From contig NC_092240.1 in NCBI RefSeq assembly GCF_036320965.1, forward strand, positions 6,984,001 to 7,048,000: 64,000 nucleotides of DNA, written 5' to 3'. Positions within the stretch are counted from its first letter, which is position 1, and each line of letters opens with the position of its first letter. Positions 1 to 64,000 of the stretch are shown piece after piece. Both the position numbers and the translations under genes were made by a program. The notes below the pieces were generated by a model. That model ran no database searches and was not told the origin of the DNA. It was given only the letters and a program-made list of their open reading frames with translations. This DNA is from Panulirus ornatus. Its lineage: Eukaryota; Arthropoda; Malacostraca; Decapoda; Palinuridae.

Positions 1-1798
1 GGTCAGACTTCAAAAAAAAAAAAGAAACAAAATATTGCCTTGGATGTACAAAATGTAAGAAAAATTGGTTAATACAAAAAAGAAAATAACAAAGGAATCT
101 TAAAAGTAATATTCAAATTAGATGAAAAGAGAAGGGGTACTGAATCAAGCCTACAATCTGGCACATAATGAGAAATTCCAGTGTCTGAAAAAAGACTGAA
201 TGAAGGAAGAGGAACAAAAAATCAGAGAGACTATAAACAAGGTAAAAGAGAAAAAGAATGATAGTTAGAATAATCATTATCACTACCAGTTGAGGATCAA
301 GAGATTATGGCAATAAACAGAACATACTGAACTTAAATGAGATGACTTAAGTAACCACAGAAAAAATATTAAATTCATCATACTTAAAACCAAATTTTCT
401 AAGAATATGGAATTACCTTCACTGAAGGATACATAGTGACAAGGAAGAGGTATGGGAGAAAACTACTCCTCACAAAACCTGCTTACCTACCCTAATTGTA
501 CATAATGCTCTAAAAAGTTTTGAAGAACCTGATGGGGTCTTCAATTAAAAGGAGGGAAAAATGAAGATGATGATAGCATAAAGATTATCAGTGAAGTGTG
601 GTGGAAAAGTTAACAGAGCAGAGACAACTAAAGAGACACAGACCTTCTGGTTGGGTGCAACTTACTGCTATGAATTTTGAAACTGAATAATCAGAAATGA
701 TATGCCTGAAACAGAGAATCACCTTATAGTTAATAACTTGTGAAAGGATATGGAATCCTAACTGTATGTACAAAAAAGAGCATATAGGTAATGCTTTACA
801 ATACATACAGAAATCTATCTTCTTGAAATTTTACACTAAAGTTTAAGAATCGATATATTCTGAGGTGGTTCAAAAATATCAAGTGAGGATATTCAAATCC
901 ACATGCTGGAAACTGGAAGCTGTGAACAAGTAGAAAATACGTCCAAATCAAAAGTTTCTTGAAAAAAAAATGCAAGAGAGGCACATCAACCTAAAGTACT
1001 GGAAAGCTCAATAGCAATCATGCATTGGAAAACAGGCAACTCTTCTCACCACGAAGTTAATGTGTCTAAGTATTGTTAAGTATTATAAGTGCTGTGTGTA
1101 TCTTGAGGAAGCATGTGAAACTTGGAGCGCCATAAAGTTCTATAGCAGTATACATCTATTCGTGAACCAAATGCATATTACTGTGGCAGCTGCTGATATA
1201 TCTATAACTCTTGGTCTATGATATATAATGACTAGTTTCTTAGCTTTGCAAATCTAATACTTAGGTACACTTTACGTTAAACAGTATCATGTATTCATAC
1301 TGTATTACCATGGTTTTAGCAGCTTACTGAAATGTATGGATATACAACTATTTTTTTTGCATTTTACCTTAATCTGGAATTTGATATGCTGGAATCTGAA
1401 GTTCGGTGGGCCATGGTTGTTTACCTTGATCCTCCCCTGAAATTCTTAACTCGTGATAAAATTTTAAACTTTAAAGATTGAGATAAAAAAATGTTTTCTT
1501 ATATTTTTTTTACAAATTTGTCGTAAATATGCGGAAATTTCTTTAAAATAACGATATTGTTTCATAGCTGTCAATTATATTTTTGTATTTTTGAATGTTT
1601 ATGCTAAGTATTTATTATGTGGATAACTTCATTCGATTGTTTTGTCGATCAATGCAATCCTAAGCTCGAAATAAATAATAATTCTAAAACTTATCAAGTT
1701 TTATTTATTATAGATAGGAGTATTTTTACAAGAATGAGAGAAAAATGAATTGATGATTTGACTTAACGTAAACCTGTATTAATTGATCAGGTGTAAAC
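1..1798. other. Upstream region of ALG9, no gene recognised
   Basis: AT-rich sequence upstream of the ALG9 start codon. Only short ORFs without recognisable similarity are present. A perfect short hairpin, AAAACTT-ATC-AAGTTTT, lies at 1686-1702, flanked by AATAAATA and TTATTTATTA that extend the symmetry. No TATA box is obvious close to the start codon. The promoter and any 5' untranslated exon of ALG9 presumably lie here. Confidence 0.5.
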
Positions 1799-1890
1799 AT
1801 GGCGCCGACTGCTCGAAGCCGGGCTAGTACTCATACTCGAAAAGAATTGCAGAAAGAAATTCAGAAACGTCAGGCCAGTAGTAAAGAAAC
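1799..1890 (+). CDS. ALG9: ALG9 coding exon 1
   Basis: Begins MAPTARSRASTHTRKELQKE, a basic cytosolic N-terminus ahead of the first membrane segment. The donor GTTAGT at 1891 leaves two bases of a codon, which fits the one-base start of exon 2. The alternative donor GTAAAG at 1881 would break the frame. Confidence 0.8.
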
Positions 1891-4800
1891 GTTAGTGTAC
1901 GCTAGTAGTAGAATCCCACTACTTTTTAGCAAGAACAGTATACTGCCTTAGCTGAGTAGTGTTTGACGTTTGGGTAGGATAGTTTTATTTTTAAAAATCT
2001 TACGATACTATTTACTTGTCAGCTTATTATACAGAATGTATTTCCTTCAGCAGTAGTATGTTTTACTCCCATGTTAATATCATCTAACGAAAATGAAAAT
2101 TGGGTATCTGTTTACGTGAACCATCGTATTTATGGATGTCACCTTAGTGAAAGTTCTAGGTTAGGGGACTCTAGTGGACATAATTCAGACATGAGAATTT
2201 AATAGGAGCAGTATTTTTATCATGCGAATAGTAATGAGGGGACAGTTGTAATAATAAAGGAAAATGTTTGCAGAAGTGAAACAGCTAGAAATTGACAATC
2301 TTTGAGAACCTCTAAATTCTACCTGGATGCCAAAATGTACTGTGATTTTCAGTATTTTGTTGGGGGGAAGAAACAGTCACCAACTAGGGGCACTTCTTGA
2401 GAATTTGATTTCATTTTTTCATTGATACATATTGACTGTATCTATTTTTGAATTGATATAGGCTTATCTGAAGTTTCCTTAAGCCCTTCTGTTTCATGTG
2501 ATTACTTGTAATTACAGCACCTGTTTATACTGTAAAGGGTGGGAACCTAAAATTCATGGGGCCCCATCTGATGAACTGTGTCTACTAGCATACAGCTTTT
2601 TAAAATTCTGTGATTTACTCTGTATTCTTATAAAGATTATTTCATATATCCAACTCTGTTATACTATAGAAGTGCTTCTTCCAAGCCTCATCCTTCATTT
2701 CATTTATTATCTCTAGTTTCTCTATGTCTTTCAAGGATCTTTTTACTGTCTGCATCTTGAATCTGATTTAACCCTTTCAGTGTGTAAACTTTCTGAAACG
2801 TTTATTGCCCCATGCATAAAGAAAAAACAGGTTTCTTACTGAATATTTTGTTTTATATACTATTGAAGAAAACATCCCAAAGAGTTGTATGCTTTTCTCA
2901 AAACTGATGTAAGAGGGTGTGGCAGGATGTATTGTGTTTCCTGATAGTGGCACAGGTTCTCTCAATGTATGTAGGTATATGATGATTAAAGGGTTCTAAG
3001 TATGATTTCATTCCATATACCCCTAAACACACTGTACTCCACTGTACTCCATATCGTGTTTCACCAGTTGTGATTTCATACAGCCCATACTTATCATGTA
3101 CATACATTACTCTTTGGTTTGGTCATGTGGAGAGAATGAGAGGAAAGATTGACAAAGAGGATATACGTGTCAGAGGTGGAGGGAATGAGGAGAAGTGGGA
3201 GACCAAATTGGGGGTGGAGGGATGGAGTGAAAAAGATTTTGAGCGATCGGGGCCTGAACATGCAGGAGGGTGAAAGGCTTGCAAGGAATAGAGTGAATTG
3301 GAATGATGTGGTCTACTGGGGTTGACATGCTGTCAATGAATTGAACCAGGGCTTGTGAAGCATCTGGGGTAAACCATGGAAAGTTTTGTGGGGTCTGGAT
3401 GTGGAAAGGGAGGTGTGGTTTCAAAGAGTGAGTGTGAACAAATGTGGCCTTTGTTGTCTTTTCCTAGCGCTACCTTGTGTGCGTGTGGGGGAAGGGGGTT
3501 GTCATTTCATTTGTGGCGGGATGGCGACGGGAATGAATAAGGGCAGCAAGTATGGATTATGTACATGTGTATATATGTGTATGTCTTTGTATGCATATAT
3601 ATATGTATATGTTGAAATGTATAGGTATATATATGTGCGTGTGTGGATGTGTGTGTATATACATTTGTATGTGGGTGGGTAGGGCCACTCTTTCGTTTGT
3701 TTCATTGCGCTACCTCGCTAACGCGGGAGACAGCGACAAAGTATAATAAAAAACATTACTCTTTTTCATTATAAGTATAATTTATGTATTTCCATTAATA
3801 TGCATTCACACAAAACAATATTTGAATAAGTGAAAGAAAAACTTTCCATCAAAAAGATTGAGCATAATATGAGTGAAATTGTTTCTTTCAGTGTAAAAAT
3901 GACTTATAGTAGATAAAAAATTGGGTTTTCCTCTATGATAATGCAATTACATTTTCTTTGATTGATGATTCATAGGTGACTGTGATGTGTGATTTATCTT
4001 CCAGCTTTGTTGTTAGGTTGTTTGAGACATCTGTGGATAAGGTGTGAAGTCAAACATCTGCTGGGAATTTAGTTAGGAATGAAGGTCAAATGCCAAGTAT
4101 CTGGCTCTGTGTACCATGCTATGTCCATCTAAAACTCTGGCCAGGTGCACTGAAAAAGGTTGAAATCTTAAAGCTTGTGATCAGGTTAACCCTCACTCTT
4201 CTCTCTTCTTTGGTGGACTTACTTGAGGCCTCTATCCTCTTCCTGTAACTCACCTCCCTTAATTCTGTTACAGTGTTTGTAGCTCTCCACTGGACCTTCC
4301 CTTTTCGTTCCTTGAGCTTCTTTAGGTGCTGTATGCTCTGCTTGAAGGACAGACTGCAGAGGAGAGTTAGGTAGGCTTTGAAGTTGGAGGATCTTTGTCT
4401 TGCCCTGTTCTACAGTCTCTTCCTTTTTTTTCTACTCTTTGTAGCTGCCTTCTGTGACTGTCTTGGGTTGGTGGAAGTCTAAGATCTATGAATTGTAAGC
4501 TCTGAGACACTGGAAGTGAGTGGGTAGATGATATCAGTCCAATTGGAGTTGGTGGTTGGTTAAAGTTAAGCCAGAATAATGAACAGGCACCTACAATCAT
4601 GCTGGGATTATTTGTAAAGGGTGAAGGAAGGCTGGTGCCTCCTCACCAGAATCATGAGAGTTTGAAGGGTCCTAACCATATATATATCCAAGGAACATAT
4701 CTTGTCTGTGGAATACTGCACCAGAGAGAAAAGGTTTTTCACTTCAAAACCTACATTTTTTTACTTTCAGTCATAGGAATTTTTTTCATATATGTTCTAA

Positions 4801-7800
4801 GTCATTATGAACAAAGAAATTTCCTCATAAACTTGCATCTACTCTCTAGAATTCATGAATGATACACAAAAAACCTCAGCCCTCTACCCACAACTAGGCC
4901 CTAAAGCACTTAAACTCTACAGTAGAGTTCTCCAAGTAGCAGATCTCTCTCTAGCCCTCTTCAGTCTCTTCTTGAACAACCTCCCATTAGTAAAACACAA
5001 CTTGAAGGTCTTTTCATATTTATGCAGGTGACTACGTAATTACATCACAACACCCTGACAGCACAGTGACAGCAACAAACGTGCAACACTACAATACACA
5101 GTTGGAATTGTGGCTTACCCAAAACAAAAGTCTTCAATCACTCTTTTGAACCCAGATAGACATGAATCCAGCCACAATCGCGAGTCACCTGTCTCGGATA
5201 ATTACTCTTATTGAACAAAATGCAACTTTTAGGCATCACATGGGCTACACAACATTCACTCCCTACACCAGTAATATCATCACAAGAGCAGCAAACTCTA
5301 AATACCTTCAAAGCACTAACTGACATCAGATTTAGACAAGAAAAAGAATTCCTCTGCATCATGTAAAACCAGTTCATTCACTCTGTATTACATCTCAACT
5401 GCCTCGTCTTCTACTCTCTTAAAAGCAATAATAAAAAAACTGCAAACCACACAAAATGATGTGCTCAGAACAGGCATTGGCTACTGAGCAACCACAAACA
5501 CTCAACACCTACACAATGACACTAAAGGTCCTCCCTGTACCACCTCAACATGCTTGTCACTCAACTTTATGCAGCAGCATTAGACCTCTCCCAACCAAAC
5601 CACTCCATATATAACCACTAACCTCCAAGTAGAAACATAAGCTTACCTCTGTATCACTCTTCAGCAACTTGTACTCTGATCCCCCACCCCACCAGATATA
5701 ACACTGACAAAACACATACACTAAAATATCCTTACTAGCACTAAATGTTGTCCCTTCAGCTGAGTTTAAACTCCATTCCCGTAGACATACACCCTTCAGA
5801 AGCCACACTTCCCAGGCAGAAAGGAGTCATGCTTTCCCACCTATGCTGTGGACATCACCCATCCCTACAACACTAGAAACACCATTTCAGCCCATACCAA
5901 GACTTTTCTTGCCCATGATGCACCTACCACAAGAAAGACAGCATTTAGTGCTCACCTGCTCAGTCATCACATGGATGCACACAACTCCACTACACTTTAT
6001 GACCTATGGTCCTGACCAGTGGATGTCACTGGCTTTCTGAGCACTGCAGGAGCCTCATAAAGATAGGAAGGACTCTTGGGGCTGGACATGTGTGTGCGTG
6101 AGTGTAATTTGTATGGGGAGGAAGTTTTACACTAATGGGGGCCCCTTTTTATGAATATTATTGTCATACAACTTAAATTTATGTATGTTGTCTGCATTAA
6201 TCATGTCCTTAGTCATTCTCTTTCATTCATCCACCACTCTTATACTGTGGAAGTATTTCTTTGACAATTTTCTTGCTTAATTTCATGTTTATCCTTTGGT
6301 TGTTTTATTCCTACATCTCTTGAGGAACTTTTCAGTCCACATCATCAGTATGTTCTAAAATCTTAAAGGTTGTAATCAAGTCACCCCTCTCTCCTTTCTC
6401 TTCCAAGGTGGTCAAATTGAAAGCCTTTAGCCTTTTAGCCTTTCCTTGTAACTTAGCTGTCTTAATTCTGGTACCATCTTTGTTGTCCTCCTTTGAACCC
6501 TCTCTGTTAGTTCTTTATGAAGTGACCGAACTTGAGAAGCATATCCAGTTTTGGCCTTATGTATGATATAAACAGGTTGCTTAGTATTTCCTTATCCATA
6601 TACTTGAAAGTTATTCTGATATTTGCCAGAAGACAGTTTGCCACCTTTATTGTTCCCCTCATTGTTCTCCTAATATGGGACTCTAGTGATAGATTCAAGA
6701 CGATTCTGACTCCCAAGTCCGTCTCACACACAGAATTGTCATTCCACCTATACCCTTTCTCACTTGGCCTCCTCCCAGTTTTTTGTGTGTCACACACTTC
6801 TCTCACATGTTGACTTAAGATACATCCCATGCCTCACCCACATCCTTAGTTTTGTTTGTTCTCACCTTTTGCCATTCAACACTCAGTTTCTCCTGATATT
6901 TCTTCACATGTCTTTTCCAAGCTCACTTACTTTCCCCTCCCTCTTCTCATCTGTACCATTTCCTCTTTCCCAAAAACCTTTACCACAGTTCTTCACCCTT
7001 GCTTCCACCAGTTAATGATCAGGACCTACCAGCTACTCCTCTCAGCACATTCACATCTAAGAGCATTTCTTTTGCACGTTTGTCATTTAGTATGTAATCC
7101 AGTAATTCCCATTTACTATATTTCCTACTCCCCCACATATACCTGCATTTGTCCCTCTTTCCATACTAGGTATTTTCATTCACCCATCCTTTTTCACGAC
7201 ACAACTCCATAAGCTCTTCACCATTTCCATTCACCTTACAGAGTACCCTTTTCTCCCTAGTTATGCCGTCAGCTATCACATTACTCACTTTTGTATATAA
7301 TTCACCCATCACTATACCTGGTCTCTTGGATCAGATTTGCTGACACACACACTCAACTGCTCCTAAAGCACTCACCTTTCTCCTCCTTTTCACAAGGTGC
7401 ATAAACACTAATAATCACCCATCTCTTGTAATTCATATTATTTTTACTCACATCACTACCATGCTCTCTATCACATGTTCCCACAACTACTTCAGCAGTA
7501 AAGTTACCTCCTTTGTAGTTCTTGCCCTTTCATTACCTCCTGACTTTACCCCAAAGACATCCCCAAACCATTCTTCCTCATTTCCCTTGAACTTTGTTTT
7601 GTTCAGAGCTAGAGCATTAAGGTTCCTTTCCTCAAACATACTTCCAGTTTCTCCTTTCTTCTCATCTTGGTTACCTCCACACATGTTCAGTCTTGTACCT
7701 TTTTTTGTAAAAGAATAGAAAGCTTGAAAGAAGTTATACTGGTGACAGGAGTCAGTCATGTTTAAAGGGACATAGTATGTTGTTACTAACTTGTAAGTAA

Positions 7801-8164
7801 ACTTGAATTGATACTCAAGGCTAATAGATTATGATTCTGAAACAAGGATTCTGTCCTTTTGATTTTTGAATGAATTAAATAGCAAGTATGTATGACGATT
7901 ATTTTTTTTCAGCAAGCAGGAAAAAGATGAGAAAGGAACAAGCGTTGTGGGTGTAGTGGAACCTTGGACACCTGGGTCTTACACAGCACTGAAGGCTCTC
8001 CTTTCAGCTCGCCTCTGTGCTGCAATATGGGCTTTAATTAATGATTGTGATGAAACTTACAACTATTGGGAGCCTGTAAGTCACTGTGTTAATGTTATTT
8101 TTGGAGTTTATCTCCACATGATGAAAGAATGTAGATATCTTTAGTCTTCTTTTAAACTTAATCC

Positions 8165-8257
<93 letters not shown>

Positions 8258-11200
8258 ATTTGTATGGTGTGAAAAAATCTTAAGAGATCAGGTATTTTGA
8301 TATCAGGAGAAAGAAGAAACATGCATGGAGTGACAGCTGATACATTTAAAAAGAGATGAGACTGAAAGCAGAAGTCACTCCCTGGTGAAGATAGAGTTGA
8401 TGATTGTTCAAAAGTGAGTTGTGGCCAAGAGAAACCGCATTACTTACAAGTAAGACATTCAGTGAGTGTCACACACTATCCCTACCTTTTCAGCAAAATC
8501 TGATAATAAGGATTCATGGGTAGACACTACCAGTGCTCTTTCTCTCAACCTAACATCACATTACTAAGTGCACTGCTGTCAGATGAACTCCTTTGTAGTG
8601 AGAAGTTCCTTGATAGTACTGTATCTATTAATGACCGTGATACATCCATGCTGAAAGTTATTTGTACTCATAAGAATGATAAGACAAAGGAATTCAAATG
8701 CAACCAACCTCTGGGTCCTTTTGAGGCTGTTTGCGATAGAGGAAGATATTTGAAACTGACAGATCTGTGTGGTATGAGTAGAAAACATTTCATTTCCAGC
8801 ACATTTACCCTCCTCCATACATTTTCATCCATATCCCATGACTCACATCCTTACAACATTGTTGGGACTGCTGTACCTTCAAACATACCCACTTTTGTCC
8901 TCCCAGGTAACGACCTCTCTTCCCACACATTCCTCATGTATATGAATATGAAAGTGGCAAGGTGGCTGGAGTGGCTGCTATTGCAGTTGAATTTCTTAAG
9001 GGGGTGACTTTAATGATGATTGGTTAGTTAGGCTTTTCAGTGTATCTACTGATCATGGTAAGGTGCCTGACAAATTGGTAGAATGCACATATAGTGGCTT
9101 TGTATAAAGGCAAGGGGAACAAGGTGAGTGTTCAGACTACAGAGGTATGTTTGTTGAGTGTACCTGTTAAGATTTATGAAAAAGCAGTGATCGAGAATTA
9201 AGGCATACACAGTCCATCTGGCTGGGGAGGAACAGTGAGGTTTTAGATGTGGTAGAAGATATGTGGATTTGCTTCAAAAAATGTGTTTGAGAAATGCTTA
9301 GAGAAACAGAATTTGTGTATGGTATTTATAGACCTGGAGAAAGCATATGGTAGGGTTGATAGAGATTCCTTGTTGAAGGTTTAAGATTATATGGTGTGGG
9401 AGGAAAGCTGCTAAAAGCAGTGATAAGTTTTTATAAAGGGTGCAAAGCATGTGTATGAGTAGGAGGAGAGGAGAGTGAGTTGTTCCATCTGAAGGTTTGT
9501 CTGTGGCAGGGTTGTATGATGTCACCTTAGCTGTTTAATTTGTTTATGGATGGGGTTGTGAGAGGTAAATGCAAGAGTCTTGGAGAGAGGGGCTAGTATG
9601 CAGTGTGTACGGAAAGGGGTGCTTAGGAAATGAGTCAATTTTTGTATACTGATGATGCAACTCTTGGGGGCACATTCAAGCGAGAAAGAGCTGAAGTCGG
9701 TGACTGAGTTTGGGAGAGTGTGTGTGACAGGAGGAAGGTAGTGGTTAGTATTTTTGATCATGAAAAATTCATGGGCTGCCCAGGGTTAAGTGCATAGGTT
9801 GGAATCCTGGTTGCAGCAGTCAGTCCTCAGTCAACCCAGCTATTCATCTACCCCATGAGAGTTAGTTGATAAAATGGGTACCTGGCTTAGACTAATGAGG
9901 TGGCCTTGATTAGGGCCTCAGTTGCATGTGCCATCTCAGGTAACATGAAAAAGGAAAAAATGTGAATATAGTCAAGGTTATTAGGTTTATCAGGATAGAG
10001 TGACAGGCTAGCTGGGATGTGAGTTTGAATGGACAAAATTTGGAGGAAGTTAAGTGTTTTAGTGACACAGGAGTGGAAAGGCAGCAATAGAACCATGTAA
10101 GTGGAAGTGCCATGAGGGGGTGATGGTTCTGGGAGCATTGAAGAATGTGTGAAAAGAGGATGGAAGAATAAGAGAAAGAGGAAAAGATGTGTGGGAGGGG
10201 AAAGATGGGTATTTTTCAAGTTATAGTAGTACCAACAATGTTGTTTGGATGCGAGGCATAGGATATAGATGGGGATGTGGGAGGAGGGAGAAGGTGCTGG
10301 AAATGAAATGTTTGAGGACAATATGTGGTGTGAGGTGGTTTGATCAATTAAGTATTAAAAGGATAAGAGAAAAATGTAGTAACAAAATAAGTATGGTAAA
10401 AGAGCTAAAGAGTGTGTGCTGAAATGGTTCAGACATATGGAGAGAATGAGTGTGAAGAGATTGAAAATAAGGATATATGTGTCAGGCATGGAGGGGATAA
10501 GGAGGAGGGGGAGGCCAAATTAGTGATGGAAGGATGGAATGAAAAGGACATACGCAACCTTTCTTCTTATGCTCCTGTTATACTTTGTCGCTGTCTCCCA
10601 CATTAGCGAGGTAGCGCAAGGAAACAGATGAAAGAATGGCCCAACCCACCCACATACACATGTATATACATACACATCCAGACAGGCACATATACATACC
10701 TATACATTTCATCGTATACATATATATACATACACAGACATATACATATATACACATGTACATAATTCATGCTTGCTGCCTTTGTTCATTCCTGTCACCA
10801 CCCTGCCACACATGAAATGACAACTCCCTCCCCCCACATGTGCGAGAGGTAGCACTAGGAAAAGACAACAAAGGCTACATTTGTTCACACTCAGTCTCTA
10901 GCTGTCATGTATAATGCACTGAAACCACAGCTCCCTTTCCACATCCAGGCCCCACAAAACTTTCCATGGTTTACCTCAGACGCTTCACATTCCCTGGTTC
11001 AGTCCATTGACAACACGTTGACCCTGGTATACCACATCATTCCAATTCACTCTGTTCTTTGCATGCCTTTCACCCTCCTATATGTTCAGGCCCTGATTGC
11101 TCAAAATCTTTTTCACTCCATCCTTCCAATTTGGTCTCCCACTTCTCCTCGTTCCCTCCACCTCTGACACATATATCCTCTTTGTCAGTCTTTCCTCTCT

Positions 11201-14200
11201 CATTCTCTTCATGTGACCAAACCATTTCAAAACACCCTCTTAGCTTCTCAACCACGCTCTTTTTATTACCAAACATCTCTCTTACCCTTTCATTACTTAC
11301 TCACACCACATATTGTCCTCAAACATGTCATTTCCAACACATCCACCCTCCTCTGTACAACTCCATCTATAGCCCATGCCTCGCTACCATATAACATTGT
11401 TGGAACCACTATTCCTTCAAACATACCTATTTTTGCTTTCTGAGATAATGTTCTTGCCTTCAACACATTCTCCAACACTCCCAAAACTTTCGCCCCCTCT
11501 CCCACCCTGTGACTCACTTCCGCTTCCGTGGTTCCATCTGCTGCCAAATCCAATCCTAGATATCTAAAACACTTCACTTCCTCCAGTTTTTCTCCATTCA
11601 ACCATACCTCCCAGTTGACTTGTCCCTCAACCCTACTGTACCTAATAACCTTGCTCTTATTCTCATTTACTCTCAGCTTTCTTCTTTCTCACACTTTACC
11701 AAACTCAGTCACCAGCTTCTGCAGTTTCTCACCCGAATCAGCTACCAGCGCTGTATCATCAGTGAACAACAACTGACTCACTTCCCAAGCTCTCTCATCC
11801 ACAGCAGACTGCATACTTGCCCCTCTCTCCAAAACTCTTGCATTCACCTCCCTAACAACCCCATCCATAAACAAATTAAACTACCATGGAGACATCACGC
11901 ACCCCTGCTGCAAACCGACATTCACTGAGAACCAGTCACTTTTTTTTTCATACTATCCGCCATCTCCTGCTTTAGCGAGGTAGCGTTAAGAACAGAGGAC
12001 TGAGCCTTTGAGGGAAACCCTCATTTGTCCCCCTTCTCTGTTCCTTCTTGTGGAAAATAAAAACGAGAGGGGAGGATTTCCAGCCCCCTCTCCCTCCCTT
12101 TAGTCGCCTTCTACGACACGCAGGGAATACACAGGAAGTATTCTTTCTACCCTATCCCTAGGGATAATATATATGAGTCATAGGGTAGGGGAGGGGGTGA
12201 GGGTTCTCAGAGCAATGAAGAATGTGTAGAAGGTGAGAACATTATCTCGGAGAGCAAAAATAGGTTTGTCTGAAGGAGCAGTAGTTACAGCGAGGCTATA
12301 TGGTTGCGAGGCATGGGCTATATATAGGGTTGTACGGAGGATGGTAAATGTGTTGGAAATGAAATGTTTTTGGACAAAATGTGGTATGAGGTGGTTTGAT
12401 TAAGTAATGAAAGGGAGAGAGAGATGTGTGGTAATAAAAAGAGTGTGGTTAAGAGAGCAGAAGGTGTCTTGAAATAGTTTGGGCATATGGAGAGAATGAG
12501 TAAGGAAAGATTGACAAAGAGGATATATGTGTCAGAGGTGGAGGGAACAAGGAGAAGCGGGAGACCAAATTGGAGGTGGAAGGATGGAGTGAAAAAGATT
12601 TTAAGTGATCGTGGCCTGAACATACAGAAGGGTGAGAGATGTGCAAGAAATAGAGTGATTTGGAATGATGTGGTATACAGGGGTTGACTTTCTGTCAATG
12701 AACAGAACCAGAGCATGTGAAATGTCACTGAGGTAGCGGCAGGAAGCAGAGGAAGAATGGCCCATCCACTCATATATACATATATATACATAAATGCCCA
12801 TACATGCACATATTCATATCAACATGTACACGTATACGTATATATACATATACACAGACATATACATGTATACCCTTGTACATATTCATACTTGCTTGCC
12901 TTCATCCATTCCTGGTGCTCCCCTGCCCCGCAGGAAACAGCATCTCTATCCCCTGCTTCAATGAGGTAGCACCATTAAAACAAGTATTTTTATATCTTGA
13001 TGTTTTTCATGTATTTTTTAATGAGAGATTGTACTCATCATCCAGTCATTTATGTTATTATATATTCAATATTCTAATGCTTCCATAGACACACTTCCTG
13101 CTGTATGGTAAGGGATTCCAGACGTGGGAATATGCACCTCAGTATGCACTGCGCTCCTACACTTACATCCTCATCCATGCAGTTCCTGGCTGGATATATT
13201 CCAGTCTGTTGCAGTCTAACCGCATGCTGGTATTCTTCTTTATACGATGCATGTTGGCCTTAGGATGTTCAGGCTGTGAACTTTACTTTTACAGGTAAAT
13301 TTTATGTTTTGTGAGGTGACTATTTATAAAGTGTATTTTGGAATTGACATAATAGTTCATAAACATCACACAGTATTTGGGGCACTTGAATGAGCAAGTT
13401 TATCTTTCAGGAATGTAATAGTTGCATAATCTATTTCATAAGAGCTCATGGCTTTTGTAGCTCTGTTGTTAGGATTAGTAGATACTTGATCATTAGTTTG
13501 CAATTGGATTGTAGGTTTACAATTTCAGAATCATTGATTTAAGACTGGAAATAATGTTTGTGGACTTTATAAATGGATTTGTCAAGTTTAAGAAATAGAC
13601 ATTGAATATTATAGAGGCCTTTCAGTGAGCTTGCTGCCAGCTCAAACAGAGAGAGTCAGGAATAATTTCTCTCAGGTTCCTGACTGAAGATTTAAGGGGA
13701 TTGATATGAAGGTTCTTAGCATCAGTTTGTAGATGCATTATCTATTTGTAGATGACCTTTTTTCCAGATTGTGATTTGTGTGACTGGTCTTATAACCATA
13801 TTGTACCTTCTGCAGATGGCCTTATTTCCACATGATTACTACAGATACTGTAGAGTGCTTAATGGTGTGTGTTTGATTGCATGTATGTAGAATCTTCTTT
13901 AACTGATGGGTTCCACCCATCTTCTCATGTTTAAGTGTTGAAGACTCCGTAGCAGTGCTCAGAACAGCTGTTGAAAATAGAAACCTTAGTCTTTTCACAT
14001 GTTCATACATTTGTGTCTATCTTGCAATTAAACTGATGTATATTATACTAAGAAGCATATGCTAGTTTTGAAGTATGTATTCTTAAAGTGAAAATGATTT
14101 TGTCTTGATTGTTTTATTTTTCATGACTTAAGAAAAATGAGAATCATCAGAGGTTATTACATACACCATTACCAATCTTCTATCGGTTTATCATTGTATT

Positions 14201-17200
14201 GTTGCACTGCAGCAATTTATTCTAGTTATATTCTTTATTTTCTCAGAGGCATATGCAGGGAGTTTGGAGCAAATGTTGGCAGGCTGACCCTGAGCATTTT
14301 GGTATTTGCTGCTGGCATGTTTATATCATCCACAGCCTACCTTCCCTCCAGTTTTGCTATGTAAGTTTTTACTATTCTTATGAAGTTTCCCAGGCTCTTA
14401 TCTTATTTGTTTATATCCTGAGTTCCATTTTCCACGATAAAGCAGTGTCCTGTTGAATCCTGAGTTGGTTTGTAGAGTACTGTGATCTTTTTCAGCATCC
14501 TCAGCATGCTGGTTTGAATCCCACCGTAATTTATCATAATTCAGTAACATTTTGAAGTACTGAACAGCTTAATTCTCCAAGTGAATGATCTAGGAAGAAC
14601 ATCCCAAAATTGTTCATTGAAAAACATGCAGACATTAGAATCTGGGAATAGAAGATTTCATGATCACAGTACTGGAAGAAACTTGCAGGATTTAATGGAA
14701 AATTCCTGGTATGGAATGTTATTGGATGGATGGGTTGTAGCTGAATTGTATATCTTTAATTAGAAATATGGACAATGAAAATATGAAGAATTTACAACAC
14801 TAAAGTAGGTTTTGAGCTCATCAAGAGCTGTACTTTCCTGCAGAGAGGCCAATGAGCAAAAGAAATGAGAGCCCCACATTTTTATGAATAGCAGGTCACA
14901 TCCCTAAAATGATTTAAGAATATTCCTAACAACTTTCCATCTTTCATGTGAGCCACCTATCCACAGCCAAGCCCTACAAACTTTTCCATGGTTTCCCTTG
15001 GCCATTTCACATGCTGTTGGTCAGCCCATCAACAGCTCATTTAATATACTGTATTGCTTTAGTTCAGTCTATCCTGTGCATGCCACACACCTTCCTGCAT
15101 GTTCAGGTCCTAGTAACTTGAAAGCATCTTTCACTCCATTCTTCTATTTCATTCTTGGTCTCCCCGTGTTTCCTCCACTTCTGATGTACATATCCTCTTA
15201 ATCAGCCTCTCCTTTCTGATCCTTTCCATATTTCCAAACCATTACAGCACATCCTCTACAGCTCTTTCAACCACACTCCTCTTACTATCACACATCTCTC
15301 ATACCCAATGATTTTGTACTTGACTAACCTTCCTTGCACCACATATTGCCTTTAAGCTTTTCATTTCCTACACATCCATCCATTAATGTGCATTTATATT
15401 TAGGACCCATGCCTTGCATCCTTACGTCATCCATAAATATGCCCATCCCTGCCCTCAAAGACACAAATCTGTCCCTCCACACACCCATCAACCTACTGTT
15501 TCATTCTTTAGGTATATGACATTGATGTCTATGGGAGCATGGTATCATCAGTCCTATGAGCTTGCCATCTTTACAACTGCAATATCAGCCTTCCTTGGGT
15601 GGCCGTTTGCTGCAGCTATAGGGTAAGTCTCTCATTATCATAATTAGTAATTTCACCTTTTTTAAAAATTACTTTTCAGTTCTCATGGAGTGCATAGATT
15701 TCAGGCGATGTTGTCGTATGAATGAAGCCTCTCAAACTTTTAGGTGTTTTAAGCAGTGTTCTTGAAATCCCAACTGCTGAGCTTTTTTTTTATTATTATT
15801 ATAATGGCGAGTAGTTGGCTAAAATGCCATAAAAAGATTGAGCATGCACCCTTTTGTTTTGAATGCAGAAAAAGTTGACATTATGTGATGGTTACTATTT
15901 ACTTTTGATGGATGGGTTATGAAGAGACTGAAATGAGAATGAGTGACTGAGTTGGGTATCATTGTCAGCAATGAAAGCAGTAACAGTATTTTATATAAGT
16001 GTTCTGAATGTTTTGCTTTTAGCTTTTTAACCTTTTTCATTACCTGATTCATCTATGCCATATATTATTTCATATGATGTATAAGGTAACTTATTCAGGT
16101 CCTCTGTTCAACTATGAAGATCTCATTTCCTCTATCATAGCACTACTCTCAAATACTTAATACCTTACTCTGTTGAAATTTTCACTCACTTTGATTAAGT
16201 GAACTCTCTAATCACTCTCTTTGATATTCTTCTTAAGTCTAAATCCCCTTTGTGCTTCTCTGATTTTATTAATGACTTCATTTTGTTTAATAGAACTCAA
16301 ACTTTCTCATTACTCATTTAGTCTCTTATGAGCATTGCATCCACTTTCTGAAAAATTCATCTCATCTGCCTTCAATTTTTTCTTGCTGTCATCATCCATC
16401 ATTCTTTCATTTCATGAGCATAGATTAGAAATATAGGTGTTGCTCCCTTATGTAAACTTCACTGTACCTAGTTGCTGTCAGTTATTTTCCATGGATAACT
16501 AGCATTTTCTGTTCAGTAGAGAAATTTAGATGTTTCTGCTTTAATTCCACAATCCTTGCTGAATGTTTTACTTTTGTGTGAGAATCTCTTAGTTCACTGA
16601 GCCATATCCCATATTTGATCCCCTCATTAGTTGTCATCCACAACACTTCCCTAACACTCCTCTACTATTATAGGGATAACCCCGAGGACTGTTAGTGAAA
16701 GAGAAAAGAGAGGCATTTGTAGGGAAATCGTGCAAATGACTGGGAGATATATAAAAGAAAGAAGCAGGAGGTCAAGAGAAAGGTGCAAGAGGTGAAAAAG
16801 AGGGCAGATGAGAGTTGGGGTGAGAGAGTATCGTTAAATTTTAGGGAGAATAAAAAGATGTTTCCTTGCGCTACCTCGCAAACACGGGAGACAGCGACAA
16901 AGCAAAATATATAAATATAATATATATAAAAAAGATGTTTTGGAAGGAGGTAAATAAAGTGCGTGAGACAAGACAACAAATGGGAACATCGGTTTGTTCT
17001 TATGAAAGGTGTTTACTTGAACCGAGCTACACTGTTGTGTATCTCTTGACCAACATTTTGTCTGCCATACATTTATGTGACCATGCAATTCTGAAAGAAT
17101 TTCCTTTGGGTGTCTTTTAAGTGGTTTGTTTATTCTTCATATTCTTCCCATATCTTTATTTTCAATGTCTTTGTACCGTAGATTCCACCTATATTGTACA

Positions 17201-20200
17201 AGGTATCCATCTTTAGTACTGTTATGTTTTTATCTGTCATGATGTATATGACATATACACTTGGATTTCACACCAGTACATAAGTGTTAGGGCAAGTATC
17301 CCTTCATGCAGCTTCTCGTATAATCTTCACTTAGATTTTTCTCATTCACCATGATTATCAGTACACCTCCAATTTTTCTCCCTTGCATGATTCTTCTTTC
17401 AGCTAAAGATGTTTCACTACACTTTACTCGCAAATACTAAAGTTCATCCACAGCTTCCATTTTTCACCATGCAAACTTGTCTCACACCCTGATCTATCTT
17501 ATTTAGTGCTAAATGTGTATATATTTACAGGATTCCAGTCGCCTATGATATTGTATTTCGGAAGAAGCAAGTTTTCATGTTCATCAAGTGGTGCATCATC
17601 TCTGCCGTAACAATTTTGGTATGTATGATTTACTGTGTTTATATATGAATGTATTTTATACCTAGTTGCCTCTCCCACCTTACAAAGTTAGTGTGAGGAA
17701 TAAGCAAACACTACCCCATGGATCCCATGGCCCCCAGTTATACACTGAATTGTCACCATTGCATTTATGTGTATTCTGTATATATTCATGTAACTAGTAT
17801 AATTGATTTTAAGCATTTATCTTGTTTCAGATACCCATGATACAAATAGATTCCCAGTACTTTGGTCGTCTTGTAGTTGCTCCTTTCAATATCGTAATGT
17901 ACAATGTCTTCACTTCACATGGCCCAGACATTTATGGCACAGAACCATGGTCTTTCTATATCTTCAATGGCTTCCTCAACTTCAATATTATATTTCTGGC
18001 AGCTATAGCTTCACTTCCAGTATATGTAAGTAGATAACTGGATTAGAGATTTTTCATTTTGTAACAAAATTATGTTCAGTTATTTAGGAATATTCTTTTA
18101 CCATCAGTACACCCTCAAATGTCTCAGATCAAGCCAGTTTGCCAGATTATGGGTATTTATATTGCTAGGGGGACCTGGTAGAGGATCTGATGGATTGTAA
18201 ATTTACCTGTGGAGTTTTATTTTCCTAATGTTTAAGTTTATATGAGTTTTAAATGTTACAACTTAATTTACTCTCCAAAAATTCTGTCAAGAATGTGAAC
18301 TCTCAGATATCTGTGAGTGACTGAGATGTAGAATATTTTTTCCAGCTGTGGCAGTTGGTTGCTTGTAACCTCTAAGTAGAAAAATTATCAGCTGGGATTT
18401 TAGATAGTGGTGGGAGCCACATCACAGATCATGTGATGGGTGGAGCAATAGCTGCATAACTCAAGTCATGATATGTGGAGCATTGAAAGGGACAACTCCT
18501 ATATTTACCCTTAACTTGCTAAATTGCATAAGTGGCTGCAGACACTCTATCCACTTTTGGCTCAAGTTTAAGATACAACAGAAAGTGATTCATAGAAGAA
18601 CTTCGTCTTATGTATTGTAACTTTATGATTAACTAGAGATGATGACTATGGTCATAATCAGTACAGAACTTGTGGAAGAAAGGTTGTTTCTCCATTTTGG
18701 CAGTCTGAGTCTGCTTCAAAAATCATTCATCACATGTTGTATCCATATATTGTCAAAAATATGTGCAGAGTTTTAGAATACTAGAATTTAGGAAATAATG
18801 GCACAACTCGCCAATTCAACGTCAGTGAACTTACCACAAGGATGATGAATCATCAGAGAATGAACTTATCATGCAATTAGGATCTGTTGTTTACCACTGC
18901 CATCTGTTGAAAGAGCTTGCTGTTGATTTAGGGTATCACTGTCAATCAGTTTCTTCCTCTCAGAAGACAAGTTATGTAGAAGGAGTGCATGTTTTTCTGA
19001 TAGCAATGAGTATTGACAAATACTTTAGTTCTTTCTTCACTAGAGAATGACAGTTGCTGTCGTTTTAAATGTTATTTTAAATGTATGCAAATGTTGAGCC
19101 CATTCACTACATTCACTATATTTCCATTTCCATTTTCTGTGTCCACCATCCCAGTTGTGGTCTTGCTTTGTGCATCAATACCAGTTATTCCTCTATTTGT
19201 AACAAAATTTTAATTTTGCAAAGACTTTCACTAAGGTTTATCTTTTTTTCATGTTTAGGGCATCATGTTGTATGTGGTGCAGCTGCCAAAGAAGAGTAGT
19301 GTTTATCTTCCCTTTTGGTTGAGCTTATCCCCCATGTATCTATGGCTGACCATCTTCATAATACAGCCACATAAGGAAGAGCGCTTTCTCTTCCCAGTGT
19401 ACCCTCTGATATGCCTTGCTGGAGCCATCAATATTGGTAAGACAAAATCATTATTTTGGGACATTTACAACTGCTGGATCAGATGGATAATAATGCCTGA
19501 ATGAAATTTTGAATGAAATAGAAAAGAATATGATTGTCATTAACGCTATGTCATTAACTCTGATTATAATCCCATGGGGTGGATGAGGTACATACTTTCT
19601 CTCACATTATTTACACTCATCCTCATCCCATGTCCAGTATGTTGAATTGAAATATGAACTTGTACACTTACATGAGTCCCTCTTGCATTTTCACTTGCAA
19701 ACATATTTGTTTTGTCAAATGATGCCAGGATGACCATCCACATCACCTTTATACAGTTAATGCTTCCAGTGCCAATGTTCCTATGTCATTTGTCTGGCAG
19801 TCTTATCTGAAATATTCCTGGCTGTTATTGTATTTGAGCAAAATGCTGCTTTCAGCTTCATTCCAACTACCATCCCAATGAAATTTAGCTTCCAAATAAA
19901 CAGACATGACTTACAGTTTCTCACCATTCAAGCTGATATTACGAAGTGATATCCCACCTTTTTCAAATCCTTAAGTTTACCTGGCATTTACTGAAGCTTG
20001 CTTCTGCATACTTCATCAGAGTAGCATGTCATGTTATAGTATCATCAGCATGGTACAGCTTTGGTAACTTTATTGTGTTTCATCATGATTTAGTGTATAC
20101 TATCTGTCTATCTATATCTCTGATGCCTGTTCCCTTCAGGAACTCTTTCAAGAGGTTAGCCATGCAAAAGATTCTCCATAACTGGTGAATTCCTGTGCTG

Positions 20201-23200
20201 CTTAGCCTTTTGTGCACCACCCTTAACAGGCCACGAGCTGAGGGCAACTCTAGTGCATTGTTTTCAGAGGCAGTACCTAATGTTCTTGTTTGATGTTCCA
20301 ACTTAATACTTTACATTATACTACATTATAGTAGTATACAGGCATCACTTTACTAATTTCAAATGTAAATAATGACTCATTCTTAAAAAACAATAGACTA
20401 CCATGGTGATGTCATACAACTTTGATGGCACAGAACATACGAACTACCACAAGAGGCTGAGATCTTGAACTCTTCAATCGAGAAAGAATGGGAGAGAAAC
20501 ATGATATATGCCTGGCATAAAATAGTAGGCATAAAGAGTTATATTTTTAATTTGAAAGTATCTCATCAAAGAAGATGCAAGATTATTTCCTGGAACATGT
20601 TAAAAAGATTTTTTTGTTTTTTTTTTGTTTTGTCGCTGTCTCCCGCGTTTGCAAGGTAGAAAAAAAAAAAATAAAAATAAAAAGATATCACACAAAAATG
20701 TAGAAGCACCCAACAGAAAAGTTTGACTAATCATGTAGTGTAGTACGAGGAGAAATAAGAAACGTGCACAAAGTGACAACAGAAACATTTAATCCTACGA
20801 AGGTATTTGACCTCATATGAGGCTTTCTTGTTTGGAGCAAATGACCTCATACGAAAACTAATTCTTGAATTGGCCACCTCTGCCTAGAGTTGAAATATAC
20901 TGCCATCAGTACTTGTCATGTTGTCTCACACACTAGACATTTTCTATCCACTGGTCAGTATATGTGGAGATGTGAGGGATGCCTGTACAAGATCGGCACC
21001 CTCATCTGTTAAAATCTTTGTTGATGTTTCACTTTTACAAGATAGTAGATATTACGAGTGAAAACCATTAGCAATAATCTTTGAGTCATAATCTCTAAAG
21101 ATACCCCATAACTTACTGGGTGTGCCTGAAAATACTCATGGCATACCTCATTCACTTGGCAACACTGAAAAATAAAAGAGAGCACTGCACTCATAATCAG
21201 TATCTCTTCAGATTAAGTTGTGTATCATTTTACTTAGAAAATTAAGATCTTAATCATAAGAACAAACTTAAGATGTATTCTTTAGTATTTTGAACTCTGC
21301 CTACACTGTACACAGAAAATTATTACTGTTGCCTAACTCATAGCAGAAGTAAATTCATGATGAAATTCAAATTGATAACTACTCAAAAGGAGTAGCAGCA
21401 GAGAAAAGTCAACAGGCAGGACATATGGTAAGCTGTACTTCCTAGGCCTGCCATTGTGACAAAATCCCCTAACAGAGCCCCTTTTATTTCATACCACCAC
21501 TTAGGGTCACACATGTATTAATTCCTTTATAAAAACTCCTAAAAGCATTTGGAAGTCTTCAAAAGTTCTCTGCACAACCATATTGTCGGAACTTCCTAGA
21601 TAGCTTTTCTCTTCACTTTATCACGCCTTTTCTAAGTGCATAGATAGCAAGTAGACTTTTCCAACACCTATATGTGCAGGAATTTGCATGCTCTTCCTTT
21701 CATAAACCTTCCTTGATCTCCATCTACAAGGGACTCATCCTTTTAAAATGATCAGTCATTTTCCTACCAATACCCTACCAATGTGCTAATGAGAGATATT
21801 CCTCTGTAATTCTTATCACCACTTTTACTCTACATCCATTCCTTTTTTCTTACTTCTAATCTGTAGTACTGGAAGCTTATACTCTCATTTTACTCTGCAC
21901 ACCTTTTTTCCTACTATCTTTTATCATTAGCATCTGCCAAGATTTATTTAATACAATCTGACTCTTCGCTCTTCTACATATGTACTCCCAAGATAGTTTA
22001 TTATTTTCCTTATTTATGCACTCATTCTATTCTGAAAACCTAATTTGCTTTCATTTTATTCATGTTCACTATCATATTCTGTTCTCTGTTTTTCATTTTA
22101 TCCATGATTATAGTGAAAATTCACTCTTCCACATCACCCTAGTGTCCATGCATGCATGTCTAAACCCAAACCAGCAGCACCCTTCATCTCAAAGAAGACA
22201 AACATACTCACATAGCCACAAACAAAACACATCCTAAACATACATGAAAAACTAACACAAAATCAACCCCCCCTCAAAAAAATTGCTCATTTGCCCTTCT
22301 TTCCCTCTGACACTCTAGTATGATTTAAACCTTGAGAACTCCCCTTCAACAAGCCCTGACAACATATCAAACTCCCACATATAATGCTTTGGCCCATTAG
22401 CAATCTAAGGTCTTTCAGATGTTTTTCAACCATTCCTGGTTGCACAGCAAATTCCCAAAGATCTGGAAACCTGCCAATGTAGTTCCCATCCTGAAACCCT
22501 CCAAACCTTCCAGCTCATATTGCCATATATTAGTGCCATCACCAGTATCCAAATTTGCCTCCAAAACTGATCCACAACAGAGCCAACCAAAATTTCACAC
22601 TCACCCACACACCACAGCTCTAGTAGACTCAGCCACTCAAAACATTCTGGACACTACTAGTACAAGAAAAAAACATGTAACATGACCTTGTGCACATAGA
22701 ACACCATCTTAATAAAAACAGAAGAATGTATGAATCCTCATAAAAATCCAATGTCGCCCTCTTCACCCTTGTTAGACATGAATCCAACCTGCACTCTCTC
22801 ATAGACCTGAGTGATGAACCACTCACAATCAACAAAGCATTCACTTCCCATGCTACAAATATCAACACCACTGTCATAAGCAAACAGACCACCCTTAGAA
22901 TATTTCTGGCACCAGTTTTGGTTGACAAAAAATCCTTTTGCATAATTTACGAACAGTTCATCCTTTCATTATTAGACAATGCCTCACTTGCCTCATCATC
23001 CACTCTGTCATAAGTAAATATAGCAGCTGAATACCACACAAAACATAACTCTCATACTAGTCACGAGCTGCCTTGCAGCCACAAACAACCATTCCCTACA
23101 CGCAATACAAATCCAGTATAATTTCACAATGTTATGCTTGGCACATAGTTTTTCATAAAAGAAGTAGACTGATGAACCCAAAAAGTTCAGAATCACTCAA

Positions 23201-26200
23201 CTCAAAAGAAGAAGAAAAATGCATACCCGTGCTTCATTCTTCTGCACCTTTACTTACATATCCTCCCCCTCCCCCCAACAAATATGACACAGGCAAAAGT
23301 ATACACACCATAATGTCTTGACAGGAACTAAACATCCTCCATTCCAACCCAATCTTAGTCATCTCTAACATGCATGCACCCATCAGAACTACATTTCCAT
23401 GGTGTGTATGGGTTACACTTTCTTTGTGTTCTGTACACCAACCATCTCTCAAACATTCCAAACAGCAGTTTGGCACATTACAAGACCCATCATTCCCAAA
23501 ATGCAACTTTCATAAAGAAGACACTGAACACTTAACTCCTTATCTGTCTTGCATTCACCCCATTAAGACATACACACGTCATTGCACCTCTTGACCTGTG
23601 ATCCCTCCTAGTGGGCGTAGCTGGCTACCTGAATGCTGCAGGAGCCCCATACAAGGAGACCCTGGGGCAGGAAGGTAAGGTAAGGTTTGCTGCATTTTTT
23701 ACCCTTTTTCATCGCTATACACCGGTATATTCAGTTTTTTCAGTCTCTGTTTTTCTCCTTAACTAATGTACTTAAATCATTTTAATTCTTTACTTTTCTT
23801 TCTGCATCCTGTACTTACTACATTGTACAACTCTATATCAACCTCTGATGATACTCTCTTAAACTGCTTCCACATTACCTCAACATTGTACTGCTTCAGA
23901 TTTTCACAACTTTTTTTATGTTTAGTTTTACGATCTTATTTCTTTATTTTTCTACTTCTATCCATTTCACTCTTTAATTCTTATCTTTAGCCTATTTCCC
24001 TTTACAGTAAAAGGTTCACATATATCTCGCTGCTTTTGAATTGCCAAATTTCCTCACCCCTCTCTTGGACCAAACATCACATACATTATGTATCTAATTC
24101 TTTATCATATACAGACTAAGCCCTGTGAGTATCTTAGAGTAGTGGGCTATAACACTGTTTGCTTGAAAAAAGAGAATAAGGTGTATCCATGAGAATTGAT
24201 CATCTTTGACAACCATTTATTAGATAAGGGTGGTAGATGCAAGTTCACAGGAACTCAACCCTCTCAGACTTGCAATATAATGGCATGGAGGTTAGGTGAT
24301 GTGAGGCAGCCTGCAACATCCATTCATGTTCCTTATCTAATGTAATGTGCTCCAGGTGTCTAACTTTGTAGAGTTTGTGGTTTGTTAAATTTTTTCACTG
24401 ACCCTCAGTGATGTTGAATCAGAATCTTCATTATTTTAGTTTTGGTTCCTAAGGCATGGTCATGAGTACTTTTGTATTCCTTGAGGAATATTATGTCTGA
24501 AAATATATATATGTATACACATGTGTATGTGGATAGGTTGGGCCATTCTTTCGTCTATTTTCTTGTGCTACCTCGCTAAACGCAGTATAATAGAAAAAAT
24601 AATAAAATATTACCGTTACTATCATTTGGTATGGTCAGTCCTACTAATACTATGTATATGCTTTATGTGTTTTTGCATTATATTATTTTCTTGTTTTATC
24701 ATTGTAGTGGTTTATGGTATTTTTGAATAGTACTTTTATGAGTATTTAGTGGAGGTATTTTTAATGGACCTGGGTTTTGATAATTGTATATGCACTGAGG
24801 GACAGTACTGAACTGTTTTGTAATAGGTCGAAACGCAAATTCAAATGATTGACGGATTTATTTCCCACCGGGAGAGTCCTCCAGGCAGCTCTCACTTTTA
24901 ATTGTTTTGATTCCATTTCTTGTGTTATCGATCTCAGTCATATGTTGAATTCAGCTATTAATCTTGTGTTATTAGTGGGACAATGGAGGCAGACTCCAAG
25001 GTCTAAGGTCTCACACCTAAGCTAGATATCAAGTTGGAGGGTGTTTCTGTACAAAGGAGAACCCTGCAATACCTTATGGAAATGTTCCTGTATTAAACCA
25101 CAACAAGGCTTTGATTAAAATACAGCATACCCTTATAGTTTTTGATATCCTGCTGAAATTTTAGTAAGTTAGGAATGTGTTGGCAAGGTGGAGGTGGAAA
25201 GATGGAGTGAAAAAGATTTTGAGTGATCGGGGCCTGAACATGCAGGAGGATGAGAGGCGTGCAAGGAATAGAGTGAATTGGAATGATGTGGTATACCGGG
25301 GTCGACGTGCTGTCAATGGATTGAACCAGGGCATGTGAAGCGTCTGGGGTAAACCATGGAAAGTTGTGTGGGGCCTGGATGTGGAAAGGGAGCTGTGGTT
25401 TCGGTGCATTATTACATGACAGCTAGAGACTGAGTGTGAACGAATGGGGCCTTTCGTGTCTTTTCCTAACGCTACCTCGCACACATGAGGGGGAGGGGGT
25501 TGTTATTCCATGTGTGGCAAGGTGGCAATGGGAACAAATAAAGGCAGACAGTATGAATTATGTACATGTGTATATATGTATATGTCTGTGTGTGTATATA
25601 TATATGTGTGTACATTGAGATGTATAGGTATGTATATTTGCGTGTGTGGACGTGTACGTATATACATGTGTATGTGGGCGGGTTGGGCCATTCTTTCGTC
25701 TGTTTCCTTGCGCTACCTCGCTAACGCGGGAGACAGCGACAAAGCAAAATGAATAAAATGAATAAGGAATGTGTTGGCAAGAGATAAGATGAACCCTGAG
25801 ACTTAAGGTTTCATGCCATGACAAGTGTACTAATGGTACATTAGTGTAACTGCATTGGAAGGTTTGTTCTTGTGGGTGTTCATGCAGTACCTCATAGGAT
25901 TCTTTCTTCATGAAATGTGATTAAATTGTGGATTGCCTTCATTGCACAGAACCCTGAACGTTACAGATCCACCATAATGCACTAGGAAAACAGATTCAGA
26001 AGATGTCCACCTGAAGGATATCTTTTTTTTTTGAAGATATCTTTCCAAACTTTCATGATAAAGTACTGTTCCCTTTAGGAACAGCATTTCATCTTTGGTT
26101 GTTTATGGTACAGAACTATAGTCCATGAGCCTCAAAGCTCCTGTTGATCTGAAAATGGAATTTCAATTTTTGTTCTAACTTTAACTTTTTTATAATTACT

Positions 26201-29200
26201 ATACCCAAAAAAGTTGCACAAGCCCGGTAGAGATGAACCCCACTGTTTGTGAACTTAATTCTCCCACCCTTGTTTAAAGGATCCAATGCTTTCTTTTTGT
26301 GAGAGGCATATATTGATGCCAATTATCACCCCAACTTTAGCTAGCATGCAGAAATATCAACAAGACTCAATTATGCAAAGTTATTTGTAGGTAGTAGTTG
26401 GTAGACAGTCACTGACTAGGGAGTTATATTACTGGTATTACTTGTATTGGGAAGGTTAGTGATGGCTGTGTAGTGAGCCAAAACTTCAGTGGTGGTCAAG
26501 TTACCCTCCTATGACCCAGGTAGTTGTCTTTTCTTTCTGCCTAACTCTCACATGGATTGCTAGTATTCTGTTCACAAACATACAATCTCTCCTTGTCACA
26601 AATAGCACCTGACAACAACTCTCACGTCCCATTCTTCACAACTTTAGATTTTCCTGCAGTGAGCACTTTTGTTCTAGCCTGGCTTTTGGCAAAATGGTAG
26701 GAGCACAAGATAGAAGTAGTAGATAGGAACTTTAGACTGGTACTTTAGGTAGAAACATCAGATGGAAGTAGAAGGTAGGAGAGCATTAGGCAGAAGTAGG
26801 AGATTGTAACATTAGGCAGGAATATTAAGTAGACATATTAGGTAGAAGTAGGTGGTAAGAACATAGGTAGGAGCCTCTGAAAACTGTGCAGTAGCTGCCC
26901 TCTGTTGGTATGTTGTTGGGGATGGGGCTCTGGAGGCTGGGAAGTGGCACTGGCATTCAGCAGTTATGGGGGACTCTGGCTGTGGCTGGGGACTCTGCTG
27001 TGGCTGCCCCCTTGAGGGTGTTCCCATGGGAAACAGGCATCAGAGTTATAGATAGAACTGAGGTGGAAAGACACCAAGCACTTCCCTGAACTGAGTCCTT
27101 CTTTACTATGCAATGTAAGAAAGATTATATGTGGTTCAGATAAAGAACACATCCAAATATCATATTTGCGCAATGAGGGGACCATAGAGAGTGATTCTGC
27201 ATGTGATATTAGAAGAAATCTGAATCTCCAAGCACAGAAAGTTTAGTTAAAGGGAGGATCACATGCTTGAATTCACCCATTTACTGTTTATGTCTGTTTT
27301 ACATAACAGTCAGCTTTTGATTCCCCATGGTGGCATCTTCTGTGCTATTTTTTATGTCAAGTTGCTTCTTATTGTCCTTCTAGGTGGTGTTATCATGATT
27401 TATGAATAATTTTATTACCTGGTGGGATATGTCCCAAATGCCTCAGTTTATCACAATCAGTTGTGGAATGAGGAGGTGTGGCTTGAAAAACAAAGAAATT
27501 AAAGGAAATTTTAAAAGAACATGATGATTATTTTGTAATTGAATCAGTATGTAGCAGTAAGTCTCTCCCTCTTCATATAGGTATACTCTCATGCTCATAG
27601 GGTTCAGTCCTAAAATGGATATGTAGGTTTTGGAATGTGAAAAAAGAAATTATGCTGCAGGGTAAGCCCTGAGAGAATCCATAAGGCAAACACCAGTGGT
27701 AAGTGAATGATATGAATGACTAGGTACTTCACACCAGCTTACTAATGTGTGGTAATGCCATAGTTAGAATACTGTATGGTTATTGACTTCCTTTGAATAA
27801 GCATATTCCAGTTTCATATCATTTTTGATGATTGAAGGAAGTGAATCCTTATGGTTACACCATATTTTGTGATATAAAATGATGTTTTAACATCCTACAG
27901 ACCTATTGCTCCCACAGATGCTCAATAGTGTTCTACTTATGTTAGAGACAGTTTTCTTCTTTAGAACCTAAATTTCTTACTGGAAAAATATAATTCATGC
28001 AGGTATCTACTCTCATTATCCTGTGTCTGTGCCTTATTTATGTATATATGAAAATTTTTAGATTGTTGCCCCAAGGAATGTAACTCCCCCTCCCTTTTCT
28101 CATTGTATCTGTATAGTGAAAAAATTACCAAGGATTTTTGTGAGCATGGCATCTTCTGGGGACACATCTCCACTGTAAAGTGAGGGATAACTGTTTTTTT
28201 TTTTACAGCTGACTTTGCTGTAATTAAGGCATTTTTCCAGTTTATAGGAGTGTTTGATACTGCCTGTATGTTTCTGTAGAAGTGAATGCCCTCTGCAGTT
28301 ATCATAGGAATGAAAAGAATGATTTAAGTAAAGAAAGGGTTCATGATATAGGTTGATGGGAATCATTAAGAATAGTTTAAGTAAAGGAAGGGTTCATGAT
28401 TTTAAGTAAAGGAAGGGTTCATGATATAGATAGGAAGGGTGGTGGAAATGATTAGTTAGTTGCATGAATGAAAGAACATAAAGATATTACTTGTTGAACT
28501 TGTAACATGTTGTAAGTGAAGACCTATATATCTGATAAAGGTTCAAGGAAAAGAGGTAGACCAGAAAAAGGATTGATCAGTACATTAAAGTTTTATCATA
28601 TAGACAGGGGTTTATCCTAGATATACCACATGCAAGTCACTGAGAGAATGAGGTTGAATTATAGATTAATTCTTTATTTTCTTGATGTTGTCATGGGTAT
28701 TTGATCAATGGGTTGCCATTCTGTTGACCATTAATTCTTAATACTCCATTGAGGGAATTTTTGCTGTGAAATTTGGATAGCTCATACCTGCAATATTTGT
28801 AGTTTTCAAGCAATGATCTGAAACCTTTGTGGTTTTCCAGCAATTATTTGAAAAAAAAGGCAATTTTACTGAAAAGGGGGATATACAGAAGTCAATCTCC
28901 CATTGTCTTTAAGATTATATAAAAGAACTTCATGAAAAGGGCACATGGTAACAAAATTAGAAAAAAATGGTATATTCATCAAAAGAAGATAGGATGCCAT
29001 GTTTGAGTGTGAAGTGGAATTTTGCCTTTGTTTTTCCTTTTCATTATATCTGACCTGTGTAGCATCTCTCCATTATATGATTGCATGCATTCACTAAATA
29101 ATTTTCCAAGTTTTAATCACAACTTTTTGTAGATATGTTTACATTCATATCATCATGTAGAGTTGATGAAAAATTAATCTCAACATTACTTTTGTGTTTC

Positions 29201-32200
29201 AGAATATTGTTTTGTCAAACATTGTACTATCCAGATATTATATTAAGATTACAAAATGTAAAGCTATTTGTACAATACAGATTGCTGCCAGAAGCTATGG
29301 TCATCACTCTTAACAGTAAAACGACAACACTATTTGAACCACACAGGCTGGTTTGCCCTTGTTGTTGTTATCATCACATCAACACTCAGTATTTCACGCA
29401 TCGTTGGCCAGTACAAAGGTATTGTAAGGTATCGCAGTTTGTTGTTGAGATATCAACATGACCATTATATTGTCCTTTATATGTCTATTTTTTACAAATA
29501 TATGTTTGATGAGAGAAACATGCCTGTATCAGCTCTAAGTGAAGCAAAGGCTAGGGGGAAGGGGATGGAATGGTGTAGGAATGTTCAGGGATAAATGTCT
29601 TGAGTTAGTGACTGGACATGAGGAAAAGAAGGGATGGCATTTCTAATGAAAAAGCTGCTGTGGGACTGTGATGATAAGTGTATAGAAGTGAGTTCAAGAC
29701 TGATGTAGTTAGAATGAAAAATTTCAGAGCTGTGTAGATTGTCAGTACTTATTCACATGGTAGTGAGAGAATTCAAGATAGAATGAAAGCAATTTGTGAA
29801 GAGCTGTCTTGGCAGTTTTGTTGCAAGGGATTGAATTTTGGTGTGAGGGGATCTTTCTAGGTTGGATGATGTGGCAGTTGAAGGTATGATTAGAGGAACA
29901 TGATGTTCCTTGAATAAATGAAAATGGAGAAAAGCTTGTTGAGTTACATGCTGAAAGAAGAATTGTGATAGGAAATACATAGTTTAAAAATAGATGGATA
30001 CAAATTCATACATTGGTGAGTAGGTTTGGAGATTCACTGACATTATTGAATTGTGTGCTGACTGATGCATCATTGTCTCAACATTCAGGGAGGTGTGAAG
30101 TGTGTAGTGTATAAAATGATTTGAAGCAGTATAGTATACAAGAGTGATATGCTATCACTTGACTGTACCAGGGTATGTGAGGTGGTCAGAGGAAACCATG
30201 GATGTGTGGGGCTTGGCTATATTTGATGGGCTTTAGTTTTGGTGCATTATTAAACTTGACATCCAGAGAGTGGATGTGAGCAAATGAGACATTTTTTTTT
30301 TCCTGTTCCTGATGCTACCCTGCTGAGGCTGGAAACGATGTACCAGTAGGAAAATATTATTGTTTGGAAGAATTTTAGCAATATACCATTGTAATATTCC
30401 TCAAACTTCTGCTGTTTATCCTTGAAATGTGAAATAAGCTGGTATGTGCTTATGTTTGGAGTAAAGTACATGAAAATTTTTAGTTTTGTGGATATTTCAG
30501 TGTTCTCTTAAATGCAGTATATTCAATTTAAGAATTATTTTTCTTTGTTTTTCAGCTTACCATGCTCCATTAGAAACCTTCATGGAGTTAAATCGATTGG
30601 CAGCAGAGGAAAATTATCCATCAGACAGACCTATCACTGTCTGTATGGGCAAGGAGTGGCACAGATTTCCATCATCCTTTTTTCTTCCTGGCTTAAAGTG
30701 AGATCTTGTTTTACTGCTTAATTATTGGTATTTTTCATTCTGTATCAATTTATTCTTTTTTTTATCTATATCTGTTGTCCTGAATACATTTTTTTCATTG
30801 AGGATGCTCCAGCATCTGCATAGATGCATGATGGTTGTGTCAGTTTACACATGGACACACACAGTCTTTCTCACTTTTCAACAAAATAAAGTGAGATAGG
30901 GTTGATAACCTAATGGCAAATATGATTTGGAATTATATTAAGAATGATAACATGAATACCAATGGAGTAGTGATAAATGTGGTAGGGGCCTGAAGTTGCA
31001 AGAGCATGAAGGGCATGCACAGGACAGTGAATTGGACTGATGTGGTATATTGGGGTCGACGAGCTGTCATTGAACTGAACCAGGGCATATGAAACATTCT
31101 GGATAAACAATAGATAGATCTCTGGGGTCTGGTTATGGATAGGGAGCTGTGGTTCAGTGCATTACACATGACAGCTAGAGAATGGTTGTGAGCAGATGTG
31201 GCCTTTCTGTGTCTGTTTCTGGCACTGCTTTGCTAATGTGGGAAATAGTGATCAAGTTTGGTAAAGAACACAGTCTGATCAAGATAGCTGACTAAGGTTT
31301 TCTGAAATGGTTTAGGCATATGTAGAGGATGAGTGAACAGAGACTGACAAAGAAAATCTCTGTATCAGAAGTGCAGGGAGCAGCAGCATCACAGTAGGCA
31401 GAAATGATTAACTTGAAAGAGTTGAAAGAGTTATGATGGAGGTTGGTTGTATAAGAAGTGGTGGTTTAAGAAAGAGGTGTGGAAGAGAGCACAGTTTGAT
31501 TGAGATGGCTAACTAGGATGTACCTGAAGCATATGGAGAGAATGTATGAAAAGAAGCTCACAGAGTATCTTTGTGGATGGAGCAAGAAGATGAGGTAGAC
31601 TGAGGAGGAGGTGGAGTGATGAACTGAAGGAGGTGCAAGGTTATCTTGTTTGACAGGGATTGGATGTATGCATATGCAGCCACTCTGTGTTCATCACTGA
31701 TACTTTCCCTCTAAAGCAGAAAGGAAATTAGGTAAAACAGAAAAAATTACAATAAGTTTCTGGGAATATTCTAGAGGATTTTTTAAAATTTTCTATTGGC
31801 TAGATCATTGGACAGCACCCTTTATGAACTAATCAGCCACATTACTAGCAGGTAATCAGTGTTAGCCACAACTGCCGCTTGTGGTAATCATGCGGCATGT
31901 CAAAAACTACTTCAGAGGATTGAAACATGAAGTGAGCAATCAGAAATGCAGAACTATATCATGCATTCAGATAACCAGAACAAAAATAGAATTGGCCCAA
32001 TATGAGGGTGTTTTTAAATGCCAGCACAAACCTGTTTTTTCATCACCAAATAAGGTATAATGAATTAGGGCCAATAAAAAGCAGGACACATGTATCATAA
32101 TACCATGATACAAGTTATTCAGAATCATTTGCCCTTTTCCCAAGTCTTTCCCTCTTTAGTTCATCTTTGTCTCTTGTTAACTTGAAAAATGCAAATAATC

Positions 32201-35200
32201 AGAAGAAATTTGGTCATCTCAAGCATACCAGATTTCATTACTTATTTTATATTTTTATTTTCCTGGCCACACAGAAAATTTCTGCAAAAATGAGGGTTAT
32301 AGACCCCCTGGTCTAGAAGGATATCTTTTTAGCTTTTACCACAACCTCTCAGGACTAACTAGAATTATCTTCTTGTGTCTTTCAAGCTCTAATTAGTGTA
32401 GATAATAAATTTTTGGAGGAAATTGATTTTTCCTAGCAATAGGAGGAGCCTGAAGTTCACAAACACATTGTCTACTCACCTAGTACTTCTAGTTGTTAGA
32501 TGTATCTCTTTGCAAATCATGCTGAACATGGTTGTCAGTTAGTGTGAGAGAGAAAATGTTTGAGAGACTTTGTTTGGGGTGAGGGTGCAAGGGGAGGTAG
32601 ATGTTACGTGTAGGCAATTTTCTTTTTGAAGGTCTGTGATTGGTTGACCCACTGAGAAAAGCCAGGGAAGTTTGGATATAGTCTTTTTACTAGCTTGACC
32701 ACATTTTATTGTCTTTCTCCCTTGCCTGGCAGAACTATCCCCTTAACCCTTCTGTGAGAGTGCAGACAATAGTATCCAAACAAATTGATTTGCTGTGTCC
32801 GTAGTGACAATGGGACCCATATATTGTTGTAGCATGCCCTTTTTTGCTACACTAACAGTCAGAGAAAGATATTTTAATTTTAACTACATTTATGTCTATC
32901 TTTTCCCTCTTTTTACTTTTTATTTTTTCAACATCCTCATCCTTTCATGTTTCTTTAGTTTACATTAACATTGTGAATACAACTGATAGCCCTCATTTTT
33001 TGGCTTTTTTTCTTTTAAGTAATTGTTGATTACATCATATGTAAACTTGATTTAGAGTGTACTATTTAGCATTAAACTTTGATAAGATGATGAGGTTATT
33101 GGTAGCTACCATGCTTATGAAAGATTTTGTATGCACTCTCTGGCCTTCAATATGGGAAAAAACAAAAGGTAATGAAAAAAGTTTTGGAAAGAAAAGAAAT
33201 AGGAATTGGAGAAGTTTATATTTGCAGGACAATGCAAAATTTAAGAATTTGTGGCAGATTGCATGATGTCAGGTGTTTGAATATTAATGTAGAAAACATC
33301 ATAAAGAGAAAGAATATTTAAAGGAGACCTTAATTATTTTGATTGTAATAGTGTATTCCTCCAAGGTAGCATCTGGAACAAATCAACAGCCTAAATTGCC
33401 TAAGTTGTTAGAAGCAGTGAAAAGTTTTTATCGAGGATGTAAGGCATGTGTACGTGTAGGAAGAGAGGAAAGTGATTGGTTCTCAGTGAATGTAGGTTTG
33501 CGGCAGGGGTGTGTGATGTCTCCATGGTTGTTTAATTTGTTTATGGATGGGGTTGTTAGGGAGGTAAATGCAAGAGTTTTGGAAAGAGGGGCAAGTATGA
33601 AGTCTGTTGGGGATGAGATAGCTTGGGAAGTGAGTCAGTTGTTGTTCGCTGATGATACAGCGCTGGTGGCTGATTCATGTGAGAAACTGCAGAAGCTGGT
33701 GACTGAGTTTGGTAAAGTGTGTGGAAGAAGAAAGTTAAGAGTAAATGTGAATAAGAGCAAGGTTATTAGGTACAGTAGGGTTGAGGGTCAAGTCAATTGG
33801 GAGGTGAGTTTGAACGGAGAAAAACTGGAGGAAGTGAAGTGTTTTAGATATCTGGGAGTGGATCTGTCAGCGGATGGAACCATGGAAGCGGAAGTGGATC
33901 ATAGGTTGGGGGAGGGGGCGAAAATTCTGGGGGCCTTGAAGAATGTGTGGAAGTCGAGAACATTATCTCGGAAAGCAAAAATGGGTATGTTTGAAGGAAT
34001 AGTGGTTCCAACAATGTTGTATGGTTGCGAGGCGTGGGCTATGGATAGAGTTGTGCGCAGGAGGATGGATGTGCTGGAAATGAGATGTTTGAGGACAATG
34101 TGTGGTGTGAGGTGGTTTGATCGAGTGAGTAACGTAAGGGTAAGAGAGATGTGTGGAAATAAAAAGAGCGTGGTTGAGAGAGCAGAAGAGGGTGTTTTGA
34201 AGTGGTTTGGGCACATGGAGAGGATGAGTGAGGAAAGATTGACCAAGAGGATATATGTGTCGGAGGTGGAGGGAGCAAGGAGAAGAGGGAGACCAAATTG
34301 GAGGTGGAAAGATGGAGTGAAAAAGATTTTGTGTGATCGGGGCCTGAACATGCAGGAGGGTGAAAGGAGGGCAAGGAATAGAGTGAATTGGAGCGATGTG
34401 GTATACCGGGGTTGACGTGCTGTCAGTGGATTGAATCAAGGCATGTGAAGCGTCTAGGATAAACCATGGAAAGCTGTGTAGGTATGTATATTTGCGTGTG
34501 TGGACGTATGTATATACATGTGTATGGGGGGGTTGGGCCATTTCTTTCGTCTGTTTCCTTGCGCTACCTCGCAAACGCGGGAGACAGCGCCAAAGTATAA
34601 AAAAAAAAAAAAAAAAAATTGCCTACATCCACTCTCTGGCTTTCATAGACAATGTACTGAAACCAGAGCATACCAGTCAAAGCCAAGCCTCAAAGACTGT
34701 TTCATGATTAATCATGACCACATTTTACACGCTGGTTTAGCCCATTTACATTGATCGTATTAATTCTATTCCATGCAACTTACACACTTGTCACCCCCTG
34801 GATGTTTAGACCCCAGAACCCCAAAGCATCCCTCATTTCATCCTTACATATCAGTCTCTCCTTCCTTTTCTAATGCATAGATCATCTTAGGTTCTTCTGT
34901 AATCCTTTCCTTTTGTCTGAATCAGTGGTCAGCACACCCTGGTCACCTCTCTCTCTGACTATGCTTGCAGTCACATTTCTCTCCTACACTGTCTTTCCTT
35001 ACACAAGAACCAGCTTTATACCTCATTTCATTTTCAGACATTTCATCCCAAACACATCTTTTATTTTATTTTGGCAAGATATATAATTCTGTATGAATAG
35101 CTTAAAAGTATTTAGATACCTTTCTCTTGCTAAAAATTCACTGAGTTCTAGCACTTTCCAAATTTCTCAACATCAATCAATCTTTCTTTTGTTTTGAAGG

Positions 35201-38121
35201 CCCAAGACACATCTATAAACACTGTTGAACCATTATGCCTTTAAACATGTTCCTCTTTTCCCTAACATACTCTGACTTCACCCTTGCTCTTGAATGCATC
35301 CAGGAGCTTAGTCCACTCTCCCAGGCTATGACTTGCCTCATCCTTTTTGGTTCCATCAGCTATCCTAGGTACCTAAATAGGTCAGCTTCTTCCAGCTGCT
35401 CCCCTTTCAAACTTATACATAAACCATCCTGTCCCATCCCACCATGCACCTCATTACTGTACTTTTTTTCATGTTTACTCTCAACTTTCTCTTATTGCAC
35501 AGACTCATAAACTCTGTCACCAGAGTTTCTTCTTGGAGTCTGCCACCAGATGCATGCCATTTACAAAAAGCAACTTTTTCACCTTACATCCCCCATTCAC
35601 CACCAATGTACCATAGATCTACTTTTTGTTGTAAGACATTTGCATTCACCTCCTTTACCAATTCATTCTCAAATAGATCAAACAACCACTGTAAACATCA
35701 CATATCCTTGACACAACCCTGTCTTCACTAGGAGCCACTCACCTCCTTCATTCTTACTGAATTTTTGTTTGTAGGTATAGAGCTACACTAAAAGTAATAT
35801 TTTATTTACAGTTGGAATCTCCAGTTCATTGAAAGTGAATTTAGAGGTCAGTTACCGAAGCCATATTCTCAAGAAGCTAATGGAACCACTATTATACCTG
35901 AACATATGAATGATGCAAATATTGAAGAGAAGTCTAGATATGTGAGTACGGAGGAGTCAAGAGTATATTCTGTTATTTCATATATTTCTGCCTGTCTCTA
36001 ATACAGAAACCTCTGCAAAGACTGTGGTAGAGTTGCACTCTGCTAATGGCCTGTTAAGGGTGAGGCATTGAAGGCTAAGAAGTAGCACTGGAATTCACTA
36101 ATTATGGAATCTTTGTTTCCATGGCCACCCCCTTCAGAAAGTTCCATTTGGGGACAGACATTGGAAATATAGATGGATAGATAGATAGGAACAGAGAAGG
36201 GAGCCAAGTGAGGATATTCCCTGAAAGGCTCAGTCTTCTGTTCTTAACGCTACCTCGCCAACGCGGGAAATGGCGAATAGTATAAAAAAAAAAAAAAAAG
36301 ATAGTCTTTAATGTATATTTCACATATGCAGTGTTTTTGAGAATTGATAAACTAAAACTCATTGCCTTAAGGGCATGATTTTCATCATATGTCAACACGG
36401 TAGGGTCATTTATCTAATATTTCCATATAGCAGGCAAAACTTAAAGGCAGACATGTCTAATCTGCCTAAGAGATGAGTATTTTAAACACCCTTCTTATGA
36501 AGTCATACTGCCAAAGAATAGTAGTTGCCATCGAAATCAAGTGATCCTAATATGCTTAATAAGTGATCTTTGTAGCTTGATGATGATTGACTTGAACACA
36601 CTAATTCAAATACTAATATCATGGCACACTGATATATTAACCTTTTAGGTGATAGGAATCTTTCATGTCACTAAAATTCAGCTGACTATCTGAATAGATG
36701 TAATTATTTCCAGGGTTCACATGCCATGGAGATGAATAAGTACATTTTCTGATAAAGTATAATGTAATTGTTTTTATTATTGTTGTTGATAATAAAGTTA
36801 ATATTTGTTGTGTTCCTCATACAAATGCAGGAAAAACAGTTAGGTATGAAATAGATTAACTATTTTAAGTCTTTTCAACTCTCTTCTCTTTGTAGATACT
36901 GCTTCTTTCACCTTAGTGTGGTTGCATTAGGAAGGAAAGACAGCAGCCTGGTTTGAACACATCGACTCTCCTTGTTGTCACATATAATGTCCTGAAACCA
37001 GAGCTTACCACCCATACCTAAGCCCTTCAGACTGTTCCATGGTTTACCCGACTTCTTGTGCCCTGGTTTTGCCTATGTACAGCATGTTGCCTTCAGTATA
37101 TCACATCAGACAGATTCATTTTAACCAATATACACATTTCACCATCCTAAATATTCAGGCCTCAGGACGATAGAATTTTCTTTAATCTGTGTCCTTTTAT
37201 CTTCTTCCTAGTCTTCTTCTCCCACTTTCTCCCTCCTGTGACACATAGATCCTGTAAGTCAGTTTTTTTTTACTCATCATCATCTTTATGCATCCAAACT
37301 GTTTCATTACACTCTGGTCATCTCTTTCATTCAAAATACTTGCATGAATGGCATCCTTGGGTATTTCATTCTCAACACATTCACCCGCATTCTCTCTTTT
37401 GAATTTGTTTCCCAAGACTCGCATCATACAATACCATTGGGATTACTATACATTCAAACACACCCTCCTCTCCAAAAGGACACTGACTTCTATTTTACAC
37501 ATGCTTCTCAACACTTTTGAACATGGAAGCTCAAGCTTAATCCATAGGCTTCCCCTGGGCATCTTGTGCTGACAACCTCGTTGACTCAGCTGGACATCAT
37601 TTCTTCTCACTTTCTCCGGGTTTTGTTAATATTACTGGTTTTGTTAATATTACAATACTCTTTGGTTAATTAGTTAGGTAAGACATTTCTGAAGATAACT
37701 GTAAAAAAATCAGTGTAAAGTAGATAAATTTACCATATATTCTAAGGAGTGCAAGATAATGAAAAGTAAGTACGTTGGTTGAACAAAGTTTATGTAATGA
37801 GTTACTGGAGTGTACCACCTAAGCCTAGCTTTCCTCACATTTGACAGTATCTTTAAAGTCACAGTTCCCATGTAGTTTCTTCTTCCCAGAGGATCAACTG
37901 CCTTTGAGCTGGATGTTTTTATCTCTTTTAGCAAGGTTTTCATGAAGTTATAGCTGTAAAAACTCACAATTTATCATGGAATTGGGATAGAGCGTAATGA
38001 AATATGTTTTTTGCTGCTTCAAATAATCCTTGTGACCGTTGTTTCAACATCAAAATGTCTGAATTTCCTTACATATTGAATTTTTTTTGGTGAACAAATT
38101 TTGATATGCTGAAAATTATTC

Positions 38122-38191
<70 letters not shown>

Positions 38192-41100
38192 AATGGGATG
38201 TATTTAGGGAATCAGTGATGGATTGCGCAAAAGATGCTTGTGGCATGAGAAGAGTGGGAGGTGGGCTGTTTAGAAAGGGTAGTGAGTGGTGGGATGAAGA
38301 AGTAAGAGTATTAGTGAAAGAGAAGAGAGAGGCATTTGGACGATTTTTGCAGGGAAAAAATGCAATTGAGTGGGAGAAGTATAAAAGAAAGAGACAGGAG
38401 GTCAAGAGAAAGGTGCAAGAGGTGAAAAAAAGGGCAAATGAGAGTTGGGGTGAGAGACTATCAGTAAATTTTAGGGAGAATAAAAAGTTGTTCTGGAAGG
38501 AGGTAAATAGGGTGCGTAAGACAAGGGAGCAAATGGGAACTTCAGTGAAGGGCGTAAATGGGGAGGTGATAACAAGTAGTGGTGATGTGAGGAGATGGAA
38601 TGAGTATTTTGAAGGTTTGTTGAATGTGTCTGATGACAGAGTGGTAGATATAGGGTGTTTTGGTCGAGGTGGTGTGCAAAGTGAGAGGGTTAGGGAAAAT
38701 GATTTGGTAAACAGAGAAGAGGTAGTAAAAGCTTTGCGGAAGATGAAAGCCGGCAAGGCAGCAGGTTTGGATGGTATTGCAGTGGAATTTATTAAAAAAG
38801 GGGGTGACTGTATTGTTGACTGGTTGGTAAGGTTATTTAATGTATGTATGACTCATGGTGAGGTGCCTGAGGATTGGCGGAATGCGTGCATAGTGCCATT
38901 GTACAAAGGCAAAGGGGATAAGAGTGAGTGCTCAAATTACAGAGGTATAAGTTTGTTGAGTATTCCTGGTAAATTATATGGGAGGGTATTGATTGAGAGG
39001 GTGAAGGCATGTACAGAGCATCAGATTGGGGAAGAGCAGTGCGGTTTCAGAAGTGGTAGAGGATGTGTGGATCAGGTGTTTGCTTTGAAGAATGTATGTG
39101 AGAAATACTTAGAAAAGCAAATGGATTTGTATGTAGCATTTATGGATCTGGAGAAGGCATATGATAGAGTTGATAGAGATGCTCTGTGGAAGGTATTAAG
39201 AATATATGGTGTGGGAGGCAAGTTGTTAGAAGCAGTGAAAAGTTTTTATCGAGGATGTAAGGCATGTGTACGTGTAGGAAGAGAGGAAAGTGATTGGTTC
39301 TCAGTGAATGTAGGTTTGCGGCAGGGGTGTGTGATGTCTCCATGGTTGTTTAATTTGTTTATGGATGGGGTTGTTAGGGAGGTAAATGCAAGAGTCCTGG
39401 AAAGAGGGGCAAGTATGAAGTCTGTTGGGGATGAAAGAGCTTGGGAAGTGAGTCAGTTGTTCGCTGATGATACAGCGCTGGTGGCTGATTCATGTGAGAA
39501 ACTGCAGAAGCTGGTGACTGAGTTTGGTAAAGTGTGTGGAAGAAGAAAGTTAAGAGTAAATGTGAATAAGAGCAAGGTTATTAGGTACAGTAGGGTTGAG
39601 GGTCAAGTCAATTGGGAGGTGAGTTTGAATGGAGAAAAACTGGAGGAAGTGAAGTGTTTTAGATATCTGGGAGTGGATCTGTCAGCGGATGGAACCATGG
39701 AAGCGGAAGTGGATCATAGGGTGGGGGAGGGGGCGAAAATTTTGGGAGCCTTGAAAAATGTGTGGAAGTCGAGAACATTATCTCGGAAAGCAAAAATGGG
39801 TATGTTTGAAGGAATAGTGGTTCCAACAATGTTGTATGGTTGCGAGGCGTGGGCTATGGATAGAGTTGTGCGCAGGAGGATGGATGTGCTGGAAATGAGA
39901 TGTTTGAGGACAATGTGTGGTGTGAGGTGGTTTGATCGAGTAAGTAACGTAAGGGTAAGAGAGATGTGTGGAAATAAAAAGAGCGTGGTTGAGAGAGCAG
40001 AAGAGGGTGTTTTGAAATGGTTTGGGCACATGGAGAGAATGAGTGAGGAAAGATTGACCAAGAGGATATATGTGTCGGAGGTGGAGGGAACGAGGAGAAG
40101 AGGGAGACCAAATTGGAGGTGGAAAGATGGAGTGAAAAAGATTTTGTGTGATCGGGGCCTGAACATGCAGGAGGGTGAAAGGAGGGCAAGGAATAGAGTG
40201 AATTGGAGCGATGTGGTATACAGGGGTTGACGTGCTGTCAGTGGATTGAATCAAGGCATGTGAAGCGTCTGGGGTAAACCATGGAAAGCTGTGTAGGTAT
40301 GTATATTTGCGTGTGTGGACGTGTGTATGTACATGTGTATGGGGGGGGGGTTGGGCCATTTCTTTCGTCTGTTTCCTTGCGCTACCTCGCAAACGCGGGA
40401 GACAGCGACAAAGTATAAAAAAAAAAAAAAAAAAAAAAATTATTATTATCACTCTTCCCTGCCAGCAAGTTAGTGCAAAGAAACAGATGAAAGAATGGCC
40501 CAACCCACCCACATACACATGTATATACTTAAATGCCCACACATGCACATATACATACCTATACATGTCAATGTATACTTACATATACATGCACAGGCAT
40601 ATACATATATACACATGTACATATTCATACATGCTGCCTTCATCCATTCTCGTCGCCACCCCACCACACATGAAATGGCACCCCCTTCCCCCGCATGCGT
40701 GCGAGGTAGCACTAGGAAAAGACAATAAAGGCCACGTTCGTTCACACTCAGTCTCTATCTGTCATGTAATGCACCAAAACCACAGCTCCCTTTCCACATC
40801 TAGGCCCTATAAAACCATTAATATTTTAATCAAAGATCAATATTTTTCCTATTTCCTTCTTTTCACAAGGGAATGATAAACACTTTTAATTTTATTCATA
40901 TTTTTTCATTTTGTTTACTAATTCATTATCATATAAACTGGGAAATGTCTGCTCCACTTTTTGTTTTACAGTATATCAAACTAGTCTACAAGTTGCCAAC
41001 AGAGTTTTTCAATCTAATTCCCCCAGTGTTTTCTGTTACTTGATTGTAACAAGTCCTGGAGAGTTTTTTTAGTGAGAAATATAGCTCATATGTAGCAGAT

Positions 41101-43640
41101 AATTGTACAGGAAGGTACTAACATTATGATTGCTAAGTAGTGGGAAATAAAGAGCTGATACCATCGATTGGTAGCCCATGCATGTGGTAGCATATGTAAG
41201 TGTTATTTATGTATGAATTTGCTTGTGTTTAAAACTGATCATGGGAAGAAGAAACACATACTGAAAGTGGCATGTGCTCGTAAATAGGATTTATTGTGTA
41301 TATACACATGTGAAAAGGGGATCACTGAAAGAAATGATTCAACAAACATCCAAGCATAAACAAGCAAATTTGAACTTCATATGGGGTTTTACATAACTGT
41401 ATATAAATTGTTTACCTATGAATTTAAAAGAAATTTTTTGAATTGATGGAAATATTTTGTGAATTTAAAGTAGTGGTAGGTAGTAGTTGGTAGTCAGCCA
41501 CTGACCAGGGAGATATATTACCAGTATTATCCACTTTGGTATTGGGATGGTTAATGATGTTTGAGTTACCCTGTGTCAGTGGCCTGTTAAGGGTGAGGCA
41601 CTAAAGGCCAAAAAGCAGCACCAGAGTTCAACAGTGAGACACTTGCTGTGGCAGCCCTCTTGAGGGAGTTTCCAGGGGGAGCATGGATCAGATAATTAGA
41701 TGTAAGTAGCATATGCTGCATAACATGGAATGTGATAGTAGATGAATGGATTAGATGTGTTTTGAGTATTCTACTTTTTTGACATGCTTTTTCAGGTGCC
41801 TCTGAGTTCATGTCACTTTCTAATAGACTTGGATCGTGAGGAAGATACACCACGGGAACCGAGATACTCAAAACGCAACTCAGAATGGGTTGTATTACAC
41901 ACTGTACCATTTATGGATGCAGCAAGGTAAGTAAGTTTGTATTAACAGAATATAAGAGAACTTAGTGAAAAATTATTAGATTTCTTTGTGTGTGTGTGTG
42001 TGTATGATTTAATTTAGAGATAATCTTAGTGAAGTGTTATTAGCAGATATGAAATGCTTTTTTAGAATTTGATTAATCATAATTTACTTTTGGTGTTGTA
42101 GATTAGCCTTATGTCCACATGGAATCACCAGTATGGATGACTTTTTGTACTTAATTACTTTTTCCCCACCTTAGTGAGATGGTGTCAGGAACAAAATAAC
42201 ATCGCCTTTTTGCTCTATAGCTATCGTATATAATGTACTGAAACTAGAGCCTACCGTCCAGAGCCAAACCCCATAGACTATTCTGTGGTTTATCTTGATT
42301 GCTTCATACACCCTGGCTCATCCCATTGACAGCTTGAACCCTGCCATCTGCTCTTAGGTCCCCTTGGCAAGTATTAATACAATTGTATCCACAATCCAGC
42401 AAAATCTGTAATTTGACAACTGCTCAGCCTCAAAATTGCTGGATTTGAGACATTGAAAATATGATTTTATTATAAATTTCTATGAAAATGTTCCGATGTT
42501 ACCCAGGACCTTTCTAAAGGCTCCAGCAGCCTAGGGCATGCTATTCCAGTAGCAGAGAAATTAGGCTCCCTTGAAGTGAGAAGTTCTTTGGTGAAGCTGT
42601 ACTCCGAATAATACAGCCTCATGAAAGGTAACTTTTCACTCACAGTGTAACTTTGAGCAGGCAGAGTCTGCTAACATGTACCTTACACAGATATAAGTAT
42701 ATGCTGAAATGGTTTGGACATATGGAGAGTTTGAGTGATGAAAGGTTGACAAAGAGGATATATGCATAAGAAGTGAAGTGAACAAGGAGAAGGCAGAGAC
42801 CATATTGGAAATGGGAGAATGGAGTGAAAAAGATTTTGAGTGATCAGGGCCTGAACATGGAGGAGGGTGAAAAGCCTGCACAGGATAGAGTGAATTGGAA
42901 CAATGTGAAATACTAGGGTCAATGTGCTGTCAGTGGACTGAGCCAGGGCATGTGAAGTGACTGGGGTAAACCATGGAAAGTTCTGTCGGGCCTGGTTATG
43001 GGTAGGGAGCTTTGGTTTCGGTGCTTTATGCATGACACCTACAGAATGGATGCAGGCGTATGTGGCCTGCCTTCATCTGCTCTGGGCACTACCTCACTAA
43101 TGTGGGAAAAGGCGATCAAGTATAAAAAGAAATATGTAATCGACAAACAATTCAGCCTCTTAGAGAGTTCTTTTGTTTGGGTTGTCATTGTATGTAATCC
43201 ACACAGATCTTTATCGTGTAGAATACAAATGGTCATTTTCAGTTGCATTAAGAGCTGAACAGCACTGCATACACGAGCTCACTTAAACACCATTACTAAA
43301 GTTTATACATACTGTGGTTATGTTAGGTATTTGGTGGTGGCACAATTACCTACCAGGATAGGAAAGAACAAGCACTAACTGCAAGATAACATACTTAACT
43401 GTACTTGCTTAAATCTTGGACTAGTCATTTATCATGTGACATAAGTTTTATAAGTAAAATCGATAGTTATGTTCTTCATATGCCTTTATCCTATATAAAA
43501 GATTCTCTTTCAGATCTCACAGGTTACTCCGGGCTTTTTATGTTCCCTTCCTGACAGAGCGACACTGCACTTATATTGACTACACACTGATGCAGTCTAC
43601 AAAATGGAAACCAAAGAGTAGATATCCTGGGCGTTTGTAG
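1799..43640 (+). CDS. ALG9: ALG9, dolichyl-P-Man alpha-1,2-mannosyltransferase (whole gene, 13 coding exons)
   Basis: The enzyme sits in the ER membrane and uses dolichol-phosphate-mannose to add alpha-1,2-mannoses (the seventh and ninth) to the lipid-linked oligosaccharide precursor of N-glycans. Joining exons 1799-1890, 7913-8075, 13089-13294, 14247-14360, 15512-15622, 17531-17618, 17831-18025, 19259-19436, 29281-29418, 30556-30697, 35812-35941, 41796-41926 and 43514-43640 gives 1815 bp, 604 codons plus stop, with every phase matching. Human ALG9 is about 611 residues. GT22 (GT-C fold) hallmarks are the luminal D-E-T-Y-N-Y-W-E-P segment in exon 2 and QPHKEERFLFPVYPLI in exon 8. Many hydrophobic segments fit a multi-pass ER protein. 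The start has a good context (A at -3, G at +4). Long introns packed with retroelements account for the 42 kb span. Splice sites are by eye; exon 9 has the weakest acceptor. Confidence 0.95.
2545..2765 (-). mobile_element. CR1-like LINE, 3' untranslated remnant
   Basis: Contains the block GGGGCCCCATCTGATGAAC and a downstream run that resembles the 3' portion of the elements at 6118 and 45908. It is read on the minus strand and heavily decayed. The family assignment rests on the better-preserved 6118-6830 copy. Confidence 0.45.
3116..3752 (+). mobile_element. RTE-like LINE, 5'-truncated 3' end with 12-bp target-site duplication
   Basis: Starts inside the C-terminal coding block (FGHVERMRGKIDKEDI) and runs through a TG/TA-rich 3' UTR to the family tail GCTACCTCGCTAACGCGGGA and an A-rich end. 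The flanks carry the same 12 bp, ACATTACTCTTT, at 3104-3115 and 3753-3764. That identifies a target-primed insertion with severe 5' truncation. It lies in ALG9 intron 1. Confidence 0.9.
4142..4350 (-). mobile_element. CR1-like LINE fragment
   Basis: On the minus strand the decayed reading matches the end of the second copy at 6118-6830 (a stretch around ERGDLITxxK). The plus-strand motifs AATCTTAAAG.TTGTGATCAGGT and TCTTCCTGTAACTCA are shared between the two. Stops and frameshifts are abundant. Confidence 0.45.
4905..6075 (+). mobile_element. Jockey-like LINE, decayed C-terminal part
   Basis: Conceptual reading with many stops. It includes LRTGIGY-like and AGYTTFTPY-like blocks, then a terminal segment reading YDLWS.PVDVTGFLSTAGAS. 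The same terminal pattern (DLW..PV.VAGYLNAAGA) closes the copy at 22385-23675. That C-terminal box is typical of Jockey-type elements common in arthropods. Confidence 0.6.
6118..6830 (-). mobile_element. CR1-like LINE, RT C-terminal part and 3' UTR
   Basis: A minus-strand open stretch (6830-6507) contains CETDLGVRIVLNLSLESHI, then LLANIRITFKYMDKEI and SYIRPKLDMLLKFGHFIKN. This is the typical end of a CR1/L2-type reverse transcriptase (DLGV..., SYIRPKLEYA...W.P). It is followed by a decayed reading and a 3' UTR that ends near the GGGGGCCCC block at about 6137. It is the best-preserved copy of this family in the window. Confidence 0.7.
6850..7725 (-). mobile_element. RTE-like LINE, endonuclease-region remnant
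   Basis: Minus-strand reading gives RLNMCGGNQDEKKGETGS and then ERNLNALALNKTKFKGN and WFGDVFGVKSG. This resembles the start of an apurinic-type endonuclease (LNICTWN..., ILALSETKLKG). Later blocks (VVISVYAPCEKEEKG, LLINWW) also fit but contain stops. It probably represents the 5' half that is missing from the long copy at 38193-40440. Confidence 0.6.
7913..8075 (+). CDS. ALG9: ALG9 coding exon 2
   Basis: Acceptor TTTTTTTTCAG and donor GTAAGT at 8076. It encodes the first membrane segment (ARLCAAIWALINDCDE) and the luminal DETYNYWEP motif, the acidic site region conserved in GT22 mannosyltransferases. Ends in phase 0. Confidence 0.95.
8163..8254 (+). repeat. C13 run plus (CT)n microsatellite
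   Basis: A run of 13 C is followed by about 40 uninterrupted CT units. It lies fewer than 90 bp downstream of the ALG9 exon 2 donor site. Confidence 0.98.
8955..9767 (+). mobile_element. RTE-like LINE, decayed (part before SINE insertion)
   Basis: The reading with frameshifts follows the RT of the intact copy: a block like VPDKLVECTYSGFV.RQG, then FIDLEKAYGRVDRDSL, SFYKGCKACV and a motif-C remnant near YTDDATL. Interrupted at 9768 by a SINE and resumes at 9953. Confidence 0.8.
9768..9943 (+). mobile_element. tRNA-derived SINE with 9-bp target-site duplication
   Basis: Contains a B-box-like GGTTGGAATCCTGG followed by a body with CAGTCAACCCAGCT and GATAAAATGGGTACCTGGC. I associate this with decapod tRNA-type SINEs. 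CATGAAAAA is repeated exactly on both sides (9759-9767 and 9944-9952). It is inserted inside an older LINE, which dates it as younger than that copy. Confidence 0.85.
9953..10555 (+). mobile_element. RTE-like LINE, decayed (part after SINE insertion)
   Basis: Resumes at the KVIR-equivalent block (CAAGGTTATTAGG) and continues through LEMKCLRTICGVRWFDQLSI to the GRPN-equivalent region. It stops before the normal end of the coding region, where an oppositely oriented copy begins. Confidence 0.8.
10577..11939 (-). mobile_element. RTE-like LINE, minus-strand 3' half
   Basis: The minus strand starts (5') in the block SDWFSVNVGL at 11939. It continues through the FTDDTALVAD-like motif C, FRYLGLDLAADGT and the GRPNW region into the full TG/TA-rich 3' UTR, ending at the family tail at 10577. 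Frameshifts are few, so it is intermediate in age. It lies tail-to-tail with the copy at 9953-10555. Confidence 0.9.
11940..12175 (-). mobile_element. Non-autonomous SINE-like element carrying the LINE-type tail
   Basis: On the minus strand it runs from an ATCCCTAGGGATAGGG start, through TGCGTGTCGTAGAAGGCGAC and a CTGGAAATCCTCCCCTCTCG block. It continues to GTTCTTAACGCTACCTCGCT, a variant of the RTE-like LINE tail, and an A run. It has no coding potential. I recall this body as a common decapod interspersed repeat. Confidence 0.8.
12176..12723 (+). mobile_element. RTE-like LINE, C-terminal coding fragment
   Basis: Matches the intact copy from the GEGAK block through LSRRAKIG, NVLEMKCF and MSKERLTKRIYVSEVEGTR to the terminal DVVYRG stop and the start of the 3' UTR. 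Contains several stops. Confidence 0.85.
12724..12972 (-). mobile_element. RTE-like LINE, 3' UTR fragment
   Basis: Begins with the reverse complement of the family tail (CTGAGGTAGCGGCAGGAAGC), followed by TA/CA-rich UTR and a second tail-like block near 12960. Directly adjoins the plus-strand copy in opposite orientation. Confidence 0.7.
13089..13294 (+). CDS. ALG9: ALG9 coding exon 3
   Basis: Acceptor TTCCATAG and donor GTAAAT. Encodes THFLLYGKGFQTWEYAPQYA followed by hydrophobic segments ending CSGCELYFYR. This matches the ALG9 stretch with GFQTWEY and ICELYFYK in vertebrates. Phase 0 to 2. Confidence 0.96.
14247..14360 (+). CDS. ALG9: ALG9 coding exon 4
   Basis: Acceptor TTTTCTCAG and donor GTAAGT. 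Encodes GICREFGANVGRLTLSIL through STAYLPSSFAM. The AFLPSSF-type motif after the membrane helix is typical of ALG9. The final Met codon is split across the intron (AT|G). Confidence 0.95.
14930..15440 (-). mobile_element. RTE-like LINE, decayed 3' half
   Basis: Minus-strand order matches the intact copy: start of the UTR (ATGGAAAAGTTTGTAGGGC), then the GRPNWRWK-, RIYVSEVEG- and FGHMER-equivalent blocks. Ends just upstream of ALG9 exon 5. Confidence 0.7.
15512..15622 (+). CDS. ALG9: ALG9 coding exon 5
   Basis: Acceptor TCATTCTTTAG and donor GTAAGT. Encodes YMTLMSMGAWYHQSYELAIF and then SAFLGWPFAAAIG. The LGWPF motif is strongly conserved in this family. Phase is consistent with both neighbouring exons. 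A decayed minus-strand LINE abuts it upstream. Confidence 0.95.
16675..16863 (+). mobile_element. RTE-like LINE, region upstream of RT (left part)
   Basis: Corresponds to the KEKREAFGRFL ... YKRKRQEVKRKVQEVKK segment before the RT domain in the 38193-40440 copy. Split by a 65-bp tail-only insertion at 16864-16928. Confidence 0.85.
16864..16928 (+). mobile_element. Tail-only RTE-like LINE insertion (65 bp), nested, with 12-bp target-site duplication
   Basis: Consists only of the last bases of the LINE tail (CTACCTCGCAAACACGGGAG ... GCGACAAAGC) and an A/T-rich end. The 12 bp AAAAAGATGTTT occur exactly on both sides (16852-16863 and 16929-16940). The host LINE sequence continues in register afterwards. 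Confidence 0.93.
16929..17000 (+). mobile_element. RTE-like LINE, region upstream of RT (right part)
   Basis: Continues the host copy as KKMFWKEVNKVRETRQQMGT, then fades near 17000. Confidence 0.85.
17531..17618 (+). CDS. ALG9: ALG9 coding exon 6
   Basis: Acceptor ATATTTACAG and donor GTATGT. Encodes IPVAYDIVFRKKQVFMFIKW and then CIISAVTIL, a cytosolic loop followed by a membrane helix. It aligns to the LPIAFDL region of vertebrate ALG9. Confidence 0.93.
17831..18025 (+). CDS. ALG9: ALG9 coding exon 7
   Basis: Acceptor CTTGTTTCAG and donor GTAAGT. Encodes IDSQYFGRLVVAPFNIVMYN and then VFTSHGPDIYGTEPWSFYIF. The YNVF..HGPDLYGTEPW block is one of the most conserved parts of ALG9. The intron before it is only 212 bp, the shortest in the gene. 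Confidence 0.97.
19259..19436 (+). CDS. ALG9: ALG9 coding exon 8
   Basis: Acceptor CATGTTTAG and donor GTAAGA. Encodes FWLSLSPMYLWLTIFIIQP and then HKEERFLFPVYPLICLAGA. The HKEERFLFPVYPLI motif is the GT22 signature. Ends in phase 1. The next intron, about 9.8 kb, is the longest in the gene. Confidence 0.97.
19560..20110 (-). mobile_element. Very decayed LINE RT remnant (RTE-like)
   Basis: The minus strand contains PKLYHADDTIT near 20040, resembling RT motif C, and downstream a loose NGEKL.V...YL-type block. Many stops. Plausible but weak. Confidence 0.35.
20610..20678 (-). mobile_element. Tail-only RTE-like LINE insertion, minus strand
   Basis: Minus-strand tail (CTACCTTGCAAACGCGGGAG then CAGCGACAAAAC) with an A-rich end and T/A runs on both sides. 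AAAAAGAT at 20602-20609 and 20679-20686 may be the target-site duplication, but the low-complexity flanks make this less certain than the copy at 16864. Confidence 0.7.
21430..21860 (-). mobile_element. Decayed LINE RT remnant
   Basis: The minus-strand reading includes NYRGISLISTLVGY, a later block resembling QGRFMKGRAC, and SFYKGINTCV, in the order expected for an RTE-type RT. Many stops. Confidence 0.5.
22385..23675 (+). mobile_element. Jockey-like LINE, decayed RT to C-terminus
   Basis: The reading includes LHSKFPKIWKPANVVPILKP and SKPSSSY (the typical PSxWKxAxVVPILKPGKP...SYRPI motif). It continues with FIRSLLDNASLASSSTLS-like and LHTVQIQYN-like blocks and the terminal VAGYLNAAGA box near 23625. 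Same family as 4905-6075. Confidence 0.65.
24499..24592 (+). mobile_element. RTE-like LINE, short 3' end
   Basis: Contains the last part of the UTR (GTTGGGCCATTCTTTCGTCT) and a damaged tail (GCTACCTCGCTAAACGCAGT) with an A-rich end. Confidence 0.8.
25188..25764 (+). mobile_element. RTE-like LINE, 3' end with complete UTR and 17-bp target-site duplication
   Basis: Starts in the GGGRWK/KDGVKKILSDRG-equivalent coding block, includes the stop and the longest version of the 3' UTR, and ends at the family tail. The flanks carry AGGAATGTGTTGGCAAG exactly at 25171-25187 and 25765-25781. It is a good reference for the long-UTR subfamily; the young copies at 33402 and 38193 lack about 300 bp of this UTR. 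Confidence 0.93.
26388..27110 (+). mobile_element. Non-autonomous interspersed element with internal minisatellite
   Basis: Starts at GTAGTAGTTGGTAGACAGTC, shared with 41471. Includes an irregular array of AGGTAGAAGTAGGAG-like units (about 26695-26870), then a block (GGCACTGGCATTCAGCAG ... TGGCTGCCCCCTTGAGGG) shared with 36041 and 41578. It ends in a decayed version of the segment that precedes the LINE-type tail in the 36041 copy. No coding potential. Confidence 0.75.
27111..29280. other. ALG9 intron 8, unassigned sequence
   Basis: AT-rich, with no LINE or exon signal I could support, apart from the short tandem repeat at 28322-28430. Confidence 0.4.
28322..28430 (+). repeat. Short direct repeat, three units
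   Basis: TTTAAGTAAAGGAAGGGTTC (or one-base variants), each followed by ATGAT, starts at about 28323, 28375 and 28400. Confidence 0.85.
29281..29418 (+). CDS. ALG9: ALG9 coding exon 9
   Basis: Encodes DCCQKLWSSLLTVKRQHYLN and then HTGWFALVVVIITSTLSISR. This matches the less conserved loop and helix (TSNWLALG...LSFSRSV) that follow the HKEER region in other ALG9 proteins. The acceptor is weak (ACAATACAG), but it keeps phase with both neighbours. An alternative acceptor at 29202 introduces a stop. The donor GTATTG is non-optimal. Confidence 0.82.
29560..30060 (+). mobile_element. RTE-like LINE, decayed endonuclease remnant
   Basis: The reading includes NENGEKLVELHAERRIVIGN and then FKNRWIQIHT, the equivalent of the G.NENG..L..FC...L.IGNT.F....IHK.TW segment of LINE endonucleases. 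Stops and frameshifts are present. Lies just after ALG9 exon 9. Confidence 0.65.
30165..30345 (+). mobile_element. RTE-like LINE, decayed 3' UTR
   Basis: Preserves the order of UTR blocks of the 25188 copy (ACCAGGGTATGTGAGG, AAACCATGGA, GGTGCATTATTAAAC) and a damaged tail (GATGCTACCCTGCTGAGGC). Confidence 0.65.
30556..30697 (+). CDS. ALG9: ALG9 coding exon 10
   Basis: Acceptor TTTGTTTTTCAG and donor GTGAGA. Encodes AYHAPLETFMELNRLAAEEN and then VCMGKEWHRFPSSFFLPGL. The VC.GKEW.RFPSSF motif is diagnostic of the ALG9 luminal domain. Phase 1 to 2. Confidence 0.97.
30955..31260 (+). mobile_element. RTE-like LINE, decayed 3' end
   Basis: Covers the end of the coding block, the UTR (GTCGACGAGCTGTCATTGAA, GGGAGCTGTGGTT) and a damaged tail (TTTGCTAATGTGGGAAATAG). 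Confidence 0.75.
31295..31640 (+). mobile_element. Decayed LINE C-terminal fragments
   Basis: Two weak repeats of the block equivalent to VLKWFGHMERMSEERLTK (near 31297 and 31518), probably from a divergent relative of the RTE-like family. Confidence 0.4.
31641..33401. other. ALG9 intron 10, unassigned sequence
   Basis: No exon, RNA gene or clear repeat recognised. Confidence 0.4.
33402..34615 (+). mobile_element. Young 5'-truncated RTE-like LINE with 9-bp target-site duplication
   Basis: Starts at KLLEAVKSFYRGC in the RT domain and stays open through motif B (GLRQGCVMSPWLFNLFMDG), motif C (LLFADDTALVAD), FRYLGVDLSADGT and GRPNWRWKDGVKKIL to the stop at 34413-34415. A short 3' UTR, the tail and a poly-A run follow. 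AAATTGCCT occurs exactly at 33393-33401 and 34616-34624. It differs from the 38193 copy at only about a dozen positions by eye, including one 3-bp indel just before FADD. The open reading extends upstream into unrelated flanking DNA, so the apparent 358-residue ORF is partly host sequence. Confidence 0.95.
34625..35755 (-). mobile_element. Divergent RTE-like LINE, decayed
   Basis: The minus strand shows LKGEQLEEADLFRYLG near 35400 and MFKGIMV near 35240, then the equivalent of the C-terminal and UTR blocks. The order matches the main family but the sequence is far more diverged, so it may be another subfamily. It ends shortly before ALG9 exon 11. Confidence 0.6.
35812..35941 (+). CDS. ALG9: ALG9 coding exon 11
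   Basis: Acceptor TTATTTACAG and donor GTGAGT. Encodes WNLQFIESEFRGQLPKPYSQ and then HMNDANIEEKSRY. The FI.SEFRGQLPKP and MND.N.EE..RY motifs match ALG9 closely. Confidence 0.97.
36041..36298 (+). mobile_element. Non-autonomous element, 3' part with LINE-type tail
   Basis: Starts at GGCCTGTTAAGGGTGAGGC (shared with 41578), passes through CCAAGTGAGGATATTCCCTG and TCTTCTGTTCTTAACGCTAC, and ends GCGAATAGTATAAA plus poly-A. The last 110 bp match the SINE-like element at 11940-12175. This joins the two repeats into one tail class. Confidence 0.85.
36975..37580 (-). mobile_element. Decayed RTE-like LINE 3' half
   Basis: The minus-strand blocks follow the family order: UTR start (TAAACCATGGAACAG), a RIYVSQEGE block near 37245 and FGCIKMMMSKKKLTYRI. 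Heavily mutated. Confidence 0.6.
38124..38190 (+). repeat. (ATT)n microsatellite
   Basis: Uninterrupted ATT units immediately upstream of the long LINE copy. The ATTATTATT after the LINE poly-A (about 40440) suggests the element inserted into this array. Confidence 0.97.
38193..40440 (+). mobile_element. RTE-like LINE, longest and best-preserved copy
   Basis: Contains a 671-codon open frame (38215-40230), a short 3' UTR, the family tail and a poly-A run of about 20. The endonuclease region is missing, so it is 5'-truncated and cannot be autonomous as it stands. A flanking ATTATTATT is compatible with target duplication but ambiguous because of the microsatellite. Inserted in ALG9 intron 11 in sense orientation. 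Confidence 0.95.
38215..40230 (+). CDS. LINE reverse transcriptase ORF (truncated, endonuclease missing)
   Basis: Non-LTR retrotransposon reverse transcriptase. The first 160 residues are a basic linker (KRKRQEVKRKVQEVKKRANE) that sits between endonuclease and RT in this class. RT motifs follow in order: KAAGLDGIAVEF, the NYRGISLLSIPGKLYGRVL block, EEQCGFRSGRG, motif A FMDLEKAYDRV (Asp at about 311 and 317), motif B GLRQGCVMSPWLFNLFMDG, and motif C FADD (416-419). C-terminal blocks are FRYLGVDLSADGT, LYGCEAWAMD, FGHMERMSEERL and GRPNWRWKDGVKKIL, ending SDVVYRG. The catalytic residues are present and there is no internal stop. Clade call (RTE-like) is from motif resemblance; a related clade is possible. 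The first Met is simply the first in-frame ATG after the truncation, not a native start. Confidence 0.9.
   Translation: MMDCAKDACGMRRVGGGLFRKGSEWWDEEVRVLVKEKREAFGRFLQGKNAIEWEKYKRKRQEVKRKVQEVKKRANESWGERLSVNFRENKKLFWKEVNRVRKTREQMGTSVKGVNGEVITSSGDVRRWNEYFEGLLNVSDDRVVDIGCFGRGGVQSERVRENDLVNREEVVKALRKMKAGKAAGLDGIAVEFIKKGGDCIVDWLVRLFNVCMTHGEVPEDWRNACIVPLYKGKGDKSECSNYRGISLLSIPGKLYGRVLIERVKACTEHQIGEEQCGFRSGRGCVDQVFALKNVCEKYLEKQMDLYVAFMDLEKAYDRVDRDALWKVLRIYGVGGKLLEAVKSFYRGCKACVRVGREESDWFSVNVGLRQGCVMSPWLFNLFMDGVVREVNARVLERGASMKSVGDERAWEVSQLFADDTALVADSCEKLQKLVTEFGKVCGRRKLRVNVNKSKVIRYSRVEGQVNWEVSLNGEKLEEVKCFRYLGVDLSADGTMEAEVDHRVGEGAKILGALKNVWKSRTLSRKAKMGMFEGIVVPTMLYGCEAWAMDRVVRRRMDVLEMRCLRTMCGVRWFDRVSNVRVREMCGNKKSVVERAEEGVLKWFGHMERMSEERLTKRIYVSEVEGTRRRGRPNWRWKDGVKKILCDRGLNMQEGERRARNRVNWSDVVYRG
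40447..40815 (-). mobile_element. RTE-like LINE, 3' UTR fragment
   Basis: Reverse complement of the long-form 3' UTR: a damaged tail near 40460-40500, the TA/CA-rich segment, the GAGGTAGCACTAGGAAAAGA block and the ACCACAGCTCCCTTTCCACA block. Lies head-on against the poly-A of the 38193 copy. Confidence 0.85.
41471..41705 (+). mobile_element. Non-autonomous interspersed element, internally deleted copy
   Basis: Has the 5' start shared with 26388 (GGTAGTAGTTGGTAGTCAG), then jumps to the 3' blocks GGCCTGTTAAGGGTGAGGC and GGCAGCCCTCTTGAGGGAG shared with 36041. The central minisatellite part is missing. Ends less than 100 bp before ALG9 exon 12. Confidence 0.75.
41796..41926 (+). CDS. ALG9: ALG9 coding exon 12
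   Basis: Acceptor GCTTTTTCAG and donor GTAAGT. Encodes CHFLIDLDREEDTPREPRYS and then WVVLHTVPFMDAAR. The C.YLVDLD...TPREP.YS pattern is conserved in ALG9. Ends in phase 2. Confidence 0.96.
42170..42350 (-). mobile_element. RTE-like LINE, small decayed 3' UTR piece
   Basis: Reverse complement of UTR blocks (TGTCAATGGGATGAGCCAGG, AAACCACAGAATAGTC). Confidence 0.55.
42490..42675 (+). repeat. Unclassified interspersed repeat, copy 1
   Basis: Shares ordered blocks with 45345-45545: GTTACCCAGGACCTTTC, a CAGCAGCCTAGGGC core, GTGTACTCC-like, CAGCCTCATGAAAGGTAACT and GTGTAACTTTGAG. About 190 bp, no coding potential, and no terminal repeats that I could see. Confidence 0.7.
42697..43130 (+). mobile_element. 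RTE-like LINE, 3' end
   Basis: Starts at the LKWFGHMESLSDERLTKRI block, includes the end of the ORF region with stops, the UTR and the tail (CACTACCTCACTAATGTGGG), ending AAGTATAAAAAG. Confidence 0.85.
43514..43640 (+). CDS. ALG9: ALG9 coding exon 13 (terminal, with stop)
   Basis: Acceptor TTCTCTTTCAG. Encodes SHRLLRAFYVPFLTERHCTY and then a basic C-terminus ending RYPGRL before TAG at 43638-43640. The LLRAFYVPFL motif is typical of the ALG9 C-terminus. Confidence 0.96.
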
Positions 43641-44113
43641 GAATAATTGCTGTTAGAATATATTTTGAAAAAAAATTACTGAGAAAAGATATGTTTTTGA
43701 AATAACTTAGATATTAGAAAATTTGACTAGCTCTGTTTTATGCAAAGTACTTCTCAAGCCAGTTGTATGTGGTCAGTCCTCAAATTTTATGCAATGTTGC
43801 ATGGTTTGCTGAAATCATATGAGGTGCAAATGCCAATATGGTTTTGAGTTGAAATGGATGAAGTTTCGAGTTCAGGCAGAATATATTAAGAATTACATCA
43901 GCTTCTGGGCTCCCTGTTCAGGCTTTCTGAGATGAAAAGAACAACAAGTATTTTAACAGATTTGTAGTGGAAGCTACTTGAACTGTTACTACTTTTCATA
44001 AGATCCTACTAGTCAGCTGCAGAGTTGTTGATGAAGTTTTTACCCAGATTTAAGAAGTCAACATATAGATTATTACTTAGAACTGCATCTTTAATTGTCA
44101 TTGAATAACTGTG

Positions 44114-44119
44114 AATAAA
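44114..44119 (+). terminator. Candidate ALG9 polyadenylation signal
   Basis: AATAAA about 475 bp after the ALG9 stop codon. This is the most plausible canonical signal I noticed downstream. RNA ends would be needed to choose between it and later ones. Confidence 0.35.
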
Positions 44120-44517
44120 GTGATTTTCCAGCTGTGACTTAAAGTGATCATCTTAGAGAATCTCAAGGACCTCTTAAACTCAGGAAAAGGATATACTGTG
44201 GTATATGAGCAAATCTATTATCAATCCCCTAGTCTGTTGTAAGTTGGTAGAAAATGATACCACAAGCTTACAGGCCTGTTGTCCTAAAGGCTTATGTATA
44301 ACATTGGGAAATGCTGACCTTAAAGATTAATTGACTAGGCAAAATGCATACTTTCCAATAAGGTGAACAGGACCCCAGGATGCTTAGTAGATCACCAAAG
44401 CAGAAAAATTCTAGATTCTGATTCTGTGATTGGATTGTAATTCAGCAATTAGGCCATATTTGATGCTGAATATAGCATCCTTCATAACTTGAAAGAACTT
44501 TGCTAGAAACCAGTAAA

Positions 44518-44628
44518 ACAAGCAGAGCATTTCTAGACATTTTACCAATCCTTAGAATATGATTTGTTAAAAATACATGCAGAATATTTCTAGACATCTT
44601 ACAAATCCCTTTAGTTTGATTCATTAAG
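44518..44628 (+). repeat. Imperfect tandem duplication (about 55 bp unit)
   Basis: CATTTCTAGACATTTTACCAA and a variant ATTTCTAGACATCTTACAAA occur 54-55 bp apart, with matching flanks (GATTTGTTAAAA and GATTCATTAA). Confidence 0.7.
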
Positions 44629-45344
44629 CTGAGGACATCACATATGTTCATTTTTCATGATAGTTACTGTACTTTGAACATGGGATCAGTATGAGAATGT
44701 TTTGTACAAATCAAACCTAAATGACTCCAAATACTTCATGCTCTGAAAATCTAATAATTTTTATGAACAGGTCTTGAAATATAAATGTATTCCAAGTTGG
44801 TAATTTGGGTAAATTTTAAGATAGAATAGAGATCAGATAAACTGTGTTGGTTTCATCAGCAGATAAAGTGAGGCATACCATAGATTAGTTCATGCCATAG
44901 ATTTGGATGGAATTAACCATGGATGACAGAAATCTTTTCATTCAACTTTGGAAACTATTGTGTCCCTGTGATTGGAGCACTGCTGTAAGATCATATAAAA
45001 CTAGTAACAAGTGTAATGATTGAAGAGAGTAGTCCAGAACCTTTGTTATTTACCAGTTTTTATAATGGATCAAAATGATTTTCTTTGCTTGAATATAGAA
45101 GGAAGTTTAGCATTAAAGAAATTTGAGAAACTCCTTACAAGCATATGCATAGTAATAATGGGATTATCAGATACCAAGCTATGAAAAAAAAAAATTATCA
45201 CATACTAAATTTTGTGAATGATATGGGAACCCATGTGCCATAGGTGTTTTCTCAGTGTTATACCCAGGCTTTGGATATTATTATCTACTCTAAAGGCTGC
45301 ATATTTCATTTCTTTATGATTACCTCAGGACTAGTTTCTATGAA

Positions 45345-45545
45345 ATGGGTCTTGGTGTTACCCAGGATCTCTTGCAGAGGCTGCTACAGCCCAAGGCTGC
45401 TCTACTTTTAAAAGCAGGGAGATGCAAACTCCTTTGGATTTAAATGTTTATTGATAGGAGTGTACTCCCAGTGACCCAGCCTTGCAAAAGATGACTTTCC
45501 AGTTGCAATATAACCTTGAGGAAGTGGAGTCCGGCAACACCCAAA
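45345..45545 (+). repeat. Unclassified interspersed repeat, copy 2
   Basis: Partner of 42490-42675: GTGTTACCCAGGATCTCTTG, CAGCCCAAGGCTGCT, GGAGTGTACTCCCAGTGA, CAGCCTTGCAAAAGATGACT and ATATAACCTTGAGGAAG. The order is the same. Confidence 0.7.
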
Positions 45546-45907
45546 TTTGCACAAAACCACAGATATGGCAACCATGATATGGCAAGTATTGTTTCATTGA
45601 AGTCCCTGTCTATTTGTATTACAGTTCCATTTGATTTGGAAGAAATAGAAAGGTCTTGTTATCAGAAAGCTTTAATACACTTTTGCAGTACATTACATAT
45701 AGGTAAGTGACCAGGATGTACCTTTCCTGTGCTCAGGATACAAATGTTCTGATATCATACCTTCAGCTAAGAGTAACTCTTACAGTTAATGCTCATTGTA
45801 TCTCTTAAATGATTATGTAGACCTTCAGACTCTTCAACTAGTATTGTAAGCCCTCTTCCCATATTAAATGGTCTGATCAGTTATTTAATTATGTATTTGC
45901 TCAGTAT

Positions 45908-46050
45908 GCGAATGGAGTTTTACACTTGTGGGGCCCCATCTCTTGAACACTGCACTGTCATAACTCTTTAAGTTTACATATGCTGTCTGCATTAACTATG
46001 TCCTCAGTCAGTCTGTGCTGTAGGAGGGACTCTGGGCCCAGAAAGGTACT
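45908..46050 (-). mobile_element. CR1-like LINE, 3' UTR remnant
   Basis: Shares GTTTTACACTTGTGGGGCC, CATATGCTGTCTGCATTAA and TATGTCCTCAGTCA with the 6118-6830 copy. Confidence 0.55.
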
Positions 46051-49000
46051 GTGGGTGATATTGACGTTAAAGTAAACATCCGTGTAGCCCCCACTTATTT
46101 CTAGAGACTTAATATGTTCCAACAGACTAGAATGAACCAACTTAAAGATTCATTTCAGAAACATTTACTCTAATTGTTGAATACTCATAAATGTAAAAGT
46201 AAGAGATTAACCTCCTCCATCAGCTCCATATTCAAATGGGCATTGCTTATTTAGTTCCATATGACTTTGCTTATCTTTATTAATTCCTTCTTACAAGTAC
46301 TCTTAGACTAGTTTCCCCTAGTTCAGAGCCTAAGTAAACCATCAGTCCTAGAATCATGTTTATATTACATCCCTCAGGCCACATTATGGGTTGTCTCTGC
46401 TTTTCAAACTGCCTTTCCTAATATAAGGCCTAAATCACTGTTGAGTACAATAGTAGGCTTATAATTTTAAACAGATATCAGCATATATTACTGAACACAC
46501 AGTAGAGAACAACCTCATGTCTGTACCATACTAGGTTAAGATGTGGCTTGTTTACTCATTTTTGAAAATCACTGATAATTCTGGATATATTGTAGGATAA
46601 TTAAAGCATTTGACAAGTAAGTAAGGCAGCATATATGTTCATTTCTTGAATTATTTGCATAAAAGCAGAGGCTTATCTGACCTTGTCAGCTTGCACAAGT
46701 GAGGTATTGCAAGTCAGAGCCTTTTTCATCATGACTTGGCACTGAAAGTGCTTTGAGTTATTGCCTATATTTGAAGTCTCTCAGAAAGATAGACTTCTTA
46801 TGTTACTGGTATAGCATAGCAGACACTTAGGGATTGTGTTTTCCATTGTTCTCCTTTGTTTGTGGTTGGGCTCACACCCATTCAGTAAAGTTATGTTTGA
46901 CTTGACTTGTAAGGGTCAAACACATCAAAATGTATTCTTTGGAAAGTTCCTTCCAAGTGTCTAAAGGAGTGATTGACATGACATGTAGCAATAGTTTGGA
47001 TTTTTCCTGAGTCATTCCCCTTAAAAGAAAGCTTAACCTGAAAGTTGACTTGGTCATGGAACTTAATACAAATGTTTTATGATGTTTTTTAAAAGATCCC
47101 ACCGATTCTTTATGTGACAATAATGATGTGTGACTTCATGCAGTGTGACTTTCATGTTTAATTTGTTTACAGCTAACCAGCGGCAATAATGGCCACTATA
47201 ATGGTTAGTTTAAGATATTTTGTTTCACTATCCATTTAACAAGCTGGGACAGGGTACTTAGTAGTTCGTGTTTTTGGCCGGCTGTCCTCTAAGAACAATA
47301 GAATATTTTTTTAGGTTTTTTTTTTGTGACTACATTAAAAAGTACTTTTCAGTTTAGGTTAATAAGCAAAAGAGTATTATGAGCTGCACTTGGATTAGAT
47401 GTTTAGGACATATGTGCAATTGTGTAACATGTATGGAAATGTTATGTTAATCTGTTGCAGTTAGTAAGTTATCAATTGTTATATCCAAAAACCGTATTCT
47501 AAACAGATAATGTAAAATATGCAGGCCAAATTAACCTAACCGTCATGTCTGAATGGATATCTTAAATGATTTGATTTTCATTTATCTGGTTGTTGGGTTA
47601 ATGTGACCTTGCTTTGTTTTAAGCAGAAAATCCAGCAAATGAAGAGGCAAAGGCAAAGATTGTCTTATATACTGTAATCTCTTTGTTTCAATCCTCCTAT
47701 ATTTGACAGTTTGCCATCGGATACAGTAATATCCATCCAGATAATAGTCACTACTAACCATGAGCTAAGACAGTACATTGATAATGTTACAGCATATGAT
47801 ATTAATCTCTGCTGTTTACCAGGACCCTGATATGATATGAGAGCCTTTTCTTACTGAAGAGAAACTTCTAATGTTTGGGCTGTTGCTTCCTGGAAATCTT
47901 TGGTAAACTGAACATCGTGATCACTATTTTTTTTCCTTTCTTGCATGATCTGTATCTTGTTTTTTTCTTATTGCATTCCTGTTTGGATGGCACATGTAAA
48001 ATCTATCATATGATTAACTTCCTGACTATCTCCATACCTTAAGGTATCAAAGACTCAGCCAAATTACTCAGAATTTAGACTGAAGGGTTCTTCAGGCTGG
48101 ATTAACAGTCGTATGAGTGAAGCATTTATCGCTTCTGTTTTAATAGGTAAGACTTAAAATAATGGAGCTTTTTATGGCAAGTGTACAAAAGGAAGAAGTA
48201 GCAAAGTACAGAAGATATACGAAATTGAATAAAGAGAACATTGAACAGATAGAGAAACAGGAACACAGCAGTCAGTGGAGAATAGAATGTTATTTTTATG
48301 TATGTAGTTGACCATCAGGTTATGCTGCAGGGTGAACATGATTACTGTTAAGAAGCATTTTCAGGAAACTCCAGTCTTTTTTCTCTCCCCACTGTATCAC
48401 TTCCACTCACAAATCTGCCAGTTGATCTTTTACCACAAAAGGATTAATTTTTGTTTTATTACAGTTATTATCATTATCATTTGTTGTTATTATTCATGCT
48501 TGTCCACTAAAGTGTCAGAAACATTCAGCATACTGCTGTTTAAGTGCTGATAATCTACCTCCAATATTTTGCCTAATGTTATTTGGTAGTGGGATAATTT
48601 TGACTTGGTTCTCCACAGAAGCACTACTATGAGAGAAGTAAGAATGTAGTCTTGCATACATAGTTTGGGAGGTTTGGTATGAAAATTAACATTTCCTACA
48701 AGATAGGGAGGGTGTTCAGAACTCATAGGGCTACAGAGTGTGTTCTGCAAGTGCATATAATGCATGCACTTGAATTTTTTATTTCATCCATATGCACCCC
48801 ACTTGGTTGTCATTTTAAGCTCAAAAATATCCTTCAGATATTGTGATGTGCTCTATTGCTTCTTAGTTTAACAGTTCTCCTTCCTTTTACAATTATTCAC
48901 TGTTTTTTATGCTTTTTTACTCCTCTTTATTCCTATTAAGGTGATTGTAATGCTTTTCACTTAACATGAATTTGTGCAAGCATGCTGTGGCTGCTAATCT

Positions 49001-51335
49001 TTTTGGAAGTTGCCATTAGTTCCTGAAACACTTAAAGGGGTAGAAATGGTTAGCAGATGAAAGTGTGCAATTAACTGTTATGATAAGTATATTTCTTAGA
49101 GAGACAAATGGAAATCAGTTGTGCATTGGTGTTGAGTCTTATACTAAATTGAGTTTACTTGTGCCATCATCATGTATGTTGTAACTGATACATGATATAG
49201 ATGGAAAGGTCATTTAATGAGGACTGCACAATGTTAAAAAAGGTTGTGTAGTTGCATATGGTTGAGTTAGTACATCCAAAATTGTATAGTTATTTTGAAT
49301 GTATTGGTAGTGGTGTGATTGTAGGTGTTTTGTACTATTTTTTTATAATTATTCTTTTTAATGATCAAGTAAATGGTCATTAAATTCTCTCTAAATTTTG
49401 AGTAAAGGGTTAATTGATGGTGAATATTAAATCTTATGAATAACCTTCTGGTGAGAAGCATTTTTTTACTTTGTCATCATTTTGGGAGAATTGTAAGTAT
49501 AAGGTGATTGGGTTTCTGTTGTTGGATGATAATTTACCATGTAAATTGGTGTTTCTTTTAAAATGAATAGATAGGTTTTTTGTTTAGAATGAATTTTGAG
49601 TCTTGTAAATAGCCTTTTAGAAGGAATTATTTATGTGGTTTTTCACATGATTTGTAAGAAAAAAAAATTGTTTTATTATTAGAAACAACTAATGTATCTT
49701 TTGCTCTAAAGCTGAATACTGGTTTTAATTGTAAAGTGGTCTTTGCTTAGTCAACCCTAGCACCATGGTTACAGTTATTTTGTCATACCATTTTACTAGC
49801 TCTCCTTTCACACTGATATACGTAAAGCATTAGCCATTGTGGTTAGCCGAATGGGAAAATTAGCTCTGTGGTAATTTGTTTAGCCAAATGAATAAATTAG
49901 TTTTGGTAAATAAACAGTTTTTGTGTGCATACATCCAACTTTTTAGAGATAAAAAATACAGTAAGTGGTAACATTGCCCTTAAACACACATTGAAAGATG
50001 GTTAAATGGTAAGAGGATAAATAGGACTGAAATTTTCAAATGTGGGTAATTTATCATGAAGTTGAAATTGAGATTCAAAACAGAATTGACAGCTGACTGC
50101 TCAAGCTCAGAGGAAAGGGATAGTAAAACTGGGGACTTATCTTTTACTTAAGATATGTTGAAAGACGTGGTACAAATGCCTCTGGTATTTGGAAAAGAAG
50201 TATGGAACAGCTTCAACAGAGGTAATGAAGTTCAAGCATTAGAGATGATTCTGGGGGAATTGAATAAGGAGGAAGAGTGCACAAGGACTAATGAGAATGT
50301 AGGAGATGTAGTTCAGTGAAAGTTTTAAATAAGGTGAGGAGTGATGTACTGATTAAAGTTTATGGGAGAACAACTGACGTGAGTATAGATGAATGAGGTG
50401 GGAGACATGCTGGTTTGGAGTGTAAATTAATGAAAGAGGATACTGGAGAGAACGTGTGTGATTTGCACATTTTTGTAATTTTTGTGTGAGTGAGGGAGAT
50501 AGCATTGACCATCTTACTGGAAGCAGGATATAATAGTCTAAGACAAACATATAATCAGTTTGTTGTACTCAATTAATTGAAAGACCTTCAAACCTTTTAT
50601 CCTGTTATGTACATTTTGTAAAGTAATGTATGCCTAGAGATATTGTATACAGCCATGTAATCAAAAAGAACTTAAACATTATCCTAACTCTGTCTTGTAC
50701 ATATGTAAATTTATGTATGTTTAAAAAAAGTTTTTTGTGATACATAATTTATTCATAGCCAGTTAAGTAGATTGTTATCTGTAGTTATATATGAAATTGT
50801 TATTAAAATGAAATGGATAAAAGGAAAAGGATGTTTTAATACTATTCCAAAATTAGACTTACATTTTCTGTACATGAGAACACAAGGAAAATGAAGAAAT
50901 TTTAGAAAACCATAAGAAAACATTGGGTCCTAGAAGCACTGAATTGTAGCACTATTTCTTTCTGATCAAGAAATACTGTCCAGATCCATCATTAGTGATC
51001 AAAGTGGGATGAAAAGTAACATTTTATTTTTTTTACACCTTTTACTCTGCCTTAGCAAGATTACAGATATATAGCAATGAGTTGCCTTATCACACCTTCA
51101 TAAGTTAAAATCCAGAAACTGTGCCTTTAGGGGAAGAAGTCTTTTATGGCACTTATTCCTACTTTCAGAAAAATATGATACAGGAGAGAAGGATTTTCGG
51201 CCCCATTAGTTACATTACCTTTTTTGACATGTAGATGTGGGTAGTGATGTGTGCAAACAAGGTTATTTTTCATCTGTTCCTATTGATACCTTGTGAAGTC
51301 AGGATAGGCAATAGGTCTAACAAAATAATTTTGAT
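46051..51335. other. Intergenic AT-rich stretch, nothing recognised
   Basis: No exon pair, RNA gene or clear repeat could be supported on either strand. Part of the ALG9 3' UTR could extend into the sequence before this stretch. Confidence 0.4.
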
Positions 51336-51339
51336 AACA

Positions 51340-51770
51340 GACTCAGAGAAACTCTAAAAGCTAGTGACAATTTGAAAATGTGTGTGAAACTTGAGAGTAA
51401 AGGTGAACAAAAGTTAAGTAATGAGGTGTATCAGAGTGATGGTTTAAGCACATTCCTGAGTGGAAAGGACCTACAAGAAGTGTAACAATTTAAGTACATG
51501 GCAGTAGAAGGAACCATGAGAGCCAAAGTCAATTATGGGTTTGGAGAGTAGTATAAGGTCTTGGATGCACAGAGGAGAGTATGGAAGGAAAGGTTAGGTC
51601 TCTTAGACCAAAGACGGGTATTTTTGAAGGTACAGTAGTCCTGACAGTGTTGTACTAATGTGGGTCACAGACTCCGAATGCAAAAGAACAGTAGTGTCAA
51701 TATGTTGAAAATTAAATGCCTAAGGACAGCCCCAGAATTGTATTAAGTATGAGGAATAGGTGCCATATCA
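51340..51770 (+). mobile_element. Decayed RTE-like LINE fragment
   Basis: The reading includes RLRETLKASDNLKMCVKLES, then LSGKDLQEV.QFKYM and a KARRGYFEGTV-like block. This is the order of the LQKLVTEFGKVCGRR, LNGEKLEEVKCFRYL and MGMFEGIVV blocks of the intact copy. Confidence 0.55.
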
Positions 51771-51772
51771 AG

Positions 51773-52360
51773 GTTTTGAAGCTAATAAATTTTCCTAAGA
51801 AAAATAGCAAAAATTGTAGGTCTTGAATAGTTCAGGTTAATTTTTTCTGCCAAAAACTTTTTGTTTCAAAACCAAAATATAATGAAAGTTTCTTAATTTG
51901 ATGATGTAATGTACTGCATAATGTTTGGCTGATAGATACCAAATAAAAAGTTAATTCTTGTAAAATTTTTATTGCTGTAATGATTTGAATACCCAATTAC
52001 AGGACTTAATGGCCCCTAAAAAGCATTTTAGCCCTAGAAACATACTCGACATGAATAGGTACTATAGTGAAGTTTTGAAGCTAATGAATTTTCCAAATAA
52101 AAGTAACAAAAATGCAGGTAACATCAACAGTTCAGCATAATTTTAAGGCCAAAAAGACTGTTTCAAAATTAAAATACAATATCAGGAAAATCTGTTTCAT
52201 TTGATACTGTATAATATCGCTTAATGCTTCCTTTTGCAGACAGATACCAAATAAATATGAAGCAAATTCTCATGAAATTTTATAATCCTGTAATCATTAA
52301 TTTACACTTCCATATTAGTCAACCTACAACCATACTGAAAGTCACCTTAAAGGGACTAAC
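51773..52360 (+). repeat. Diverged tandem duplication (about 300 bp unit)
   Basis: GTTTTGAAGCTAATAAATTT (51773) and GTTTTGAAGCTAATGAATTT (52072) start two units. Both continue in the same order: AGCAAAAAT.., TTTCAAAA, a GATAGATACCAAATAAA / CAGATACCAAATAAA block and CTGTAAT. Possibly part of a longer satellite or a duplicated transposon fragment. Confidence 0.7.
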
Positions 52361-52965
52361 TATAATATCAAATAAATCCGAATTCAAGCAGTTGGAGGGT
52401 TTATCATAAATCTAGATTTCATTTCACCATCAATGTACATTATACACATTCCCTTAAACCCTCAGAACCTTAGCTGGTATAACATTTTTATGGAGGCTGA
52501 GCTCATGAGGATAACCTTCCAAGACATGAAAGTATTACAGCCTAAATTACATCATCCCAGATACAAATGTCCTTCAGAATTCTTTACATTGTTATTGTAT
52601 AAAGACAGATATCAACTCAAAATTTACATATATTCTGTAAGTAAAATTGAGAAATGGAATAAAAGGATTGGCTTAGACATGAGAGAAATAGAATATTGCC
52701 TTGGATGTGAGTACATATTCCATCATAAATATTCACTTCAGCTGAGGTTATATGTTCAATGACCAACATGATAAGGAGAGGTCCAAGACACAATCTTGGA
52801 ACCTAGAGCACTCATAAAGTGAAATTTACATTCCCATCAAAATATTGGAAGACCAATGCCCTAGACCCAGACTAATCAGCGATAAAAGCTACAAAATTCC
52901 TTTCATAAACCAAAAACTTAAGTGTATCACCATATCACTAACACAATGCAACAAACTTATGTCAC

Positions 52966-53193
52966 CTAAGTAAGTTCGGAAAATTTTCTTTTATTGTGTT
53001 GTTCAACCATAGGAGAAGTTGTGACAATGTGAGCCCTTCGGGAGAGCCACAGTTGGTGATCATGGAAGGTCTTTCGTCCAGCACGAAAGAGAGATCTTTC
53101 AAGCTCATCTAGCTTGGCCATATGGGACCCTGCATCATCATCAAGAGAATTCAGAGATGTATCCATAGTTCTTCGTAAGCGTTCCCTTAAAGT
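52966..53193 (-). CDS. GINS3: GINS3 coding exon 4 (terminal, with stop)
   Basis: Acceptor TTATTTTTCAG. Encodes TLRERLRRTMDTSLNSLDDD, then LDELERSLFRAGRKTFHDHQ and a KRKFSELT end before TAG. It aligns along its length to the C-terminal helices of PSF3. Confidence 0.97.
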   Translation of the reverse strand, partial: TLRERLRRTMDTSLNSLDDDAGSHMAKLDELERSLFRAGRKTFHDHQLWLSRRAHIVTTSPMVEQHNKRKFSELT

Positions 53194-55652
53194 CTGAAAA
53201 ATAACATGAAGTGTAACCATATGTGGTTCAATATTCATCCAGTTAAATCTTTTTGTAAAATACTAGTTTTGTTTATTAAAAAGCCTATTTCCATATCTTC
53301 CTAAATATTCTCTAGGCATTTACTCACACTTCCTGCAAACTATCATGTTTCAGTACAACTTGCTTCACATAATGAGGTTTTTCTTTGATTAGTGTTACTT
53401 TAATCCTGCACATCCTTATTGTCTCTTTCTGGGCAGTGGAATTCTTTTCCTAGAACCCAGTGAAGTGACCCTTGCAAATGCAAGATTTTGGGAGGTGGCA
53501 GTTTTCAAGGTGTAACTGTCCAAACTTTACCGTCAATATCATGTGAAGTATCTTACAAGCTTTATCATTACTGCAGTTTACAGCATCAAAAACTCAATAA
53601 TAATAGGACACATTCTTCTCTAGACTTCTTGGTTGTTTTAAATAAAAAACATTAATATTCAAAATTTCAAGAAATTTGCAAATTAATACCGTTATAAGAA
53701 AAAAATGGTGTCTAAGTGCTCACACAATTAGATACCTTAAATTTTATGGGAAAAATATGAGCCAACTAGACAAGGGAGCTAGTACACAGTGATTTTTGGA
53801 TGTAACATAAGGCAGGAGGTAAACAACAATAGAACGGATAACATTCTAAGGAAATGAATAACATGCGGTAAAGGTGTAATGGGAATGTGGTCACAATGAA
53901 CCATCATTGGGAAAATAGGTCAAAAGAAACTGTGATGAAATAACTGCCTAACCTCAACAAGCAGAGTGCCCAAAATAGGAGCATCGGGTCCAGCCAGAGG
54001 TAAAAGGTGCCGACCAAATTCATAGAAGTGGGGAGAAAACATATGCAGATCCACCAAGCTTGCATCTGCCTTTAAGATTTCCCTGGAGATAGGAATATAA
54101 TAAAATAACAGTGGAATATGACTTACACAATACTAAAGAGTACTCTTTCAAGCATAGCAAGACCTGTACAACTTTTGATCATTTCTCATAACCCAGAACT
54201 TAAATACTGTTTTTCCCCTTGAGTGTTTATTCTTATCCTATATCCCCTATTACTTCATTAACTTATGTCATTTTAATTCAAAATATCTATCTCATCTATT
54301 TTTTATCTACCACTTCTAGTACCAAAGTAATTTCTCAGAAATATAATTCATCTATTTACACTTACCAGCCGTTATACCATTCCACATCATTTGCTTCAAT
54401 ATAATCCTGACTTCCTACATGAAAAACAGAAAAGAGGAATTAATGCTAGCTCAAATAAGGACAAAACCAACATCATTAACACATCTGCATTCCTAAATCT
54501 GGTTCTTATGACTATACCTGTGCAGTCTCTTTGTATTAATTTTTACCTGTATCTCTCCTTAAAAGCTTTCGGGAGCTGGCAAGAAACTATATGTCGACGG
54601 GAATATAATGCCCTTGCCAACCAGCATGGCAACTCCAACTTTGTTCCAGCAGTCAAATCCTTATTGCCACTGGATGGATCAAGGTAACCTGAAGAGAAAT
54701 TACAGACAGTCGATAAGGTTCACTGATAAGAAAAAATCACCTATGCATTCTGTTATTAATCACAACAAAAAGGGCATCCATTAACATATTTAGTGGTAAG
54801 ACTAAATAAAATGCTAATGATTAATAAAAGGGGCCTTCTCAAATTTTATGCTGTTACTCTAATACAAGCAAACCATAAAACACGAGAAAAACCTGTGCTA
54901 ACTGTACACCAATAAATCCAACTCGTCCATGCAATAGAGTCCTATCGCATATCTCCCGTATGGTAACCTTATGCTTAATCCACATAACTAAATCTGATTT
55001 TTGTAATAACAGTATTCCATAGTTAAAAAAAAATTGAACATGAGGTAAGCCGCCGCATCAGGTCCAAGGAAACAATCTTTTAAAGAGATGCAAAGGCAGA
55101 ACACCTAGTGGCCATAATATGAAACTAAGAAACTTGCTAGAAAAGATACAGTATAGAAATGTACTATTTCTTTCCATCCATGATTTACAGATCCCATTTT
55201 ATCATTAATATATATTCTTTACATATCAAAAGCATACGTATTTCATATATGTGCATATACACCTTCCGTTTCAAAAGCCATTTACTAGAGCAATAGCCCA
55301 AAAAAGGAATAGAATTCTGGAAAATAAGTGATATGATTCTCGTCGCTGTTTACCAAGAGAATTAACTTGTTATAATCGCCACTTTCATAAAACAATGCCA
55401 TTTTACATATAAAGACAAAAAAACACTTCATCCTTAAAACTGTCACTCAATTTTAACATTTCGGAACTCCCTCTAGCCTTCCCTTCATAGCTGTTCTTCA
55501 AGCCAGGAAACTTATTTACTACAAAACTACTCACCCAACCCATAGGCAGCTCGCTCAAATTTACACGGAACTCTCTCGTTGGTGGCTAAAATGTCGTTAA
55601 TACTAAAATAACTTGGGAAATAACTAGGATAGTGAAGAGCTAGAGGGTTCAT
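52966..55652 (-). CDS. GINS3: GINS3 (PSF3), DNA replication complex subunit (whole gene, 4 coding exons)
   Basis: GINS is the Sld5-Psf1-Psf2-Psf3 complex that joins Cdc45 and MCM2-7 to form the CMG helicase at replication forks in the nucleus. Minus-strand exons 55652-55535, 54688-54547, 54082-53953 and 53193-52966 join in phase to 618 bp, 205 codons plus stop. Human GINS3 is about 216 residues. The N-terminal B-domain part (FSINDILATNERVPCKFE) is followed by LELPCWLARALYSRR, the A-domain block VDLHMFSPHFYEFGRHLL and the C-terminal helix with LDELERSLFRAGRKTF and KRKFSEL. This matches the vertebrate order (LSLDDILMSHEKLPV, LPLWLAKGL, PHFYGFG, LDEMERGLF, KRKF). The start context is good (A at -3). 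All introns are under 900 bp, unlike ALG9. Confidence 0.95.
53953..54082 (-). CDS. GINS3: GINS3 coding exon 3
   Basis: Acceptor CCTATCTCCAG, donor GTTAGG. Encodes EILKADASLVDLHMFSPHFY, then EFGRHLLPLAGPDAPILGTL and LVE. The VDLH..PHFY.FG motif is conserved in PSF3. Confidence 0.95.
54547..54688 (-). CDS. GINS3: GINS3 coding exon 2
   Basis: Acceptor TTTCTCTTCAG, donor GTAAAA. Encodes GYLDPSSGNKDLTAGTKLEL, then PCWLARALYSRRHIVSCQLP and KAFKERY. The TKLELPxWLA motif is diagnostic. Confidence 0.95.
55535..55652 (-). CDS. GINS3: GINS3 coding exon 1
   Basis: Encodes MNPLALHYPSYFPSYFSIND and then ILATNERVPCKFERAAYGL. Donor GTGAGT. Ends with one base of a codon. Confidence 0.95.
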
Positions 55653-56900
55653 TGTTTTGATTCAGATCGGCGCGGACTGGCGGGCTTATTGAGTTCGAAA
55701 TTACCAGAATAACAAAAAAGTGTACAACAAATATAATAGAAATTTAAGTAGATTATAGTACATGTATTCTATAAAAATCAAGTTATCTATTACTTTCGTC
55801 ATATCAAACTCAGAACTTTAATGATAGTAAAGATATTTCTAGATATTTAGTTTATTTACAAATGAACCTGACACACTCCACACTCGTTCGGAAGGAATGT
55901 ATGGGGCTGGATAGAGGAAGGTATATTAGAAAAAATGGTAGATACAGAGTGGATCAATGTGTTGTGTAGGTTTAACTTGAGTTTAAGGGTGGTTATTCTA
56001 AGTGCTTTTTTTTTCTTCTTTTACAGACGTGGAGTGTGTAGTGATGTCGGTGTACAGTGAAGGTTGAGAAGTGTCCATTTTGTTCGTCGGTGGCTGATTG
56101 GAGCTATTCTTGTGGCTTTGGGGCACAGTGTGAACCAAGTGTTTTTCACATTGGTGGTACTATCAACATCTGGAATGTTTATATATAGTTTGTACCCATT
56201 TTCGTCCTTTAGCTCCGGCCATAATTTTGATGTTGCTTCCGTCAAACATGTTGGTTTAAAGTTGATGTTACGCGATCAGTATTTTCCATGTAAGAATATT
56301 TTCAATTTGTGACGAATCGTAATGTCTTATATCGTAAATTGGAGCCCCTATCCCTCTGCTACTTTCTACATTTGACAACAAAATGGACATGTCGCGGCTA
56401 ATAAATATGGTCAGAATCTTGACCGGATTTCGTGCGCATGCGCTCTACGATTCAAAACAAACCCACATGCAGAATCAGCTGGTAATGACGTTTTGTGTGA
56501 AATGTCAACATTAAATTTTACTAAAATAGAACAAGTCTATCAGTTGTATCTGTCAGAAATTTCGTAACTTCTGTGGAACGTTAACTGTAAAAATACTTAA
56601 TTGGATACCATTTTTAAGGATAATGATGGAATATTCATTGTCAAGCTGTCTGTGTTTAGGAAGCTATCTCTACACAGGACTAAGTTGAGATATTTGTCCT
56701 ATCCTAATGAAAGATGTCCTGATGGATACAACTGCTTGACGAACGTGTTTTAACAACTCCACTATTGAAAACAGAGTTAACAACAGCCCTCCTGACGACA
56801 GTGTCCTACAGAACTCAGTCAACGCCAGCTACAGGTTAACCAGTCCATGACAGATTAAGCTGGAAAACTCTCTAGTACTATCTTCATATCCCCCAACTAG
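55653..56900. other. Upstream region of GINS3, no second gene assigned
   Basis: Holds the presumed GINS3 promoter. A strong acceptor-like TTTTCTTCTTTTACAG ends at 56025 on the plus strand, and open frames of 74 to 82 codons overlap on both strands at 56021-56312. I found no recognisable product or matching donor. Confidence 0.35.
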
Positions 56901-58590
56901 TCTCTTTTTTTTATTATTCAGTATAGGACGGACAAATATCTGCATCATTCGTAAACATCCTGGATGAATGGAAAAAAGATGTCTGTGAACCGGGGGTCAT
57001 GACTGACCTCTCCCACAGCCACATCCGAGACTCGTACATCACCTATTTCCCTATTCCTGCACCAGGTCGCCAGGAGATGCACTTCTCTGAAGGCTGACAT
57101 ATTGATATAGCATTGTTTGGCTACCAGGGTCTTTCCACTAATTTCTCGGTCCTCGTATTACGAAAGTGCAGCATTGAGTAGTACTTTGGGGGAAGGCGGT
57201 ACGTCATGCGTCACCTGGCAAAGAACAAAAGCTAGTGTTAACATCTCCAGAAGGGAGACAATGCCGTCTGTACGGTCTAGTATCCTGTGGAAACTTTTTG
57301 TCCGTATGTTTCGTAACACCGCCGCTAGGGGCATCATTATGGTGACCGCACACCTGGTGACAAAGGGTAGGTTTCGCTCATGGAACATCCCTCAGCATTA
57401 TCATTTGTGTGTGTTTATACAGCCATGAATGGCCACACTTCTGGGTAATTAAACAATTCTATAAAATTTTCTAGGTAATCCCACTATCGTTATGTACTGA
57501 ATATATTTCAGAGACAGTAGCAGCTTCTAAAAAGTGTGTGTGGCTCACTGGTCTCAAGCAAAAGCCAGTGACCTAAGGACGACGATGCAGCATACTGCTG
57601 TTCTGTACAAGTAAGTCCACACAAAATGGGGGGAGGGGCTGAGTCCCCTGCTTTTCAAAAGAATATATTACACTTAACGTCAGATGCCACCACTATACGC
57701 AACAAATGTTCACCATATTGTTCACTATAAGCAATGCACTGCAGTAATTTCACCTATCTCTTCACAAATTCTATATACTTGTATAATTTTTCTGGTGTTC
57801 ATTATTGCTTCACACATTCCTCACTCTACACCCCGACCACTATTTCAAATCATGAATCATTACTCAGATCGGTAGAAGAACGGCATACAAGTGAAAGAAA
57901 GCAGGAATGAACCATCCAATATTCCTTTAGCGGATGCTCTTACAGTTTATTTTAACAACAGTGCTTTACTGGTCAAGGTACATAAAATGGGATAGGCTAT
58001 GTCAGTGAGCTACTAGAGGTTCAGGATTATGGTGAGGGAGAGATCAAGTTAAGTAGTAGCAGAAGGCTTGGCAAGGGTGCCGTGATGCTGGTGAGGGTGT
58101 AAGGCGAAGCAAGAGTACGTGGGACAAGTACGTGGTACCAAGTCTTCGTGGGGCTTCCGTAGGGGGTGGGTGTGGTGCGTATCGCGGCTCCTGCCGTGTG
58201 TGGCAGCTGCCGGTATAAGCTTGGGTTGCAAGAGTGCCGCGGGCGTGGCCGTTGGTCCCTTCTTCTTACAGCTGCTTCTCGTAACGGACGGAGGCGATGT
58301 CCCACCAGGGAAAACCCTCCCAGGAGGATGAAACGCCGCTAGTCAGGTTGGCTTGAATCTGCAGTCACATTACCTTAACTAAAGGCACCGGAGCGGTACA
58401 TTCGTTGTCCAGAGCGAGTTACCCATCTGACTGCTGTTCTGCAGATGCTCCGGGTATATACGATGTTGCTTAAATTTAAACCTCCCCACGACTCAGGAGG
58501 TGCGGGCCCTATGCTCTCGGGCGGCCTGTCGGTGGTGAGGGACCTAGGGGGTTGGGATTGTTATTCCACCCTGTGCCCACGAGAGCCTGG
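56901..58590. other. GC-richer non-coding zone
   Basis: Noticeably richer in G, C and CpG than the rest of the window, especially 58090-58330. Short open frames occur on both strands (for example 57117-57428), but none resembles a known protein. Could be a promoter-associated CpG-rich stretch or an unrecognised element. CRE-like TACGTCA and TGCGTCA lie at 57200-57213. Confidence 0.35.
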
Positions 58591-58601
58591 ATACCTCTGA
58601 G

Positions 58602-58612
58602 TTATATAAAAG
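58602..58612 (+). promoter_or_regulatory. TATA-box-like element
   Basis: TTATATAAAAG, close to the consensus. An ATG in the context CAGGTCATGAAGG follows at 58629, but its open frame is only about 27 codons. No downstream exon can be linked to it. Confidence 0.3.
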
Positions 58613-58618
58613 GCAGGA

Positions 58619-59046
58619 AGGTCAGGTCATGAAGGCGGTGTGGGAAGAGGAGCTATTCCCAAAGCTAACTGGAGATGTCGCAGGCTCCGACTTCTCTCCA
58701 TACTCATAGACTGAGGTTAGGTCCGTATGAGCGGCTCTTATGGAAAAAAAGGTCAGGTTATCTATTTATTGGAATAGTTACAGCAGTAGCGTTTGACCTT
58801 TCACTTTCAAACATCGAGGAGTGGGTCAGGCGAGGTCACACGCTGTGACCTACCACCAAGTAAGTGAGGTGCCCATCGAACTGGTAGTTTGGCAAAGTCA
58901 TTGTTGACAAAAAAGAAAAAAAAATGTCGATTGACTTTTCTCGTTAAGAAAATTGATATTATGGCGACCCCCGCTGTTGCCCCATAGGTGTCATGACGAC
59001 GCCTTGACAGGATAGCAAAGTGACAGCCTGTGACCTCACCTGACCT
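58619..59046. promoter_or_regulatory. Cluster of AGGTCA nuclear-receptor-type half-sites
   Basis: AGGTCA or its complement at 58619, 58624, 58750, 58794, 58833, 58846, 59031 and 59041. The pair at 59031-59046 is a direct repeat with 4-bp spacing (DR4). The pair at 58833-58851 forms a perfect inverted repeat AGGTCACA-CGC-TGTGACCT. More copies follow at 59285, 60387, 60411 and 60416. Confidence 0.4.
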
Positions 59047-59309
59047 AATAATCCTCGGAAACATGTGTTTGGCGATCCAACCTACGGTTGCACCAACAGT
59101 ATTAATCCCCGACACCCACACTCGATGTTCGGCGGTGTAGCTCAGAAGCTACTTCCATGATTATAGGCGACTTCACAACTTCCGTAAAAGGCGCTGCTCT
59201 TACAGACTTATCCTCTGAGTCCAACAGCTTGGAGGAGACAGAGGTTAGAAGCTTCCGACCTGTAATAGCTACGTCTCTCAGACCTGACCTTACTACCTAT
59301 TAAATACGG

Positions 59310-59321
59310 GGGGGGGGGGTA
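59310..59321 (+). repeat. Poly-G run
   Basis: About 12 consecutive G in an otherwise unassigned stretch. Confidence 0.9.
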
Positions 59322-59689
59322 ATCACGACTCAAGCCGCCCTGTTAATTGATGCTGAGTTAGGCTATGATTATTGAAGACCATCGCGGACGGTAGGCACCA
59401 GCTAACAAATGGACGGGGCAACGTTTTGCTTGTCCATTATGCATCATCAGGGCCGGGGTCCAGGCCCCGCATAACCCTAACTCCATGGGTCGAACGAGGT
59501 CGTGCTGGCAATGCTGCAGCGGCCTCTGACATGACATAAGGCAATATACTGAAGTGACGAGATTTTTAGAGATGTAAGCGGGACATCTCTAATAATGAAA
59601 AAGTGTATCACCAGGCTTCTGGAAACATCTAGAATTAAAGTAGCAAGGAAGGGACTCGATAAGATATTCCTAATGTAAAGTAAACAATG

Positions 59690-59885
59690 GTAAAAAGGCG
59701 TGTACGTGATAGATTGGAACGATATGGTATACAAGGAGCGACATGCTGCCAGTGGACTGAAGCAGTCGGGGAAAACATGAAAAGGCCTGTGGGGCCTGGT
59801 TGTGTTTTAAGCCTTTTTATTTTTCTTAACTTGTTCCTGGCGCTACCTCGGTAACGCAGGAAGCGACGAACATGATAGTAAAATC
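59690..59885 (+). mobile_element. RTE-like LINE, short 3' end
   Basis: Contains a RDRLERYGIQG-equivalent block (ATTGGAACGATATGGTATAC), UTR (GGGGCCTGGTTGTG) and the tail GCGCTACCTCGGTAACGCAG. It is the only copy seen on the far side of GINS3. Confidence 0.8.
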
Positions 59886-60144
59886 CTGAATTATTAATCC
59901 TTGCAAGGGAAAATATTAGAGATAAAATACTTGAAAAGATGGAAAAGTTTATGCTCAGCAAGTTAATGCACAAGACTTACTATAACACAGAAACGTAGGG
60001 GTAGAACTGAATAAAATTATGTCAAAAGCATTCACGAAATCAATCATTCGTACTTCACACTGATATGGGATGACACTCCCAATTCACATCATCATTATGC
60101 ACTGAACGACAATGTATATGACAGTTTAGTGTACAGTTGTCGGT

Positions 60145-60148
<4 letters not shown>

Positions 60149-60221
<73 letters not shown>
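60149..60221. repeat. (TA)n microsatellite
   Basis: About 36 uninterrupted TA units. Confidence 0.99.
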
Positions 60222-60223
<2 letters not shown>

Positions 60224-60880
60224 AATGACATATTTCTCTTGTGTCTCCCCTGATGATGTGATTATTAAACGAAAGTGCACTTGAGAACTTATTGTGTTTC
60301 ATTTTCCTCGTGGACTCGTAGGAATATATCAATATATGACCACCGCTATACATCTCTTTCATGGCGCACCCGGTCGTGGGTTACTAAGGTCAGAGAGAGT
60401 CGTACGAGCCTGACCTGACCTCAACGCCACACCAGGGCAATAACGGTTTCGCTTGGCTCATCTTAGTGTATTTAGTGATGGACTGTCTATAGTACTACCT
60501 TGTTTAAGAGTGTTCTGCGTTTTTTTTTAGTGTGTTTTTATATATCTCTGTATCCTTACTTTCTATTTAGGTTGTAGCTCAAACTATCCGTCATGACTTA
60601 ATTTGTATGGCTTACAATGTTTTCCCTTACTTCTCATGTTCTACGTACTGTAGTTTTTCCAAATTTGTTTTTATACACGTTTGCGTTTTACATTTCTCAT
60701 TCAAGTTTGTTTTGACGAAGTTTTTTTCCTAGCAGATTCTTGATGATACTTCTGTGAAGGCGAAAGCTTGAATGAAATAAAATGGTTAATTTTGGACAAT
60801 TGGTGTTTGAGCACCCACCTAATGGAAGAATGATTTTGAGAAAATTAGAGAACATGAAAATATCAATAACTAAATATGTA

Positions 60881-60885
<5 letters not shown>

Positions 60886-60931
<46 letters not shown>
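60886..60931. repeat. (TA)n microsatellite
   Basis: About 22 TA units, roughly 670 bp after the first tract. Confidence 0.98.
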
Positions 60932-60933
<2 letters not shown>

Positions 60934-63163
60934 CTGAGGAGAACTGGTGGTACCCTTGAGATGTTCATGTTTTCCTATACCGCTAGTCTGGCCGCTGGCC
61001 CAGAGCTGCCAACCGTAATATACTATTGACTGGCATTTAATGTAGTGTTATTTTTCTTAGATATTTCTATCTTAAGTCAAAATATCATAGAAAGAAAAGT
61101 AGGTCTAGCGTCGTGTTCTCAAAAGTTATGAAAAATAATTCAATAAATCAGTAAAAGCCCTTCATTACGGCAAAATGTCTGTTTATTTATTTTGATGGGG
61201 TTGGTACGCGTCAGCTGCAGGGCCTGATGTTTCTCGCGAGAGAAGGAAACTGAGGTTGGACGTTCGTGGAACTTTGAACCATATTTTGTAAATAGAGGTA
61301 AATGAAGAATATTATTCAAACAGATGTTTACGAAGGGTACATGATCAAGTTGATAGGGCACTCGGGTAGCCCATTAACCTTTTGGAAATCAAGGAGAGTG
61401 AAGTCGGTTTCATCTCAGGGTGTCTGAAATGGTTTTGCTCCAGCTTACAAAGGTTCATTGCTGTAATGAGAGTTTGACATCACTATTATGTGCAATTAAC
61501 TGAAGCTGGCTGCAGTATCAAGCAGAGTATTGATGAGTTACAGGGAAGTATATTCCATAGTGACGCTTGTTTATTGCTAATAAACATTGTAATTATCCAG
61601 ATTTCCATAAACTTCAGATTCCCTTGAAATATGTGCTGCTGAAACCATGACCTAATCGTCAGAAGCGTAACTGTGGGAAAGATGAAAACAGCTTAGTCGG
61701 TCTAGCAGAGCTTTGTAGTTACTTTGAGCTGTACTTTGCCAGCATATTTCTTTTCCTTATTAAAAGAATAAAGACCAGAGCAGGTAACTGGTTGCAGATG
61801 TCTGGAAGTGCAGGAAGTGGCAGAGTTGAGCTCATGTAAGACCTTAGGGTTTTATTTCGTATATCAGTTATCTGTCTGGTGAAAGGATTTCATTACCATA
61901 TTTTACAAGTCTAATCTAGCTTAACCCAACTTTTAGCCTAAATATATAGCTTAACAAAACTTCCACTTCAGACACATTGGGAGATGTGAACTTTTCTTAT
62001 GTGGTACCAGACCTTGCATTAAATTAGGAATCATTTATTTGTTCTAAACACACCTCCTCTTTTTTAGAAAATGATAATTTATCAGTTTGCCTTTGCATTG
62101 AAATGAGCTTTAGATGTTAATTGCTTTTCTCTGTAATGTGTGTGTAGTGTTTAAGGATATATTATGAGCTGCGGGGTGTAGTTTAGGGCATGACATGTTG
62201 CCATATTGGATGAGGCAATTGTCTTGAGGGCTAAAAGTATAATGGAATGTATTGTGTTTATTATTATTGTAAAAGAATGTGATTCTCATAAACAATCTAC
62301 AGATCTTATGAAAACAAAGCCTCACCCAACCTTAGCAAATGGAGAGTCATCATATTGTTTAGGTTTCCAAGAAGTGTATATTTTCCATTTTAGTTTGAAA
62401 ATAATTGGTTCTTTTTTGTCACTTTTTAATCATTACAAAATCATGACGTTTCATTGCATCTTTAAAGCAACATCTGATGGTAGGAATACAATATGAAGAC
62501 AGAAATAGGGTTCTTGTAGTCTATTGCCTGCAGGATTACAGTAACTTCCTCAAGTGTAACAGATTTCTTGCTCCTTAATTCTCATTATGATGAATAAACT
62601 CTACAGTATAGAGTACTGCTGTTACATTTTGGGGAATTTTAGCTTTGCATACTGACTTTACAGAGTTGATTCCAAGGCATTCCATCTAGCCAGTTATTCT
62701 TTATTGACCTCATAACTTGATCCACTTGCCATAGTGTTGATTCTCCTTTCCTCTTCCACAGCTATTACTTTGGTTTCTGCTTCAAAGTATGGCAGTGATG
62801 TGAAGCAATATCATCACATGATTGCTGTACTATGGGGCTGTTGGCTGTTCATAGTTGGGCCTTTGCAAAGTGTTTCTTTTCCAAAATGGCTAAGATTCGG
62901 AACTTACTTTTTTCTCGTTATTCCTGACAGATATAACTTAACCCCTTTTTAAGAGATACATTTTCCACTTCCTTGAATTTTTTGATTTTTCACATTTTTC
63001 TTCGTCCTTCCATATAATTTTTTATCTCCTATACCCTTATGTTTTTTAAGGTTCATCTGCAATGAACTCGTTTTTCTCTTGCATTTTACCCTTAGCATTA
63101 AGAAAATACTTAATGATTTGAAAATAATCATGCTTATATCACATATTGCTGTAAGTGTAAAAT
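60932..63163. other. Unassigned intergenic or intronic stretch
   Basis: No exon, RNA gene or known repeat could be supported. A 72-codon open frame at 62734-62952 follows an acceptor-like CTCTTCCACAG but has no recognisable similarity. Confidence 0.4.
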
Positions 63164-63189
63164 ATGAAGCCAGGTTTAAAGATTGAAAA

Positions 63190-63355
63190 GACTTCACCCA
63201 GAGTTGGTTATGAGACATCCCTCACTAGAAATGGGGTTGGAGGGGACCTAACCCATATTACAAGGACTTTTCTCTCAGAGTTGGTGTTCCACAGTTATGA
63301 GACATTCCTCACTAGAAATAGGGTTGGGGGGGACTTTACCCATATTCCAAGGGAA
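63190..63355 (+). repeat. Imperfect tandem duplication (about 95 bp unit)
   Basis: GTTATGAGACATCCCTCACT at 63207 and GTTATGAGACATTCCTCACT at 63293 start similar stretches. Both continue AGAAAT(G)GGGTTGG...GGGGAC...ACCCATATT.CAAGG. Confidence 0.85.
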
Positions 63356-63448
63356 TATATCCCATGCTCGTAGGACAAACCATAAGAACCATAAGGAGAG
63401 AAAACAACTTACTTTATTGGTTGCAGAAAGACATGTATCCAGGTAACT

Positions 63449-63532
63449 TAGTATTTCACTTAAAATGTAGATTAGTGCATATTTGAATCAATATTTCACT
63501 TAAGATGTAAATAAGTGCATGTTTGAATCTTT
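63449..63532 (+). repeat. Short tandem duplication (about 42 bp unit)
   Basis: TATTTCACTTAAAATGTAGA and TATTTCACTTAAGATGTAAA, each followed by a GTGCAT.TTTGAATC block. Confidence 0.85.
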
Positions 63533-63671
63533 GTTTCAAAGTCATTTAGGAAGTTTTCTTATGTTGTTTTGCTGATGATGGTGAAAGAAAGGTTTGAGTG
63601 TGAAAAAGGTGCATTTTTCTCAAAAAAAGCTATGCTGATCTATTATTAAACTGTTTGCTCTTTTTATGCAG

Positions 63672-63750
63672 ATTATGGTATGACAATGGAGACAGATGGT
63701 AGTGTAAGCAGACTTGCCCCAGAACAACATATTAATGGCAGCAATAGCAG
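63672..63750 (+). CDS. Putative coding exon of an unidentified gene (partial)
   Basis: The acceptor CTCTTTTTATGCAG and donor-like GTTAGG bracket 79 bp with an open frame. From the ATG at 63680 it reads MTMETDGSVSRLAPEQHING and then SNS, ending two bases into a codon. The frame stays open upstream to the acceptor. The MTME start is shared with vertebrate CREB1 and the residues look like a flexible N-terminus, so a CREB-type transcription factor is one guess. Four residues are too few to name the gene. Downstream exons would lie beyond the window. Confidence 0.3.
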
Positions 63751-64000
63751 GTTAGGAATTATCTTTTGTATGAGTCTTGCTAAGTAGAGTGTCTGTCATC
63801 AATGGTTTCATTATGAACTTGCAGGTAATGTTAGTTACAAGGTACCATAAGAGTCAGGCCATTTATTGTGTATAAGGTAACAACAAAATACTGCATGCTA
63901 GGTCCTCATTAACTGTAAATGGGGGAGACCCCTTGTTGAAATATTTTGTTTACCATGTAGGTTCTTCTTATCTGAAATCTGATTCTTTTATAAATTGTTT

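Follow-up and report, generated by a model that had tools for sequence, protein, structure and literature searches.

A putative internally deleted LINE derivative as SINE partner of an RTE-like LINE in the spiny lobster Panulirus ornatus

Repeats in the window

The window, a 64-kb stretch of Panulirus ornatus DNA, contains a single SINE and a single lineage of LINEs that is divided into subfamilies. The features are listed by position.

3115..3752, plus strand: 3' part of a subfamily B LINE with an inner tail at ~3454 and a terminal tail at 3689-3752
10583..11942, minus strand: 3' part of a subfamily B LINE (ORF end, minisatellite-bearing 3' UTR, tail 10576-10635)
11940..12175, minus strand: SINE with complete 5' end (model positions 2-242 of the SINE profile), LINE-5'-UTR-like body, tail and poly-A
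16859..16912, plus strand: tail-only LINE insertion (~50 nt) in an older LINE ORF fragment (16692-16993), with a direct repeat
25189..25749, plus strand: 3' part of a subfamily B LINE (ORF end, inner degenerate tail at ~25459, minisatellite-like stretch, terminal tail 25692-25749)
33404..34606, plus strand: young, 5'-truncated subfamily A LINE (97.6%, tail 34543-34606)
36010..36184, plus strand: unrelated repeat housing a truncated SINE, with five other copies
36187..36293, plus strand: 5'-truncated SINE copy (model positions 139-242, 88% identity to the SINE)
38124..38189, no strand: (TTA)22 array adjoining the 5' end of the following LINE
38192..40424, plus strand: young, 5'-truncated subfamily A LINE, 98.7% to the copy at locus L025 (RVT_1, 8.1e-37)
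43070..43129, plus strand: LINE tail of an older type, designated C (...GGGAAAAGGCGATCAAGTAT), by tail alignment

A 998-codon open frame of the LINE matches RVT_1 (1.3e-36) and Exo_endo_phos (9.6e-8). The 3' UTR is short, about 190 nt at L025, where the frame ends at 2222 and the element at ~2030. An APE-type endonuclease and a reverse transcriptase (RT) encoded in a single ORF, followed by a short 3' UTR, make up the architecture of the RTE clade, and we name the LINE as a putative RTE element from this architecture and from resemblance. The full element would be ~3.3 kb long, with a 5' UTR of ~190 nt, this one ORF, the short 3' UTR and a hairpin-capable tail.

In the LINE at 38192..40424 the RT frame spans 38194-40230 and the tail 40361-40424; next to the (TTA)22 array at its 5' end, TTATTATTAT is present also after the poly-A. 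The second young copy (33404..34606) is preceded by AATTGCCTA at 33394-33402 and followed by it after the poly-A at 34617-34625, as for a target-site duplication. The subfamily B copy at 10583..11942 has its 5' end at the poly-A of the SINE. A separate minisatellite-bearing partner had been proposed in the initial annotation. We rejected it as a repeat of its own, since the minisatellite belongs to the 3' UTR in one of the LINE subfamilies and runs on from the LINE ORF (10583-11942 on the minus strand, 25189-25749 on the plus strand). The tail-only insertion lies between two copies of a 12-bp direct repeat, AAAAAGATGTTT (16852-16863 and 16929-16940). Such an insertion would be expected were copying to begin at the tail; an internally deleted LINE was considered for 16692-16993 and discarded in favour of a tail-only insertion within an older fragment. 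Type C-like remnants are located at 30299(+), 31209(+), 42195(-) and 59826(+).

The complete SINE is flanked by ...ATGACTCATATATAT on its 5' side and GTGACTGG on its 3' side, with a weak, 5-bp direct repeat (TGACT). The region 36041-36298 had been taken for a second non-autonomous repeat, unrelated to the first at 11940-12175. It is instead a truncated copy of the same SINE (36187-36293), with GATAG at both 36184-36188 and 36300-36304, inside an unrelated repeat. Five other copies of that repeat (20100-20270(-), 26874-26969 and 41563-41630 in the window; L016:5134-5230 and L019:3533-3653(-)) carry no tail match within 400 bp downstream (0/5).

The 3' tail shared by LINE and SINE

The tail common to LINE and SINE, the central observation of the initial annotation, is real. 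In the window, the LINE tail form CGCTACCTCGC(T/A)AACGCGGGAGACAGCG(A/C)CAAAG occurs at 3708(+), 25711(+), 34562(+) and 40380(+) and, in altered versions, at 10599(-) and 16869(+). Tails of the SINE type are found at 11968-11985(-) and 36248-36265(+), and an additional old tail at 59841(+). The SINE ending first quoted, AACGCTACCTCGCCAACGCG/GGAAATGGCGAATAGTATA, applies to the copy at 36248 only; the copy at 11940 reads CGCTACCTCGCTAAAGCAGGAGATGGCGGATAGTATG. A chance or low-complexity likeness has a negligible probability and is ruled out by two controls: the tail pattern, at up to 3 mismatches, gave 9 matches in the window against 0 across 100 dinucleotide shuffles, and the exact 18-mer CGCTACCTCGCYAACGCG occurs 57,436 times (28,670 + 28,766) in the whole genome, its reversed control 0 times. 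Homology of the SINE 3' end with that of the LINE exceeds chance and extends over many copies, as in a tail-sharing LINE/SINE pair. Tail-pattern scans of viral and prokaryotic contig collections gave 0 matches.

For counts beyond the window we used a blind sample of 200 kb, taken at one fixed position per contig on C1-C20 (loci L009-L028, the sole blind set; six of them contain N runs, 10,986 N altogether). Alignment of a LINE-A copy to this sample yielded 48 chains, 4 of which are actually SINE heads. Eighteen of the 48 run into the final 20 nt of the reference; the remainder are internal pieces, cuts at locus edges and older subfamilies.

SINE tails differ from LINE-A/B tails at fixed sites and are closer to the older LINE type C. 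The present A and B subfamilies may therefore not be the original or best partner. A tentative alternative is that type C (tail ...GGGAAACGGCGATCAAGTATGAAA), rather than the abundant A/B, served the SINE, and that all of them inherited the TA association described below. A missing T and a GGGAAA segment are indeed common to SINE and C tails, where A/B mostly have GGGAGA. Against this, the few C copies sampled appear old, with none recognised as young, and a LINE-A copy (L034:2857) has the SINE-type end GGGAAATAGCGAATAG, so that tail types cross between elements. In the typing of tails that gave this copy, one entry classed as SINE (L027:7010) is in fact a further old tail.

Folding of the tail gave an equivocal picture: window:40344-40418 is no better than shuffles (z -0.30), one typed LINE tail is better (z -2.62), and two SINE tails have z-scores of -1.07 and -1.16. 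The tail hairpin, a candidate for the conserved 3' stem-loop of 'stringent' LINE/SINE types, is weakly supported. It contains 7 cells with two-sided changes, a number equalled by 10/500 shuffles and one that CpG decay could mimic; by two further measures it is no better than shuffles (255/500 and 249/500). An alternative helix in the tail showed no covariation beyond shuffles.

Association with (TA)n arrays

In the blind sample, 15/25 tails lie beside at least six TA units, compared to a local background of 1.9% (p = 4e-20). Another 21 tails, picked by tail match alone, were at (TA)n in 12/12 cases for the SINE and 8/9 for the LINE. Loci L001-L008 and L049-L068 were collected by exact match to the tail, close to one end of C1, and represent young copies from a single region; L005 and L048 were left out, as they overlap L004 and L047. 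The arrays are also found on the 5' side. Twelve of 20 LINE 5' ends are at (TA)n (background 1.8%), the 20 being the first ones on C1 and including both L031 and L037, apparently one duplicated locus. Full-length SINEs have (TA)n upstream in 17/20 and downstream in 17/20 cases, with a flank window that extends 8 bases into the element, and truncated SINEs with sufficient flank have it at the 5' side in 3/8. A wider tally of LINE 5' ends (TA 17, other 36, inside another element 11, edge 10, head-to-head 8, N 4, tail-to-head 1) was not preferred over the 12/20, because its reference lacks the first ~45 nt and inflates the class 'other'. Among LINE alignment starts of at least 150 nt in the blind sample, a count that takes in old copies and alignment breaks, only 7/38 have TA upstream.

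Within the window itself, (TA)n was found beside 0/14 tails, and of the young LINEs one is at AATTGCCTA and one at (TTA)n. The copies there are exceptions, and (TA)n is therefore a preference and not a rule. With 15/25 blind tails and 0/14 window tails at (TA)n, the preference is strong, and we discarded a site-specific LINE with a strict single target.

The arrays could have been produced by the elements, either by RT slippage at the 3' end or because a short TA-rich target-site duplication expanded afterwards. In Lepidoptera, RTE elements are reported to make 3' microsatellites, with insertion that is not sequence-specific (PMC2887409), and many of our LINE tails have a TATAATA-like end ahead of the TA array. 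We nevertheless consider this origin unlikely. Slippage at the 3' end is unable to account for the arrays on the 5' side of LINEs and of full-length and truncated SINEs, and in some cases one TA tract has an element at each end, the two being oppositely oriented (L009:8297-8366, L025:1964-2017, L017:4116). A two-sided expansion of a short TA duplication would still be compatible with the 5'-side arrays.

Head-to-head junctions without TA between the elements were observed at five loci, called by script at L009 (~7688), L025:1494 and L026:873 and by eye at L032 (~1341) and L045 (~1690). Both outward tails are visible only at L009 and L025, and L026 has one partial tail. A sixth junction, L016:1075, resembles ordinary twin priming. 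Since the two strands of (TA)n read alike, each 3' end of a single break could prime, and two RNAs (LINE or SINE) would be copied toward each other in a single event and joined head to head. That an APE-type LINE of RTE architecture and a two-ended SINE target (TA)n with such two-sided priming at one break is, as a whole, doubtful. Its targeting half is well supported; two-sided priming is put forward as a hypothesis.

Origin and mobilisation of the SINE

We built a profile of 243 positions from 8 SINE copies and compared it with the LINE ends. At E <=1e-4, 23 LINE 5' ends match only up to positions 185-193 and 18 LINE tails only from 184-189 on, the truncated LINE heads L030 and L033 having no match and the majority of LINE tails falling below the cut. 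A weak match in the window (51204-51105, 19.6 bits) runs counter to this pattern and spans the 185-189 border. Pairwise local scores of the SINE body with 4 LINE 5' UTRs range from 62 to 108, the maximum among 500 single-letter shuffles each being 28. The 5' terminus TATCCCTGGGGATAGGGG is identical in the SINE and LINE majority readings and is reached by 10/20 LINE heads. At L011, L025 and L026 a SINE-like head directly precedes the endonuclease region, and an exact LINE 5'-UTR motif occurs 9,555 times genome-wide (control 0). The bodies upstream of the tail had been described as unrelated. This is correct for the SINE and the LINE 3' UTR, and fails for the LINE 5' UTR, which the SINE body matches.

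The two LINE ends jointly cover the SINE, which argues for a two-ended LINE derivative without a tRNA head: its 5' part corresponds to the LINE 5' end and its 3' part to the LINE 3' end. The window, SINE included, has neither a tRNA gene nor an Rfam family that attains gathering score, and when L004, L029 and L044 were scanned against Rfam at a low threshold, 0 of 74 listed matches attained it. A small-RNA head (tRNA, 5S or 7SL), as in a pol III SINE, was rejected on these grounds. Nin-DC or another conserved SINE domain was considered for the conserved head and set aside, as the LINE 5' UTR accounts for it. The SINE of ~240 nt would thus be an internally deleted LINE that kept the first ~187 nt and the last ~58 nt.

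The opposite direction, in which an ancestral LINE gained its 5' UTR by capture of a SINE-like piece, would leave the same shared ends, which carry no polarity. SINE and LINE heads also group separately: in a head tree, one split with low support (0.31) unites the 21 SINE heads and sets them apart from the 19 LINE heads. In diverged LINEs, however, the head already precedes LINE sequence (L014, 75% to LINE A; L026:9577, 85%), and internally deleted LINE copies are known from L008 (LINE position 1807 joined to 2396) and L032 (~1089, then 3091). Deletion is therefore the simpler step, and we regard the reversed direction as quite improbable.

Based on these results we consider it highly probable that the window represents one retrotransposition system, a LINE and its internally deleted SINE. 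The two share both ends, the tail and the association with (TA)n; poly-A ends, 5' truncation and some direct repeats are also observed. We propose the following mechanism. SINE RNA would be made from the sequence common to the LINE 5' end, TATCCCTGGGGATA being a candidate transcript start of both elements. The LINE protein would take the SINE 3' tail as template, its endonuclease would nick AT-rich microsatellites, chiefly (TA)n, and target-primed reverse transcription would copy LINE or SINE RNA at the nicked site. The idea that the SINE would bear the LINE 3' recognition sequence and use the LINE RT, the core of the initial annotation, is well supported; it is strengthened because the SINE also has the LINE 5' terminus and because both occupy (TA)n. 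Being built of two LINE ends and lying, like the LINE, in TA runs, the SINE very probably borrows the LINE copying machinery, and we infer its trans-mobilisation by the LINE protein.

The eel pair UnaL2/UnaSINE had been named as a parallel. The analogy is imperfect. It holds for the LINE 3' tail on the SINE; LINE ends suffice to explain the lobster SINE, whereas UnaSINE has an unrelated, tRNA-derived head, and that pair belongs to another LINE clade and was demonstrated in cell assays. In the ingi/RIME elements of trypanosomes the short element consists of both ends of the long one, in a different clade and host. The Sauria SINE has its own, tRNA-derived head, in contrast to the LINE-derived head in the lobster. 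As described for Bov-B and the Sauria SINE, the RTE-clade LINE and the SINE have a common 3' end and insertion signature, and TA is recognised near the nick. Bov-B copies are said to be rarely flanked by a target sequence resembling the 3' repeat, whereas many young lobster copies lie within (TA)n.

According to a review (Ohshima 2013, PMC3747384), LINEs of the CR1 and RTE clades commonly share their tails with SINEs, so the LINE/SINE pattern itself is not new. The same review lists RTE-derived non-autonomous elements with LINE 5' end and tail (MAR4, RTESINE1, RTE1-N1, Bov-A2). Like the lobster SINE, these have no small-RNA head; they are mammalian, whereas the present SINE comes from a spiny lobster and is strongly tied to (TA)n arrays. 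The words 'crustacea' and 'shrimp' are absent from the main text of the review. Lepidopteran RTE copies also lie beside simple repeats, but there the repeat occupies the 3' end and is regarded as a product of the element (PMC2887409); in the lobster it is on both sides. We saw no description of this LINE/SINE pair in the literature searched, a coverage that excludes most subscription journals.

The published P. ornatus annotation gives SINEs as 0.01% of the genome (353,960 bp; PMC11193758). In the blind sample this one family covers 1,406 of 200,000 bases (0.7%) in 8 matches, assigned to the SINE by a profile-position rule, so the family was either missed or filed as LINE in that annotation. 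In penaeids, simple repeats have been linked to RTE-BovB expansion (PMC7878876, section 8), a link on which the lobster pair bears. The pair comes from a decapod, its SINE appears to be wholly LINE-derived and both elements have a common site preference, so that it would make trans-mobilisation and endonuclease targeting testable in one system.

Carriers of the shared 3' tail

The 3' tail described in the initial annotation was recovered: CGCTACCTCGCYAACGCG, allowing up to three mismatches, matches the window nine times and 100 shuffles not once. The window spans C17:6984001-7048000. Across the 2.65-Gb genome the exact 18-mer occurs in 28,670 forward and 28,766 reverse copies (reversed control: 0). 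The elements concerned are listed here; L025 belongs to the blind sample (200 kb, one fixed position on each of C1-C20).

LINE- and SINE-related features
11940-12175, minus strand: SINE, 88% match to 36187-36293
36187-36293, plus strand: truncated SINE, GATAG on either side
36010-36184: another dispersed repeat, directly before the truncated SINE; five more copies in the data, no tail
~3550-3680, ~10650-10790, ~25535-25670: minisatellite-like stretches of the LINE subfamily B 3' UTR, running on from the subfamily B ORF
16859-16912: tail-only LINE insertion (~50 nt) within an older LINE fragment, flanked on both sides by AAAAAGATGTTT
L025:2030-5300, minus strand: nearly full-length LINE, 998-codon open frame

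Two separate short elements had been proposed to carry the tail. By their match, both copies belong to one SINE, and the sequence upstream of the truncated copy is a different repeat, with no tail match within 400 bp downstream of its five other copies. The supposed minisatellite-bearing partner is part of the LINE, its stretches being continuous with the subfamily B ORF. The subfamily B UTR holds an inner, degenerate earlier tail (TCTTTTCCTAGCGCTACCTCGC...), one that is absent from two copies of subfamily A (34562 and 40380); from this sequence it looks as if subfamily B had gained a second tail.

The open frame of the L025 LINE contains Exo_endo_phos (9.6e-8) and RVT_1 (1.3e-36) domains. The nearest protein found for the window LINE ORF, from an ENA contig, is 89% identical over 81%. 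In the blind sample, 46,065 of 200,000 bases fall under LINE-A alignments, among them four SINE heads and diverged copies with as little as 68% identity. The SINE accounts for 1,406 of the 200,000 bases in eight matches; this single family thus reaches ~0.7%, whereas the published P. ornatus annotation gives 0.01% for all SINEs (PMC11193758).

Other occurrences of the tail were also noted. A 42-nt LINE remnant at 20618-20659 (minus strand) consists of the tail only (CTACCTTGCAAACGCGGGAGACAGCGACAAAAC...) and has a T run before it. In L041 the LINE tail stands in three tandem copies (754, 997 and 1192; spacing 195-243 bp). At L034:2857-2914 a SINE-type extreme 3' end (GGGAAATAGCGAATAG) sits on a LINE-A body, which suggests that tail types pass between the two kinds of element.

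The tail can form a CUCGC-NAAC-GCGGG hairpin with an outer CGCU/RGCG stem (pairing in 93.2% of cells); we claim no proof of this stem-loop. Two-sided changes occur in seven cells, a value equaled in 10 of 500 shuffles. Two of five measures did not rise above shuffle level, and CpG is frequent in the arms. A rival helix, CUGUUUCC/GGGAGACAG, pairs in 89.3%, with covariation not beyond shuffles.

Relationship of the SINE to the LINE

SINE-like heads lie directly 5' of the endonuclease region at L011, L025 and L026. Local alignment of the SINE body with four LINE 5' UTRs gave scores of 62, 89, 97 and 108 (shuffle maximum 28); these alignments stop ~125 nt in, and a multiple alignment extends the similarity to the tail. 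A LINE 5'-UTR motif has 4,718 + 4,837 exact copies genome-wide (control 0), and its search supplied 20 loci. Ten of the 20 LINE heads at these loci (L029-L047) reach the full 5' end, TATCCCTGGGGATAGGGGAGAAAGAATACTTCCCACGC, which matches the SINE start except for single bases. With a SINE profile of 243 positions built from eight copies (E <= 1e-4), 23 LINE 5' ends matched, every one stopping at 185-193, and 18 LINE tails, every one starting at 184-189. The profile did not match the truncated heads L030 and L033 or most other LINE tails at this cut-off.

In a tree of heads, all 21 SINE heads and the 19 LINE heads fall on opposite sides of one split, with a low support of 0.31. The diverged LINE copy L014 reads GTATTCCCTGCGTGTCG as in the SINE, where most LINE heads have GCATTCCTCACGTGTCG, and the SINE tail is closer to the older LINE type C than to A/B. 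We infer that the SINE derived from an earlier member of the same LINE lineage.

A weak profile match at 51105-51204 (minus strand; 19.6 bits, model 92-199) runs across the point where the SINE's two LINE-derived parts meet and may be an old SINE. Within ~260 bp before position 1500 of L030 and L033 we noted by eye tRNA-like sequences (GTTCGAATCC or GTTCGATCCC), one joined to the LINE near the ORF start and one beside a TA tract; they are perhaps a separate tRNA-headed SINE.

Insertion sites

A tail was scored as lying by TA when the interval from -15 to +45 around its end held an array of six or more TA units. Among 25 blind-sample tails (nhmmer >20 bits, model end at least 55) 15 had such an array, compared with 2.2% of random 60-mers and 1.9% of 60-mers 300-2000 bp away (p = 4e-20 for the latter). 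The value was 13/15 at L001-L008 (without L005), 0/14 in the window, and 20/21 at 20 further loci picked by tail match alone (SINE 12/12, LINE 8/9).

Upstream, TA was found at 12/20 LINE 5' ends (background 1.8%) and at 7/38 LINE alignment starts when all those of the blind sample are taken, with old copies and breaks among them. Full-length SINEs have TA upstream in 17/20 and downstream in 17/20, truncated ones in 3/8 and 7/11. In the blind sample, all three full-length SINEs (L016, L025, L026) carry TA on both sides; the three truncated SINEs with a tail (L011, L016, L017) have none upstream, and only L017 has it downstream. The presence of TA on both sides favours targeting over repeat production at the 3' end. 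Of the young window LINEs, one lies between AATTGCCTA repeats and another is flanked by (TTA)n; this suggests the use of AT-rich sites in general.

Proposed mechanism and classification

The cut of RTE-clade LINEs is reported to show a short run of T followed by the dinucleotide TA (PMC13295347). A (TA)n array presents TA steps on either strand, and the free 3' end of the array can pair with the UAUAA-like RNA end; together these would account for the (TA)n preference. Hypothetically, both ends of a single break in (TA)n could prime, which fits head-to-head junctions without TA. LINE head-to-head joins with no TA between them were seen at L009 ~7688, L025:1494, L026:873, L032 ~1341 and L045 ~1690 (the last two read by eye), both outward tails being visible only in L009 and L025. 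Such joins could reflect this two-sided priming, the target being palindromic, or insertions that followed one another. At L011:5200-5260 and at ~1260-1780 of L031 and L037, a second LINE in the same orientation begins with its 5' head right after a LINE tail.

We place the pair among LINE-derived SINEs and their partner LINEs; the RTE clade name is given on architecture. The lobster SINE is of the same kind as the SINEs that Ohshima (PMC3747384) lists with the '5'-end of RTE' as promoter. Within the literature searched, a decapod LINE/SINE pair, a wholly LINE-derived SINE in this group and a (TA)n preference common to both partners appear to be new.
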